Shown here in pieces: positions 1 through 64,000 of a stretch of DNA of 64,000 nucleotides. The notes beneath the pieces were generated by a model, which had not been told where the DNA came from, ran no database searches, and was given only the letters and a program-made list of their open reading frames with translations. The translations under genes and the position numbers were made by a program. Origin of the DNA: Microglena sp. YARC (lineage: Eukaryota; Chlorophyta; Chlorophyceae; Chlamydomonadales; Chlamydomonadaceae); contig CM039462.1 in assembly GCA_022414725.1 (NCBI GenBank), positions 18,593,187 through 18,657,186 of the forward strand, in the 5' to 3' direction. Numbering within the stretch: the first letter of the stretch is position 1; the number at the start of each line of letters is the position of its first letter.

Positions 1-1615
1 CACCTGCTGGCCAGACACGACCCCCCAGAAGTCCCCTTGTTTGGGCATGCCAACAGCATACTGTGAGGGGGCGGCCAACATGTGTGATATGCCCCAATCT
101 ACCGCAATAAACCTGTGCCACACCCACCTGCTGGCCAGACACGACCCCCCAGAAGTCCCCTTGTTTGGGCATGCCAACAGCATACTGTGAGGGGGCGGCC
201 AACATGTGTGATATGCCTTAATCTACCGCAATAAACCTGTGCCACACCCACCTGCTGGCCAGACACGACCCCCCAGAAGTCCCCTTGTTTGGGCATGCCA
301 ACAGCATACTGTGAGGGGGCGGCCAACATGTGTGATATGCCAATCTACCGCAATAAACCTGTGCCACACCCACCTGCTGGCCAGACACGACCCCCCAGAA
401 AGTCCCCTTGTTTGGGCATGCCAACAGCATACTGTGAGGGGGCGGCCAACATGTGTGATATGCCCCAATCTACCGCAATAAACCTGTGCCACACCCACCT
501 GCTGGCCAGACACGACCCCCCAGAAGTCCCCTTGTTTGGGCATGCCAACAGCATACTGTGAGGGGGCGGCCAACATGTGTGATATGCCCCAATCTACCGC
601 AATAAACCTGTGCCACACCCACCTGCTGGCCAGACACGACCCCCCAGAAGTCCCCTTGTTTGGGCATGCCAACAGCATACTGTGAGGGGGCGGCCAACAT
701 GTGTGATATGCCTTAATCTACCGCAATAAACCTGTGCCACACCCACCTGCTGGCCAGACACGACCCCCCAGAAGTCCCCTTGTTTGGGCATGCCAACAGC
801 ATACTGTGAGGGGGGCGGCCAACATGTGATATGCCCCAATTCTACCCGCAATAAACCTGTGCCACACCCACCTGCTGGCCAGACACGACCCCCCAGAAGT
901 CCCCTTGTTTGGGCATGCCAACAGCATATTGTGAGGGGGCGGCCAACATGTTTGATATGCCTTAATCTACCGCAATAAACCTGTGCCACACCCACCTGCT
1001 GGCCAGACACGACCCCCCAGAAGTCCCCTTGTTTGGGCATGCCAACAGCATACTGTGAGGGGGCGGCCAACATGTGTGATATGCCCCAATCTACCGCAAT
1101 AAACCTGTGCCACACCCACCTGCTGGCCAGACACGACTCCCCCCAGAAGTCCCCTTGTTTGGGCATGCCAACAGCATACTGTGAGGGGGCGGCCAACATG
1201 TGTGATATGCCCCAATCTACCGCAATAAACCTGTGCCACACCCACCTGCTGGCCAGACACGACCCCCCAGAAGTCCCCTTGTTTGGGCATGCCAACAGCA
1301 TACTGTGAGGGGGCGGCCAACATGTGTGATATGCCCCAATCTACCGCAATAAACCTGTGCCACACCCACCTGCTGGCCAGACACGACCCCCCAGAAGTCC
1401 CCTTGTTTGGGCATGCCAACAGCATACTGTGAGGGGGCGGCCAACATGTGTGATATGCCCCAATCTACCGCAATAAACCTGTGCCACACATACCTGCTGG
1501 CCAGAAGACCCCCCAGAACTGTCCTGCTTTGGGCATGCCAACAGCATACTGTGAGGGGGCGGCCAACATGTGTGATATGCCCCAATCTACCGCAATAAAC
1601 ATGTGCCACACATAC
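1..1615 (-). repeat. 124-bp tandem array: 13 copies of the donor edge of NCS1 exon 8
   Basis: Thirteen copies of a unit of about 124 bp follow exon 8 on its downstream side. Each copy holds roughly the last 75 bp of the exon (reading AAPSQYAVGMPK, then a variant of the FWGV end), the donor, and about 50 bp of intron. The copy next to the exon (about 1490-1600) shares the exon's diagnostic bases and its gtatgt donor; the twelve distal copies form a uniform subfamily with a gtgggt donor and two extra bases before it. The array runs off the left edge. Confidence 0.93.
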
Positions 1616-2363
1616 CTGCTGGCCAGAAGACCCCCCAGAACTGCCCTGCTTTGGGCATGCCAACAGCGTACTGTGAGGGGGCGGCCAACATGGGTCCAAA
1701 GCCCCCTGCTGCTGAGAGGGCCCACATGAGAAGGGCAGCTGAGAGGCCAATCAGGATGGGGGCGGAGTATTTCTCCAAGATTCGAATGGACTCCATTCCC
1801 TTTAACACAATTGCAACCTGCACAGAGGATGTGTGTGTGTGGTGGTGGTGGTGGTGGTGGGGGGGCATGTGCTTGTGTTATGTGATGGGGCTGAGTACAT
1901 CTCCAAGATTCGAATTCACCTTGTTTCCTTTAACAAAATTGCAACCTGAACATATATGGGGTTGTTGGAGTTGATGATGGTGTTGGTGTTGGTGTTGATT
2001 GCAATTGGGGGTGGGGGGAACATGTTAACATGTGCTTATGTGTGGGTCAGAATAAACCTCCAAGACTCCATTCCCTTTGGGCGGTACTCCAAGTACCGGG
2101 CAATTCCTCTGTATTTGGGCAGTACTAGCAAGGGCCACTGCTCGTCTTAGTCTTAGGCAGCTTTTATTGACTGCTGCTAATGATTGCTGCTAATGTAACA
2201 CGATTGCAACCTGCACAGAGGATGTGGGCGTGTGTGTGTGTGTGTGTGTGTGGGGGGGGGGGGGCATGTGCTTGTGTGTTGTGGTGGGGCTGAGAACTTC
2301 TTTAAGATGTGAATTGACTCCATTCCCTCTAACACAATCGCAACCTGCACAGAGGATGTGTGT

Positions 2364-2394
<31 letters not shown>

Positions 2395-5300
2395 GGGGCC
2401 TGTGCTTGTGTGTTGTGATGGGGCTAAGAACTTCTTTAAGATGTGAATTGACTCCATTCCCTCTAACACAATCGCAACCTGCACAGAGGATGTGTGTGTG
2501 TGGGGGGGGGGGGGGGGGAGGGGGGGGGGGGGGCATGTGCTTGTGTGTGTTGTGATGGGGCTGAGTACATCTCCAAGATTCGAATTCACTCCGTTCCCTT
2601 TAACACAATTGCAACCTGAAAATAGATGGGGTTGTTGGTGTTGCTGTTGGTGTTGGTTGCAATTGGGGATGGGGGGAACATGTTAACATATGCTTGTGTG
2701 TTGTTATGGGGTGTGGGTGGTGGTGTGGGGTGTGGGGTGTGGGGTGTGGGGTGAGAGGTGTGGGGTGTGATTTGTGGGATTTGTAGTGTGGGGTGTGGAG
2801 TATGGGGTGTGTGGTGTGGAGTGTGTGGTGTGGATTGTGGGTGTGGAGGGGGGGGTGTGGAGTGTGGTGTGTGGGTGTGGAGTGTGGGGTGTGGGGTGTG
2901 GAGTGTGGAGTGTGGGGTGTGGAGTGTGGGGTATGGGTGTGGGTGGGGTGTGGAGTATGGGGTGTGGGTGTAAGGTGTTGGCAAACCCAACCCTACCCCA
3001 ACACAACCCATCCCACCCCACCCCAACGCAACTCAACCCAACCCAACGCAGCCAAAAGCACGTACCTGTAAGCTCCAGAAGAGCATGTGGGGTGGTGTGT
3101 GGTGTGTGGGTGTAGGGTTTGGCACGTACACAGCCTAAAGCCTACACCCTAGAATCAAAACCCTAAATCACATACCTGCAAGCTCCAGAAGAGCATGAAG
3201 CATGAGAGCTCGGGAAACCCTAAACCCTAAACCCTAAAGTACATACCGGTACCTGCAAGCTCCAGAAGAGCATGAAGCATGAGAGCTCGGGAAACCCTAA
3301 ACCCTAAACCCTAGAAGCGCATACCTGCGAGCTCCAGAAGAGCATGAAGCATGAGAGCTCTGGAAACCGTAAACCCTAAACCCTGAGCCCTAAGCCCTAA
3401 GCCCTAAGCCCTAAAGCACATACCTGCAAGCTCCAGAAGAGCATGAAGCATGAGAGCTCAGGAAAAGTGATATCCAGCACCGGGAGGACTTGCCAGGTAG
3501 ACGCTGTCAAGGCACCGCCAGTCAGTGTTGAGGCTAGCTGGAATATGGAACTACCACCGATCCAGGTCTGCAGGTGGGTGGTGGTGGGTGGGTGGTGAGT
3601 GGTGGGTGGTGGGTGGGTGGTGGTGTGTGATGGGCCCAAGTAGAGCTGAATAGGTAGCTGCAGTTAAGGCACCGCCACTCAGTGTTGGGGCTAGCTGGAA
3701 TATGGAACTAAAACCAATCCTGGTCTGTAGGTGGGTGGTTGGTGATTGGTGGTTGGTGGTTGTGTGGTTGGTGGGTGGTGGATGGTGTGGTGGTGGTAAA
3801 GGGCCCAAGCAGATCTGAGTAGGTAGATGCTGTCAAGGCACCGCCACTCAGTGTTGAGGCTAGCTGGAAAATGGAACTACCACCAATCCAGGTCTGAAGG
3901 TGGTTGGTGGTTGGCAGTTGGTGGTTGGTGGTTGGTGGTTGGTGGTTGGTGGTTGTGGTGGTGGGTGGTGGTGGTGTGGGGTGGTGGTTGTGGGTTGTGG
4001 GTGGTGGTTAGTGGGTGGTGATTGGTGGGTGGTGCTTTGGTGGTTGGTGGTTGGTGGTTGGTGGTTGGTGGTTGGTGGTGTGGGTGGTGGTTTTGGTGGG
4101 TGGTGGTTGGTGGGTGGTGGGTGGTGGTGGGTGATGGGCCCAAGCAGATCTGAATTGGTAGCTGATGTCAAGGCACCGCTGCTCAGTGTTATGGCTAGCT
4201 GGGAAATGGAGCTGCCACCAATCCAGGTCTGTAGGTGGGTGGTGGGTAGTGAGTGGTTGGTGAGTCACTCAATTTGCGATGCGTTGCACACAACAAAACA
4301 GTGCTACATTGAATACTCAAAATTGTAGACACAATAGTACAACCCGGTGTGTTTTTACAGTTCAGGGGTAGCCAAATAGGTTAAAAGGGACTTGACCAAC
4401 CTTCAAAAACAGGAAAGGCAGTTAAAAACTAAAAACAAAACTTGCCCAACCAGTGTCTTTTTTTTCAGAACCCTGAGAACCCAACCAGAACGAAACCCAA
4501 CCAGAACCCAACCAGAACCCAACTAGAACCCAACCTGAACCCAACCAGAACCCAACCAGAGAACCTAACCAACCAGAACCCAACCAACCAGAATCCCAAC
4601 CAGAACCCAACCCAACCAGTGTCTTTTTTAACCCAACCAGAACCAACCAGAACCCAACCAGACCCTTTTTTCAGAACCCAACCAGAACCCACAGAACCCA
4701 AACAGAACCCAACAGAACCAACCCAACCAGAACCCAACCAGAACCCAACCAGAACCCAACCAGAACCCAACCAGAACCAACCAACCCCAGTGTCTTACTC
4801 CCAACCAACCCAACCACCCAACCAGAACCCAAAGGAACCCAACTAGAACCCAACCAGAACCCAACCACTCAGAACCCAACAGAACCCAACCAGAAACCCA
4901 ACCAGAACCCAACCAGAACCCAACCTCAAAACCCAACCAGAACCCAACCAGAAACCCAACCAGAACCCAACCAGAACCCAGAACCGAACCCAACCAGAAC
5001 CCAACCAGAACCCAACCAGAACCCAACCAGTGAACCCAACCAGAACCCAACCAGAAACCCAACCAGAACCCAACCAGAACCCAACCAGAACCCAACCAGT
5101 GTCTTTTTCAGAACCAACCAGAACCCAACCAGAACCAACCCATCAGAACCCAACCAGAACCCAACCAGAACCCAACCATCAGAACCCAACCAGAACCCAA
5201 CCAGAACCCAACCAGAACCCAACCAGAACCCAACCAGAACCCAACCAGAACCCAACCGAACCCAACCAGAACCCAACCAGAACCCAACCTGTCTTTTTTC

Positions 5301-8300
5301 AGAACCCAACCAGAACCAACCAGAAACCACCCAACCAGAACCCACCACCAGAACCCAACCAGAACCCAACCAGAACCCAACCAGAACCCAACCAGAACCC
5401 AACCAGAACCCAAACCCAACCAGAACCCAACCAGAACCCAACCAGAACCCAACCAGTGTCTTTTTTCAGAACCCAACCAGAACCCAACCAGAACCCAACC
5501 AGAACCCAACCAGAAACCACCAGTCCTCAGAACCCAACCAGAAAAAAACCCCCAACCAGAACCCAACCAGAACCCCCCAGAACCCAACCAGAACCCAACC
5601 AGAACCCAACCAGAAAACCCAACCAGAATCCAACCAGAACCCAACCAGAACCCAACCAGAACCCAACCAGAACCCAACCAAGTCCCCAAACCCAACCAGA
5701 ACCCAACCAGAACCCAACCAGAACCCAACCAGTGTCTTTTTTCAGAACCCAACCAACCAGACCCAACCAGAACCCAACCAGAACCCAACCAGAACCCAAC
5801 CAGAACCCAACCAAAACCCAACCAGAACCCAACCAGAACCCAACCAGTGTCCAGAACCCAACCAGAACCCAACCAGAACCCAACCAGAACCCAACCAGAA
5901 CCCAACCAGAACCCAACCAGAACCCAACCAGAACCCAACCAGAACCCAACCAGAACCCAACCAGAACCCAACCAGTGTCTTTTTTCAGAACCCAACCAGA
6001 ACCCAACCAGAACCCAACCAGAACCCAACCAGAACCCAACCAGAACCCAACCAAAACCAACCCCAACCAGAACCCAACCAGAACCCAACCAGAACCCAAC
6101 CAGAACCCAACCAGAACCCAACCAGAACCCAACCAGAACCCAACCAGTGTCTTTTTTCAGAACCCAACCAGAACCCAACCAGAACCCAACCAGAACCCAA
6201 CCAGAACCCAACCAGAACCCAACCAGAACCCAACCAACCAGTGTCTTTTTCAGAACCCAACCAGAACCCAACTTTTTTCAGAACCCAACCAGAACCCAAC
6301 CAGGAACCCAACCAGAACCCAACCAGAACCCAACCGAACCCCAGAACCAACCAGAACCAACCAGTGTCTTTTTTCAAGAACCCAACCAGAACCCAAACCA
6401 GAACCCAACTTTTTCAGAACCCAACCAGAACCCAACCAGCAGAACAACCAGAACCCAACCAGAACCAACAGAAACCCAGAACCCAACCAGAAAAACCCAA
6501 CCAGAACCCAACCAGAACCCAACCAGAACCCAACCAGAACCCAACCAGAACCCAACCAGAACCCAACCAGAACCCAACCAGTGTCTTTTTTCAGAACCCA
6601 ACCAGAACCCAACCAGAACCCAACCAGAACCCAACCAGAACCCAACCAGTGTCTTTTTTCAGAACCCAACCAGAACCCAACCAGAACCCAACCAGAACCC
6701 AACCAGAACCCAACCAAACCCAACCAGAACCCAACCAGAACCAACCAGTGTCTTTTTCAGAACCCAACCAGAACCCAACCCAACCAGAACCCAAACCCAA
6801 GAACCCCAACCAGAACAACCAACCAACCAAACCCAACCAGAACCCAACAGAACCAACCAGAACCCAACCAGAACCCAGTGTCTTTTTTTCAGAACCCAAC
6901 CAGAACCAAACCAGAACCCAACCAGAACCCAACCAGAACAACCAGAACCCAACCAGAACCCAACCAACCAGAACCCAACCAGAACCCAACCAGAACCCAA
7001 ACCAGAACCCAACCAGGTGTCTTTTTTTCAGAACCCCAAACCAGAACCCAACCAGAACCCAACCAGAACCCAACCAGTGTCTTTTTTTTACCAGAACCAA
7101 CCAGAACCCAACAGAACCCAACCAGAACAACCAAACCCAACCGCTGTCCAGAACCCAACCAGTGTCTTTTTTTCAGAACCCAACCAGAACCCAACCAGAA
7201 CCCCCAACCAGAACCCAACCAGAACCCAACCAGAACCCAGAACCAGAACCCAACCAGAACCAACAACCAGAACCCAACCAGTGTCTTTTTTCCAACCAGA
7301 ACCCAACCACAACCCAACCAGAACCCAACCAGAACCCAACCAGAACCCAACCAGAAAAACCCAACCAGAACCCAACCAGAACCCACCAGAACCCAACCAG
7401 AACCCAACCAGAACCCAACCAGTGTCTTTTTTCAGAACCCAACCAGTGAACCAACCAGAACCCAACCAGAACCCAACCAGAACCCAAACCCAACCAGAAC
7501 CCAACCAGTGTCTTTTTTCAGAACCCAACCCCCAGAACCCAACCAGAACCCAAGTGTCCAGAACCCAACCAGAAACCCAACCAGAACCCCAGAACCCCAA
7601 CCAGTGTCTTTTTTAACCAGAACCCAACCAGAACCCAACCAGAACCCAACCAGAAACCCAACCAGTGTCTTTTTTCCAGAACCCAACCAGAACCCCAACC
7701 AGAACCCAACCAGAAACCCAACCAGAACCCAACCAGAACCCAACCAGAACCCAAACCAGAACCCAAACCAGAACCCAACCAGTGTCTTTTTTTCAGACCA
7801 ACCAGAACCCAACCCAACCAGAACCCCAAACCAGAACCCAACCAGAACCCAAACCCAACCAGAACCCAACCAGAACCCAAACCAGAACCCAAAACCAGAA
7901 AAACCCAACCAGAACCCAACCAGAACCCAACCAGAACCCAACCAGAACCCAACCAGAACCCAACCAGAACCCAACCAGTGTCTTTTTTCAGAACCCAACC
8001 AGAACCCAACCAGAACCCAACCAGAACCCAACCAGAACCCAACCAGAACCCCAACCAACCAGAAAACCAGAAACCCAACCAGAACCCAACCAGAACCCAA
8101 CCAGAAAACCCAACCCAACCAGAACCCAAGTGTCTTTTTTCAGAACCCAACCAGAACCAACAGAACCCAACCAGAACCCAACCAGTGTCTTTTTTCAGAA
8201 CCCAACCAGAACCCAACCAGAACCCAACCAGAACCCAACCAGAACCCAACCAGAAACCCAATCAGAAACCCAACCAGAACCCAACCAGAACCCAACCAGA

Positions 8301-11300
8301 ACCCAACACCCAACCAGAACCCAACCAGTGTCTTTTTTCAGAAACCCAACCAGAACCCAAACCAGAACCCAACCCAGAACCCAACCAGAACCCAACCAAA
8401 CCACTTTTTCAGAACCCAACCAGAACCCAAACCAGAACCCAACCAGAACCCAACCAGAACCAACCAGAACCCAACCAGTGTCTTTTTTTCAGAACCCAAC
8501 CAGAAAACCCAACCAGAACCCAACCAGAACAGAACCAACCAGAACCCAACCAGAACCCAACCAGAACCCAACCAGACCAACCAGAACCCAACCAGAACCC
8601 CAACCAGAACCCAACCAGAACCCAACCAGAACCCAACCAGCAAACCCAAACCAGTGTCTTTTTTCAAACCCAACCAGAACCCAACCAGAACCCAACCAGA
8701 ACCCAACCAGAACCCCACCCCAGAAACCCAGAACCAGTGTCTTTTTCAGAACCCAACCACGAACCCAACCAGAACCCAACCAGAAACCCCAACCAGAACC
8801 CAACCAGAACCCAACCAGAACCCAAACCAGAACCCAACCAGAACCAACCAGAACCCAACCAGAACCCAACCAGAACCCAACCAGAACCCAACCAGAACCA
8901 ACCAGTGTCTTTTTTCAAGACCCAACCAGAACCCAACCAGAACCCCCAGAACCAACCAGAACCCAGAACCCAACAGAACCCAACCAGAACCCAACCAAAC
9001 CCAAACCAGAACCACCAGCCAACCAGAACCCAACCAGTGTCTTTTTCAGAACCCAACCAGAACCCAACCAACCCAACCAGAACCCAACCAGAAACCCAAC
9101 CAGAAAACCAGAACCCAACTTTTTTCAGAACCCAACCAGTGAACCCAACCAGAACCCAACTTTTTTCAGAACCCAACCAGAACCCAACCACCCAACCAGA
9201 ACCCAACCAGAACCCAACCAGACCCAACCCAACCAGTGCAGAACCCAACCAGAACCCAACCAGAAAACCCAACCAGAACCCAAACAGAACCCAACCAGTG
9301 AACCCAACTTTTTTCAGAACCCAACCAGAACCCAACCAAACCCAACCAGAACCCAACCAGAACCCAACCAGAACCCAACCAGTTGTCTCTTTTTCAACCC
9401 AACCAGAACCCCAACCAGAACCCAACCAGAACCCAACCAGAAATCAACCCAACCAGAACCCAACCCCAGAACCCAACCAGAACCCAACCAGAACCAGTGT
9501 CTTTTTTCAGAAACCCAACCAAGAACCCAACCAGAACCCAACCAGAACAACCAGAACCCAAACTAACCAACCAGAACCAACCAGAACCCAACCAACCAGA
9601 ACTTTTTCAGAACCCAACCAGAACCCAACCAGAACCCAAACCAGCAACCAGAAACCCAACCAGAACCCAACCAGACAAAACCCAACCAGAACCCAGAAAC
9701 CAGAACCCAACCTCAACCAGAACCCAACCAGAACCCAACCAGAACCCAACCAGAACCCAACCAGAACCCCAACCAGAACCCAACCAGAACCCAACCAGTG
9801 TCTTTTTTTCAGAAACCCCAACCAGAACCCCCAGAACCAACCAGAACCAACCAACCCAACCAGAACCCAACCAGAAACCAACCCCAGAACCAAGTGTCTT
9901 TTATACCCAACCAGAACCCAACCAGAAACCCAACCAGAAACCCAACAGAACCCAGAACCAGAACCCAACCAGTGTCTTTTTTCAGAACCCAACCAGAACC
10001 CAACCAACCCAACCAGAACCCAACCAGAACCCAACCAAACAGAACCCAACCAGAACCCAACCAGAACCCAACCAGCCAACCAGAACCAACCAGAACCCAA
10101 CCAGAACCCAACCAGAACCCAACTTTTTTTCAGAACCTCCTTTCAACCACCCCAACCCAACCAGAACCCAACCAGAACCCAAACCAGAACCCAACCCAAC
10201 CAGAACCCAACCCAACCAGAACCCAACCAGAACCCAACCAGAACCCAACCAGAACCCAACCCCAGAACCGCAACCCAACCAACCAGTGTTTTTTTTCCAG
10301 AACCCAACCAGAAAACCCAACCAGAACCCCAAAAACCAACCAAACCCAACCAGAACCCAACCAGAACTTCAACCACAGAACCCAACCAGAACCCATACCA
10401 GAACCCAACCAGAACCCAACCAGAACCCCAACCAGAAACCAACCAGTGTCTTTTTTCAGACCCAACCAGAACCCAACCCAGAACCCAACCAGAACCCAAG
10501 TGTCTTTTTTCAGAACCCAACCAGAACCCAACCAGAACCCAACCACCAGCCAACCAGAAACCCAACCAGTGTCTTTTTTCAGAACCCAACAGAAACCAAC
10601 CCAGAACCCCCAAAAACCCAACCAGAACCAAACAGAACCCAACCAGAACCCAACCAGAACCAACCAGAACCCAACCAGAACCCAACAAAACCCAACCAGA
10701 ACCCAACCAGAACCCAACCAGAACCCAACCAGTGTTTTTTTTCAGAACCCAACCAAACCCAACCAAAACCCAACCAGAACCCAACCAGTGTCTTTTATCA
10801 GAAACAACCAGAAACCCAACCAGAACCCAACCAGAACCCAACCAGAACCCAACCAGAACCCAACCAGAAAACCAGAACCCAACCAGAACCCAAAGACCCA
10901 ACCAGAAACCCAACCCAACCAGTGTCTTTTTTTCAGAACCCAACCAGAACCCAACCAAAACCAACCAGAACCCAACCAAACCAACCAGTGGTCTTTTTTT
11001 CAGGGAACCCAACCAGAACCCAACCAGAACCCAACCAGAACCCAACCAGAACCCAACCAGAACCCAACCAGAACCCAACCAGTGTAGAACCCAACCTTTT
11101 TTCCAGAACCCAACCAGAACCCAACCAGAACCCAACCAGAACCCAACCAGGAACCCAACCAGAACCCCAAGAACCCCAACCAACCTTGTCTTTTATCAAA
11201 CCCCACCACCAGAAACCCAACCCCAGAACCCAACCCAGAAAACCCAACCGAAAACCAGAACCCAACCAGAACCCCAACCAGAACCCAACCAGACAACCCA

Positions 11301-14300
11301 ACCAAGAACCCAACCAGAACCCCAACCAGTGTCTTTTTTCAGAACCCAACCAGAACCCAACCAGAACCCAACCAGAACCCAACCAAGAAACCCCCAACCC
11401 AGTGTCTTTTTTCAGACCCAACCCCAACCAGAACCCCAACCAGATCCCAACCAACCAACCAGAACCCAACCAGAACCCAACCAACCCCAGCCAGCCCAAC
11501 CAGAACCCAACCAGAACCCAACCAGTGTCTTTTTTTTCAGAACCCAACCAGAACCCAACCAGAACCCAACAACCCAACCAGAACCCAAAGAACCAAAACC
11601 CAACCAGAACCCAACCAACCAGAACCCAACCAGAACCCAACCAGAACCCAACCAGAACCAACCAGTGTCTCCTTTTTTCAGAACCCAACTAGAACCCAAC
11701 CAGAACCCAACCAGCAGAACCCAACCAGTGTCTTTTTTTTCAGATAACCCAACCAGAACCCAACCAGAAACCCAACCAGAACCCAACCAGAACCCAACCA
11801 GAACCCAAACCCAAACCAGAAACCCAACCAGAACCCAACCAGAACCACTCAGAACCCAACCAGAACCCAAACCCAACCAGAACCCAACCAGAACCAACCA
11901 GAACCCAGAACCCAACCAGTGTCTTTTTTCAGAAACCCAACCAGAACCCAACCAGAAACCCAACCAGAACCAACCAGAACCCAACCCACAGAACCCAACC
12001 AGAACCCAACCAGAAACCCAACCAGAACCCAACCAGAACCCCAGAAAACCAGAACCCAACCAGAACCCAACTAGAACCCAACCAGTGTCCAGAACCCAAC
12101 CAGAACCAACCAGAACAGAACCAACCAGAACCCAACCCAACCAGAACCCAAACCCAGAACCAACCAGAACCAACCAGACCCCAACCAGTGTCTTTTTTCC
12201 AGAACCCAACCAGAACCCAACCAGAACCCAACCAGAACCCAACCAGAACCCAAGTGTCCAGAACCCAACCAGAACCCAACCAGAAACCCAACCAGAACCC
12301 AACCAGAACCCCAACCAGAACCCAACCAGAATCCCCCAACAGAACCCAACCAGAAACCCAACCAGAACCCAACCAAACCCAAAACCAGTGTCTTTTTTCA
12401 GAACCCAACAGAACCCAACCAGAACCCAACCAGAACCCCCAACCAGAACCCAACCAGAACCCAACCAACCACCAGTGTCTTTTTTCAGAACCCAACCAGA
12501 ACCCAACCAGAAACCCCAACCAGAGAACCCAACCAGAAACCCAACCAGAAACCCAACCAGAACCCAACCAACCCAACCAGTGTCTTTTTCAGAACCCAAC
12601 CAGAAAAACCCAACCAGAACCCAACCAGAACCCAACCAGAACCCAACCAGAACCCAACCAGAACCCAACCAGAACCCAACCAGAACCCAACCAGAACCCA
12701 ACCAGAACCCAACCAGAACCCAACCAGAACCCAACCAGAACCCAACCAAAACCCAACCAGAACCCAACCAGAACCCAACCAGAACCCAACTTTTCAGAAC
12801 CCAACCTGAACCCAACCAGAACCCAACCAGAACCCAACAGTGTCTTTTTTCAGAACCCAACCAGAAACCAGAACCCAACCAGAACCCAACCAGAACCCAA
12901 CCAGAACCCAACCAGAACCCAACCAGAACCCAACCAGAACCCAACCAGAACCCAACCAGAACCCAACCAGAACCCAACCAGAACCCAACCAGTGTCTTTT
13001 TTCAGAACCCAACCAGAACCCAACCCCAGAACCCAAACCAGAACCAACCAAACCCAACCAGAACCCAGAAACCAGAACCAACCAGAACCAACCAGAACCC
13101 AACCAGAACCCAACCAGAACCCCAACCAGAACCCAACCAGTGTCTTTTTTCAGAACCCAACCAGAACCAACCAGAACCAACCAGAACCCAACCAGAACCC
13201 AACCAGAACCCAGAACCAACCCAGAACCCAACCAGATAAACCCAAACCAGAACCCAAACCAAGAACCCAACCAGAACAACCAGAACCCAACCAGTGTCTT
13301 TTTTCAGAACCAACCAGAACCAAAACCCAACCAGAAACCCAACCAGAACCCAACCAGAACCCCCCAAAACCAGAAACCCAACCAGTGTCTTTTTTATCAG
13401 AACCCAACCAGAACCCAACCAGAACCAAGAAGCAACCAACCAGAAACAACCAGAACCCAACCAGTGTCTTTTTTCAGAACAACCAACCGAACCAGAACCC
13501 AACCAGAACCCAACCACGAACCCAAACCAGAACCCCCAGAACACCAACCAGAACCAGCAGACCCCCCAACCGAACCCTCAGAACCCACCTGAACCACTTT
13601 TTTTCAGAACCCAACCAGAAACCCAAAACCAACCAGAACCGCAACCAGAACCCAACCAGAAACCCACCCAGAACCAGAACCCAACCAGAACCCAACCAGT
13701 GTCTTTTTCCAGAACCCAACCAGAACCCAACAACAGAACCAACCAGAACCCAACCAGAACCCAACCAGAACCCACCAGAACCCAAACCAGAACCCAACCA
13801 GAACCCACCCAACCAAGTGTCCAGAAACCCAACCAGAACCCAACCAGAACCCAAACCAGACCCAACCCAACCAGAACCCAACCACCTGAACCCAACCTAA
13901 ACCCAACCAGAACCCAACCAGAACCCAACCAGAACCCAACCAGAACCCAACCAGAACCCAACCAGAACCCAAAACCCAACCAGAACCCAACCAGTGTCCT
14001 TTTTCAGAAACCCAACCAGAACCCAACCAGAACCAGAACCCAACCAGAACCCAAACCAGAACCCAACCAGAACCCAACCAGAACCCAACCAGAACCCCCA
14101 ACCCAACCAGAACCCAACCAGAACCCAGAACCCAACCAGTGTCAGTGTCTTTTTTCAGAACCCAAACCCAGAACCCAACCATCCAGAACCCAACCAGAAC
14201 CCAACCTTTTAGTGTCTTTTTTCAGAAAACCCAACCAGAACCCAACCAGACCAACCAGAAACCCAACCAGAACCCAACCAGAACCCAACCAGAACCCAAC

Positions 14301-17300
14301 CAGAACCCAACCAGAAACCCAACCAGAACCCAACCAGAACCAACCCAGAACCCAACCAGAACCCAGCCAAGTGTCTTTTTTCAGAACCCAACCAGAACCC
14401 AACCAGACCGCAGAAACCCAACCAGAACCCAACCAGTGTTTTTTTCAGAACCCAACAGAACCCCAAACCAGAACCCAACCAGAACCCAACCAAACCCAAC
14501 CAGAACCCAACCAGAACCCAACCAGAAACCCAACCAGAACCCAACCAGTGTCTTTTTTCAGAACCCAACCAGAACCCCAACCACGAACCCCCAGAACCCA
14601 ACCAGTGAACCCAACCCCCCAGAACCCAACCAGAACCCAAGAACCCAAGTGTCCTTTTTCAGAACCCAACCAGAACCCAACCAGAACCCAGAACCAGAAC
14701 CCAACCAGACCCAACCAAACCCCAACAGAACCCAAAACCCAACCAGAACCCAACCAGAACCCCCACCAGAACCCAACCAGAACCAAATCCAGAGAACCAA
14801 CCAGTCAACCAGAACCCGTCCAACCAGAACCCAACCAGTGTCTTTTTTTCAGAGAACCCAACCAGTGTCTTTGTCAAACCCAACCAACCAAACCCAACCA
14901 ACCACCACCAGTTTCTTTTTTCAGAACCCAAACCAGAACCCAACCATATAACCCAACCATTTTTCCAACCAAACCAAGAAACCAACCAGAACCCAACCAG
15001 AACCCAACCAGAACCCAACCTAGACCCAACCAGAACCCAACCAGAACAACAGAGAACCCAACCAGAACCCAACCAGTGTCATAACCCAACCACCCAACCA
15101 AACCCAAACTTTTTCAGAACCCAACCAGAACCCAACCAGAACCCAACCTGTGTCTTTTTCAGAACCCAACCAGAACCCAGAACCCAACCAGAACTCACCA
15201 GAACCCAACCAGAGTCTTTTTTCAACCCAAAGTCTTTTTTTCAAACCAACCGAACCCAACCAGAAACCCAACCAGAACCCAACCAAGCCCCAACCAGAAC
15301 CCACCAGAACCCAACCAGAACCAGAAACCCAACCAAAACCCAACCAGAACCCAACCAGAACCCAACCAGAACCCAACCATACCCAACCAGAACCCAACCA
15401 GAACCCAACCAGAACCCAGAACCCAACCAGTGTCTTTTTCCAGAACCCAACCAGAACCCAACCAGAACCCAACCAGACCAAACCCAACCAGTGTTTTTTT
15501 CAGGAACCCAACCAGAACCCCAAACCAGACCAACCCAGAACCCAACCAGAAACCCAACCAGAAACCAAAGAACCCAACCAGACCCCAACCAGAAACCCAA
15601 CCAGAACCCAACCAGAACCCAACCAGAACCCAACCAGAACCCAACCAAACCACCAGAACCCAACCAGAAACCAACCCAACCAGAACCCAACCAAACCCGA
15701 ACCAGAACCCAACCAGAACCAACCAGAACCCAACCAGTAACCCAACCAGTGTTCTTTTTTCAGAACCCAACAAAACCAACCAGAACCCAACCAGAACCCA
15801 ACCAGAACCCAACCAGAACCAGAACCCAACAACCAGAACCAAAACCCAACCAGAACCAGAACCCAACAGAACCCAACCAAAACCCAACCAAACCAGAAAC
15901 CAACCAGAACCCAACCAGAACCCCAACCAGAACCCACAAGAACAGAAACCCAACCAGAACCCAGAACCAGAACCAGAACCCCAACCAGTGTCTTTTTTCA
16001 AAATCCATCCAGAACCAGGCCAACCAGAACCCCAAAACCCACCAGAACCCCAACCAGAACAGAACCCAACCTGACCCAACCAGAGAACCCAACCAGAACC
16101 GCAACCAGAACCCAACCCAGAACCCAAACCCAACCAGAACCAACCAGTGTCTTTTTTCAGAACCCAACCAGAACCCAACCAGAACCCAACCAGAACCCAA
16201 CCAGGAACCCCAACCCAACCAGAACCCAACCAGAACCCAACCAGAACCCAACCAGAACCCAACCAGAACCCAACCAGAACCCAACCAGAACCCAACCAGT
16301 GTCTTTCAGAACCCCAACCAGAAACCCAAAGAACCCACCAGAGAACCCAACCAGTGTTTTTCAGAAGACCAGAACCCAACCAGAACCCAACCAGAACCCA
16401 ACAGAACCAGCAACCAGAACCCAACCAGAACCCAACCAGAACCCAACCAGAACCCAACCAGAACCCAACCAGTGTCTTTCAGAACCAACCAGAACCCAAC
16501 CAGACCACCAGAACAACCAGAACCAACCAGTGTCTTTTTTCAGAACCCAACCAGACCAGTCTTTTTTTCAGAACCCAACCAGAACCCAACCAGAACAACC
16601 AGAACCAAGTGTCTATTTTCAAACCCAACCAGAACCCAACCAGAACCCAACCAAACCAACCAGTGTCTTTTTTCAGAACCCAACCAGAACAACCAGAACC
16701 CAACCACAAACCCAACCAGAACCCACCACCAGAACGAGACCCAACCAGAACCCAACTGTGTCTTTTTTCAGACCAACCAGAACCCAACCAGAACAACCAG
16801 AACCCAACCAGAACCCAACCGAACCCACCAGAACCCAACCACTTTTTTCAGAACCCAACCAGAACCCAACCCCCAACCAGAACCCAACCAGACCAGAACC
16901 CAACCAGAACCCAACCAGAACCCAACCAGAACCAACCAGAAAACAGAACCACCCAAAAACCCAACCAGAACCCAAACCAGAACCCAACCAGAACCCAACC
17001 AGAACCCAACCAGAACCCAACCAAACCCAACCAGTGTCTTTTTTCAGGAACCCAACCAAACCCAACCAGAAACCAACCAGACCAACCAGAACCCAACCAG
17101 AACCCAACCAGAACCAGAACCCAAGAACCCAACAGAACCAACCAGAACCCAACCAGAACCCAACCAGAACCAACCAAACCCAACATCAGAACCCAACCAG
17201 AACCCAACCAAAAACCAGAACCCAACCAGAACCAACCAGAACCCAGAACCCCAGAACCCAACCAACCATGTCTTTTTCAGAACCCAACCAGAACCCAACC

Positions 17301-20300
17301 AGAACCCAACCAGAAACCCCAACCAGAAAACAACCAACCACCAGAACCATAACCCAACCAGAACCCAACCAGAACCAACCAGACCAGAACCCAACCAGAA
17401 CCCAACCAGAACCCAACCAGAAACCCAACCAGAACCCAACCAGAACCCAACCAGAACCAACAGAACCAACAGTGTCTTTTTTCAGAACCAACCAGAACCC
17501 AACCAGAACCCAACCAGAACCCAACCAGAACCCAACCAAACCCAACCAGAACCCAACCACTTTTTCAGAACCCACCAGAACCAACCAGAACCCAACCAGA
17601 ACCCAACCAGAACCCAACCAGAACCAACCAGACCCAACCAGAACAACAGAACCAACCAGAACCCAACCAGAACCCAACCAGAACCCAACCAGAACCCAAC
17701 CAGAACCAACCAACCAGAACCCAACCAGAACCCAACCAGTGTCTTTTTCAGACCAACCAGAACCCAACCAAAACCCAACCAGAACCCAACCAGAACCCAA
17801 CCAGAACCAACCAGAACCCAACCAGTGTCCAGAACCCAACCAGAACCCAACCAGAACCCAGAACCAGAAACCCAACCAGAACCCAAACCAGAACCCAACC
17901 AGTGTCTTTTTTCAAACCCAACCAGAACCCAACCAACCAACCAGAACCCAACCAGAACCCAACCCAAACCAGAACCCAACCAGAACCCAACCAGAACCCA
18001 ACAACCCAACCAGAACCCAACCAAACCCAACCCCAGAACCAACCAGAACAACCAGAACCAACCAGAACCCAACCAGACCCAACAGAACCAACCAGAACCA
18101 ACCAGAAAACCCAACCAGAAACCCAACCAGACCCAAACCAGACCAACCAGAACCCAACCAGAACCAACCCAACCAGAACCCCAACCAGAACCCAACCAGA
18201 ACCAACAGAACCAACCAGAACCCAACCAGAACCAGAAACCCAACCCAACCAGAAAACCAGAACCAACCAGTGTCTTTTTCAGAAATCACTCAAGCGCAGT
18301 CACACTTCGTGGCGATCAAGAAAATCTTCGAGGAAGACAGATTACCCAGAGGTTCCACTAATCCACAGCCAAGCTTTCGGCTATGGTCTTACGATTGGGG
18401 GCAACTTAGTACTGATCAGACCCGCACCCCGCCTGTGTACCGCGACAATGGCCCATTTTGCCCTAAACTCGCACACCTGAGGGTCGCACGGTGGTCGCAC
18501 CTGGGTTGCGGAATTGGCGACCAGTCGCACAAAAAACAAAACTTGCCCAACCTTATGGAAAGAAGCACGGGTAGACTGAACCCCAACAAGTCGTAAACGA
18601 CGGGGATTCGAACTCAAATCTCAAATCAAATCAAATCTCAAATCAAATCAAATCTCAAATCAAATCAAATCTCAAATCAAATCTCAAATCAAGTCGAAAA
18701 TCAAATCAAATCTCTAATCAAATCTCTAATCAAATCAAATCAAATCAAATCTCAAATCAAACATCAAATCACCTGGATACCAAACCATCCACATGCAACC
18801 AGCGCCCGGAGGACAGAGGGCAGATTAGAACCCTGATGAAACATGTGATTTAGTGTGATTTAGTGTGTGGCAAGGCTTGTGTGATTTAGTAAGATTTTGT
18901 GAGATTTGGTGTGATTTAGTGTGAAGTAATGTGATTTAGTGTTATTTAGTGTGTGGTGAGGCCGGTAATGAGGCGTGTGAAGTGGCCGGTAATGAGGCGT
19001 GTGATGTGGCCGGTGTTGAGGCGTGTGAAGAGGCATGTGACGAGACACGTGCCCAGGCATGTAATGAAGCGTGTGTTGAGATGTGTGACTGAGCTTATCA
19101 TGTGGCCAGTAATGAGGCGTCTGAAGAGGCATGTGATTAAGTGTGTTGTGAGGCGTGTGATGAGGCATGTAATGAAGCGTGGGTTGAGACGTGTAATTGG
19201 GCGTGTCATGTGGCCGGTAATGAGGCGCGTGAAGAGGCATGTGATTAAGTGTGTGATGAGGTGTGTGATGAGGTGTGTGAAGAGGCGTGAGTTGAGACGT
19301 GTGACTGGGCTTGTCATGTGGCCGGTAATGAGGCGTGTGAAGAGGCATGTGATTAAGTGTGTGATGAGGTGTGTGATGAGGTGTGTGAAGAGGCGTGAGT
19401 TGAGACGTGTGACTGGGCTTGTCATGTGGCCAGAAATGGGTCTTTGATCGCACTGGTGGCAATTATAAAAGCATAATAACAAAAAGGAGCAAGCGGATTC
19501 GTCTACACCACTTTTTTAATGAACAAATACTTCCAAACAAAAGACGGCATGTGACGATGATTTGATGACGTGGCCATGTGATGATGACAGCAGGATGAGG
19601 CGGGATGTGATGACTATATTTTGATGCTGGGATTTTGAAAGAACGTGGTTGCCTTACACACACAAGTGTTTTTGAAAGAATGCGGTTGCTTTTCTTTGCA
19701 CCGCACCTGCACCTCGACCTGAACTTGCACAAGAAGCAAAACAAGCGAACGGACAAAAAGGCTGCAACAGGACGCCAAGCCAACTGACCTTGATCCCAAA
19801 AGATGCACGCGCCAAGACCGGGAAGGGAATGCCATACTGGGAAGACAGGGAAGACAGATAATAATGAGACTGTCAGGGTTTAGGGTTTAGGGTTTAGGAT
19901 TTAGTATAGGCAATAATTGGAAGACAGGGAAGACAGATAATATTGAGACTGTCAGGGTTTAGGGTTTAGGGTTTAGTATAGACAATCATAGGAAGACAGG
20001 GAAGACAGATAATATTGAGACTGTCAGGGTTTAGGGTTTAGGGTTTAGGGTTTAGTATAGACAATAATGGGAAGACAGGGAAGACAGATAATATTGAGAC
20101 TGTCGGGGTTTAGGGTTTAGGGTTTAGGGTTGAGCATAGACAATACTTGGAATACAGGGAAGACAGATAATATTGAGACTGTCAGGGTTTAGGGTATAGT
20201 ATAGACAATCATGGGAATACAGGGAAGACAGATAATATTGAGACTGTCAGGGTTTAGGGTTTAGTATAGACAATCATGGGAAGACAGGGAAGACAGATAA

Positions 20301-23300
20301 TATTGAGACTGTCAGGGTCTAGGGTCTAGGGTTTAGGGTTGAGTACAGACAATAATGGGAAGACAGGGAAGACAGACAATATTGAGACTGTAAGGGTTTA
20401 TAGTTGAGGGTTGAATATAGACAATAGTACAGGAAATAATTTAGGGTTCTGGATCCTTTAGCCTAACTGGCTACCCCTGGACTGTAATATACATACATAT
20501 GGTAGTCTAGGGTTCAGGGTTCAGGGTTCAGGGTTCAGGGTTCAGGGTTCAGGGTTCAGGGTCCAGGGTTCAGCGTTTAGGGCGACAAGTCCTAGGCTAA
20601 AATTGGCAGAGAGTGTTGGCTATCGGAGCGACAGGTGCAGGTGAAAACGGAATTGAGTGCAGAGTAAACCAGCACTACCTGGAGCCCACCCTTGTAAGAC
20701 ACCAAATCCCTGATTGCTAACAGAAGACCCCCTTTCTGAAACTGAAAACAGCAGAAATCGTTTTTCCCTTCGGAAATGAAACAAAAGCCCCCACCTTGGT
20801 TCCAGGATGAGCATTCAGCACCATGGGCATCAGTGTGATCACATTCCTGCATCGATCGGAAATGGTATGTACAAAACATGGGCATCAGTGTGATCACATT
20901 AAACAGGTACATAGAAAAAACATGGGCATCAGTGTGATCACATTTAACAGGTGCATACAAAACATGGGCATCAGTGTGATCACATTAAACAGGTATATAC
21001 AAAACATGGGCATCAGTGTGATCACATTAAACAGGTATATAAAAAACATGCCCATTAGTGTGATCACATTAAACATGTATATAAATAATATGGGCATCAG
21101 TGTGGTCACATTTAACAGGTCTATTAAAAACATGCCCATCGGTGTGATCACATTCCTGTGTGGATTGAAACTTTTGTCAAGTCTGTATGTATGTAATGAT
21201 AACGTAATGATGATGCCATATTCCAGTATCTGCTGGCACCTGGTGGGCTACTCATGTGGTACTCTGCCATAGTGATCACGGAAGAACCCTACATTATGAG
21301 TGAGTGCCAAGCTGGCAGGAGTAGCATGAGGTTTCACGTTGTACAATACTTTTGCTCTCTTGATTAGATAATGATAACGACAGGTGGGGCGTGGTATTAA
21401 GGGAGCCTCGTCTTACGGCTGTAGGGAACGAGCTGCTACTTTCCCTGGACAAAGCTACCATAGCGGTTGACAGCGACCGCGAACACTTAAGCGCACCCGT
21501 GGGGATTCGAACCCGGCACCTACATTGTTCAAGGAGCTCTGCCATTGAGCCATTCGTTGAACGGAGATAAGTTTGTATGTATGTATGTAAGTTACAGTGT
21601 GTTGGGTTGCACCCTCCCATAGGCCTATGCTTTTGCATTTGCATTTGCATCCTGCCTCTCTTTTTTACCTTTTCCTGCCTTCCTGTTGTTTGATCATTTA
21701 AATGTATGTTACAGTGCACCATGGGCAGGCACACCATGGGCAGCAGCAAATAGGACAGGTCTTATCAAAGGTAGCATATTGTCAGCGTGAACTACTAGGA
21801 CACGAGTGCCTTCTTGGTATCTGATCAGATACCAAGAAGGCACTCGTGTCCTAGTAGTTCACGCTGACACATATCAGGAACCACTCATCATTGTTAGGCT
21901 CATGGTGCAATGCTCGCCGTAATGATAACGCCTGGTGGGGCGTGGTGTTAAGGGAGCCCGTCGTACGCGGGTGGGGAGTGGTCTCCTACCTCAACTGGAC
22001 AAGCTACCATCGCGGTTGACAAGGACCATCTACCACTAGACCATTATATATCACTGAAAGGGGCTAACACTCACCGTACGTTGTTCTGCCTATTTAAATG
22101 TATGTTACAGTCCAGGGGGTAGGTTAACTAGGCCAAAGGGACTTGCCCATCCTCAGAAAGTCAAGATCGTGTTTTTCATGTCAGATTTCTGTAGGCCAGG
22201 TCGAGTAGCTACTTGGGCTACTCAAGCCTGAGTTCAGGATTGTGGCATAGCCATCGCATGGTGGAGCACGGAGCTATAAAAGGTTTGGATGAAGAGAGAG
22301 ATCAGGGAGCTGCTGCTCGTAGCTGAGAATAAAAACTACAACCCCCAGGACTGCAACGGGAAGGATAGTCCATGTGGGACTTGCACATCCTCAGATAATC
22401 AAGTCATGCTGAAGGCTTTAGCTTGAACTTGGTTACATGGCGCCAGCCTTTAAGGCTGCCAGCCGTCTTCTGCAGTAACATAATGAATTCAAATCGAAGC
22501 ATTATTATCAAAAGAGTTACAAAATAGTCAAAACAATAGTTACAAAATAGTCGCAAAATAGCAAAACAAAGTTACATACTAGCTGCAACCTAGTTACAAA
22601 ATAGACCAAAACAATAGTCACAACTCACCTTCCACAATATCAATAGAATCAACAGTACCATTTGCATGCGCAACAAAATTCACATAAGCACATCATCCGC
22701 GGCATCAGAACCAGAGTTTTATGGCGCGGCTGAAATCTTAGGGCTCTGAGCACAGCCTAGAGGTAGGATCGGGAAGTTGCCTAGAAGCTGCTGCACGTAG
22801 CCAAAAATGAAACCAGTGCTGTCCTGGATTACACACTGTCGTGTTTACACCCTGTCCTGGATTACACCCTGTCGTGTTTACACCCTGTCCTGGATTACAC
22901 CCTGTTGTGTTTACACCCTGTCCTGGATAACACCCTGTCGTGTTTACACCCTGTCCTGGATTACACCCTGTCGTGTTTACACCCTGTCCTGGATTACACC
23001 CTGTCGTGTTTATAGCAATTCAGCAGATGATTTGGCTTTAGGTACCATAGTTCGTAGTCCGTACCTCCACTTTTTCAGGCAATGTTTTGTCAATTTTCAG
23101 AAATTCTCAGAATTCTCGATTCTCAAGAGTGGCAGAATGCGCAGGCCAAATTCTGAAGTTTGGGGTACAAAACGAACTACGAACCAGGGTACTACGGTGC
23201 CGCGCTGCCTTGTTGAGCTCTTCTGCGCGTTTCGCGCAGTTTTTGCGCTGTTTGCACTATAACGCGCTGACCAATTTGACGTTTGTGCGCTTTAAGCGCT

Positions 23301-26300
23301 GACCAATTTGGCAAGAAGTAGTACCCTGCTACGAACTACTACGTATTTTGAAATCCAAATTCAAATCATTAGCTAAATGGCTTTAAAGGTCTATTTGACT
23401 CACCCCAAAAGCACTGTGATGATACCTTGTGACCAGGACATCCCTGTGAAAGTTTGTGGAGCGAATGAGTCAGATGGTGTGGGTGTGGGTTTTGTGTTGG
23501 GTGGGTGGATGTGTGTGTGTGGTGGTGGTGGTGGTGGGCGGTGGGGTGGGGGTGTGAAGGGGGGGGGGGGGGTAAATGTGGTACAAACATGGTGCCAGGC
23601 CAGGCTGCACCATGGCCTTTGCATAGTCATGTACATTATTTCCACACATGTATTCATATCTGCACACATGTATTCATATCTACACACATGTATAAGCATT
23701 AATGTATACATAAATACATATATTTTGGGGATATATCAAGGGATTGAAATATGAAATTAAAATAAAATACATTCCACCTTCCATCAGTGCTTGTCGTGGT
23801 TCATCCCCTCCTGATATCATGGTTGGGCGAGTCCCTTTAGCCTATTTAGCTACCCCTGGACTGCAACAACATACACACAGCAACATGACTTAATCTTGTA
23901 CCAAGGTTATTCAAAACAAGTAAATACACTTAACCAGAGTTGTCACAAGAACCTAATCAATAAATCAATAGCACGCCTTATTACGAGGAATGAGGTTGAG
24001 GGGGCCAGCCCGTTTGCTTTCACTGGGGCCGACCACCTCTATCAACAAGCACATAATTAATCGAAAATAAGGTGGCACACACACCTGTCTCGAGTAAAAC
24101 AAAAAGTTTCACGCACACCTATCTCGAGATAAACAAAAAAAGGCCCACGCACCTATCTTGAGAAAAGTAAAACAAAAAGTGTCACACCCACTCATCAATT
24201 GATAAGTAGAAAAACGTTGTCACACTCACCTCTCTATAATTAAATACATGGTCACACACACCTAATAAAACAAAAACGTTGTCACATGCGCCTATCTCGA
24301 GATACGCAAAAAAAAGGGCCCACGCTCAAATTTCAAGTAAAAAAACATGGTCACACGCACCTAATTAAACAGAAAAAGGTGTCGCACGCACCTATCTCGA
24401 GTAAAAAGTAAAAAGTAAAAAGTAAAAAGTAAAAAGTAAAAAGTAAAAAGTAAAAAGTAAAAAGTAAAAAGTAAAAAGTAAAAAAACATTGTCAGACGCA
24501 CCTAAGTCCATTAGTGAAGCAGCCAAGAGCCAGCTGGGAATGGAGATGACGAGGGTAATCCAGAATGAAGCAAAGTCGGCTACGTCCCAACTTCGATCGC
24601 CGGCCAGGGTAGGAGAAAAATCTGCAGAGCGATAGGCATGATAGATGGGTTTTAGGGTTTAGGGTATAGGGTATAGCAGGATAGGGTTTATGATTTAGGG
24701 ATAGGTATGGCAGATATGAGTATATGACAGATATAAGATACATGTTCCAGCATGACACGTAGTCCAAGCTCCATATGACAGATATAACAGACATGTTTCA
24801 GCATGTCATGTAGTCCAAGCTCCATGTGACATATGACAGATATGACAGACATGTTCCAGCATGACATGCAGTCCAAGCTCCATATGACATATTCACATAT
24901 GTGAGAGATATGACAGATATAACAGACATGTTTCAGCATGACATGTAGTCCAAGCTCCATATGACAGATATGACAGCATGATTTGTATTACAGATATGTT
25001 CCAGCCTGACATGTAGTCCAAGCTCCATACGACATATGACAGCTATGACAGATACGACAGATATGACAGATATGTTCCAGCATGACATGTAGTCCAAGCT
25101 CCATACGACATATGACAGATATGACATATGTTCCAGCATGACATGTAGTCCAAGCTCCATACGACATATGACAGATATGCCAGATATGACAGATATAAGA
25201 TACATGTTCCAGCATGACATGCAGTCCAAGCTCCATATGACAGATATAACATATATGTTCCAGCATGACATAAAGTTTAATCTCCATACAACAGACATAA
25301 CAGATATAACAGGTATGTTCCAGCATGACATAAAGTTTAATCTCCATATAACAGACATAACAGATATAACAGATATGTTCCAACATGACATAAAGTTTAA
25401 TCTCCATATGACAGATATGACAGATACAACAGATATGTTCCAGCATGACATGAAGTTTAATCTCCATATGACAGATATGACAGATACAACAGATATGTTC
25501 CAGCATGACATGCAGTCCAAGCTCCATATGACAGATATGACAAGTTCCAGCATGACATGCATTCCAAGCTCTATTTGACAGATTTGACAGATATGACAGA
25601 TATGACAAGTTCCAGCGTGACATGCATTCCAAGCTCTATTTGACTGATATGACACATATGATAGATATGATGGACATTTTTTAGCATGACATGTAGTCCA
25701 ATCTTCATGTGACAGATATGACACGTTCCAACATGACATGCAGTCCAAGCTCCATATGACAGATATGACAGATATGACAAAGAACATATATGTTCCCCAG
25801 GGGGGGGCAAGAAAAAAGCTGCCGTTCCGCACCTTCGCTTTGGATAAAGCCTATCCTCAAACTATATTTAAAAAAAATGAGCCAAAAATAAAGTTGTACA
25901 AAAGTTAGAGAGGTCCAAAGTTGTTTTCAACCAAAGCGGCCCAAATCTTAACTTCGCGATAAATCACGTTTGGGCAACCCCATGAAAGATGTAAGAGCAT
26001 AACTGTAATGGGCCAGAAAAGATCTTTCAAATGACCCCCATTTTTAGGGGGGTAGGGTGAGGCAATTGGGTTTTAGGAGGGGGGGGGGGGGGGGTAGGGG
26101 GGGGGGGTAAAAAAACTTGTTCCCAACTTTATTTCCCCTCTTTTTGTATGAAACTTCCACAATTCCAACTCTCATCTGAATCGGAGACCATATCGAAGGT
26201 GCTGTCCAAAATCTGTCTTTCTGCCCCCCCCCCCCCCTGAACATGCTGTCCAAAAATCTGTCTTTCTGCCCCCCCCCCCCCCCCCCCCCTCTGCCCCCCC

Positions 26301-26333
26301 CCCCCCTGAACATGCTGTCCAAAATCTGTCCTT

Positions 26334-26371
<38 letters not shown>

Positions 26372-28479
26372 ATGAACATGCTGTCCAAAATCTGTCTTTC
26401 TGCCCCCCCCCCCCCCCCTGTGTGTTCCAGCATTGAAATGTAGTCCCAGTTCCATAAGACACATATATAAGATATGTAGCTAGACGAAAGAGCACCTGCC
26501 ACCCATCCTCCCATTACAAATGTAAGGAGTTTTCAGAACCTTTTCTTCACCCCTGCGATATCCCTCTCACCCGTAATGCACCCTTTCAAGCCAAATCCAA
26601 AAGGGTGCCAAAGACCCCCAAAATTAGCACCGCCAAAAGTAGGACTGAAGTAAATGCAATACCTCTGAAGGAATAACACCCACTACCTCACAACTACGCT
26701 CCCACATGCACCCCCTGCTCACCCTACGCCCAAGTCAACCCCGTGTGTATGTTGTAACAGTCCAGGGATAGGCCAAATACATTAAATGGACTTGCCCAAC
26801 CTTGACAGGTGGGGCAAAAAAGCATAATTTTCCTTTTCAGCTACGAGCAGCAGCTTTTAGGCAGCTCCCTGGGCTCTCTCTTCATCCAAACCTTAAGCAA
26901 CCTATGCCCCTGGGAGCTGATATAGCCAGCTTTCCAGTGCTCCTGGAATATTTGGGTTTGGACCAGTGGCAGTCAGGGAGCTGCCTAGGAGCTGGTGCAG
27001 GTAGCCAAAAAGAAAAACAGAGTAAAAAATACATGCCTGTGCAGGCAACCCACCCCCACTTTGACCCCATGCTCACCCCAACCTCATGTTCACCAAACTT
27101 CACTCTAACTTCAGCCCCACCCGCACCCCACCTCCACCTCACCCCCATTTCACCCCATGCTCACCCCACCCCCAGCTTCACACTCACTTCACCCCTTGCT
27201 CACCCAACACTAACTTCACCCCCATGCTCACCCACCCACTTATCACCCCACATCATTCCCACTTCACCCCCATGACCACCCCACTCTAGCTCTCACTCCA
27301 CCCCCATGCGCATCCCAACCCCACGCCCACCCACTCTTACGCTCAAACCCATCCCCATGCACCACCCCCAACCCCACAATCACCCTCTCTTACGCTGAGC
27401 CCACCCCCATGCAAACCCCAACCCCACGCTCGCCCCACTCTTACACTCAACCCACCCCCATGCACACTCAAACCCCATGCTCACCCCACTTCACCCCCAC
27501 ACTCACCCCACTCTTGCGCCCTCTCCACCCCCATGCACACCCAACCCCATGCTCACCCCACTCTTACGCCCACTCCACCACATGCACACACCCAACACCA
27601 TGCTCACCCCACTTCACACCCGCGCTCACCCCACTCTTGCGCCCACTCACCCCATGCACACCCCAACCCCATGCTCACACCACTCTTACGCCCACAACAC
27701 CCCCATGCACACCCCAGCCCATGCTCACGCCACTCTTACGCTCAACCTACCCCCATGCACACCCCAACCTCATGCTCACCCCACTTCACCCCCACACTCA
27801 CCCCACTCTAGCGCCCACTCCACCCCCATGCACACCCCAACCCCATGCCCATCCCACTTAAACCCCACGCTCACCCCACTCTTGCGCCCACTCCACCCCC
27901 ATGCACACCCCAACCCCATGCTCACAACCACTCTTACGCCGACTTGACCCCGTCCACACCCACCCCATGCTCACCTCACTTCACACCACGCCCATCCCAC
28001 TCTAACGCTCACTCCACCCCCATGCACACCCCAACATAATGTTCATCCCACTCTTACGCTCACCCCACTCTTACGCCCACTCCACTCTCATGCGCACCCC
28101 AACCACATGATCACCCCACTTCACCCCAACTTCACACTCAATGCCACCCCCAACTTCATCCCCAACTTCACCCCACGACCACCCATGCTCACCCACCCCA
28201 TGCACCCCCATCCCCCAGTCCCCCACCATCATTGATCAGGTCCAGATCCGGGTTGTTGGGCACCCTAGCTTCAATTCTGTCGGACAGAAAGCTGCGGCCA
28301 TTAGAATACGTCGAGCGACAGACAGGCAACCGGGATTTGTTCGCATCTGTATGGTTGGATGCCTGATGGGGGGATGTCAGCGGGCGATGTGGGAATCGTT
28401 TCCTTGCGGTCAGTCCCACGGTGGGGGGCGTGCTTAATCGAAGGGAGAAAGCTGAATTATTAGCCGCGCGCTGCAACAT
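1616..28479 (-). CDS. NCS1: NCS1-family nucleobase:cation symporter (plastid PLUTO-like), 3' end beyond window
   Basis: Eight exons read on the minus strand with matching phases and GT-AG ends: 28479-28227, 24621-24502, 23443-23404, 20846-20795, 19836-19789, 18832-18773, 3567-3424, 1817-1616 (919 nt, 306 codons plus one base). Residues 1-60 are basic and Ser/Thr-rich like a plastid transit peptide. The mature part follows the family order: NPDLDLINDDFSP, then RSWDVADFASFW (94-105, start of TM1), MSWSQGIITVLLGN (126-139), PMVLNAHPGTKYGIPFPV (145-162), RASFG (165-169), ALVACGWFGIQTWIGG (181-196), and KGMESIRILEKYSAPILIG in the last exon. These are hallmark stretches of NCS1 carriers, which import uracil, adenine, guanine, allantoin or hydantoins with a cation; plant PLUTO sits in the plastid inner envelope. 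Substrate cannot be read here. About 200 C-terminal residues lie off the left edge. Intron 6 spans 3568-18772. Family identity is very secure; plastid targeting is inference. Confidence 0.94.
1818..2690 (-). repeat. Array of acceptor-edge copies of NCS1 exon 8 with GT/G tracts
   Basis: Upstream of exon 8, partial copies of its first 50-60 bp (reading AIVLKGMESI with variants) recur near 1890-1950, 2050-2080, 2285-2350, 2410-2480 and 2560-2620. They are separated by (GT)n and poly-G tracts. Several keep the CTGCAG acceptor on the minus strand (as ctgcacagaggatg on the plus strand at 2211, 2345 and 2479). Open frames here are repeat shadows. Confidence 0.85.
2691..3060. repeat. GTGTGGGG-type low-complexity tract
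   Basis: Degenerate short repeats of gtgtggggtgtgga to about 2970, then a switch to AACCC/CACCCCA-rich sequence to 3055. It lies inside NCS1 intron 7. No coding evidence. Confidence 0.85.
3061..3423 (-). repeat. Donor-edge copies of NCS1 exon 7 joined to CCCTAAA telomere-type repeats
   Basis: Copies of the last 30-45 bp of exon 7 plus its gtatgt-like donor occur near 3060-3092, 3170-3215, 3245-3292 and 3320-3368. The real edge is at 3424-3465. Short runs of CCCTAAA, the plant-type telomere repeat, fill the gaps between copies. Confidence 0.88.
3568..4260 (-). repeat. Acceptor-edge copies of NCS1 exon 7 with GGTGGTTGGT tracts
   Basis: Three partial copies of the first 80-90 bp of exon 7 lie upstream of it at about 3640-3730, 3800-3897 and 4140-4236. 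They are separated by (GGTGGTTGGT)n tracts that continue the intron polypyrimidine side. Translated, the copies still read close to TWIGGSSIFQLASTL with substitutions. None carries the exon's 3' half. Confidence 0.88.
4347..4451 (+). mobile_element. Dispersed repeat family A, partial copy at the left border of the minisatellite
   Basis: It contains the family core 'cagttcaggggtagccaaat ... aaacttgcccaacc'. Other copies in this window are at 18533-18612, 22105-22165, 23805-23880, 26750-26810, 29221-29430, 32070-32260, 33695-33850, 35095-35275, 42355-42475, 46930-47070 and 49300-49405, in both orientations. No open frame is conserved; it looks like a short non-autonomous element. Confidence 0.7.
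4452..18282. repeat. 13.8-kb minisatellite, 11-bp unit AACCCAACCAG, in NCS1 intron 6
   Basis: An array of the 11-bp unit with unit-length variants (AACCAACCAG, AAACCCAACCAG and others). Every 50-300 bp it is broken by a block close to AGTGTCTTTTTTCAG. The unit and most variants lack stop codons in all six frames, so very long open frames arise on both strands: an 11-residue period close to NPTRTQPEPNQ on plus, and GSGWVLVGFWL on minus. These are not proteins. The whole array lies inside the intron between NCS1 exons 6 and 7. The transcribed (minus) strand is rich in GGG/GG runs. Confidence 0.96.
18283..18603. other. Unique segment between the minisatellite and NCS1 exon 6
   Basis: About 240 bp of non-repetitive sequence follows the last TTTTTCAG block, then a family A fragment at 18533-18612. 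On the plus strand a short open stretch reads ITQAQSHFVAIKKIFEED, but I recognise no family and it has no partner exon. I treat it as intron of the minus-strand NCS1 gene. Confidence 0.5.
18604..18772. repeat. (CAAAT)n-type array starting at the exon 6 donor
   Basis: Variants of caaatcaaatctcaaat run up to the donor of NCS1 exon 6. On the minus strand the intron begins gtgatttgatg and continues as gatttga repeats, so the array looks like an expansion of the donor's own first bases. Confidence 0.85.
18842..19440. repeat. Degenerate tandem repeats in NCS1 intron 5
   Basis: First gtgatttagt repeats to 18960, then units of about 60-130 bp built on 'ggccggtaatgaggcgtgtg' and 'gtgatgaggtgtgtgaagag'. 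They lie on the acceptor side of exon 6. The long open frames here follow the repeat. No gene is seen. Confidence 0.85.
19846..20440. repeat. Tandem array (about 8 units) with plant-type telomere repeats in NCS1 intron 4
   Basis: Units of 70-80 bp contain 'gggaagacagggaagacag', 'ataatattgagactgtc' and one to four TTTAGGG repeats. On the minus strand the gggaagacag block is cTGTCTTCCC, the same pyrimidine tract that forms the acceptor of NCS1 exon 5 at 19837, so the array appears to be copies of the intron's 3' end. Confidence 0.9.
20505..20577 (+). repeat. (GGGTTCA)n variant telomere-like tract
   Basis: About nine head-to-tail ggttcag heptamers, one base from the TTTAGGG repeats used nearby. 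Confidence 0.9.
20847..21165 (-). repeat. About 43-bp array: seven copies of the start of NCS1 exon 4
   Basis: Each unit carries the first 24 bp of exon 4 (reading NVITLMPM on the minus strand) plus about 19 bp of intron. The real exon begins at 20846 after gatgcag. Inner copies have lost the acceptor (cctgtttaatg). The outermost copy, near 21130-21155, again reads cacagGAATG with an intact AG. Confidence 0.93.
21205..21370 (+). pseudogene. Dispersed antisense copy of exon 2 of the unrecognised membrane-protein gene
   Basis: From about 21222 the plus strand reads QYLLAPGGLLMWYSA, matching QYMLVPGGLLMCYAA of the exon at 56616-56529. The similarity continues through the donor (gtgagtgccaagctggcagg against gtgagtgccaggctggcggg) and about 60 bp of following intron, as far as a family C element in both places. 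It is an orphan exon inside NCS1 intron 3, opposite in sense to NCS1. Confidence 0.8.
21366..21570 (+). mobile_element. Dispersed repeat family C
   Basis: Begins 'taatgataacgacaggtggg' and includes 'gcgtggtattaagggagcc' and a tract about taccatagcggttgacagcg. Related copies: 21919-22060, 42135-42310, and reverse copies at about 41690-42015 and 56270-56470. No open frame is conserved. Confidence 0.7.
21780..21869. repeat. 90-bp perfect palindrome without spacer
   Basis: The left arm 21780-21824 is the exact reverse complement of 21825-21869; the centre is ctgatcag. All 45 base pairs match. It lies in NCS1 intron 3 and has no similarity to the neighbouring repeats that I can see. Confidence 0.97.
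21919..22060 (+). mobile_element. Dispersed repeat family C
   Basis: Starts 'taatgataacgcctggtggg', followed by 'gcgtggtgttaagggagccc' and a shared tract around agctaccatcgcggttgaca. Same family as 21366-21570. Confidence 0.7.
22105..22165 (+). mobile_element. Dispersed repeat family A fragment
   Basis: Carries the family core from gttacagtccagggggtagg to cttgcccatcctc. Confidence 0.6.
22823..23015 (+). repeat. 33-bp tandem repeat, about six copies
   Basis: Unit built on 'cctggattacaccctgtcgt' plus 'gtttacaccctgt'. Because 33 is a multiple of three, a spurious open frame results. Located in NCS1 intron 3. Confidence 0.93.
23185..23328 (-). mobile_element. hAT-like MITE, 144 bp, with 8-bp target duplication
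   Basis: Ends are cagggtactac and gtagtaccctg (11-bp terminal inverted repeats starting CA). It is flanked by the exact direct repeat ctacgaac at 23177-23184 and 23329-23336. An 8-bp duplication with CA...TG termini is the hAT signature. A related copy in opposite orientation is at 62330-62525. It is non-coding and sits 75 bp from NCS1 exon 3. Confidence 0.93.
23500..23575. repeat. GTGGTGGTGG / poly-G low complexity
   Basis: Simple-sequence tract near the acceptor side of NCS1 exon 3, in intron 2. Confidence 0.8.
24400..24485 (+). repeat. (GTAAAAA)n tract
   Basis: About eleven 7-bp units of aaaaagt just downstream of the exon 2 donor of NCS1 (minus strand). It is preceded by diverged repeats of 'cacacctatctcgag' from about 24070. 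Confidence 0.9.
24700..25800. repeat. 1.1-kb tandem array in NCS1 intron 1
   Basis: Units of about 50-60 bp contain 'gttccagcatgacatg', 'agtccaagctccatatgaca' and one to three gatatgaca steps. Both strands show long open frames that simply follow the unit. No gene is seen. Confidence 0.93.
26062..26425. repeat. Poly-G and poly-C tracts with a 60-bp tandem unit
   Basis: A poly-G region at 26078-26108, then four units of 'ctgtccaaaatctgtctttc' separated by C runs of 10-30 bases. Homopolymer lengths here are likely to be unreliable in any assembly. Confidence 0.9.
26830..27018. mobile_element. MITE-like family B
   Basis: About 190 bp with long imperfect terminal inverted repeats: the left end contains 'agctacgagcagcagctttt' and the right end its complement-like 'gagctgcctaggagctggtg'. 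Related copies: 32380-32566, 32843-33008, 35443-35627, 37645-37836, 37893-38095, 59280-59470, plus half copies near 22280, 36940, 47150, 47740 and 53905. Confidence 0.8.
27030..28225. repeat. CACCCCA/CATGC tandem array on the donor side of NCS1 exon 1
   Basis: Units of roughly 30-70 bp such as 'ccatgcacaccccaacccca' and 'tgctcaccccactcttacgc'. On the minus strand they repeatedly give ggggtgagcatgg, similar to the start of intron 1 (G then gtgggggactggg). Long proline/histidine frames here are artefacts. Confidence 0.88.
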
Positions 28480-29011
28480 CTGGAATCGCGTTTGCTGCTG
28501 GATATTCGTTTTTCGGACAGTTTTCGGACGCTCCAGGTTTGAATGTCATGCAGCTGTTCGAGGGCACGCGGTACGTTGGTCAGGTTCTGGCAGTTTCAGG
28601 GTTCACCTAAACCAGCATGCCAGCCTGGAAGGGCTGGGCATGGCCTGGTTTGGCACTTGTGTAGGTAAATCCCTCCTATTATTGTAACCACCTCAGCTTG
28701 TATTCTTGTTAGCCAAATCCACCTAGGTATTGTTTGCTGGGAGGGTTCAAACTGATGGCTTGCTGAAGTGATTTAGCTCCTAGCACGAGGAAGATTGCGG
28801 AAACCTGACATGAGTCTGGATGAGTGCATCTTTTTGGTCAAAATATGCGATCGAGGCCTTTCCTACCTGATACTTAAATACGGGCATTTCATTTTTCTCT
28901 TGAACAAAGAACATTCGACTGGGTGACTGCCCCTGCTGATAAATTCGGCCACCCATGTAGCGAGATGGCCTAGACACACAACCCCACCTCTGATAGACTG
29001 GGATGGTTATG

Positions 29012-29013
<2 letters not shown>

Positions 29014-29058
<45 letters not shown>
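29014..29058 (+). repeat. Poly-G run of about 45 bases
   Basis: Uninterrupted G homopolymer; the exact length is doubtful. Confidence 0.95.
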
Positions 29059-29061
<3 letters not shown>

Positions 29062-29220
29062 TGTTTCTCAATGACAGTGCAGGAGGGTTCAAATCCACCC
29101 AACCGATCAAAGTTTACACAAAAATGGGCCATCACTTCAGAATACAGTGTACAGTGCTCAGTACTGTGCTCATGGCTGAGTGCTCAGGGTTAAGGGTGTG
29201 GGTTTGGGGATGTCTAAATG

Positions 29221-29430
29221 TTACAGTCCAGGGTAAGCCAAAATAGGCTAAAGGGATTTGCTTAGCCGTATAGGAAGGGCTTTAAAATAAAAAGCACTGA
29301 TGAACTGAACCCCAAACAACCGTTTAACCAACGTGGGCCCTGACTTCATGCCACAGTGATATTTTAAGTCTGCAATATAATTAAATCATCATCTCAGCTG
29401 GGATGATAATTTAAAAGTGCGATTATTGTC
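29221..29430 (+). mobile_element. Dispersed repeat family A, near full length
   Basis: Runs from gttacagtccagggtaagcc through 'gcactgatgaactgaacccc' to a 3' part near gattattgtcgcattg. No coding frame. Confidence 0.75.
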
Positions 29431-31140
29431 GCATTGTTTTTATAAATTGTATAAAAAAAATCTATCCTTCAAAGGAATCAGAATTCATGACCAGCTTCAT
29501 GGGATGCTACATCAACACAGACTACAGCAGCCGTTAATTGGTTACCCGCATGGCTGTGTAGATAGGGAGGGTGGAGCACTACCATGGCTGTTAACGGGTG
29601 GGGTACTGGGGTTGGGTCCCTGGCTGTATTGGTACTTGGTGGTAGGGAGCTCCTATGGCTGTATAGGGGTAGTGTTGGGGGCTTGTATTGAAGTCTATTA
29701 TATAAAAGTTCCATGCCCGTCAGGGGTTTAGCCCCTTTTGGCCTAGGCAGTTGGGCTTTTGGTTTCATATCTTGCTGACCTGTCGTTGATGTGGCCAAGG
29801 GGGTCTTCCCGTCGGTACGACGGGCTCAAATGCTAGTACTTTTTATAAAATTTCAAAGACGTAGAGTTTCCAGATTTTGATTTTTCGGTTTCCCGTGTCG
29901 CCCTGGTTTCACGCACGTTTTGGCAGGGACGCGCGTGTTCACACGAACATTTTCGGGGGGGCTCTGCGTGTGCCACGTAAACTCTCCCGAAGGATTTGAA
30001 CAACCCTGGTGAGGACTCCAGGCGTGCAAGTTTACCCTGGTTGGTCGGGCCCCGTTTGGGGGACAGACCTAAGCGATACTCCCGCGAAATCGGGCTGTTT
30101 TTCACATCTTCAAATCTTCACATCTTCACATTTCCCAAGAAACGGTTAATCCGACTTCTTTCGTATGGAATCGACCCGTGTTAATTTCTCTGAGGGCACT
30201 TATTCGCGTACGGATCTGAGGGCTGCGGATTTCCAAAGTCGCAAAGCAAGTTGAATAGTCGCAACACCAGTACATGCAAAGCCTCGCACGTCCAATAGTC
30301 GCAAAGCAGTTTGGATAGTCTGAAAGCAAGTTCAATATCCGCAAAGCAACTCCAATGGTCGAAGAGCAACTTCGCTTCTCAGCTTCCTTGGGAGTTGCTG
30401 TATCTGCGGCAAAATGGTGTCCTTTGGGAACCAACCTGCTGTGGAAAGATTGCTCCGGAGAGCACTTTTTCGCGTACGGATCTCAGGGTCGCGGACTGTA
30501 GACGCGGTGCTTTCATTTCATTTGTCGTTTCCCTCCTGCCCTGTGGACTCAATCAAGGGACCTGGAGCATGTCCAACACAACAGCTGACTAACAAGCTCT
30601 CATTTTTAGACACACGGAAACCATGTTCCACATCCATCAGAAACAGCCCAAGAAAGAAGGCATCCGCCTCAACTGCATTCACACTCCTGGTGCAATAAAT
30701 GACATATACATGACGGCTCTCTCACAGTTCTACAAGTTCTACAAGTAAAAGCATACCATTGGATGCCAAGCCTAAACATAAAACATAACATGACAATCTA
30801 CGTTAAATATTTCAAACGATCAAGTTGTTGGCGATTGGAATTAGCAAATGTATCCCGCTACACGTCGTTTCACCTTGGCATACCCACGTGGACAACTTTC
30901 TAATATTTTCCAACATTCAACAACAAATGTAACTATCATAGACAACTGAACTACAAACCCAGACATCGTGAACCATACCCCCCTCCCATGGCCCCACCCG
31001 GGGCCCCACCCCCGGGGCCGACCTCCAGGGGACCCGCCAGGGCACCCCACTATTTACCCTGGCCTGACAACGTAATGTACTTCAGAGTGTCAACGAGTGT
31101 CAACCGTGTCAAGGGCCAAGGACAGCGTTCGACAGCGCGG

Positions 31141-31147
31141 TATAAAA
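31141..31147 (+). promoter_or_regulatory. TATA box of the alcohol dehydrogenase gene
   Basis: TATAAAA in ggtataaaatcc, 82 bp before the ATG at 31223. Transcription would begin near 31170, giving a short leader. This favours 31223 over the in-frame upstream ATG at 31097, which lies before the box. Confidence 0.75.
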
Positions 31148-31222
31148 TCCACCGCCCAAAACAGACCTAAATCCGTCGACACTTCTTCACTATCTGTCAA
31201 GGACCCGAACAAACTTAAGATC

Positions 31223-34200
31223 ATGCTTGTCAAGGCCAACGTCGAGGTCATCAAGGCCGCCAAGGGTGAGTCTCCAGGTCGCGCATCGCTCGTGGCAGGA
31301 CTGTGGTAAGACAATCGAACCTGATCATATCCGTGTGACGTGCTTTCATATGCAGGATGTGCTGCTCGTGTGGCTGCTCCTATTGGACGCCCTACCCGCT
31401 CCGTCCGCACCAGCGCTCTGAAGCCCTACACAGAGACGAAGGGAGTCTCCATCGAGGGGTGAGAGTAAAACCGACTGCGTTTCTGCTCCAATAATGCGAG
31501 CATGTTGCTTTTGATGAATACTGATCCAACACCTAGCACCCTCGGCTCGGATTCTCTGAAAATACAGTTTTTACTCCGACACATCCCGCAAGCTTCATGC
31601 TCCAATAGGTTCAATTTGCGCGCTGGCCAGCCTTGTGGCACCCTCGGATCAACACAATCGTGAACAATAGTTGGTTCAAGAACAATCGCTGCTGCATTCG
31701 TTGCCTTTCGGAACTCACTCAGTAGAGTGAATAAAACCGATCTCGAAAACATAGCTGGTCTGGTATACACAGTACTCGACATTTCCTTATATCCTCTCGA
31801 TTCCCTTATCATTTCCTTTTGCTTTGCTTTTTTGAGTGGCAAGAAATTGATTCTCGCGCAGGGACGAATGTCAGCCGGGAGCATGTGGCGAACCGTTTCT
31901 CCACTGTTCCCTGCCAGAACTGAAAAACCTAGGGACTTAAGATACCTAGAGAAAACAATGCAAATAAGTGGGTTCACCCGGATTCACCAGTGAGGAAAGG
32001 CCAGGGCTTGATCCAACTCCTGCTTTTCTTTTCAGCTACGAGCAGTATTTATAGCTGTATCCGTGTGTGTTGTTACAGTCAAGGGGTAGCCAAATAGGCT
32101 GAAGGGGCTTGCCCATGATATCAGGAGGGGCTTAAAAGAAAAATACCTGACTTACAGAACTCCACACGATCGTTTTGACGGAAGCCCCAACTTCGTGCTA
32201 CAGTGTTAATTTAATTGTACGATTCTCGTCGCATTTTATAATAATAATTGTATCCATTATCTCACACCTGATCATGTACCCATTTTTCGCTATCGCAGTT
32301 ATGTGGCCCCCTCCAAGTTCCCAGCCTGGGCATGTCTGGAGGTGAGGATTTCTTGTTTGGGGTAGTAGGGCCCATAGTTTTTCTTTTCAGCTACAAGTAG
32401 TAGCTACTGGGCATCTCCCTGAGCCAGCCACTGGGCTAAGCCCCAAGATCTCGACAGTTCTGAAGACTGTCAGCTTCCAGACACACTATGTTGCATTAGC
32501 TTTGGCTGACTAGCCAGTCAGGGAAGCTGCCTAGAAGATGCTGCTTTTAGCTGAAAAGAGATACACTGGTGCACAGCAAGATGGCTTCTGGTTGGTACTT
32601 GGGAAGTTAGCCAGATTAGTGAATAAGTTTAAATCCATTTCAACCAGGTTTAGGGTTCAGTGGTTCAGGTTTTGAGTTTAAGCTTTAGGAGGTTTATGTG
32701 ATTTTACCGGTCAGGGTCAAGGTGGGTTCAGGTTTTACTTAACTGAGGGCTAACTTTAATGGGGGCTAACTTCCCCACTACGTTTGGTTGGATGATTATT
32801 TTTTTGATACATGCTTGATACATGCACATACTGTGCTACCAAGCCCCGTTCTGGGAAGCTCCCCGAGCCAGGCAATAATGCAAGCCCCGAGATGTCAGCA
32901 GTGCAGGGCGGCTGATGATGTCAGCTTCCAGGTGTACTAGGTTGCGCCGGGTTCGGCTGGGTAGCCAGCAACAAATTGGAGGGATCTGCCCAGAAGCTGT
33001 GGCATCTGGCTTGCTGGTATACACAGCTAGATTTAGTCATGTGCTAGGTTAGAGAAACCTCGGAAGATATGATGTAGATGGGTGCATAACAGCCGTGCGT
33101 ACAAGGCTAGTTTGGCTTTACCTGGGATTCAGTCATTTGCTAGAGTGGAGAAAACTCGGAAGATGAGACGTACATGGGTGCATACCAGCCGTGGGTACAA
33201 GGCTGGTTCGGCTTTTGATGGGATTCAGTCATTTGCTAGGGTGTAGAAAACTCGGAAGATAATACGTACATGGGTGCATACCAGCCGTGGGTACAAAGCT
33301 GGTTAGGCTTTTGACAGGATTCAGTCATTTGCTAGGGTAGACAAAACTCAGAAGATAAGCTGTGTATGGGGGTGCATAACAGCTGTGCATACAAAGCTGG
33401 TTTGGCTTTAGCTGGGCTTTAGTCATTTCCTAGGGTAGAGAAAACTTGGAAGATAAGCCGAGATGGGTGCATACCAGCCATGGGTACACGGCTGGTTTGG
33501 CTTTTGCTGGGATTCGGTCTTTTGCTAGGGTACACAAACTCGGAAAATAAGCCGTGGATGGGTGCATAACAGCCGTGTGTACAAGGCTGGTTTGGATTTT
33601 GCTGTGATTCAGTTATTTGTAGGGTACTATTAGCCCCACATCCCAATATGTCAAGAATGTGACAATGCTAATGTTGAAATCTTAAGGGAACCTATGTATG
33701 TTGTTACAATCCAGGACTTGCCCAACCCCGACAGGAAGGCCTTACAACGAATAAGCACTGATGACCTGATCCCCAAACAAGCGTTATACCCAGGGGGGCC
33801 CTGAGTTTGTGCTACCGTGAAAATTAAATTGTACGACTTACTAGGTCCATTTAGAGCCTAACCAGCTAGATCTCTGCAAACTAGACTCAGCTCCCTACAC
33901 ACACCACCTTTGTGTATGCAGAAAGGAGCTAAGCTGGCCAAGTGGGAATATGAGCCAGAGCCTCTTGGTGCTGATGACATCGACATCGAGGTGGGGTTAG
34001 CAGACTGTGCATGTTTTTTGAAAAAGGTGTAGTGCATTCCAGGGCAAAGCATGCTGTTGTAAACAATATTATTGTATTATTTATGTATTATTTATTGTAT
34101 TCAATGATATATTGCTTATTTATTATTTATTCTTTTATTGTTTATTGAATTCAATGCATAGCAACATCATGTTGAGGTGGGCAATTGTAAGCAGCTGTAT

Positions 34201-37200
34201 GCAATGCATAGTAAACAGTTGACAATATATTGAGGTAGTCAATTGTAAGCAGCTGTATACAATGCATAGTAAACAGCATGTTAAGGTGGGCAGTTGTAAG
34301 CAAGACATAGCAAAAACATGTTAAGTAGTTGCAAGCATAACATAAAAATATGCATACCAAAGTAAGCAAAGGTAAGCAGCTCTAGTCCATGGTGAGTATC
34401 CCCACCTACTCCCACCTACTCTCACCACCAAATATTGCAACCCCATACCAAGCCTGCTGCTCCGATGAGTAAATGATACAATGCCCACCCCACCCACTTA
34501 CCCCGTCTACCCCACTCACATGCACGCACACACACCCCACCACACACGCACCACCACACACGTGCATACACACACACCAGCACACACACATGCATGCATA
34601 CAGACACAGACAAACAAACACATGCACTATATATACACATCTCCTCCTCCAACTCCAAATAGCTGGCTAGTTGGTCATATCCCCTCCGACATCACTTGGA
34701 CGACAAGTCCACCGCCACTTCCATCACCATCAAGGCATCTGTTAGTCGATAATTCTGAATGGCAATTGTGAGCACTGATAATAACAGTTATAAGTTGCTA
34801 CAGGGCATGCATACACACAAGCCCACATACACACACTCAAGACACACATACACTACTCACCACTACCACTACCACCATCACTATAAAGGCGTTAAGCATC
34901 ACTCGGAAGATAAGTCTGAATGACGACTGTGAGCACTGGTCCTTTCAGGTCTGAGATGCTACAGGACACATATACACGCAAACACACACCGCCACCACCA
35001 CCACCACCACCACCATCAAGGTGCCAAGCGAGGGGGGAAATAGGACTGAATTTACTGTAAAAACTTGAATTGACTTGATTGACTTGAATTGGCTTCATAA
35101 GGTAACCGCAACATTAAATTGTCACTGTAGCACGAACTTAGGGCCCCCATCAGTAAAACATTTGTTTAGGGTTCCATTCGCTAGTTTGTTTCCGACGTAG
35201 CCCCTCCTAATGTCATGGTTGGGCAAGTCCCTTCAGCCTATTTGGCTACTCCTGGACTGTAACAACATGCACAATGACGCCTTTCACTCATGCTCTGTAC
35301 AGGTGACGCACAACGCTCTATGCCACACAGACCTCCACATGAGGGTGAGTGAACTTGGAATGAGCTAATTGTATTTTCCTCGATTGTGTGTCCGTTTGAC
35401 CAAGGTAGTGGTATACGAGTGTGTGTGCTGGTGGGTGGGACTGCTTTTCGGCTACCAGCAGCAGGTTCTAGGCAGCTCCCTGTGACCGCCACTGGGCCAA
35501 ACCCAAAGATGACTCGTGCACCGGAATGCTGGCAAAATCAGCTTCCAGGTGCACTAAGTTGTTGAAGGTTTGGGTGAAGAGAGAGCCCAGGGAACTGCCT
35601 CGAAGCTGCTGCTTGTAGCTGAAAATAACAAGTCCTAGGCAGCCTCGCAAGCGACGTGGGGAATTGGCGGGAAGTGTTGGCTATCAGAATGGCAGGTGGC
35701 AACGGAATCAAGTTACGAGACAGGTAGTTGAGGCAGTTGGCTTCATCTTCAAAATAAAAGCATCAAGGTGCAATAGGTTGCTTAAGGTTTGGCTGATTAG
35801 CCAGCCAGGGGAGCTGACTAGAAGCTGCTGCTAATAGCTGAAAAGAAAAACAGTCGGCTCTGGAGCTGGGTGCTGTCAAGATGTATGCTGGTGGGTGTAG
35901 GTGTAGGTGTAGTTGGGCAAGTACAGGCATGTGTAGATGCAGGTGGGCATGTGTAGGCATGTGTAGGTGCCGGTGGGCAGGTGTAGGCATTTGTGAGGCA
36001 GGTGGGTGTAGTTGGGCAGGTGCAGGCACTGGTTGCTGTCAAGATGTAGGTGCAGGTGGGTTCCCAGACAGCATGCATGCACCAGTGTTTTTTATTTCAG
36101 ATTTCTGCAGGCCAGGTTGAGTAGCTATTTGGGCTACTCAAGCCTGATTTCAGATTGTTGACCATGCTTTATTATTATATTCAACACCTCATGAGATTGT
36201 ATTCTACATCTACATCTCTACATTTGTTGACCTGGCTTATATTTTTATATTCAGCACCTCGTGTAATTGTATTCTACATCTACATCTCTACAGCTGTCGA
36301 TCTTTGCTTATATGATTATATTCTTGTGCTGCAGGATGACGACTGGGGTGTCTCCAAGTTCCCCTTTGTCCCTGGACATGAGATTGTAGGCCGTGTTGTG
36401 GCCAAGGGCTCAGCAGTGAACAACGTGGAGCTGGGTGATAGGGTAAGTGACTGAGTCTCCTCTAGCCTTTTTCATTTGTAGTGATCGGCATACGTTCTAA
36501 TGTTATGTAAGATAGGGTAAGTGGCGGAGTTTTTCTAGCCTTCTTCATTCACCTTCTCCCTATCGACAGATGAATTGACCCGATGATGAAATGGTAGGCA
36601 AGGGGGTGTGGGGTGTGTGTGTGTGGGGGGTATGGGTGTGTGTCCTATTGCCTCTGATTGGTGTATACCTGTCAGTTCTTCACCCCTCTTGACCTGTTGT
36701 TTAACTGTCTGTTAGAGACTTTGATATATAATGATCAGTCTATGATCAGTCTGAGTTTGAAGCCTGGTTTCGGTGGTTATCGCACAGAAGGGGGGGGGGG
36801 GTACTGTATTATGCAGATGATTAGACACCGAATTGCGGGCGTATAGAACCTTGTAGCAATTCGTCTTATCCCTATCGACAGGATGGCCATGCATGGAACT
36901 AGTGCACCTTGAATCTTACACATCCAGATTTCCTGTTCTATTAACATCTTGGGGCTTGGCCCAGTGGCTGGCACAGGGAGCTGCCTAGAAGCTGCTGCTT
37001 GTAGCTGAAGAGAAAAGCTATGCCTTCTTCCTATTGACAGGTTGTCTATGCCTGGATCAAGGACTCCTGCCGTGCATGCAATATTAATGTGGTTGGATAT
37101 TTATATGCATACACATGCACACACACCTGTCATATTCACTGTTACTTCACAGACGGAAGTTGCTTTATCTATACTCGAACAGCAGTGCTGCTGGCTGGCT

Positions 37201-38413
37201 GGTTGGCTGGTTTCTTTTTGAGTTCTGAGTTCATCTTCATTCACCTTCTCCCTTTCGGCAGGTTGGATATGCCTGGATCAAGAACTCCTGCCGTGCATGC
37301 AGGAACTGCATTAAGGGAGAGGAGAGTATTTGCTTGGAGGGCTATACTGGCACGATCACCGGGGGTGAGTCCCTGCCTCGAGGCGTTGCCGGCAATAAAA
37401 ACAAATAAAAAACTTACTCTATTTAAGAGCGCGCTTGATTTAACTATTTCAAGTTTGCACCTACCATGGTGACTTTCCCCAGCTGTGGCGTACGGGAGAG
37501 TCCCCTGAACACCACGCCCCTCTAGGCGGTATCTTAATTTATTTATTTATTTTAAGTTTACACCTCAACCGTCTCAGTTCCCATTTTAGTATTATTGGGC
37601 GCTAATCAATCAATAATTAATTTACAAGTGGTGTCTCTGGCTCATAGCTTTTCTTTTAGGCTACGAGCAGTGGCTTCTAGTCAGCTCCCTGAGCCAGCCA
37701 CTGGTCAAAGGATCATGATACCAACAGCACTGGGACTAATGCTGTCAGCTTCCAGGAGCACTACGGTGCCACAGGTTTGGCTGGGTAGCAGGCCAGGGGA
37801 GCTGACTAGAAGCTGCTGCTCAAAGCTGAAAATAAAGCTATGCTAAGGCTACCTGAGTGGCTGACCTATGAAGCCGTAAGATCTGAGGGTTTCACATTTT
37901 ATTTATTGGGCTACGCATAGCAGCTTCCATCCAGCTGCACCAGCCAGTCTCTGGGCCGTGCCAAAGACTTTCAGCTGCATCTAAATGCCTGTTATATACT
38001 CGTATTAGCCTTCAGACGCACTGCCTAGCTTCAGGTTTGGCTCAAGGACAGGGAAAGGGAGCTGCCCAGAAGCTGTGACTCGTGGTTCAAAATAAAACAG
38101 TGCCTGCTGCACGTTTCCTACAGGACAATATGTAGGGAACGGGAATATGATATAATGTCATCATATGATGCCGGCAGTCTGACTAGGCTAAAGTTACCAT
38201 TATATACAGTATCACATGATGAATTTTTTATGATATCATATGATAACATACTCGCCTTTTGTCAACAGCATAACATATGCCGGTCCCTAATAATATGCCT
38301 TCTTTGTGGATCTGTCCTTGAAGCAATGTTTCATGGTTTTCATGGTTATGTCCATTTTCCCTCTCATCTGCTTGCTTGTTCGCTGGTTAGTTTTCCATCC
38401 CTCCATCCACCCA

Positions 38414-38497
<84 letters not shown>

Positions 38498-41400
38498 CCT
38501 CTCTCCCCCTCTCTTTCCCTCTCTTTCCCTCCCTCCCTCCCTCTTTCCCTCCCTCTCTATCTTCCTCCCTCCCTCCCTCCCCCCCTCCATCCACTCACCC
38601 ACCCACCCATCCTTGGTCCACATGCAGGTAACAATGGTGGCTTTGGCAAGTACATGAGGGTCCCCGCTCCCTTTGCCTACAAGATCCCTGATGCGTTGGA
38701 TTCAGTCTCAGCGGCACCTCTTCTGTGTGCTGGAATCACAGTGTACGCCCCCCTAAGGTGAGGTGCTCATTCATCCCTTGTGCCCCCCCTCACGCTCATT
38801 GATATGCCTCCCTCAGGTCCCCACCCCTATGCCAGCCTGCGCCTTGTTCAGGGTCACACAGCACTTGTATGTATATCATTGGTTAAACATGTAGTAGTTT
38901 AACAGGTGGTTAGACATCCTGAACACGTGCAGAGGCCGAGAACTTTCCTCCGTGCTTTAGCGCAGTAGTCCAAGCTCAGGCGCAGTAGCGGTCTGCAAAA
39001 GCAAAACCCACAGTAACCTTCCCTTATGCAAGCAAAAAGGAAGTTTCCTTCAACTTAACGCCCCGTGGCAAGGCGTAACAATTTTCGATTTTAAGTCCCC
39101 TTGTGCAAGTGGTTGCACGAGTTGTTTGAACCTGCAAGTGGTTGCATTTCGACCAACCCGAAACTGATCAATATGCGTTTCATTGTGTACAATTGTTTTT
39201 CTTTCGACGACGCGTCGCTCTTCCGTCGTTGCATGGCGGCACGTGGGTTTGGCGCTGCTCCCCAACCCCCCCGGGCTCTCAACTTCGCTTTCCGCCATGC
39301 GATGGCCAGGCAACAATCCTGAAGTCAGGCTTGAGTAGCCCAAATAGCTACTCAACCTGGCCTACTGAAATCTGAAATAAATAAAAGCACTGGCCAAGAC
39401 CCCCTACATGATTGAACTTGCCTATCGCCTTTCATACACAACACCAGCTAAGACGCTTACATACACATACACTCCCCCTCCAACCCACCCCGTACACCCA
39501 CCCATACCATATACGCACCCCACACCCACCCACACCCTGCACACCCACGCACCCCCTACACGCACCCCCTCCACCCACCCTCTACACCCACACCCACACA
39601 CCCTGCACACACCCACACACCCTACACACACACACACACCCACACACACAAACCCTGCACACCCACGCACCCCTTACACACACACACACACACTACACAC
39701 GACCGCACACAAACACTGATTGAGTGCCTGTGCCTTATGTGTAGGCGCCTGATCACACATCCCGGTATGAGAGTCACCGTCGTGGGTATTGGAGGACTCG
39801 GCCATCTGGCCATTCCTCTGGCTGCTGCGATGGGCGCTGTGGTAAGTAGGGTGTGTGTGTGTGTAGGAGTTGTGTTTGTGTGTAGGGGGTGGTTGTGAGC
39901 TGGTTTTGTGCCTGATAGGACTTCCAATCATTTCACTGGCTGCTGCGATGGGAGCTGTGGCAAGTAGGCGTGGGCGGGTGTAGGGGTTGTGTGTGTGTGT
40001 GTAGAGTGCGTGTGTGTAGGAGTTGTGTTTGTGTATAGGGGGTGGTTGTGGGCTGGTGTTGTGCCTAATAAGAGTTCCAATTATTCCAGTGGCTGCTGCG
40101 ATGGGAGCTGTGGCAAGTAGGGGGTGGGCTGGGGTAGCGGTTGTTTGTGTGTGTAGGGTGTGTGTACGAGATGGGTGTGTGGGCGGTGGAGGGTATGCGT
40201 ATGTATGCGTGTCAGCTGGTGTTGTGCCTGATAGGCGACAGGCAAGTTCCAATCATTCCACTGGCTGCTGCGATGGGAGCTGTGGTAAGTACGGACCGGC
40301 ATATCAGTAGACGTTACTACGTATCTTACTATATATGTATACGTTACTACTATCTTACTACTATCTACTCCGCCTCTGCAGTGCATACACCCTTCTCTTC
40401 CCAGACTGTCATGCCTATTGCCACCACCTTGCTGATCTAGCTGTCTCGCCCAACCCCGAAACCGTACTGCCAGGTCACAGCCGTGTCTGAATCTCCCAGC
40501 AAGGAGGCGGAGGCTAAGAGCCTTGGGGCCACTAACTTTGTTTTGCTGATCTTGTTGTCTCAAACCAACCCAACCCAACCCGAAACTGTACTGCCAGGTC
40601 ACAGCTGTGTCTGGATCTCCCAGCAAGGAGGCGGAGGCCAAGAGCCTTGGCGCCACTAACTTCGTCTTGAGCAAGGATGCTGAGGCCCACTATGGCACTC
40701 AGGAAGTGGTCCTCAACTGTGCCAGTGGTGGCAAGGGATTCGATGAAATGGTCAAGATGTGCATGGCACTCCTTGAGCCCGATGGCTCATTCTGCTTGGT
40801 GGTGAGTCAACAATGTTGTAAAAAAAAGAAAGGTCAAGCGCTATTTTATGGATACGATGAAATGGTCAAGATGTGTTTGGCACTCTTGGAGCTCGATGCC
40901 TCATTCTGCTTAGTGGTGAGTAAAGATAATGCCTGATGGGGCGTGGACGGTCGGAAAAGGGGTGGTGAACCTGGAGGCTCTGCCACTGGAATCTAGATAT
41001 ACAGGAGCAGGATGCACTCTAATTACAGCCCCCATAGGGTTTAAATTGGCCCGCCTTTCAGAAGGGGGGGCTCCACCAAAAACATCATGGTTCACTCCAC
41101 ACTTCCAACACCATGCTATTTTGTGGATACGATGAAATGATCAAGATGTGCATGGAACTCCTGATGGCCCGATGGCTCATTCTGCTTGGTGGTGAGCCAA
41201 CAATGTTGTATAAAAAGAAAGGGAAAGCGCTATTTTGTGGATACGATGAAATGCTCAAGATGTGCATGGCACTCCAGATGGCTCGGTGGCTCATTCTGCT
41301 TGGTGGCGAGCCAGCAATGTTGTTTAAAAAGGAAGGGAAAGCGTTATTTTGTGGATACGATGAAATGATCAAGATGTGCATGGCACTCCTGATGGCCCGA

Positions 41401-44400
41401 TGGCTCATTCTGCTTGGTGGCGAGCCAACAATTTTGTATAAAAAGAAAGGGAAAGCGCTATTTTGAGGATACGATGAAATGGTCAAGATGTGAAAGGCAC
41501 TCCTGGAGCCTGATGGCTCATTTTGCTTAGTGGCGAGCCAGCAATGTTGTATACAAAAAAGGGGAAGCGCTTTTTTGTGAATACGATGAAATGGTCAAAA
41601 TGTGTATGGCACTCCTAGAGCCTGATGGCTCATTCTACTTAGTGGTGAGTCAACAAATAATACGCCTTAAATATAATAATACACCTAACGCCGCCTTATA
41701 TATAAACAAATAGTACGCCTTATTATGTGGCGTGAGGTTGAGGGCGGCAGGCCGTTTCCTTGCACTGGGCCCACCCACTGGTGAGACAAGTCCTAGACGT
41801 GTCGCAAAATTGGCGGAGTATTTAGGGGACCTTCCGTACGCCGCAGCTGGGGAAAGTCACCATCACACTGCGACTCACCCTTCAGTCGCTCTTGGTGTTG
41901 CAGGTCGTTGTCAACCGCGATGGTAGCTTGTCCAGTTGAGGTAGGAGACCGCTTCCCACCCGCGTACGATGGGCTCCCTTAACACCACGCCCCACCAGGC
42001 GTTACCATTACCTTTTTTTAGTGTTTGGTGATCTTCAGCACTTGAGGGCACCTCCAAGGTGTAGTATGAGTAGGGGCCGGCATATCATATGATCTTGACC
42101 AAAGACAAAAGGGAAAGCCACCAATACACTGTTGTAATGAAAACGCCTGGTGGGGCGTGGTATTAAGGGAGCCCCGTCTACCGGCGGTAGGAAACGGGCT
42201 GCTACTTTACCTGGACAAAGCTACCATGGCAGTTGACAGCGACCGCAACGCGCCCATAGGGATTTGTACCCAGCTCCTTCAGCCCAGTATAATGATTAAC
42301 TATTCAACCCTTCGCCGAACCGGGATGTATAATGTCATCAAATATTGGAAATTGTTAAGCATAGCCAGGTAGCTAAAAAGACTTGCCCAACCTCAATATT
42401 TAGAAGGCTGTATACAAAACAAGCACCGGTGAACTGAACCCCAACAAATTGTAAACGACGGGGGCCCAAAGTTCATGCTATGTAGATTTAACAGGGGAGC
42501 TGGATTTAACAGGGGAGATGGATTTAACAGGGGAGATGGATTTAACAGGGGAGATGGATTTAATAGGGGAGATGGATTTAACAGGGGAGATGGATTTAAC
42601 AGGGGAGATGGATTTAACAGGGGAGATGGATTTAACAGGGGAGATGGATTTAACAGGGGAGATGGATTTAATAGGGGAGATGGATTTAACAGGGGAGATG
42701 GATTTAACAGGGGAGTTCATGCTATGTAGATTTAACAGGGGAGATGGATTTAACAGGGGAGATGGATTTAAGAGGGGAGTTCATGCTATTTAGATTTAAC
42801 GGGGGCCCAAAGTTCATGCTACGTAGGTATAACTTCAATTTAAAATACATCAATCATTACTATTATAAATGCATTGATGAAATACAATAACTATGCCCTT
42901 GGTTCACTTCACAATTTTCATTCAACAACACGTGGGTTTTAGGTTTTAGGGTCGGTTTTAAACCCTAAACCCTAAACGTGGCTTGCCCAACACGGACATC
43001 AAGATCCCAGTTCTGGACATTGACTATCTATAGATGTATGAAAACAAATATACACACACCCTTATCTATAGATGTATGAAAACAGATATACACACACCCT
43101 TATCTATAGATGTATGAAAACAGATATACACACACCCTTATCTATAGATGTATGAAAACAGATATACACACACCCTTATCTATAGATGTATGAAAACAGA
43201 TATACACACACCCTTATCTATAGATGTATGAAAAACAGATATACACACACCCTTATCTATAGATGTATGAAAACAGATATACACACACCCTTATCTATAG
43301 ATGTATGAAAACAGATATACACACACCCTTATCTATAGATGTATGAAAACAGATATACACACACCCTTATCTATAGATGTATGAAAACAGATATACACAC
43401 ACCCTTATCTATAGATGTATGAAAACAGATATACACACACCCTTATCTATAGATGTATGAAAACAGATATACACACACCCTTATCTATAGATGTATGAAA
43501 ACAGATATACACACACCCTTATCTATAGATGTATGAAAACAGATATACACACACCCTTATCTATAGATGTATGAAAACAGATATACACACACCCTTATCT
43601 ATAGATGTATGAAAACAGATATACACACACCCTTATCTATAGATGTATGAAAACAGATATACACACACCCTTATCTATAGATGTATGAAAACAGATATAC
43701 ACACACCCTTATCTATAGATGTATGAAAAACAGATATACACACACCCTTATCTATAGATGTATGAAAACAGATATACACACACCCTTATCTATAGATGTA
43801 TGAAAACAGATATACACGCACCCTTATCTATAGATTTATGAAAACAGATATACACACACCCTTATGTATAGATTTATGAAAACAGATATACACTCACCCT
43901 TATCTATAGATTTATGAAAACAGATATACACACACCCTTATCTATAGATGTATGAAAACAGATATACACACACCCTTATCTATAGATGTATGAAAACAGA
44001 TATACACACACCCTTATCTATAGATGTATGAAAACAGATATACACACACCCTTATCTATAGATTTATGAAAACAGATATACACACACCCTTATCTATAGA
44101 TGTATGAAAACAGATATACACACACCCTTATCTATAGATGTATGAAAACAGATATACACACACCCTTATCTATAGATGTATGAAAACAGATATACACACA
44201 CCCTTATCTATAGATGTATGAAAACAGATATACACACACCCTTAAACACACATAGTAACACGCATGTCTGACATGTGTAAAAACACATTAACCACACACT
44301 TCAACACACCTAAACAGACATTTAAACAGACACACTGCTCTGTGCCTCCCTTGTAGGGCTTGCCCGTCGCAGACATCAAGATCATAGTTCCTAGTTCTGG

Positions 44401-47400
44401 GCATTGTCTGTCTCTGGGTGTATGAAGCACATTAAACACACACTGAAACACACACTTACCTAAACACACATACAGGCACACACACAAACACACACACTGC
44501 CCTGTGCCTCCCTTGTAAGGCTTGCCCGTAGCGGATATCAAGATCCCAGGCCTGGACATTGTCTCTCTTTGGCTGTGTGAAAACACAATACACACACACT
44601 TCAATACACCTAAACACACACACTGCTCTGTGTCTCCCTCATAGGGCTTGCCCGTAGCCGATATCAAGATTCCAGTTCTTGACCTTGTCTTCAACCAGAA
44701 GAAGGTTCTCGGCAGCATTGTTGGAGGCCGTAGGGACATGAACGAGTTGCTCCAGTTCTGCGTTGACAAGGGGGTGAGTTGGCTGAGTTGGCTGTCTTAG
44801 GGAGTGATAAATGAAGAATCTGTGTGAGATTTGGAGAAGTATTCGTGGTGATGATGCTGGTTGTGGCCTTTCCCCTGGTGCCCTTCTTGACTCCAAATGT
44901 GCCGGCGGCTTAATGGAGAGTGAACATGTCCTTTTCTTGCATAAGTCAGAAGTCCCCCTTGGCTCACAAGACTGAAGTCCCCCTTGCCTCCGTCAAGCTG
45001 CTGCAGTTGTGTGACTTAGGGGGTATGAAAATACAGGGGTGAGTTGGCTGAGTTGGCTGTCTTAGGGAGTATGAAAATACATGAAACACACACAAACATC
45101 CAGTTGTGTGCTGACAAGGGGGTGAGTTGGCTGTCTTAGGGAGTATGAAAATACATGAAACACACACAAACATCCAGTTCTGCGCTGACAAGGGGGTGAG
45201 TTGGCTGTCTTTGGGTGTATCCTGTTTTAAAGTGAATGAAAGCACGTTAAACACATGGAAACACACAGTTATGTGCTGATAAGGGGGGCGCATTGGCTGT
45301 CTTTGGGTGTATGGATACACATGAAACACACAAACACACAGTTATGCGCTGTCAAGGGGGTGAGTTGGCTGCCTTAGGGAGTATTAAATGAAGAATCTGT
45401 ATGAAATTTGGAGAAGTATATGTGGTGATGATGATTATGACATATTCCACAGTGCCATTCTGGACTCCAAATGTGCCTGCGACTTGATGAAGTGTGAACA
45501 TGTCCTACTCTTGCATGAGTCTGAAGTCCCCCTTGGCTCCGTCAAGCTGCTGCAGTTGTGTGCTGACAAGGAGTGAGGTGGCTGTCTTTGGGTGTATGAA
45601 AACACATGAAACACACACAAACACACAGTTGTGCGTTGACAAGGGGGTGAGCTGGCTGTCTTTGGGTGTATGAAAACACATGAAAAAACATGAGTGTTGA
45701 CATGTTCTCCATATGGTTTTTTTAAATTAGTGCATGCATGCATTGGTCGAGGGTCTGCATCTCCCGCCAACCTATGGGTGCCTACTCCCTCTTAACGTAT
45801 GAGTGACTACGTACATTAAATTAACAAAATCCTCGATTCTAGGGTTCGTGCATGGAGACTCACCCTTTGAGGCGACAAGCCCTAGGCGTGTCGCAAGCTA
45901 CGCGGAAAATTGGCGGAGAGTGGGTTTGCAATTGGCAGCGAGGTTCGAGCTGTCCTCGTTTGGAAGGGTGAAGAGTGGATTTATGAGGCCCAGGTTTGGT
46001 ACGAGACAGACAGACAGACAGACAGGCAGACAGATAATTGGACAAAGCGGTGACCCTGGGGGCTCCCGCCAAAAATCCTTGTTGTAGCCAGGTTGTAGCA
46101 AAACAAATAAACACACACTTTCCCAAACGCCTCTTCCACGGTCACTGCTGCTGTAACCTACCCAGCCTACCACTCTCACCCACCCACTCTCTCCCTTCCC
46201 CCTCTCCCCACCCCTTGCCCCCTCAAACAATCTCTCTCACCCACCCACTCTCTCCCTCCCCCCCACCCACCCCCCACCCCTTGCCCCTCAAACACTCTCT
46301 TACCCTTCCACTCTCACCCACCTGCTATCTCCCTTCCCCCTCCCCCACGCATACCCCCCCCTTCCCCCCCCAAACACTATCTCTAACCCACCCACCCTCA
46401 CCCACCAACCATCCAGATCAAGCCCATGTGTGAGGTCATGAAGCTAAGCCAGATCAATGAGGCCTTTGAGAGGGTGGCTTCTAACAAGGCCCGCTACAAG
46501 TGAGTGTGGGAATTGTCTAGAGTTGGTCTCGATTGTTTAAGGATGGGCTAGCCCCGTTATCCCAAGTGGCTACCCATGGCCTTCGCTCTTTTGTTTAGTT
46601 ATAATTCCCAATGTGAGTGTGGGAATGGTCTAGAGTTGTTTTTTATTGTTGGAGGATGAGCTAGTCCTTTTAGCCAAAGTGTCTACCCATGGACTTCGTT
46701 TTTTTGTTTAGTTATAATTCCCCTAGTGAGTGTGGGAATGGTCTAGAGTTGGTTTTGATTGTTGGGGGATGGGCTAGTCCCTTTAGCCAAAGTGTCTGCC
46801 CATGGACGTTTTTTTGTTTAGTTATAATTCCCCTTAGTGCTGCTTTCGCAGCACAGGCTACTAGGTTTAAAAGAAAGCTATTTAAGGGTTACATGCATGC
46901 ATATCTATCGTTTAGTTAAATATTGTAGAATTAAATTTCCACTCTAGCACGAATTCAGGGCCCCTGTCGGTAAAACGGTTGTTTGGGGTTCAGTTTATCA
47001 ATGCTTTCCTTTGTAGCCCTTCCAGTTACGGTTGTAAAGTCCCTATTTTGGCTACGTCTGGACTGTTAACATACAGACATACATACGTACAGACAGACGT
47101 ACATGTATGCATACATACATACAAACAAACATACATACTAGGTGGATACTGGGCTACTCATGGCAGCTTCCCACCAGCTCCCATAGCCAGCCACTGGGTC
47201 AAACCGAAAGCTTGCAGCTGCAGTGGAGTGCCCATCATGTCAGCTTTAAGACACACTAGCTAGCTGGATTGTAACACACACACATGGGGATGTTGAGATG
47301 TAAGTCCCATGAACATATTTGGCCTACCCCTGGACTGTGACATACACACATGCTGAACTGCTCATGGAAGCTTACCACCAGATCCTATAGCCAGCTAGTT

Positions 47401-47526
47401 GGCAGTGAACTCACCTCTCTTTAGCCTATTTGGCCTACCCTGGACTGTAACATACACATGCGAACAAAGCCATGCTCACTAACTTCGCCATTCCTGTGCA
47501 GGATTGTGCTGGAGACTGACATGTAA
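31223..47526 (+). CDS. Zinc-dependent alcohol dehydrogenase, cinnamyl-alcohol-dehydrogenase type (MDR family)
   Basis: Thirteen exons with consistent phases: 31223-31265, 31356-31458, 32299-32341, 33922-33990, 35303-35344, 36335-36442, 37262-37364, 38628-38757, 39745-39841, 40598-40801, 44645-44773, 46417-46499, 47502-47526; 392 aa, TAA stop. Residues 1-60 are basic and Ala/Ser/Thr-rich, a likely organelle transit peptide. The catalytic domain follows: C93 and D96 in ALCHTDLH, GHE at 114-116, and C204 in APLLCAGITVY provide the catalytic zinc site. C146, C149, C152 and C160 (CxxCxxC-x7-C) form the structural zinc site. The Rossmann motif is GIGGLGH at 228-234, and SGSPSK at 251-256 resembles the NADP(H)-binding loop of plant cinnamyl alcohol dehydrogenases. 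All signature residues are intact. The family reduces aldehydes to alcohols with NADPH; the real substrate in an alga without lignin is unknown. Confidence 0.96.
32070..32260 (+). mobile_element. Dispersed repeat family A
   Basis: Starts 'gttacagtcaaggggtagcc', ends in gattctcgtcgcatt. Lies in dehydrogenase intron 2. Confidence 0.7.
32380..32566. mobile_element. MITE-like family B
   Basis: Ends ttttcttttcagctaca and gcttttagctgaaaagaga are inverted repeats. Lies 39 bp after dehydrogenase exon 3. Confidence 0.75.
32843..33008. mobile_element. MITE-like family B, diverged
   Basis: Shares the inner tracts 'aagccccgagatgtcagcag' and 'agcttccaggtgtactaggt' with the other copies. Confidence 0.65.
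33040..33625 (+). repeat. Tandem repeat of about 95 bp, six copies, in dehydrogenase intron 3
   Basis: Unit includes 'gattcagtcatttgctaggg', 'aaaactcggaagataa' and 'gggtgcataccagccgtggg'. Diverged 5-15%. No coding sense. Confidence 0.92.
33695..33850 (+). mobile_element. Dispersed repeat family A
   Basis: Contains 'cactgatgacctgatcccca' and 'tttgtgctaccgtgaaaat'; ends 71 bp before dehydrogenase exon 4. Confidence 0.65.
34060..34380. repeat. AT-rich and 'gcaatgcatagtaaacag' short repeats
   Basis: ttattatttat tract to 34150, then four to five degenerate copies of 'gtaagcagctgtatgcaatg'. In dehydrogenase intron 4. Confidence 0.75.
34480..35010. repeat. CA-rich low-complexity tracts in dehydrogenase intron 4
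   Basis: Two blocks (34480-34640 and 34800-35010) of cacacac/ccaccacca with a duplicated 'gataattctgaatggcaatt'-like segment between them (compare 34747 and 34910). No gene. Confidence 0.8.
35095..35275 (-). mobile_element. Dispersed repeat family A, reverse orientation
   Basis: Reads backwards from 'gcacgaacttagggccccca' to 'tggctactcctggactgtaa', 28 bp before dehydrogenase exon 5. Confidence 0.7.
35443..35627. mobile_element. MITE-like family B
   Basis: Inverted ends cttttcggctaccagcagca and gctgctgcttgtagctgaaa. In dehydrogenase intron 5, followed by a fragment of another dispersed repeat ('caagtcctaggcag', also at 20588, 41783 and 45874). Confidence 0.8.
35870..36080. repeat. 'gcaggtgggcatgtgtagg' short tandem repeats
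   Basis: About ten degenerate 12-20 bp units of GTAGGTGCAGGTGGGCA in dehydrogenase intron 5. Flanking both sides are copies of 'agatgtaggtgcaggtgggt'-like sequence. Confidence 0.8.
36505..37092 (+). repeat. Ghost edges of dehydrogenase exons 6 and 7
   Basis: At 36508-36545 the end of exon 6 plus donor is repeated (gatagggtaagtg). At 36560, 36870 and 37025 the acceptor side of exon 7 recurs (ctatcgacag and cctattgacag). The last is followed by about 40 bp of exon 7 sequence reading VYAWIKDSCRAC before it diverges. The real exon 7 starts at 37262. Confidence 0.88.
37645..37836. mobile_element. MITE-like family B
   Basis: Ends 'cttttaggctacgagcagtg' and 'gctgctgctcaaagctgaaa'. In dehydrogenase intron 7. 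Confidence 0.8.
37893..38095. mobile_element. MITE-like family B, diverged
   Basis: Starts attgggctacgcatagcagc, ends gactcgtggttcaaaataaa. In dehydrogenase intron 7. Confidence 0.7.
38415..38620 (+). repeat. (CT)n and CCCTC pyrimidine tract
   Basis: About 80 bp of pure CT dinucleotides, then ccctccctctttccc. It forms an extreme polypyrimidine tract for the exon 8 acceptor at 38627. Confidence 0.93.
39440..39715 (+). repeat. CACCC/CACACA low-complexity tract
   Basis: Degenerate ctacacccacccacac repeats before dehydrogenase exon 9. Both strands stay open but the sequence is simple. Confidence 0.88.
39842..40300 (+). repeat. Three ghost donor edges of dehydrogenase exon 9
   Basis: Copies of the last 30-40 bp of exon 9 (reading PLAAAMGAV) occur at about 39925-39962, 40082-40112 and 40252-40285. 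The first two donors have decayed to gcaagt; the third keeps gtaagt exactly as in the real exon. The repeat unit is about 150-170 bp. Confidence 0.9.
40431..40545 (+). repeat. Ghost acceptor edge of dehydrogenase exon 10
   Basis: A tandem copy of 124-bp period carries the acceptor ctgccag and the first about 72 bp of exon 10 (VTAVSESPSKEAEAK) with no donor. Using this acceptor would run out of frame, since 124 is not a multiple of three. Confidence 0.9.
40842..41655 (+). repeat. Six ghost donor edges of dehydrogenase exon 10
   Basis: Units of about 113 bp, at 40842, 41112, 41225, 41338, 41452 and 41565, contain the last about 60 bp of exon 10 (GYDEMVKMCMAL in frame or near it), the donor gtgag or gcgag, and intron sequence aagaaagggaaagcgctatt. 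A dispersed element at about 40925-41100 interrupts between copies one and two. Confidence 0.92.
42135..42310 (+). mobile_element. Dispersed repeat family C
   Basis: Starts 'gtaatgaaaacgcctggtgg', includes agctaccatggcagttgaca. A reverse copy precedes it at about 41690-42015. Confidence 0.7.
42480..42800 (+). repeat. 18-bp tandem repeat GATTTAACAGGGGAGATG, about 16 copies
   Basis: Near-perfect 18-mers, so all frames stay open with a six-residue period. They are interrupted by two 'gttcatgctatgtagattta' joints. Located in dehydrogenase intron 10. Confidence 0.96.
42965..44600 (+). repeat. 38-bp array (about 32 copies) flanked by ghost acceptor edges of dehydrogenase exon 11
   Basis: Units of tatctatagatgtatgaaa plus acagatatacacacaccct run from 43027 to 44243 with almost no divergence. 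At 42968-43033, 44350-44420 and 44512-44580 lie copies of the first about 50 bp of exon 11 (ggcttgcccgtagcggatat, atcaagatcccag). Each runs into 'ctgtctctgggtgtatgaa', which is the ancestor of the 38-mer. Confidence 0.93.
44774..45660 (+). repeat. Ghost donor edges of dehydrogenase exon 11, about seven copies
   Basis: Copies of 'cagttctgcgctgacaaggg' followed by ggtgagttggctgtcttagg occur near 45000, 45105, 45175, 45270, 45340, 45550 and 45630. Most keep a perfect GG|gtgagt donor. Two longer units (about 44806-44985 and 45385-45560) also hold a shared 150-bp segment with 'gactccaaatgtgcc', present a third time at about 51915-52040. Confidence 0.9.
45790..46415. other. Intron 11 remainder: dispersed repeat fragment and CCCTCTC pyrimidine tract
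   Basis: A copy of the 'gcgacaagccctaggcgtgt' repeat at 45870-46045, with a (gaca)n run, then a 250-bp C/T-rich tract (46150-46415) leading to the exon 12 acceptor. No gene seen. Confidence 0.6.
46500..46860 (+). repeat. Three tandem copies of the exon 12 donor and intron start
   Basis: 'gtgagtgtgggaatggtcta' recurs at 46500, 46614 and 46726 (period about 115 bp), each followed by gttgggggatgggctagtcc-like sequence. Very little exon sequence is included here. Confidence 0.85.
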
Positions 47527-48099
47527 GGGGTAAGAGGAACTTAAGCCGCCAAGCACGCAGGACACACTCATGTACACAATAAGCGGTACATGCGGGAGCT
47601 ATTTTCCCTTGGCCCACCGAATGGGCCAGATGTTTCGCATAGAGAAGTTGGGCACGAGGGTTGTTCAGCGGGACTCCAAGATCTGCATCTTGAGACACAC
47701 CCAGTTCCAAGATCTGCATCATGAGACACACCCAGTTCCAAGCCCCAATATTTCAGCAGTGCTGGAAATCTTATTCTGCCAGCTTCCAGATGCACCATCC
47801 CGCATGAGGCTTTGCTGGTAGCAAGCCAATGTAGCTGCTGCTCGTAGCTGGATAGAAAAGCTATGTTGGGGCGCATGCCTGCAGTCTTCATAGCTTCGTA
47901 GCTTGAACGCATTCCTAGCCGCATGTATATATGTTGTTACAATAAGCCACAATACAATAAGCCACAATAAATTCATAAATACGGTAGTACGCCTTACAAC
48001 TAGGTGTGACAGTGAGGGGGGTAAGCTTTTTGCTTGCACTGGGTCCAATCGCCAATCGCCTAGCCACATTTATGTATCTCATTATACATGCCATTCATG

Positions 48100-48430
48100 A
48101 CAGCTAAGCAAGCTCGTCATTAGTGACAGCTAAGCTTGACAGCTGAGCAAGCTCGTATTTCTTAATGACAGCCAAGCAAGCTCGTATTTCTTGTATCCCC
48201 CTGTTACCGGTTATATACTTATATCATGGTCAGTCTCACTTGTTGAAGCTCTAGGGTGACAGCTGTGCAACGGCAGGTCAGTCATCAGTTTGAGTTGAGT
48301 TGATATTTGAAACCCCAGGTCTTGACAGCTGTGCAACGACAGTCCAGCCGTCAGTTTGAGATGAGTTGATTGTTGACGCACTAGGTCTTGACAGCTGTGC
48401 AACAACAGTTTAGTCGTCGGTTTGAGTTGA
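48100..48430. repeat. 'gacagct' tandem repeats
   Basis: Short units 'gacagctaagcaagctcgt' (about three) followed by three copies of about 68 bp containing 'cttgacagctgtgcaac' and 'tcagtttgagttgagttgat'. Confidence 0.85.
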
Positions 48431-49769
48431 GTTGATTTTGTTATCTACAAGATAAACTAGTCATTTACAAGGCTGCCTTTCACGGTATGGATAGTACCTC
48501 ACAGGTTTGTTCAGGATGCTGGTGATTATTTTTACTGAGGTGGCCCTACGGTGAATATAGCTAGCTCCGGCTTACGCTATGGTGTCCTTAACTTCACGTC
48601 CTGTGAGTAACGGTATTACACGGATGTAACAATTTCAATTTCAATTTCTATTCAGGATGCTGCATCCTATGCTGGTTCGGTTGCTTCTCAGGACGTAGGC
48701 TGTAAAGAATGTTGTCACAGGAGTCAGGTCGCAGAGCTGGGGGTCCTCCTGAACAACCTTGGTAACACACACCAAGATGTAAAATCGGAAATGAAGTGTG
48801 AACTTCCACACCTTCCCTTAGGGCGCACTGTCTACCCCAAATAGCCTTGGAAACGGCCCAGAATAGGCTTCGATTGCGGCTTGTGGCCTCGAAGGATCTT
48901 GAACATGTCATAGACACAGTTTGTATTCCAGGTAACTGCTATATGGCCCCATCGAGGTATTGCTAAAATGGCCCTACGGCGCCTGAACATGTTTTAATTA
49001 TTTTTACTGCCGAAGACGGCGAGCAGCCAAATTGCTGGCTGAATCTATTTAACCAAGTATATGGGCCATCTCGTGCATAAGCCTCTGGATGGAAGACCTG
49101 TGTTACAAATTTAAGAATTTAACTTTGCGACAATATTATCAGCTCGCTTTGCGCCTATCTGGCTACCCCTCAACGGTAACAGTCATAAAAAATAAAATAC
49201 ACCATCCCCAATTCATTTTGGTAGACGAGCCCGCATCAGGTTGGTGGACCGTCATACAGAATACTACGACCTACAACGGCAACACAATCTTCAATAGCCT
49301 TGGTAAAAAGATTGTTTGGGGTTCAGTTCATCAATGCCCTTCTTATCACGGTTGGGCAAGTCCCTTTATCCTATTTGGCCCACCCCTGGACTGTAACATA
49401 CATACATATAATATAAAACCACGTGCTAATGTTGATAGTAGCAGCCCTATCCTTGTCCGCATAAACAAGGGCATGGACCCGTTCCACGAACTATCATACA
49501 TAACCTGGACATGTCCTATGTTTACACGCGTGTGTTTGCATTCTGTACTCTGGAGTGTGGTGCAGGGTTAGTAGTGCATGTGGCTAGTAGCTAGTAGCTG
49601 ACAGCCCTGTGCTTACATTCTGCACTCTGGAGTGTGGTGCAGGGTTAGTAGTGCATGTGGCTAGTAACTAGTAGCTGACAGCCCTGTGTTTGCATTCTGT
49701 AATCAGGAGTGGTGGTGGTGTAGTGTTTAGGTTACCCATGTTCACCCCACCTGCAGATGGTGAGCAGCC

Positions 49770-50270
49770 TCAAGGCTAATACACCATGTCACCAACTCCA
49801 ACGTCAAATTGAAGGCTGACACACCCGGGACACACCATGTAACCAAATGCAAATTCAAATTGAAGGCTGATACACCATGTCACCAACTCCAACGTCAAAT
49901 TGAAGGCTGACACACCCGGGACACACCATGTAACCAAATGCAAATTCAAATTGAAGGCTGATATACCATGTCACCAACTTCAACGTCAAATTGAAGGCTG
50001 ACACACCCGGGACACACCATGTAACCAAATTCAAATTCAAATTGAAGGCTGATACACCATGTCACCAACTTCAACGTCAAATTGAAGGCTGACACACCCG
50101 GGACACACCATGTAACCAATTGTGAATTCAAATTGAAGGCTGATATACCATGTAACCAACTTCATCGTCAAATTGAGGGCTGATAAACCATGAAATCAAA
50201 TGCAAATTCAAATTGAAGGCTGAAACACCATGTAACCAAACCCTAATCTATCATACCCAAACCCGTACTC
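49770..50270. repeat. 91-bp tandem repeat, about five copies
   Basis: Unit alternates 'ttgaaggctgatacaccatg' with 'aaggctgacacacccgggac' and 'caaatgcaaattcaaattga'. It lies just beyond the 3' end of the minus-strand membrane-protein gene. Confidence 0.92.
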
Positions 50271-50283
50271 CATTGATAAGGGC

Positions 50284-50335
50284 GTGTTCCCGTTAGCGCC
50301 GGTTTAGTGATGAGGATTCAAATTGAAGGCTGATA
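50284..50335 (-). repeat. Ghost copy of the last exon end, stop codon included
   Basis: The segment from 'attgataagggcgtgttccc' to 'gccggtttagtgatgagga' repeats 50386-50420, the final codons (LNRR, TAA) and 3' flank of the minus-strand membrane-protein gene. Confidence 0.75.
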
Positions 50336-50402
50336 CACCATGTAACCAAATCCTAACCTATCATACACAAACCCGTACTCCATTGATAAGGGCGTGTCCC
50401 CC

Positions 50403-53400
50403 TTAGCGCCGATTTAGTGGTGAGGAGGCTGTTGCATATTCTGGAGGCGCTTGTTTCCGAAATGATTTCCGCGCTGGTTTCCTATCCAAGTCCATCACTG
50501 CATCGCCCGAGCCTGCCTGCATGGCCGCTTGTTTTTTATCGTCTTCTATCTGGCTGGGGTAGCGACCCTGGGGTGGGGGTGGGTTTAGTTGGGGTGGGTG
50601 GTGTGGGGTTGGTGTGGGGTGGAGTAGGCGTGTGGGTGGGGGTGGTTCCTACATACCAAGGACATCGATTGAGTTGGGGTGGGTGGGGGTGGGTTGAGTT
50701 GGGGGAGGTTACAGAGCATGGTGGACTATAGTGCACTGCTCTTGTTATTCTGTTATTCTGTTGCTGTTGTGTTATTGCTATCGTGCTATTGCTGTAGTGC
50801 ACTGCTCTTTTTATTGTGTGTTTTCTGTTATTCTGTTGCTCTTGTGTTATTGCTATTGTGCACTGCTCTTGCTATTGTGTGTTTTCTGTTATTCTGTTGC
50901 TCTTGTGTTATTGCTATTGTGCACTGCTCTTGCTATTGTGTGTTTTCTGTTATTCTGTTGCTCTTGTGTTATTGCTATTGTGCACTGCTCTTGCTATTCT
51001 GTAATTCTGCTGCTCTTGTGTTATTGCTATCGTGCATCCCATACCTCAAAGTATGACAGCCATCCAAGCTCACCCTTCTTTACACCCTTGCACTCTTGCG
51101 CTATCGCTATTCTGTTATTCTCTTATTATGTTGCTATTGTGTTATTGCTACAGTGCATCCCATACCTCAAAGTGCGACAAGTCATCCAGCTCACCCTTAT
51201 TTGCACTCTTGCGCTATTTCTATATTGTTATTCTGTTATGATCTTGCTTTTGTGTTATTGCTACAGTGCATCCCATACCTCAAAGTGCGACAAGACATCC
51301 AGCTCACCCTTATTTGCACTCTTGCGCTATTTCTATATTGTTATTCTGTTATGATCTTGCTTTTGTGTTATTGCTACATTGCATCCCATACCTCAAAGTG
51401 CGACAAGTCATCCAGCTCATCCTTCTTTACACTCTTGCAATCTTGTGCTATTGTGTTATTCTCTTATTATGTTGCTATTATGTTATTCTGTTATAATGCT
51501 ATTGCTATTGTGCACTGCTCTTGCTATTGTGTGTTTTCTATTTTTCTGTTGCTATTGTGTTATTGCTATAGTGCATCCCATACCTCGAAGTACGACAAGT
51601 CATCCAGCTCGCCATTCGTTGCACCCTTAGGAGCATACGCACCCCTGGAGAAGAGAAAAAGCGTTTCAGGGAGTTGTGATTTATCTTTTGGACGTTATGT
51701 CTGCAAACAAATCTGGAATCTTTGCACAACAGCAGCAGCAGCAGCAGCAGAGGCAGCAACGGCAACAGTGGTAGCAGCAGCAGCAGCAACGATAACAGCA
51801 GCAACGGTAACAGTGGTAACGGCAACAGCAACAGTGGTAGCAGCAGCGGTGGGAACAAATAGCTAGCTCCCCATCCAAAAGGTGGGGGCAGGTTTGGTGG
51901 AAATTAGGCCTGGGGATATGATGATGATGATGATAATGATGATTACATTTGTCCTGGTGCCCTACAGGACTCCAAATGTGCCCACGGCTTGATTGAGTCA
52001 AGGGACGTGTGAACGCCACGGAACATTTACGTGCCAATACGTATAGTGGAAATATGATTTGGACAGGCTAGGGCAAGGGGGTGCATTCCTCCAACCAGTT
52101 TAGGACGCTTCTAGGTATAGCTATAGTGTATACGTTCTGACGACCGTCTGTATGCGCTGCGTGCTGGTCAGCATGGATTCGACTGGCGGGATAACAGCCG
52201 GGTTTGTTTACCCTGGTCTAGATTTCAGGCTTTGGAAAGTTTAACATACATATAGGGCTAGGGTGTGTGCAATATACATTTGATAGCATGTGTGTAATAT
52301 ACATACATACATACATACATATAGGGCTAGGGTGTGTGCAACATACATTTGAATGGGCATAACAATACACGGTGGGCAGTGCAACGTGAACCTGAAGATG
52401 AGTGCTTCGCGCAACCCACCCAACACTCACCCCATCCAACCCACCCACCCTAGATACTAGGCTGACAAAGATGCTGAAGCGCCTAGCGTGAGTGTACTAT
52501 GTGCTGTGCTGTCGGGTGGGGTTGGGGGGGGGGACACAAGTTTTGGTGGGCAGTGCAACGTGAACCTCAAGATGAGTGCTTCCTGAGGTGCTCCCGTCGA
52601 TAGACCTTTCCTAGTTGCCTTCTGCCCGTTCGTGTAACACAGATACATGCATTTAGGTTAAGGGGGACAAGATTAACACACGGGACCCCCACCCTATCAC
52701 ATCCCCATGGGGAGGCCCAAGCACCACCATGTTTTGTGAAACATACACACATACATTTAGGTCGCAGGTTTCAAGCATATAATTACATACATACATTTAG
52801 GTCGCAGGTTTCAAGCATTTAATTACATACATACATACATACATACGTACATACAAACATACATTTAGGCCGCAGGTTGCAAGCACATATTTACATACAT
52901 ACATTTATGTCGCAGGTTGCAAGCAGGCAAGGCAGTGAAACAAGCAGAATGAACAAAGCACACACATACAGGCATACATGGCTACGGTGCATGTCCCTCT
53001 CACCTCAAGATCAGGCAGTGCAACTGAATGCAAGGCAGGTGTGCGCCCAAGGTGCTTGTATCAATGAGGACTGGTTGTGTTGTCTGCAGACGTAGGCTAC
53101 TGTAGGGTACATGCATGCATACATGCGTACAAACATACATGCATACATACATGCGTACAAACATACATGCATACATACATGCGTACAAACATACATGCAT
53201 ACAGGGTTATGGAGCATGTCCCCCTCACCTGGTATCTCCTTGGACCCTCCCTCGTCCGATCATGCGGTCCCCTGCCCTATTCCTAGCGTCAGCCATTGGC
53301 CCACTGAAGGGGGTGGCCTTGTTGGAAGCGATCATCTCAGCTCCACCGTCATACCTTAGGGGGACCATGATGGGGGTTAAGTTGGGTGGTGGTGTGTGGT

Positions 53401-56400
53401 GGTGGTGGTCTGTGTGTGTGTGGTGATGGGGGTGGTGGTCTGTGTGTGTGTGGTGATGGTGGCGGTGGTCTGTGTGTGTGTGGTGGTGAATGGGAGTGGT
53501 GGGGGGAGGATACCAGCTGCAACTTTTCCTGCAGCCCTTGTAGGCCCTAGGGGTAGGGGTAGGGGGACCATGATGGGGGTTGTGGGGTGCCTGGTGGTGG
53601 TGGTGGTGGTCTGTGTGTGTGTGTGGTGGCAGTGTTGGGAGCGATCATCTTGGGTCCACCGTTATACCTTAGGGGAACCATGATGGGGGTTGGGTGGTGG
53701 TGGTGGTGGTCTGTGTGTTTGTGTGTGGTGGTGGTAGTGGTGGTGGTGAATGGGAGTGGTGGGCGGGGGGGAGGACACCAGCTGCTACTTCTCCAACAGC
53801 CCGTGTTGTCCCTAGGGGTAGGGGTAGGGGGACCATGATGGAGGTTGTGGGGTGCGTGGTGGTGGTGGTGGTGGATGGGAGTGGTGGGCAGCCTTTGCTT
53901 TGGCTCAATAGCAAGTAAGAGGAGCTGCCTGGAAGCTGCTGCTTGTAGCTGAGAAGGAAAGCCGTGGTCTGTGCATGTGGTATGGTCACATATAGCAGTT
54001 GTCTTAACGTCAGGTACCACCACCAATATTTACTGTTCAATATGGGGATAAAAGCGCTATCGTGAAGCTTTGTCAGAACAAAAATATGCAAATTGTCAGA
54101 ATAAAAAATACCGGGATAAAAGCATATCATAATATCATGAAGCATTTTCAGAACAAATAATACGAATTTTTAGAACAAATAATACCGGGATACAAGCCTC
54201 ATAACATCATGAAGCATTGTTAGAACAAAAAATACCAAGATAAAAGCATATCATAATATCATGAAGCATTGTCAGAACAAAAAATTGCAGGATAAAAGCA
54301 TTGTCATTTCCCAAGGCATCGTCAGGCATTGTCAAAACAACAAGAATCCCTCACCTGTAGAGGACCCAAACATGTGTGTTTATATCAGTTTGGGAATAGA
54401 ACTTTCATGGCGAACGAATAGAACTACATCTTAGCTGAGATCTAAAAATGCACAATAACAAATGCATCTCAGGTGAGAGATCTAGATCTCTCACCTGTAG
54501 AGGACCCACACATGTGCGTATATAGATGTTTGGAATATAACTATTCATGGCGAACGATTACTACTGCATCTCAGGTGAGAGATCTAGATCTGTAACCTGT
54601 AGAGGACCCACACATGTGCGTATATAGATGTTTGGAATATTAATTTCATGACGAACAATTGCAACTACATCTCACCAGAGATCTAGATTTCTGACCTGTA
54701 GAGGAGCTTGTAGAGGTCAAAGTAGATAAAAGCATACCATAATATCATGAAGCTTGTCAGAAGAAGAGTAAACAGAAAAAAACACTGGGATACAAGCGTC
54801 ATTTTTATCCTGAAGCAATATCAGAAAAACGAGAATCTGTCACCTGTAGAGGACCCGAACATGTGCGTATATATAGGTTTGGGAAAAGAAATTTCATGGC
54901 GAACGAATACAACTACATCTAAATTACAACTGCATCTCAGGTGAGATCTAGATCTCTGGGGGTGAGATTTGAGGTATGGGGTGAGGTGGGAGGTGTGGGG
55001 TAAAGGGGTGGGTGGGTAAGGTTTGAGATATGGGGTGTGGGGTGAGGTGTGAGGTATGGGGTGAGGTTTAGATGTCTCACCTGTAGAGGAGCTTGTAGAG
55101 GCCGAAGTAGGCGAAGACTAGGACGGCGACAAAGATTCGCATGAAGCGTTTGCTGCAGAAGAAACAAGGGGGCACACATGTGAGTCCGAGGGGATGCAGT
55201 TGCATTTAACAATCTATCAGCATCAGATTGGACTGGACTAGATTGGTTTTGGATTAGATTAGGTTGAAAGAAGGGGACACACATGTAAGTCCGAGGGGAT
55301 GCAGTTGCATTTAACAATCTATCAGCATCAGATTGGACTGGACTGGACTAGATTGGTTTTGGATTAGATTAGGTGGAAACAAGGGGGCACACATGTGAGT
55401 CTGAGGGGAAGCAGTGGCTTTTAATAATCTATTAGCATCAGATTGGACTGGAATGAAATGGACTGGATTGGTTTTGGATTGAATTTAGGTGGAAACAAGG
55501 GGGCATACATATGAGTCTGAGGGGATGCAGTGGCTATTAACAATCTATTAGCATCAGATTGGACTGGAATGAAATGGACTGGATTGGTTTTGGATCGAAT
55601 TTAGGTGGAAACAAGGGGGCATACATATGAGGGGATGCAGTGGCTATTAACAATCTATTAGCATCAGATTGGACTGGAATGAACTGGACTGATCTGGACT
55701 GGATTAGTTTTATATTAAATTAGGTTGGGTTGAGATTGGATTTAATTGGATTTAATTGGATTGAGATTGGATTGGATTGTATCGTGTTAGATTGTGTATG
55801 CTTATCTTGGATTGGATTGGATTGACTTGAGTGAATGGTATATTATCCTTCACGCTGCTCACAGTCTGGGGTGGAGTACATGCACCGTTTTCCCCCCGTG
55901 CGACACGCTGCAAATCTAGCGACTTGGTGAGACCCCAGTGCGACTCGCCAGGTCCGCGGGGCCCAGGGGGTTCGTGGGGGCATTTCTGACTTGTTTAGTC
56001 AGACCGACGTGTCGGAATGGCTTAGCATCGCAACATAAAAGTAGGGGTCAGCTACCGGTATGTTACAGAATATTAGTGCAAAATATAACATTATATAATA
56101 TTAGTCGGATGAGCTGTCTCACCAGAAATTCGAATATATTTGAAAAACTAATATTATTGTGACACAATAAAATATTAGTTAATATTATTTTTTCAAACAC
56201 TAATATTAGTTACCGTTCCCAACAAAAATGTGATTACATACACTTGGTATGAACACTACTACACCACTCTCCTCAGCACTGTATCTAATCAAGATCCTTG
56301 AACGACGGGTTGCCGGGTTCGAAGCCCCACGGGTGTGTCTTAGTGTCCGTGGTCGCTGTCCTCCCCCATGGTAGCTTTGTCCAGTTAAAGTAGCAGCCCG

Positions 56401-56953
56401 TTCCCTACCGCCGGAAGACGGGCCTCCCTGAATACCACGCTCCATCAGGCGTTATCATTATCTAATCAAGAGAGCAAAAGATTGTACGGCGTGAAAACTC
56501 ATGCTACTCCCGCCAGCCTGGCACTCACTCATACTGCAGGTTTGCTTCTGTGATCACCTTGGCAGCATAGCACATGAGGAGCCCACCTGGCACCAGCATA
56601 TACTGGGACATGGCACCTGAAGCCGGAGGGAAAGAGGAGGCAGAAGAATATGAGAGGGGATGGGGTGGTGGTGTGTGTGTGTTGGGGGGGGGGGGGGGGG
56701 GGTCAGAGAAAAGTCAGAGGGAACGAGGAGACAGAAGAACGTGAGAGGGGATGGTGTGTGCGTGTATGTGTTGGGGGGGGAGGGGGGGGGGGCAGAGAAA
56801 AGCCAGAGGGAAAGAGGAGGCAGAAGAACGTGAGAGGGGATGGGGGTGTGTGTGTTGTTGTTGTTGTTGTTGGGGGGGGGGGGGGGGGGCAGAAAAGCTA
56901 GAGGGAAAGAGGAGGCAGAAGAACGTGAGAGGGGATGGGTGTGTGTGTGTGTG

Positions 56954-56992
<39 letters not shown>

Positions 56993-58377
56993 AGAATGTG
57001 GTGGTCAATTTTAGGTGGTGGTGGTGGTCATGGCGGAGGAGGGTGTGGTGCGTGTGTGTGTGAAGGTGAGAGCTTCAAAAGATCCCGCACCTAGATATGC
57101 CACCAGACTCCCCCTACTTCCACCCACCCCCACCCGGCACACACAAGCACACACACACGCACGCACGCATCACCACCACCCATACCTACCCAGCACCAAG
57201 CTACCACCCACCCACCCCACAAGTCCAACACCACATCAAAAATACACAACACAAAGACACCACCATTGTTACCCCCTCCCCACACACACCACCACCACAC
57301 ACGCACTCAACCAGAACTTTACCACTACCTCCTGCTTCCTTCTACTGACCCAAACACCCCACCCCAACGTTTATCCCCTACACATGCACACACACCACCA
57401 CTACCACAAAGCCCTCGCACAACGACTAGCACAGCCCCCCCCCCCCCCCCCCCCCCCTCGCACACAACTAGCACAGCCCCCCCCCCCCTCCCCCCCCGCC
57501 CTCCTGCCGCACCTTTTGCTGTCCTAGCTACCCCAACCTCCCCTACACACATGCGCACACACACCACCACAAAGCCCCCGCACAACTACCCCCCCACCCC
57601 CCCAACCCACCCCGCCGCACCTATTGCTGTCCTACCTACCCCAACGTCTCCCCCAACACACATACACACACCACCCTAAAGCCCCGCACAACTACCAGCA
57701 CAGTCCCCCTCCCCCCCGCCACACCTATTGCTGTCCTAGCTGCCCAACATCTCCCCCTACACACACACCACCGCCACCACAAAGCCCCCGCACAACTACC
57801 CCCACCACCCCACCCCACCCCGCCGCACCTATTGCTGTCCTAGCCACCCCAACGTCTCCCCCTACACATGCACACACACCACCGCCACCACAAAGCCCCC
57901 GCACAACTAACAACACGGCCCCCCCTCCCACCCCACCCCACCCCGCCGCACCTATTGCTGTCCTAGCCACCCAACGTCTCCCCCTACACATGCACACACA
58001 CCACCGCCACCACAAAGCCCCCGCACAACTAACAACACGGCCCCCCCTCCCACCCCACCCCGCCGCACCTATTGCTGTCCTAGCCACCCAACGTCTCCCC
58101 CTACACGTGCACACACACCACCACAAAGCCCCCGCACAACTAACAGCACGGCCCCCTCCCCCCCCCCCCCCCACCCCCCCCCCCCACCGCACCTATTGCT
58201 GTCCTAGCCACCCAACGTCTCCCCCTACACAAGCACACACACCACCACCACCACCACTAAGCCCCCGCACAACTACCAGCACAGCTCCCCCCCCCCCCCC
58301 CCCCTTCCCCCCACACACACCGCACCTATTGCTGTCCTAGCTGCATCCACAGGAGCGCTTTGAGTGAGACTGGCCAT
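50403..58377 (-). CDS. Small two-helix membrane protein, family not recognised
   Basis: Six exons on the minus strand with consistent phases: 58377-58326 (coding part; the exon's acceptor is at 58398), 56616-56529, 55152-55081, 53354-53229, 51644-51584, 50567-50403; 187 aa, TAA stop. It starts MASLTQSAPVDAAR. Hydrophobic segments lie at about 23-39 (YMLVPGGLLMCYAAKVI) and 51-70 (MRIFVAVLVFAYFGLYKLLY). The rest is a hydrophilic tail: a Gly/Arg stretch (RAGDRMIGRGR, about 97-107), an acidic ELDDLSYFE and a basic C-terminus ending SSPLNRR. I cannot assign a family; an organelle membrane protein is possible. All five junctions restore phase and good GT-AG sites, which is strong evidence that the gene is real. 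An additional 5' exon at 59944-59812 may add a transit peptide. Confidence 0.87.
50568..50725. repeat. GGGGTGGG low-complexity tract upstream of the last exon
   Basis: On the minus strand this is a C-rich tract (ccaccccaactcaaccc) leading to the cccag acceptor at 50568. Frames on the plus strand are spurious. Confidence 0.8.
50726..51583 (-). repeat. Arrays of donor edges of exon 5 of the membrane-protein gene
   Basis: Four copies (about 51027-51075, 51151-51200, 51266-51312, 51379-51425) of the last 25-35 bp of exon 5 (GELDDLS plus a variant of YFE) and its gtatgggatg donor, at about 113-bp spacing. They are followed by a 63-bp array of 'gtgttattgctattgtgcac' (50740-51020). The real edge is at 51584. 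Confidence 0.9.
51725..51860. repeat. (CAGCAG)n / GGTAACAG tract
   Basis: Trinucleotide-rich simple repeat (agcagcagcagc, ggtaacagtggtaacgg) in intron 4 of the membrane-protein gene. Confidence 0.88.
52235..53215. repeat. ACAT/GTAT simple repeats and duplicated segments in intron 4 of the membrane-protein gene
   Basis: Repeats of 'gggctagggtgtgtgcaaca' (52253, 52322), 'gtgggcagtgcaacgtgaac' (52373, 52548), 'aggtcgcaggtttcaagcat' (52758-52925) and (catacatg)n (53105-53205). At 52455-52492 the minus strand resembles part of exon 3 (cttcagcatctttgtcagcc). No further exon is needed here because exons 4 and 5 join in phase. Confidence 0.7.
53355..53900 (-). repeat. Acceptor-edge copies of exon 4 with GTGGTGGT tracts
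   Basis: The acceptor and first 30-40 bp of exon 4 (YDGGAEMIA) recur at about 53640-53690 (YNGGPKMIA). The ccatgatggggg side alone recurs at 53560 and 53830. (GTG)n tracts lie between. The real exon begins at 53354. Confidence 0.85.
54030..54345. repeat. About 50-bp tandem repeats, 'ataaaagcatatcataatat'
   Basis: Five or six diverged units containing 'catgaagcattgtcagaaca' in intron 3 of the membrane-protein gene. Confidence 0.85.
54346..55080 (-). repeat. Donor-edge copies of exon 3 of the membrane-protein gene
   Basis: Five copies (about 54346, 54488, 54592, 54697, 54840) of the exon end CCTCTACAG plus donor. The one at 54697-54730 extends to about 30 bp of exon (FGLYKLLYR-like). The intervening intron repeats 'tgcatctcaggtgagagatc' and 'gaggacccacacatgtgcg'. 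Confidence 0.88.
55153..55700. repeat. About 105-bp tandem repeat, five copies, before exon 3
   Basis: Units contain 'gaaacaagggggcacacatg', 'tcagattggactggactaga' and 'ttggttttggattagatt', continuing to 55830 as gattggatt repeats. It begins at the exon 3 acceptor. Confidence 0.9.
56042..56215. repeat. AT-rich inverted-repeat segment built on AATATTAGT
   Basis: aatattag or its complement appears at least six times. The ends 'acagaatattagtgcaaaa' and 'cactaatattagttaccgt' are inversely related, so this is possibly a short foldback element. Confidence 0.55.
56270..56470 (-). mobile_element. Dispersed repeat family C, reverse
   Basis: Ends in 'ccatcaggcgttatcatta' and carries ccatggtagctttgtccagt. 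It lies about 60 bp downstream of exon 2 of the membrane-protein gene, as the related element does at 21366. Confidence 0.7.
56617..57005. repeat. About 95-bp tandem repeat with poly-G runs before exon 2
   Basis: Four units of 'agagggaaagaggaggcaga' plus 'agaacgtgagaggggatggg' plus (GT)n plus poly-G (up to about 36 G). Confidence 0.9.
57100..58325 (-). repeat. Array of seven donor-edge copies of exon 1 of the membrane-protein gene
   Basis: Copies of the end of exon 1 (GCTAGGACAGCAATAG on the minus strand) followed by gtgcgg occur near 57515, 57615, 57720, 57825, 57950, 58068 and 58190, spaced 100-125 bp. The real donor is at 58325. The intron part is 'gtgtgtgcatgtgtaggggg', 'ggggctttgtggtgg' and G-runs. 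Further C-rich repeats extend to 57100. Confidence 0.93.
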
Positions 58378-58439
58378 GGTGAGGATCTTGAGAAAGCCTG
58401 CTAGGACAAAGGTGTATTCCACCCCACCCCATTTACGGG

Positions 58440-59060
58440 TTAGAGATACCTACAGCAGGGCAATGTTCATTCAATGTGTTGTACAGCAGGGGGGTGGACA
58501 TTAAATATACTGTACAGCTGGGGGTGGACATTGAATGTCTTATTCCCTTGCTAGGGGAAGTAAAAGGGAGATTGCGGAGTGTTTTTGGCGGAGCCCCCTC
58601 TTCTGGGGGGTGGGGTTCAGTGTATGTTTGTTGGCGGAGCCCCCCCTTCTGGGGGGTGGGGTTCAGTGTATGTTTGTTGGCGAAGGTGTATGCTAGGAGA
58701 AACAAAAGGAAGATTTTAAAGAGTGTTTGGTAAAATTTACGCCTGGCCAACAAACGCCAAATTAACGGCAAAAGAACAAAGATTTATCGCAAAAAAGATT
58801 AAAAGTGCTAGAATTATGGCGTTATTACCACTTGTAAGTTGTGCATGTGGGAACATACGTGCTGAAGCCCGGATGAAGGAAGCAAAAGGAAGATTGTGAA
58901 TTGTGCTTCAGTTGTGCGTGTGGGCTTATGTGTCCTGGGAGGAAGCAAAAAGACGATTACGGAGTGTGTTTCAGAGTATGTGTGTGGGTGTATGTGTGCT
59001 GAAGGAGGCAACATAAAGATTACGGAGTGTGTTTCAGCGTATACGTGTGGGCGTATGTGT
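58440..59060. repeat. Tandem repeats upstream of membrane-protein exon 1
   Basis: Two copies of 'ggcggagccccc' plus 'ggggtggggttcagtgtatg' (58590-58680). Then three or four units with 'gattacggagtgtgtttcag' and gtgtgggcgtatgtgtgctg (58860-59060). Confidence 0.8.
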
Positions 59061-59279
59061 GCATGATGTCTGCATGTGCATGTGTGCGTGCATGTTGCAT
59101 GTGTGCATATATGAACACATTTGCATGCTTGCGTGGGTGTTCGCTCATTAGTTAGGGAAGGTGTGTGTGATTGGGCACACTCCTCTGGTTACTGAGGACT
59201 TGAATGTGCAGCAGTACACACATGCACGCCTGGTAGCACCCCAACCTGACACTTCAGCTACTAGGCAGCTTCCTCACAA

Positions 59280-59470
59280 TGTTTCTTTTTGGGGCTATAC
59301 ATAGCAGCTTCCAGCCCGTTCGATTAGCCAGCCACTGGGTCAAGCCCCAAGCTTTCAGCTGCATTGAACTGCCTGTCTGGTTTGAAAACGCACAACTTAG
59401 CTTCAGGTTCCACCCAAGGATGTGGGAATGGAGCTGCCTAGAAGCTGCTACATTAAGCTAAAAATATAAA
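59280..59470. mobile_element. MITE-like family B
   Basis: Ends 'ggggctatacatagcagctt' and 'gaagctgctacattaagcta'; inner tract 'gccactgggtcaagccccaa'. Confidence 0.75.
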
Positions 59471-59811
59471 CAGTGCTTCCTCACCTCTGTTGGTCCCTGG
59501 TCTTCCCCAGCCTGAGGACAGAAATGAGAAATATGAGACCGTAGTTCATCTCTAAAATGAGAGATCGATTAAGGGATCCAGAAACAGTTAGAGGCTAGCT
59601 CCCAGGTAACTGTGCCAGGTTGGATAGACAGAAGTCAACCCAGGCCAGAATGGCCTGTATTGGAATCAGCTTGCAGAACTATGAACCGCTAAAGTGTCAA
59701 GAATAGTTTGCGAATAAAAGCAGAAGCAATTGCGAGCTCATCGGCAGACGAGTCCGTTGCCTCAGGTCCCAGCATGGTTCCAGGTTCTGCTGCGCCCACA
59801 ACCCGCCGCAC

Positions 59812-59944
59812 CGGCCTTCACCTTGGCTACGACCGCATCGCTGCGGTTAATTGTTGGTGCTAAGCGCATGCCGCGCTGTCTTGGAGCGAAAACCCGAGGC
59901 AGGACGCGAGGAGCGCATCCCAGCCGTGAGCCGGCAAGCTTCAT
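59812..59944 (-). CDS. Possible first exon (transit peptide) of the membrane-protein gene
   Basis: From an ATG at 59944 the minus strand reads 44 codons, MKLAGSRLGCAPRVLPRVFA then an Arg-rich stretch ending RSDAVVAKVKA. Residues are basic and Ala/Arg/Ser-rich with no acid before Asp36, as in organelle transit peptides. A gtgcgg donor follows in phase 1, which joins in frame to the acceptor at 58398 (GFLKILT, then MASLTQS). The same donor hexamer is used by the next exon. Spliced, the protein would be 238 aa. Without transcript evidence this stays a proposal. Confidence 0.45.
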
Positions 59945-60574
59945 GCTGCAATTCGGGAATCAGAGCTAGCCGCGAGATAACGTCGCCGCGACGTGGTGCT
60001 ATGCGGAAGGGTGGTACAGGCAACGCAAGGAAAGGGCACCGCAATTAGAATCGAAGGCCAGCTATGGCTGACAGCCATCTAACTTTCAGCTTGACTCTGG
60101 CCGGCGAGGGCACTTTTCATCATGCGCTGCGAGAGATAAAGCCACAGGGAAACTGACCCAATCTGCTTGTTATTTTCGCATTTTTCTCTTATCCCCCTTA
60201 ATATCCAGTAGAATTGGCCACTTGACGAGCGCCTGACGTACCCTTGCGGCCCCCGTATTCTGGACCCCGGGCTCAGGCCCTCGACCGCAGTCTACACTCA
60301 CGCGGCACTTCGCCATGCGCTGCTGATAAACATCCCACTTATCTCTTAACCACCCCTATCTGAGCCGAATTGGCCGCTTGAAACGCGCCAGAGTATCCGT
60401 GTGACCCCAACACCGTGACACCAGCCAGAATCAGTTACGAGCGGATTAGCACTCAAATCGTTTTGAAGCAGGAAAGTCCCATAGAGCCTATTTTGACACA
60501 CCTGGTGACCAGAATAGGCCACGATACATAACACCAGCAGCAGTTAACACCAGAGAGTTCCAGCTAGCTCAAAC
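59945..60574. promoter_or_regulatory. Compact divergent promoter region
   Basis: About 630 bp, GC-balanced and the least repetitive stretch of the window, between the proposed minus-strand first exon and the methyltransferase ATG. Two internal segments resemble one another (ccgaattggccgcttgaaa near 60364 and agaattggccacttgacgag near 60210). No TATA box is clear. Confidence 0.45.
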
Positions 60575-60679
60575 ATGGGCTTCATCAATATTGCACCCGG
60601 GGCCAAGCCGGTACATCTGGTGCTGTCCAAGGACCGCCTGAGGTCCATTAAGCGCGGCCACCCATGGATTTTTCCTGAG
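60575..60679 (+). CDS. RlmI-like PUA/SAM rRNA methyltransferase, first exon only
   Basis: ATG at 60575, 35 codons, then a gtaagt donor in phase 0. The peptide MGFINIAPGAKPVHLVLSKD continues RLRSIKRGHPWIFPE. LVLxKxRxxSIKRGHPWIF is the opening of the PUA domain of class I rRNA cytosine methyltransferases of the RlmI/YccW group. Fragments of the next exon in partial copies at 63595-63960 encode VLVNLPKAPAGSLVLL and GTIHAKGYYDPSSNLAL, matching the next PUA strands (alanine/lysine-Gly-x-Tyr-x-Pro-x-Ser). The catalytic domain must lie beyond the right edge. The homologous enzymes methylate large-subunit rRNA. Confidence 0.75.
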
Positions 60680-60769
60680 GTAAGTGCCGAGTCTCTCAAC
60701 AATAATAAAACAACAAGCTGGTGGCACATGCAGACGGCGCAGGAGATGTTAAAACCTGCCTGACTTGCG

Positions 60770-60955
60770 CATGGGTGCATGGCACGTGGTGTGGTGGATG
60801 TGTGTGTGTGTGTGGGGGGGGGGGGATGTGTGTGTGTGTGGTGAGGTGTGTGTGTGTGTGCGCATGGGCGCATGGCACGTGGTGAGGTGGATGTGTGTGT
60901 GTGTGTGCGCAGGGGTGGGGTGGGGGTGGGGGTGGGGTGGGGGTAAGGTGTTCCT
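60770..60955. repeat. GT-rich repeats after methyltransferase exon 1
   Basis: Two units of 'catggcacgtggtg' plus ggtggatgtgtgtgtgtg and a ggggtgggggt tract. Confidence 0.85.
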
Positions 60956-63594
60956 CTGTACTCCAACCCTGCACAGTGTGTTTGTACAGTGCAAGCACTA
61001 GTGAACCAGCCTGTACTGTGCAGGGCGCATGGTGCGTGGTGTGCTGACAGGCGTTTACACAGTGCATGCATTGGTGAACCTACCTGTAGTGTGCAGGCGC
61101 ATGGCACGTGGTGTGTTGACAGGCGTGTGTACAGTGCAGGCATTGGTGAACCAGCATGTACTGCGCATGGCACGTGGTGTGTTGACAGGCGTGTGTACAG
61201 TGCAGGCATTGGTGAACCAGCATGTACTGCGCATGGCACGTGTACAGTGCAGGCATTGGTGAACCAGCATGTACTGCGCATGGCACGTGTACAGTGCAGG
61301 CATTGGTGAACCAGCATGTACTGCGCATGGCACGTGTACAGTGCAGGCATTGGTGAACCAGCATGTACTGCGCATGGCACGTGGTATGTTGACAGGCGTG
61401 TGTACAGTGCAGGCATTGGTGAACCAGCATGTACTGCGCATGGCACGTGTACAGTGCAGGCATTGGTGAACCAGCATGTACTGCGCATGGCACGTGGTAT
61501 GTTGACAGGCGTGTGTACAGTGCAGGCATTGGTGAACCAGCATGTACTGCGCATGGCACGTGGTGTGTTGACAGGCGTGTGTACAGTGCAGGCATTGGTG
61601 AACCAGCATGTACTGCGCATGGCACGTGGTATGTTGACAGGCGTGTGTACAGTGCAGGCATTGGTGAACCAGCATGTACTGTGCATAGCACGTGGTATGT
61701 TGACAGGCGTTTGTACAGTGCAGGCATTGGTGAACCAGCATGTACTGCGCATGGCACGTGGTATGTTGACAGGCGTTTGTACAGTGCAGGCATTGGTGAA
61801 CCAGCATGTACTGCGCATGGCACGTGGTGTGTTGACAGGCGTTTGTACAGTGCAGGCATTGGTGAACCAGCATGTACTGCGCATGGCACGTGGTGTGTTG
61901 ACAGGCGTTTGTCGGTGAAGGTATTGGTGAACCTGCCTGACTTTTGTAGGGCGCATGGCGCAGTATGTGTTGACAGGGGTGTGTAACATGCAGGCAGACA
62001 AATTGGTGAACTTGTGTAGGGCACATGGTACGATGTGTGTTGATAGGGGTGTGTAACTTGCAGGCAGACAAATTGGCGAATTTGTGTAGGGCGCATGGTA
62101 CAATGTGGGTTGGTAGGGGGGTGTAAAATGCAGGCAGACAAATTGGTGAAGCAGCCTAATTTATGTAGGACGCATGGTACATTTGTGTTGATGGGGGTGT
62201 GTAAAATGCAGGCAGACAAATTGGCAAATTTGTGTTGGACGCATGGTGCATTTGGGTTGATTGAGGTGTGTAAAATACAGGCAGACAAATTGGTGAAGCA
62301 GCCTAATTTATGTAGGACCCATGGTACAGCGGGGTACTACATTTTGTCAAATTGGTCAGCGCTTAAAAGCACACAAACATCAAATTGGTCAGCGCTTTGC
62401 AGTGCAAAAAACGCAAAAACTTCGCGCTGCGTCAACATGGGGTTGAAAAAACTGCGCGAAACGCGCAGTGGGGCTCAAAAAGCATGCGTGAAATTGCGCT
62501 GCCGCGCTCCCTTTGTAGTACCCTGTGGTACAGTTGTGTTGATGGGGATGTGTAAAATGCAGGCAGACAAATTTGCGAATTTGTGTAAGACGCATAGTGC
62601 ATTTGTGTTGAAGGGGGTGTGTAAAATGCAGGCAGACAAACTGGCAAATTTGTGTAGGACGCATGGCACATTGTGTGTGATGGGTGTGTAAAATGCAGGC
62701 AGACAAATGGCGAATTTGTGCAGGACGCATGGTGCTTTTGGGTTGATGGGGGTGCGTAAAATGCAGGCAGACAATTGGCGAATTTGTGTAGGACGCATGA
62801 TACATCGTGTGTTAATAGGGATGTGTAAAATGCAGGCAGACAAATTTGCGAATTTGTGTAGGGCGCATGGTGCATTTGGTGTTGATGGGGGTGTGTTAAT
62901 TGCAGACAGAAAAATTGACGAATTTGTATAGGACGCATGGTGCATTTGGGTCGATGGGGGTGTGTATAATGCAGGCTGACAAACTGGCGAATTTGTGTAA
63001 GACACGTGGTGCATTTGTGTTGATGGGTGTGTGTAAAATGCAGGCAGACAAACTGGTGAATTTGTATAGGACGCACGGCACATTGTGTGTGATGGGTGTG
63101 TGTAAATGCAGGCAGACAAATGGCAAAAATTTGTAGGACGCATGGTGCATTTGGGTCGATGGGGGTGTGTAAATGCAGGCAGATAAATTGGCAAATTTCA
63201 AAATGTGTGTAGGGCACATAGTGCATTTGGGTTGCACATTGTCTCTTAACAGACGTGAACCGTGAACTGTACCGTAAACAGAAACGTCATCTGTGCAGGT
63301 GTCGGTGAACCAGCCTATATTGTGCATCCCTGTATTGTGCATAGCTCAGTGTGTGTTAGCAGATGTGTGTCGACTGTGCAGGTGTTGGTGAAACAGCCCG
63401 AATTGTGTATCCCTGTATTTTTCATGGCTCATTGTGTTTTAGCAGATGAGTTAATTGTGCAGGTATTGGTGTAACAGCCTGTATTGTGCATAGCTCAGTG
63501 TGTGTTAGCAGATGTGTGTACTGTGCAGGTACGGGTTGACCAGCCTGTATTGTGCGTAGCGCAGTGTTTGTTAGCAGATGTGTGAACTGTGCAG
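60956..63594 (+). repeat. 2.6-kb array of acceptor-edge copies of methyltransferase exon 2
   Basis: More than 35 units of 35-70 bp, each carrying gtgcag or atgcag followed by a diverged exon start: gcattggtgaaccagcatg in 60990-61920, gcagacaaattggcgaattt in 61985-63200, and gtgttggtgaaacagcc again at 63290-63480. The least diverged exon starts follow at 63595. Open frames through the array are artefacts of the unit. Confidence 0.9.
62330..62525 (+). mobile_element. hAT-like MITE, 196 bp, with 8-bp target duplication
   Basis: Ends cggggtactaca and tgtagtaccctg (one mismatch), flanked by exact tggtacag at 62322-62329 and 62526-62533. The interior matches the reverse complement of 23185-23328 (for example aaattggtcagcgctt and ctgcgcgaaacgcgcag) with about 52 bp extra. 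Confidence 0.92.
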
Positions 63595-63678
63595 GTACTG
63601 GTGGACCTTCCCAAGGCACCGGGGTCCTCTGGCTCTCTTGGAGGATACCACTACCAATTCAAACACCAACACCAACAC

Positions 63679-63763
<85 letters not shown>

Positions 63764-64000
63764 CAATGAACTGTGCAGGTACTGGTTAAACTACCCAAGG
63801 CACATGCAGGCTCTCCTGGAGGATAAACAAGGGACGATTCACGCTAAAGGATACTATGATCCCTCTTCCAATCTTGCATTGACAGGCGTGTGAACTGTGC
63901 AAGTTCTGGTGAACCTACCCAAGGCACCTGCAGGCTCTCTGGTTCTCCTGAAAGACACCAGCACCAACACCAACACCTCTCTCTCTCTCTATATATATAT
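63595..64000 (+). pseudogene. Three partial copies of methyltransferase exon 2
   Basis: Copies start at 63595, 63779 and 63903. The first reads VLVDLPKAPGSSGS and then leaves the exon. The second goes furthest (to GYYDPSSNLAL) but has an 8-bp deletion that puts a stop in frame, then fuses to intron sequence. The third has lost the acceptor (gcaa in place of gcag). The intact exon is presumably beyond the window. Confidence 0.78.
63680..63762. repeat. (CT)n then (AT)n microsatellite
   Basis: ctctctct followed by about 33 AT dinucleotides. A second ctctctctatatat starts at 63977 at the same place in the next repeat copy, so the microsatellite is part of the exon-edge unit. Confidence 0.95.

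Follow-up and report, generated by a model that had tools for sequence, protein, structure and literature searches.

Do the introns of an alga acquire copies of their own exon edges because duplication is drawn to splice sites, or do such copies merely survive there after arising anywhere? The question is raised by a 64,000-nt stretch of the green alga Microglena sp. YARC (CM039462.1, 18,593,187-18,657,186; here called the window), in which tandem arrays repeatedly run across the border between exon and intron. Four eukaryotic genes in the window (Table 1) provide 39 splice sites with intron sequence in it, 20 donors and 19 acceptors. The spliced protein of gene T is identical to EukProt protein P0121 over 196 aa; a candidate extra T exon at 53229-53354 is missing from that protein and was therefore excluded from all counts. 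The NCS1-type permease had no match in PDB at 0.001, and the match of gene R to Pfam PUA_3 (E 0.00057, 20.1 bits) lies under the 22.6-bit cut-off.

Masked self-BLAST of the window overlooked arrays beside simple repeats, and point-wise local alignment was used instead. In the first test, the exon edge (up to 60 nt) at all 39 sites was aligned with the adjacent intron, a site passing if its score exceeded by at least 15% both the highest among 60 draws from other introns and the score against its own intron in reverse complement. Thirteen sites passed with scores of 38-110, compared with null maxima of 18-26 and reverse-complement scores of 10-27 in the same rows, and in all 13 the best alignment stops exactly at the splice site. 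In the second, a 60-mer centred on the splice site was sought in the adjacent intron; 13 of the 39 sites (8/20 donors and 5/19 acceptors) reached the threshold of 36, with 1/39 reverse-complement controls, and 12 reached 44, with 0/39 controls. Twelve sites are common to the two tests and 14 form their union, the ADH exon 11 donor being positive in the first test only and the ADH exon 6 donor in the second only. As a control, 60-mers from the middle of 11 exons were sought in the same way, and two (NCS1 exon 1 and ADH exon 7) reached 36; both matches point upstream, where the acceptor unit extends far into the exon. Splice-boundary arrays at about a third of the sites in the window are thereby confirmed as real. 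With the ADH exon 12 donor, whose array shares 0-3 exonic bases, the total is 15, which agrees with the 'about fifteen boundaries' of the original prediction, as do the presence of arrays on donor and acceptor sides and their occurrence in unrelated genes. Its extension to all four genes holds for NCS1, ADH and T; when exon-edge copies were sought in the intron adjacent to the gene R donor, that donor proved not to be straddled.

Table 1. Genes, exons and arrays in the window (positions are those of the window)
Feature	Position	Strand	Description
NCS1-type permease		-	two exons inside window; Pfam Transp_cyt_pur 3.9e-08
NCS1 exon 1 of window	3424..3567	-	
NCS1 exon 2 of window	1616..1817	-	
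ADH gene	31223..47527	+	13 exons, 392 aa; Pfam ADH_N 5e-26, ADH_zinc_N 1.4e-20
Gene T	50403..59944	-	six exons; spliced protein = EukProt P0121
Gene R exon 1	60575..60679	+	PUA-like start; only first exon in window
NCS1 exon 2 donor array	1..1705	-	124-bp unit, 13.8 copies; truncated by window edge
NCS1 exon 2 acceptor array	1755..2650	-	~134-bp unit, 63 bp exon, 5 copies, all AG
NCS1 exon 1 donor array	3051..3465	-	72-77-bp unit, 42 bp exon, 4 copies, all GT
NCS1 exon 1 acceptor array	3495..4257	-	~160-bp unit, 73 bp exon, 3 copies, all AG
ADH exon 6 donor duplication	36437..36546	+	74-bp offset, 6 bp exon
ADH exon 7 acceptor copies	36542..37301	+	copy at 36542 without exon part; copy at 37023 with 40 bp exon
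ADH exon 9 donor array	39811..40294	+	3 copies: GC, GC, GT
ADH exon 10 acceptor duplication	40429..40669	+	124-bp offset, ~64 bp exon
ADH exon 10 donor array	40736..41656	+	114-bp unit, 6 copies (3 GT, 3 GC)
ADH exon 11 acceptor copies	42980..44690	+	at 42980 (no AG), 44327 (AG), 44489 (AA)
ADH exon 11 donor copies	44751..45660	+	6 copies, all GT; 5 extend at least 21 bp into exon
ADH exon 12 donor array	46497..46832	+	113-bp unit x 3, starts at most 3 bp from site
T exon 2 donor array	57482..58349	-	7 copies, all GT
T exon 4 donor copies	54476..55110	-	2 copies, both GT
T exon 5 donor array	51015..51628	-	~113-bp unit, 45 bp exon, 4 copies, all GT
T stop-codon array	50206..50426	-	110-bp unit, 24 bp coding + 3' flank
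Gene R copies	63286..63990	+	like start of exon 2 beyond window; acceptor-like; not counted
Purely intronic array (comparison example)	33030..33626	+	96 bp x 6.2

The NCS1 exon 2 donor array is built of units containing 80-90 bp of exon, the donor and intron, and the 13 copies compared all carry GT. A single extra copy is found in only a few cases, such as ADH exon 6 and the ADH exon 10 acceptor. Other repeats lie within or beside some arrays: TTTAGGG-like repeats occur in the intronic part of the NCS1 exon 1 donor unit, a satellite of 38 bp x 32 sits between the ADH exon 11 acceptor copies at 42980 and 44327, and more partial copies of the T exon 5 donor unit continue to ~50765, short of the splice site.

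The copies most likely come from random local tandem duplication, with splicing predicted to tolerate the result. Throughout the genome, in introns and intergenic DNA alike, stretches of some tens to a few hundred bp would be duplicated in tandem. A duplication within an exon would alter the protein and be lost. One across a single splice site could be silent, because the outermost, exon-proximal site would still be usable and the extra copies would leave with the intron. If the founding duplications later expanded inside the intron in the manner of minisatellites, introns would lengthen inward from their edges and collect decoy donors and acceptors, and these would decay about neutrally. In this account we infer the duplication mechanism, the expansion history and the short ancestral introns; use of the exon-proximal site is presumed from homology and, for gene T, from the identical database protein P0121. 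The copies at 13-15 sites would add to intron length, as had been proposed.

Alternatively, duplication could be targeted to splice sites, for instance through R-loops, breaks or stalled replication where exon meets intron, or with spliced RNA intermediates as templates; we think this unlikely. The plainest comparison favours targeting, as about 10% of 929 random non-simple intron positions fall in the first copy of an array and about 10% in the last (304 of 1,233 pseudo-sites having been dropped as low complexity), and 13/39 straddled sites look enriched beside this figure. Nested arrays make intronic first copies two-sided, so this baseline was not kept as the sole null. A matched-filter null, which omits 10 of the 39 sites because they were of low complexity or their intron offered too few control positions, gives 7/29 sites against 2.8 expected, a 2.5-fold excess (p=0.0125); corrected for exon constraint (6.05 after correction), the 7/29 observed have p of about 0.045. 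Against intron-only segments, with 10/39 low-complexity sites dropped, 7/29 sites compare with 13-16% and show no significant excess (p=0.19), nor did this test show one at any of three thresholds (p=0.19, 0.31 and 0.62); two of its seven positives, the T exon 3 and exon 4 acceptors, were not straddled in the other tests. The proposed comparison of splice sites with random intron positions, made here for the window, shows an excess under the matched null and none of significance with the intron-only segments.

Forward simulation of uniform duplication with edge geometry and nested arrays bears directly on targeting. Runs were accepted when they matched in mean intron length and in copy coverage, and over all matched runs 20-26% of sites were straddled, in a simulation with free parameters and random base composition. 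That the pattern is too regular for random tandem duplication, as had been thought, is not supported; the unfiltered 13/39 falls towards the upper end of the simulated values. At least 13/40 sites were straddled in 28% of the 224 runs matched loosely and 9% of the 69 matched tightly in the first set; the second set gave 25% of 206 and 10% of 81, respectively. With exons freed from constraint the values were 29% of 225 and 12% of 92; exon constraint has little effect on simulated straddling. The fit does depend on short introns at the outset. When runs began from 1-kb introns, the tightly matched ones had a mean of 14% straddled and 0/14 reached 13/40, a point on the side of targeting. An earlier small simulation (9 settings, ratios 0.58-1.95) yielded introns too short for comparison, and the conclusion takes no account of it.

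The distribution of arrays also argues against targeting. Arrays are about as dense outside genes as within them: of 63 kept from 412 TRF rows by period, complexity and overlap filters, 23 lie in 16.3 kb outside genes (1.41/kb), and the other 40 in intron and gene-end sequence totalling 33.1 kb (1.21/kb), counts that omit a 13.8-kb array at 4494-18270. One of five coding starts and stops tested, the T stop codon, is straddled too, so that the splice-boundary pattern occurs at a boundary that is not a splice site. Exon-side breakpoints in 14 arrays are scattered, at 6, 21, 24, 24, 30, 40, 42, 45, 46, 63, 64, 66, 73 and 80 bp; a test for uniformity of the exon fraction of units (p=0.09) was left out of the conclusion because the intron parts cover several units there. 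A splice-linked mechanism is not supported as a requirement for the arrays. There may be a modest excess at splice sites, given the matched null and the low straddling from 1-kb introns, in a sample of one 64-kb window and three informative genes whose arrays may be non-independent within a gene. The full proposition, that duplication is drawn to splice junctions, that introns grow mainly by repeatedly copying their own edges and that the spliceosome must each time choose the outermost among many sites of equal strength, seems to us rather improbable.

Random duplication followed by neutral decay is consistent with the state of the copies. GT or AG is present in 55 of the 62 copies that reach the splice site, as foreseen for 'many units', and in 54 of the 61 that were rescored, one of the 62 being cut by the window edge. 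In a set of 57, which leaves out copies not covering the dinucleotide or having fewer than 5 exonic bases, it is kept in 51, where the neighbouring dinucleotides would predict 46.5; there is no clear excess over flanking positions, and the dinucleotides decay like their flanks. On a small position matrix made from the window's own splice sites, 40 of the 61 decoys equal or outscore the site used, and 39 of these keep GT/AG, which fits the prediction that the arrays would create many decoy sites. An earlier scoring of 58 of the 62 copies had placed 39 level with the real site or higher, including one that lacks AG.

Such strong decoys might be taken to mean that the arrays are functional, the repeated splice sites being kept for regulating alternative splicing or exon length. 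The first of the decoy donors at ADH exon 10 is in frame and 114 bp downstream, the intervening 38 codons are free of stops, and 5/6 decoys there are in frame. Read-through to the second decoy meets stops, however, only 17/55 of the other decoys are in frame, GT/AG retention shows no clear excess over the flanks, and P0121 uses the exon-proximal sites of gene T, so we hold a function of this kind to be very unlikely. It is highly improbable that the copies are an artefact of misassembled reads. Simple repeats abound in the window, and copies in the NCS1 exon 2 donor array share 98% identity, but the other arrays with at least three copies have mean copy-copy identities of 0.85-0.94, and the exon halves of site and best copy differ by mismatches of 0 to 10%. 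In four of the nine arrays with at least three copies the intron copies resemble one another more closely than they resemble the exon, which points to expansion within the array, and in five they do not.

The claim that no described system does this was too strong. One paper (PMC4974935) describes a tandem duplication across an intron-exon boundary, splice signals included, in an RNA-dependent RNA polymerase gene of potato, a single event, confined to one gene, from which a new spliced intron arose with support from RNA reads. The tandem segment here likewise crosses one intron-exon boundary (13/39 sites in each test, 14 in their union), but the arrays are many and mostly multi-copy (13-15 of 39 sites in one window), and existing introns are predicted to have lengthened. 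The same text (PMC4974935) outlines the AGGT intron gain of Rogers and Hellsten, in which both ends of a new intron come from an exonic duplicate and tandem duplication provides the splice sites, as here. Birth of the present introns in this way is scarcely credible even though splice signals lie within the tandem units, since none of the 18 complete introns has matching ends (donor-region versus acceptor-region scores of 8-14, reverse-complement controls 10-18), a match that may have faded in old introns. Zhuo and others reportedly found, in 2007, human introns whose boundaries match within tandem arrays; the splice sites here are similarly inside tandem arrays, but the intron ends do not match.

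The arrays consist of head-to-tail units of ~10-100+ bp with diverged copies, as minisatellites do. Human internal tandem repeats, which reportedly modify gene structure in genes within segmental duplications (PMC2812944), resemble them in that the repeats overlap gene structure. Introners (PMC9860276) are also repeated DNA carrying splice sites, but they are dispersed in many genes whereas the copies here are local to their own exon. In a search of the window for dispersal of that kind, restricted to exon edges, the 13 positive edges scored no higher than 26 in the 60 draws from other introns. Part of the literature search for arrays crossing splice sites returned no match. With the potato gene as a single published precedent, what is new here is the density of arrays, their multi-copy nature and the many strong decoys.

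These observations suggest a simple route to longer introns, in that a tandem duplication across a single splice site can be silent if the exon-proximal copy is still used. On that condition, growth from the edges could cost introns little, and they would fill with convincing decoy splice sites. The arrays are also a natural test of splice-site choice, as 39 of 61 decoys have GT/AG and match or beat the true site. If RNA confirms that only the outermost copies are used, position or exon sequence, and not the strength of the site alone, would decide which site is spliced.

Tandem units made up of an exon edge, the splice signal and adjoining intron sequence cross splice sites in three of the four genes, and their copies lie in the adjacent intron. 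At 39 splice sites some of the intron falls within the window. When the exon edge at each of these (60 nt at most) was aligned to the adjacent intron, 13 sites outscored both controls, namely 60 sequences drawn from other introns and the site's own intron in reverse complement; each of these 13 alignments stopped exactly at the splice site. A 60-mer centred on each site was also positive at 13/39, with 1/39 reverse-complement controls at threshold; a stricter threshold left 12/39 sites and no controls. Twelve sites are common to both tests (union 14), and a further array starts ≤3 bp from the donor of ADH exon 12. Together the two tests therefore confirm the original prediction of splice-boundary arrays for three genes; for the fourth, gene R, the case depends on an exon beyond the window. 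As also predicted, many units keep their splice signal: GT or AG is intact in 55 of the 62 copies reaching the site and in 11 of the 13 best exon-edge copies.

Units are ~72 to 220 bp long where spacing is clear, with an exon part of 6 to 80 bp. Nine arrays have three or more copies. In four of them (the donors of NCS1 exon 2, ADH exon 9, T exon 2 and T exon 5) the intron copies are closer to each other than to the exon, suggesting subsequent growth of the array within the intron; this was not found in the other five. Similarity correlates positively with distance from the exon in three arrays and negatively or about zero in six, and thus there is no general gradient.

Genes, arrays and other repeats of the window
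Feature	Position	Description
ADH gene		13 exons
NCS1-type permease gene		partial
Gene T	50403-59944	six exons; spliced protein identical to EukProt P0121
Gene R		first exon only; PUA-like start
NCS1 exon 2 donor array		13 copies
T exon 2 donor array		7 copies
ADH exon 10 donor array		6 copies
ADH exon 11 donor array		6 copies
ADH exon 6 donor array		one extra copy
ADH exon 10 acceptor array		one extra copy
Candidate extra T exon	53229-53354	126 bp, in frame, flanked by GT and AG sites
Partial copy of its start (by eye)	near 53640-53690
T exon 3 and adjoining intron	56292-56615
Inverted dispersed copy of the latter	21214-21538	84% identity, ~325 bp
Satellite, ADH intron 10	43025-44244	38-bp unit, 32 copies, 98% matches
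Diverged copy of ADH exon 11 edge	42980	adjoins the satellite
Gene R intron 1	60973-63990	largely repeats
Copies in gene R	near 63286-63990	resemble start of exon 2 beyond the window
Similar copies in gene R	61137-61853	perhaps older
13.8-kb array	4494-18270	degenerate 11-bp unit AACCCAACCAG, ~1,240 copies; strong strand skew, long stop-free frames
Interstitial telomere-type repeats (TTTAGGG/CCCTAAA)	3160-3415; 19875-20582	within tandem units

The window is eukaryotic sequence, and the relatives of ADH (best organism-named among 120 listed: Chlamydomonas eustigma, Dunaliella salina and a transcript named ‘Pyrami...’), with the TTTAGGG-type repeats, make green-algal DNA likely. EukProt P0001, the closest ADH relative at 73% identity, is a predicted protein of 524 aa in which two ADH copies seem to be fused; the style of its name makes an origin in the genome that encodes P0121 likely. 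A 133-aa gene T query including the doubtful extra exon had its own EukProt entry as sole match at E ≤ 0.001 (9 candidates); that exon, missing from EukProt P0121, is excluded from the counts. Gene T may be an orphan, and hydrophobic stretches seen by eye suggest a putative membrane protein.

The straddling had been thought too regular for a trivial explanation, which could mean duplication targeted to splice sites rather than random local tandem duplication. Among 929 random intron positions outside simple sequence, ~10% fall within the first copy of an array, ~10% within the last, and 53% have some copy within their own intron. With one low-complexity filter applied to real and random sites alike, 7/29 real sites are straddled where 2.8 would be expected (p = 0.0125); corrected for the slower change of exons, the straddled count is 6.05 (p ~0.045), and a looser null accepting any intron-side copy expects 8.3. 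Restricted to intronic sequence, the 40-mers adjoining the sites give 7/29 versus 13-16% (p = 0.19), and stricter thresholds give 6/29 (p = 0.31) and 4/29 (p = 0.62).

Forward simulations of random duplication placed tandem duplications uniformly, with arrays expanding internally and with substitutions and deletions; a run was accepted when its introns averaged 1.0-2.3 kb and its copy coverage was 0.38-0.68 (224/2,699 in one set; 206 and 225 among 2,278 in another). Accepted runs straddle 25-26% of sites, with a probability of 0.25-0.29 of at least 13/40; with first-copy coverage matched too (69, 81 and 92 runs) these values are 20-22% and 0.09-0.12. Free exon mutation hardly altered the straddled fraction, from which we infer that geometry explains a large part of what looks like an excess over the 10% baseline: a splice site would lie in the outermost copy only, and the nesting of arrays would make intronic positions two-sided. 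The fit hinges on short ancestral introns, as tightly matched runs starting from introns of 200, 300, 600 and 1,000 bp straddle 25, 23, 19 and 14%, and 0/14 from 1,000 bp reach 13. There may be a modest excess over random placement, but in this one window with three informative genes targeting is not required.

Random duplication draws further support from four observations. Intergenic DNA, with 23 arrays in 16.3 kb, equals introns and gene ends, with 40 in 33.1 kb, in array density; an array like those at the splice sites runs across one of five coding starts and stops tested, the T stop codon; exon-side breakpoints are scattered; and copied splice dinucleotides are lost about as often as flanking ones (51/57 kept versus 46.5 expected). 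Exon-middle 60-mers reached threshold in 2/11 cases, both in exons whose acceptor unit extends far into the exon. The Rogers/Hellsten AGGT model does not hold here, matching intron ends occurring in 0/18 introns.

The expectation of many decoy splice sites was borne out. Under small position matrices derived from the 20 donors and 19 acceptors of the window itself, 40/61 copied sites match or outscore the real one, and GT or AG is preserved in 39 of these. Judged by homology and the T protein, the exon-proximal site is predicted to be used in every case. The first decoy donor of ADH exon 10 lies 114 bp away, in frame, across an open stretch; open read-through to the second was not found, as the stretch holds stops.

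The prediction that no described system behaves in this way stands only in part. Published work on a potato gene (PMC4974935) describes a tandem duplication across one intron-exon boundary, as here, which inherited splice signals and created a new intron; the kind of event is thus already known. Within this window the copies are local, unlike introners. Against the limited, open-licence literature compared, what is new is how dense the arrays are, their multi-copy form and how many strong decoys a single region holds.
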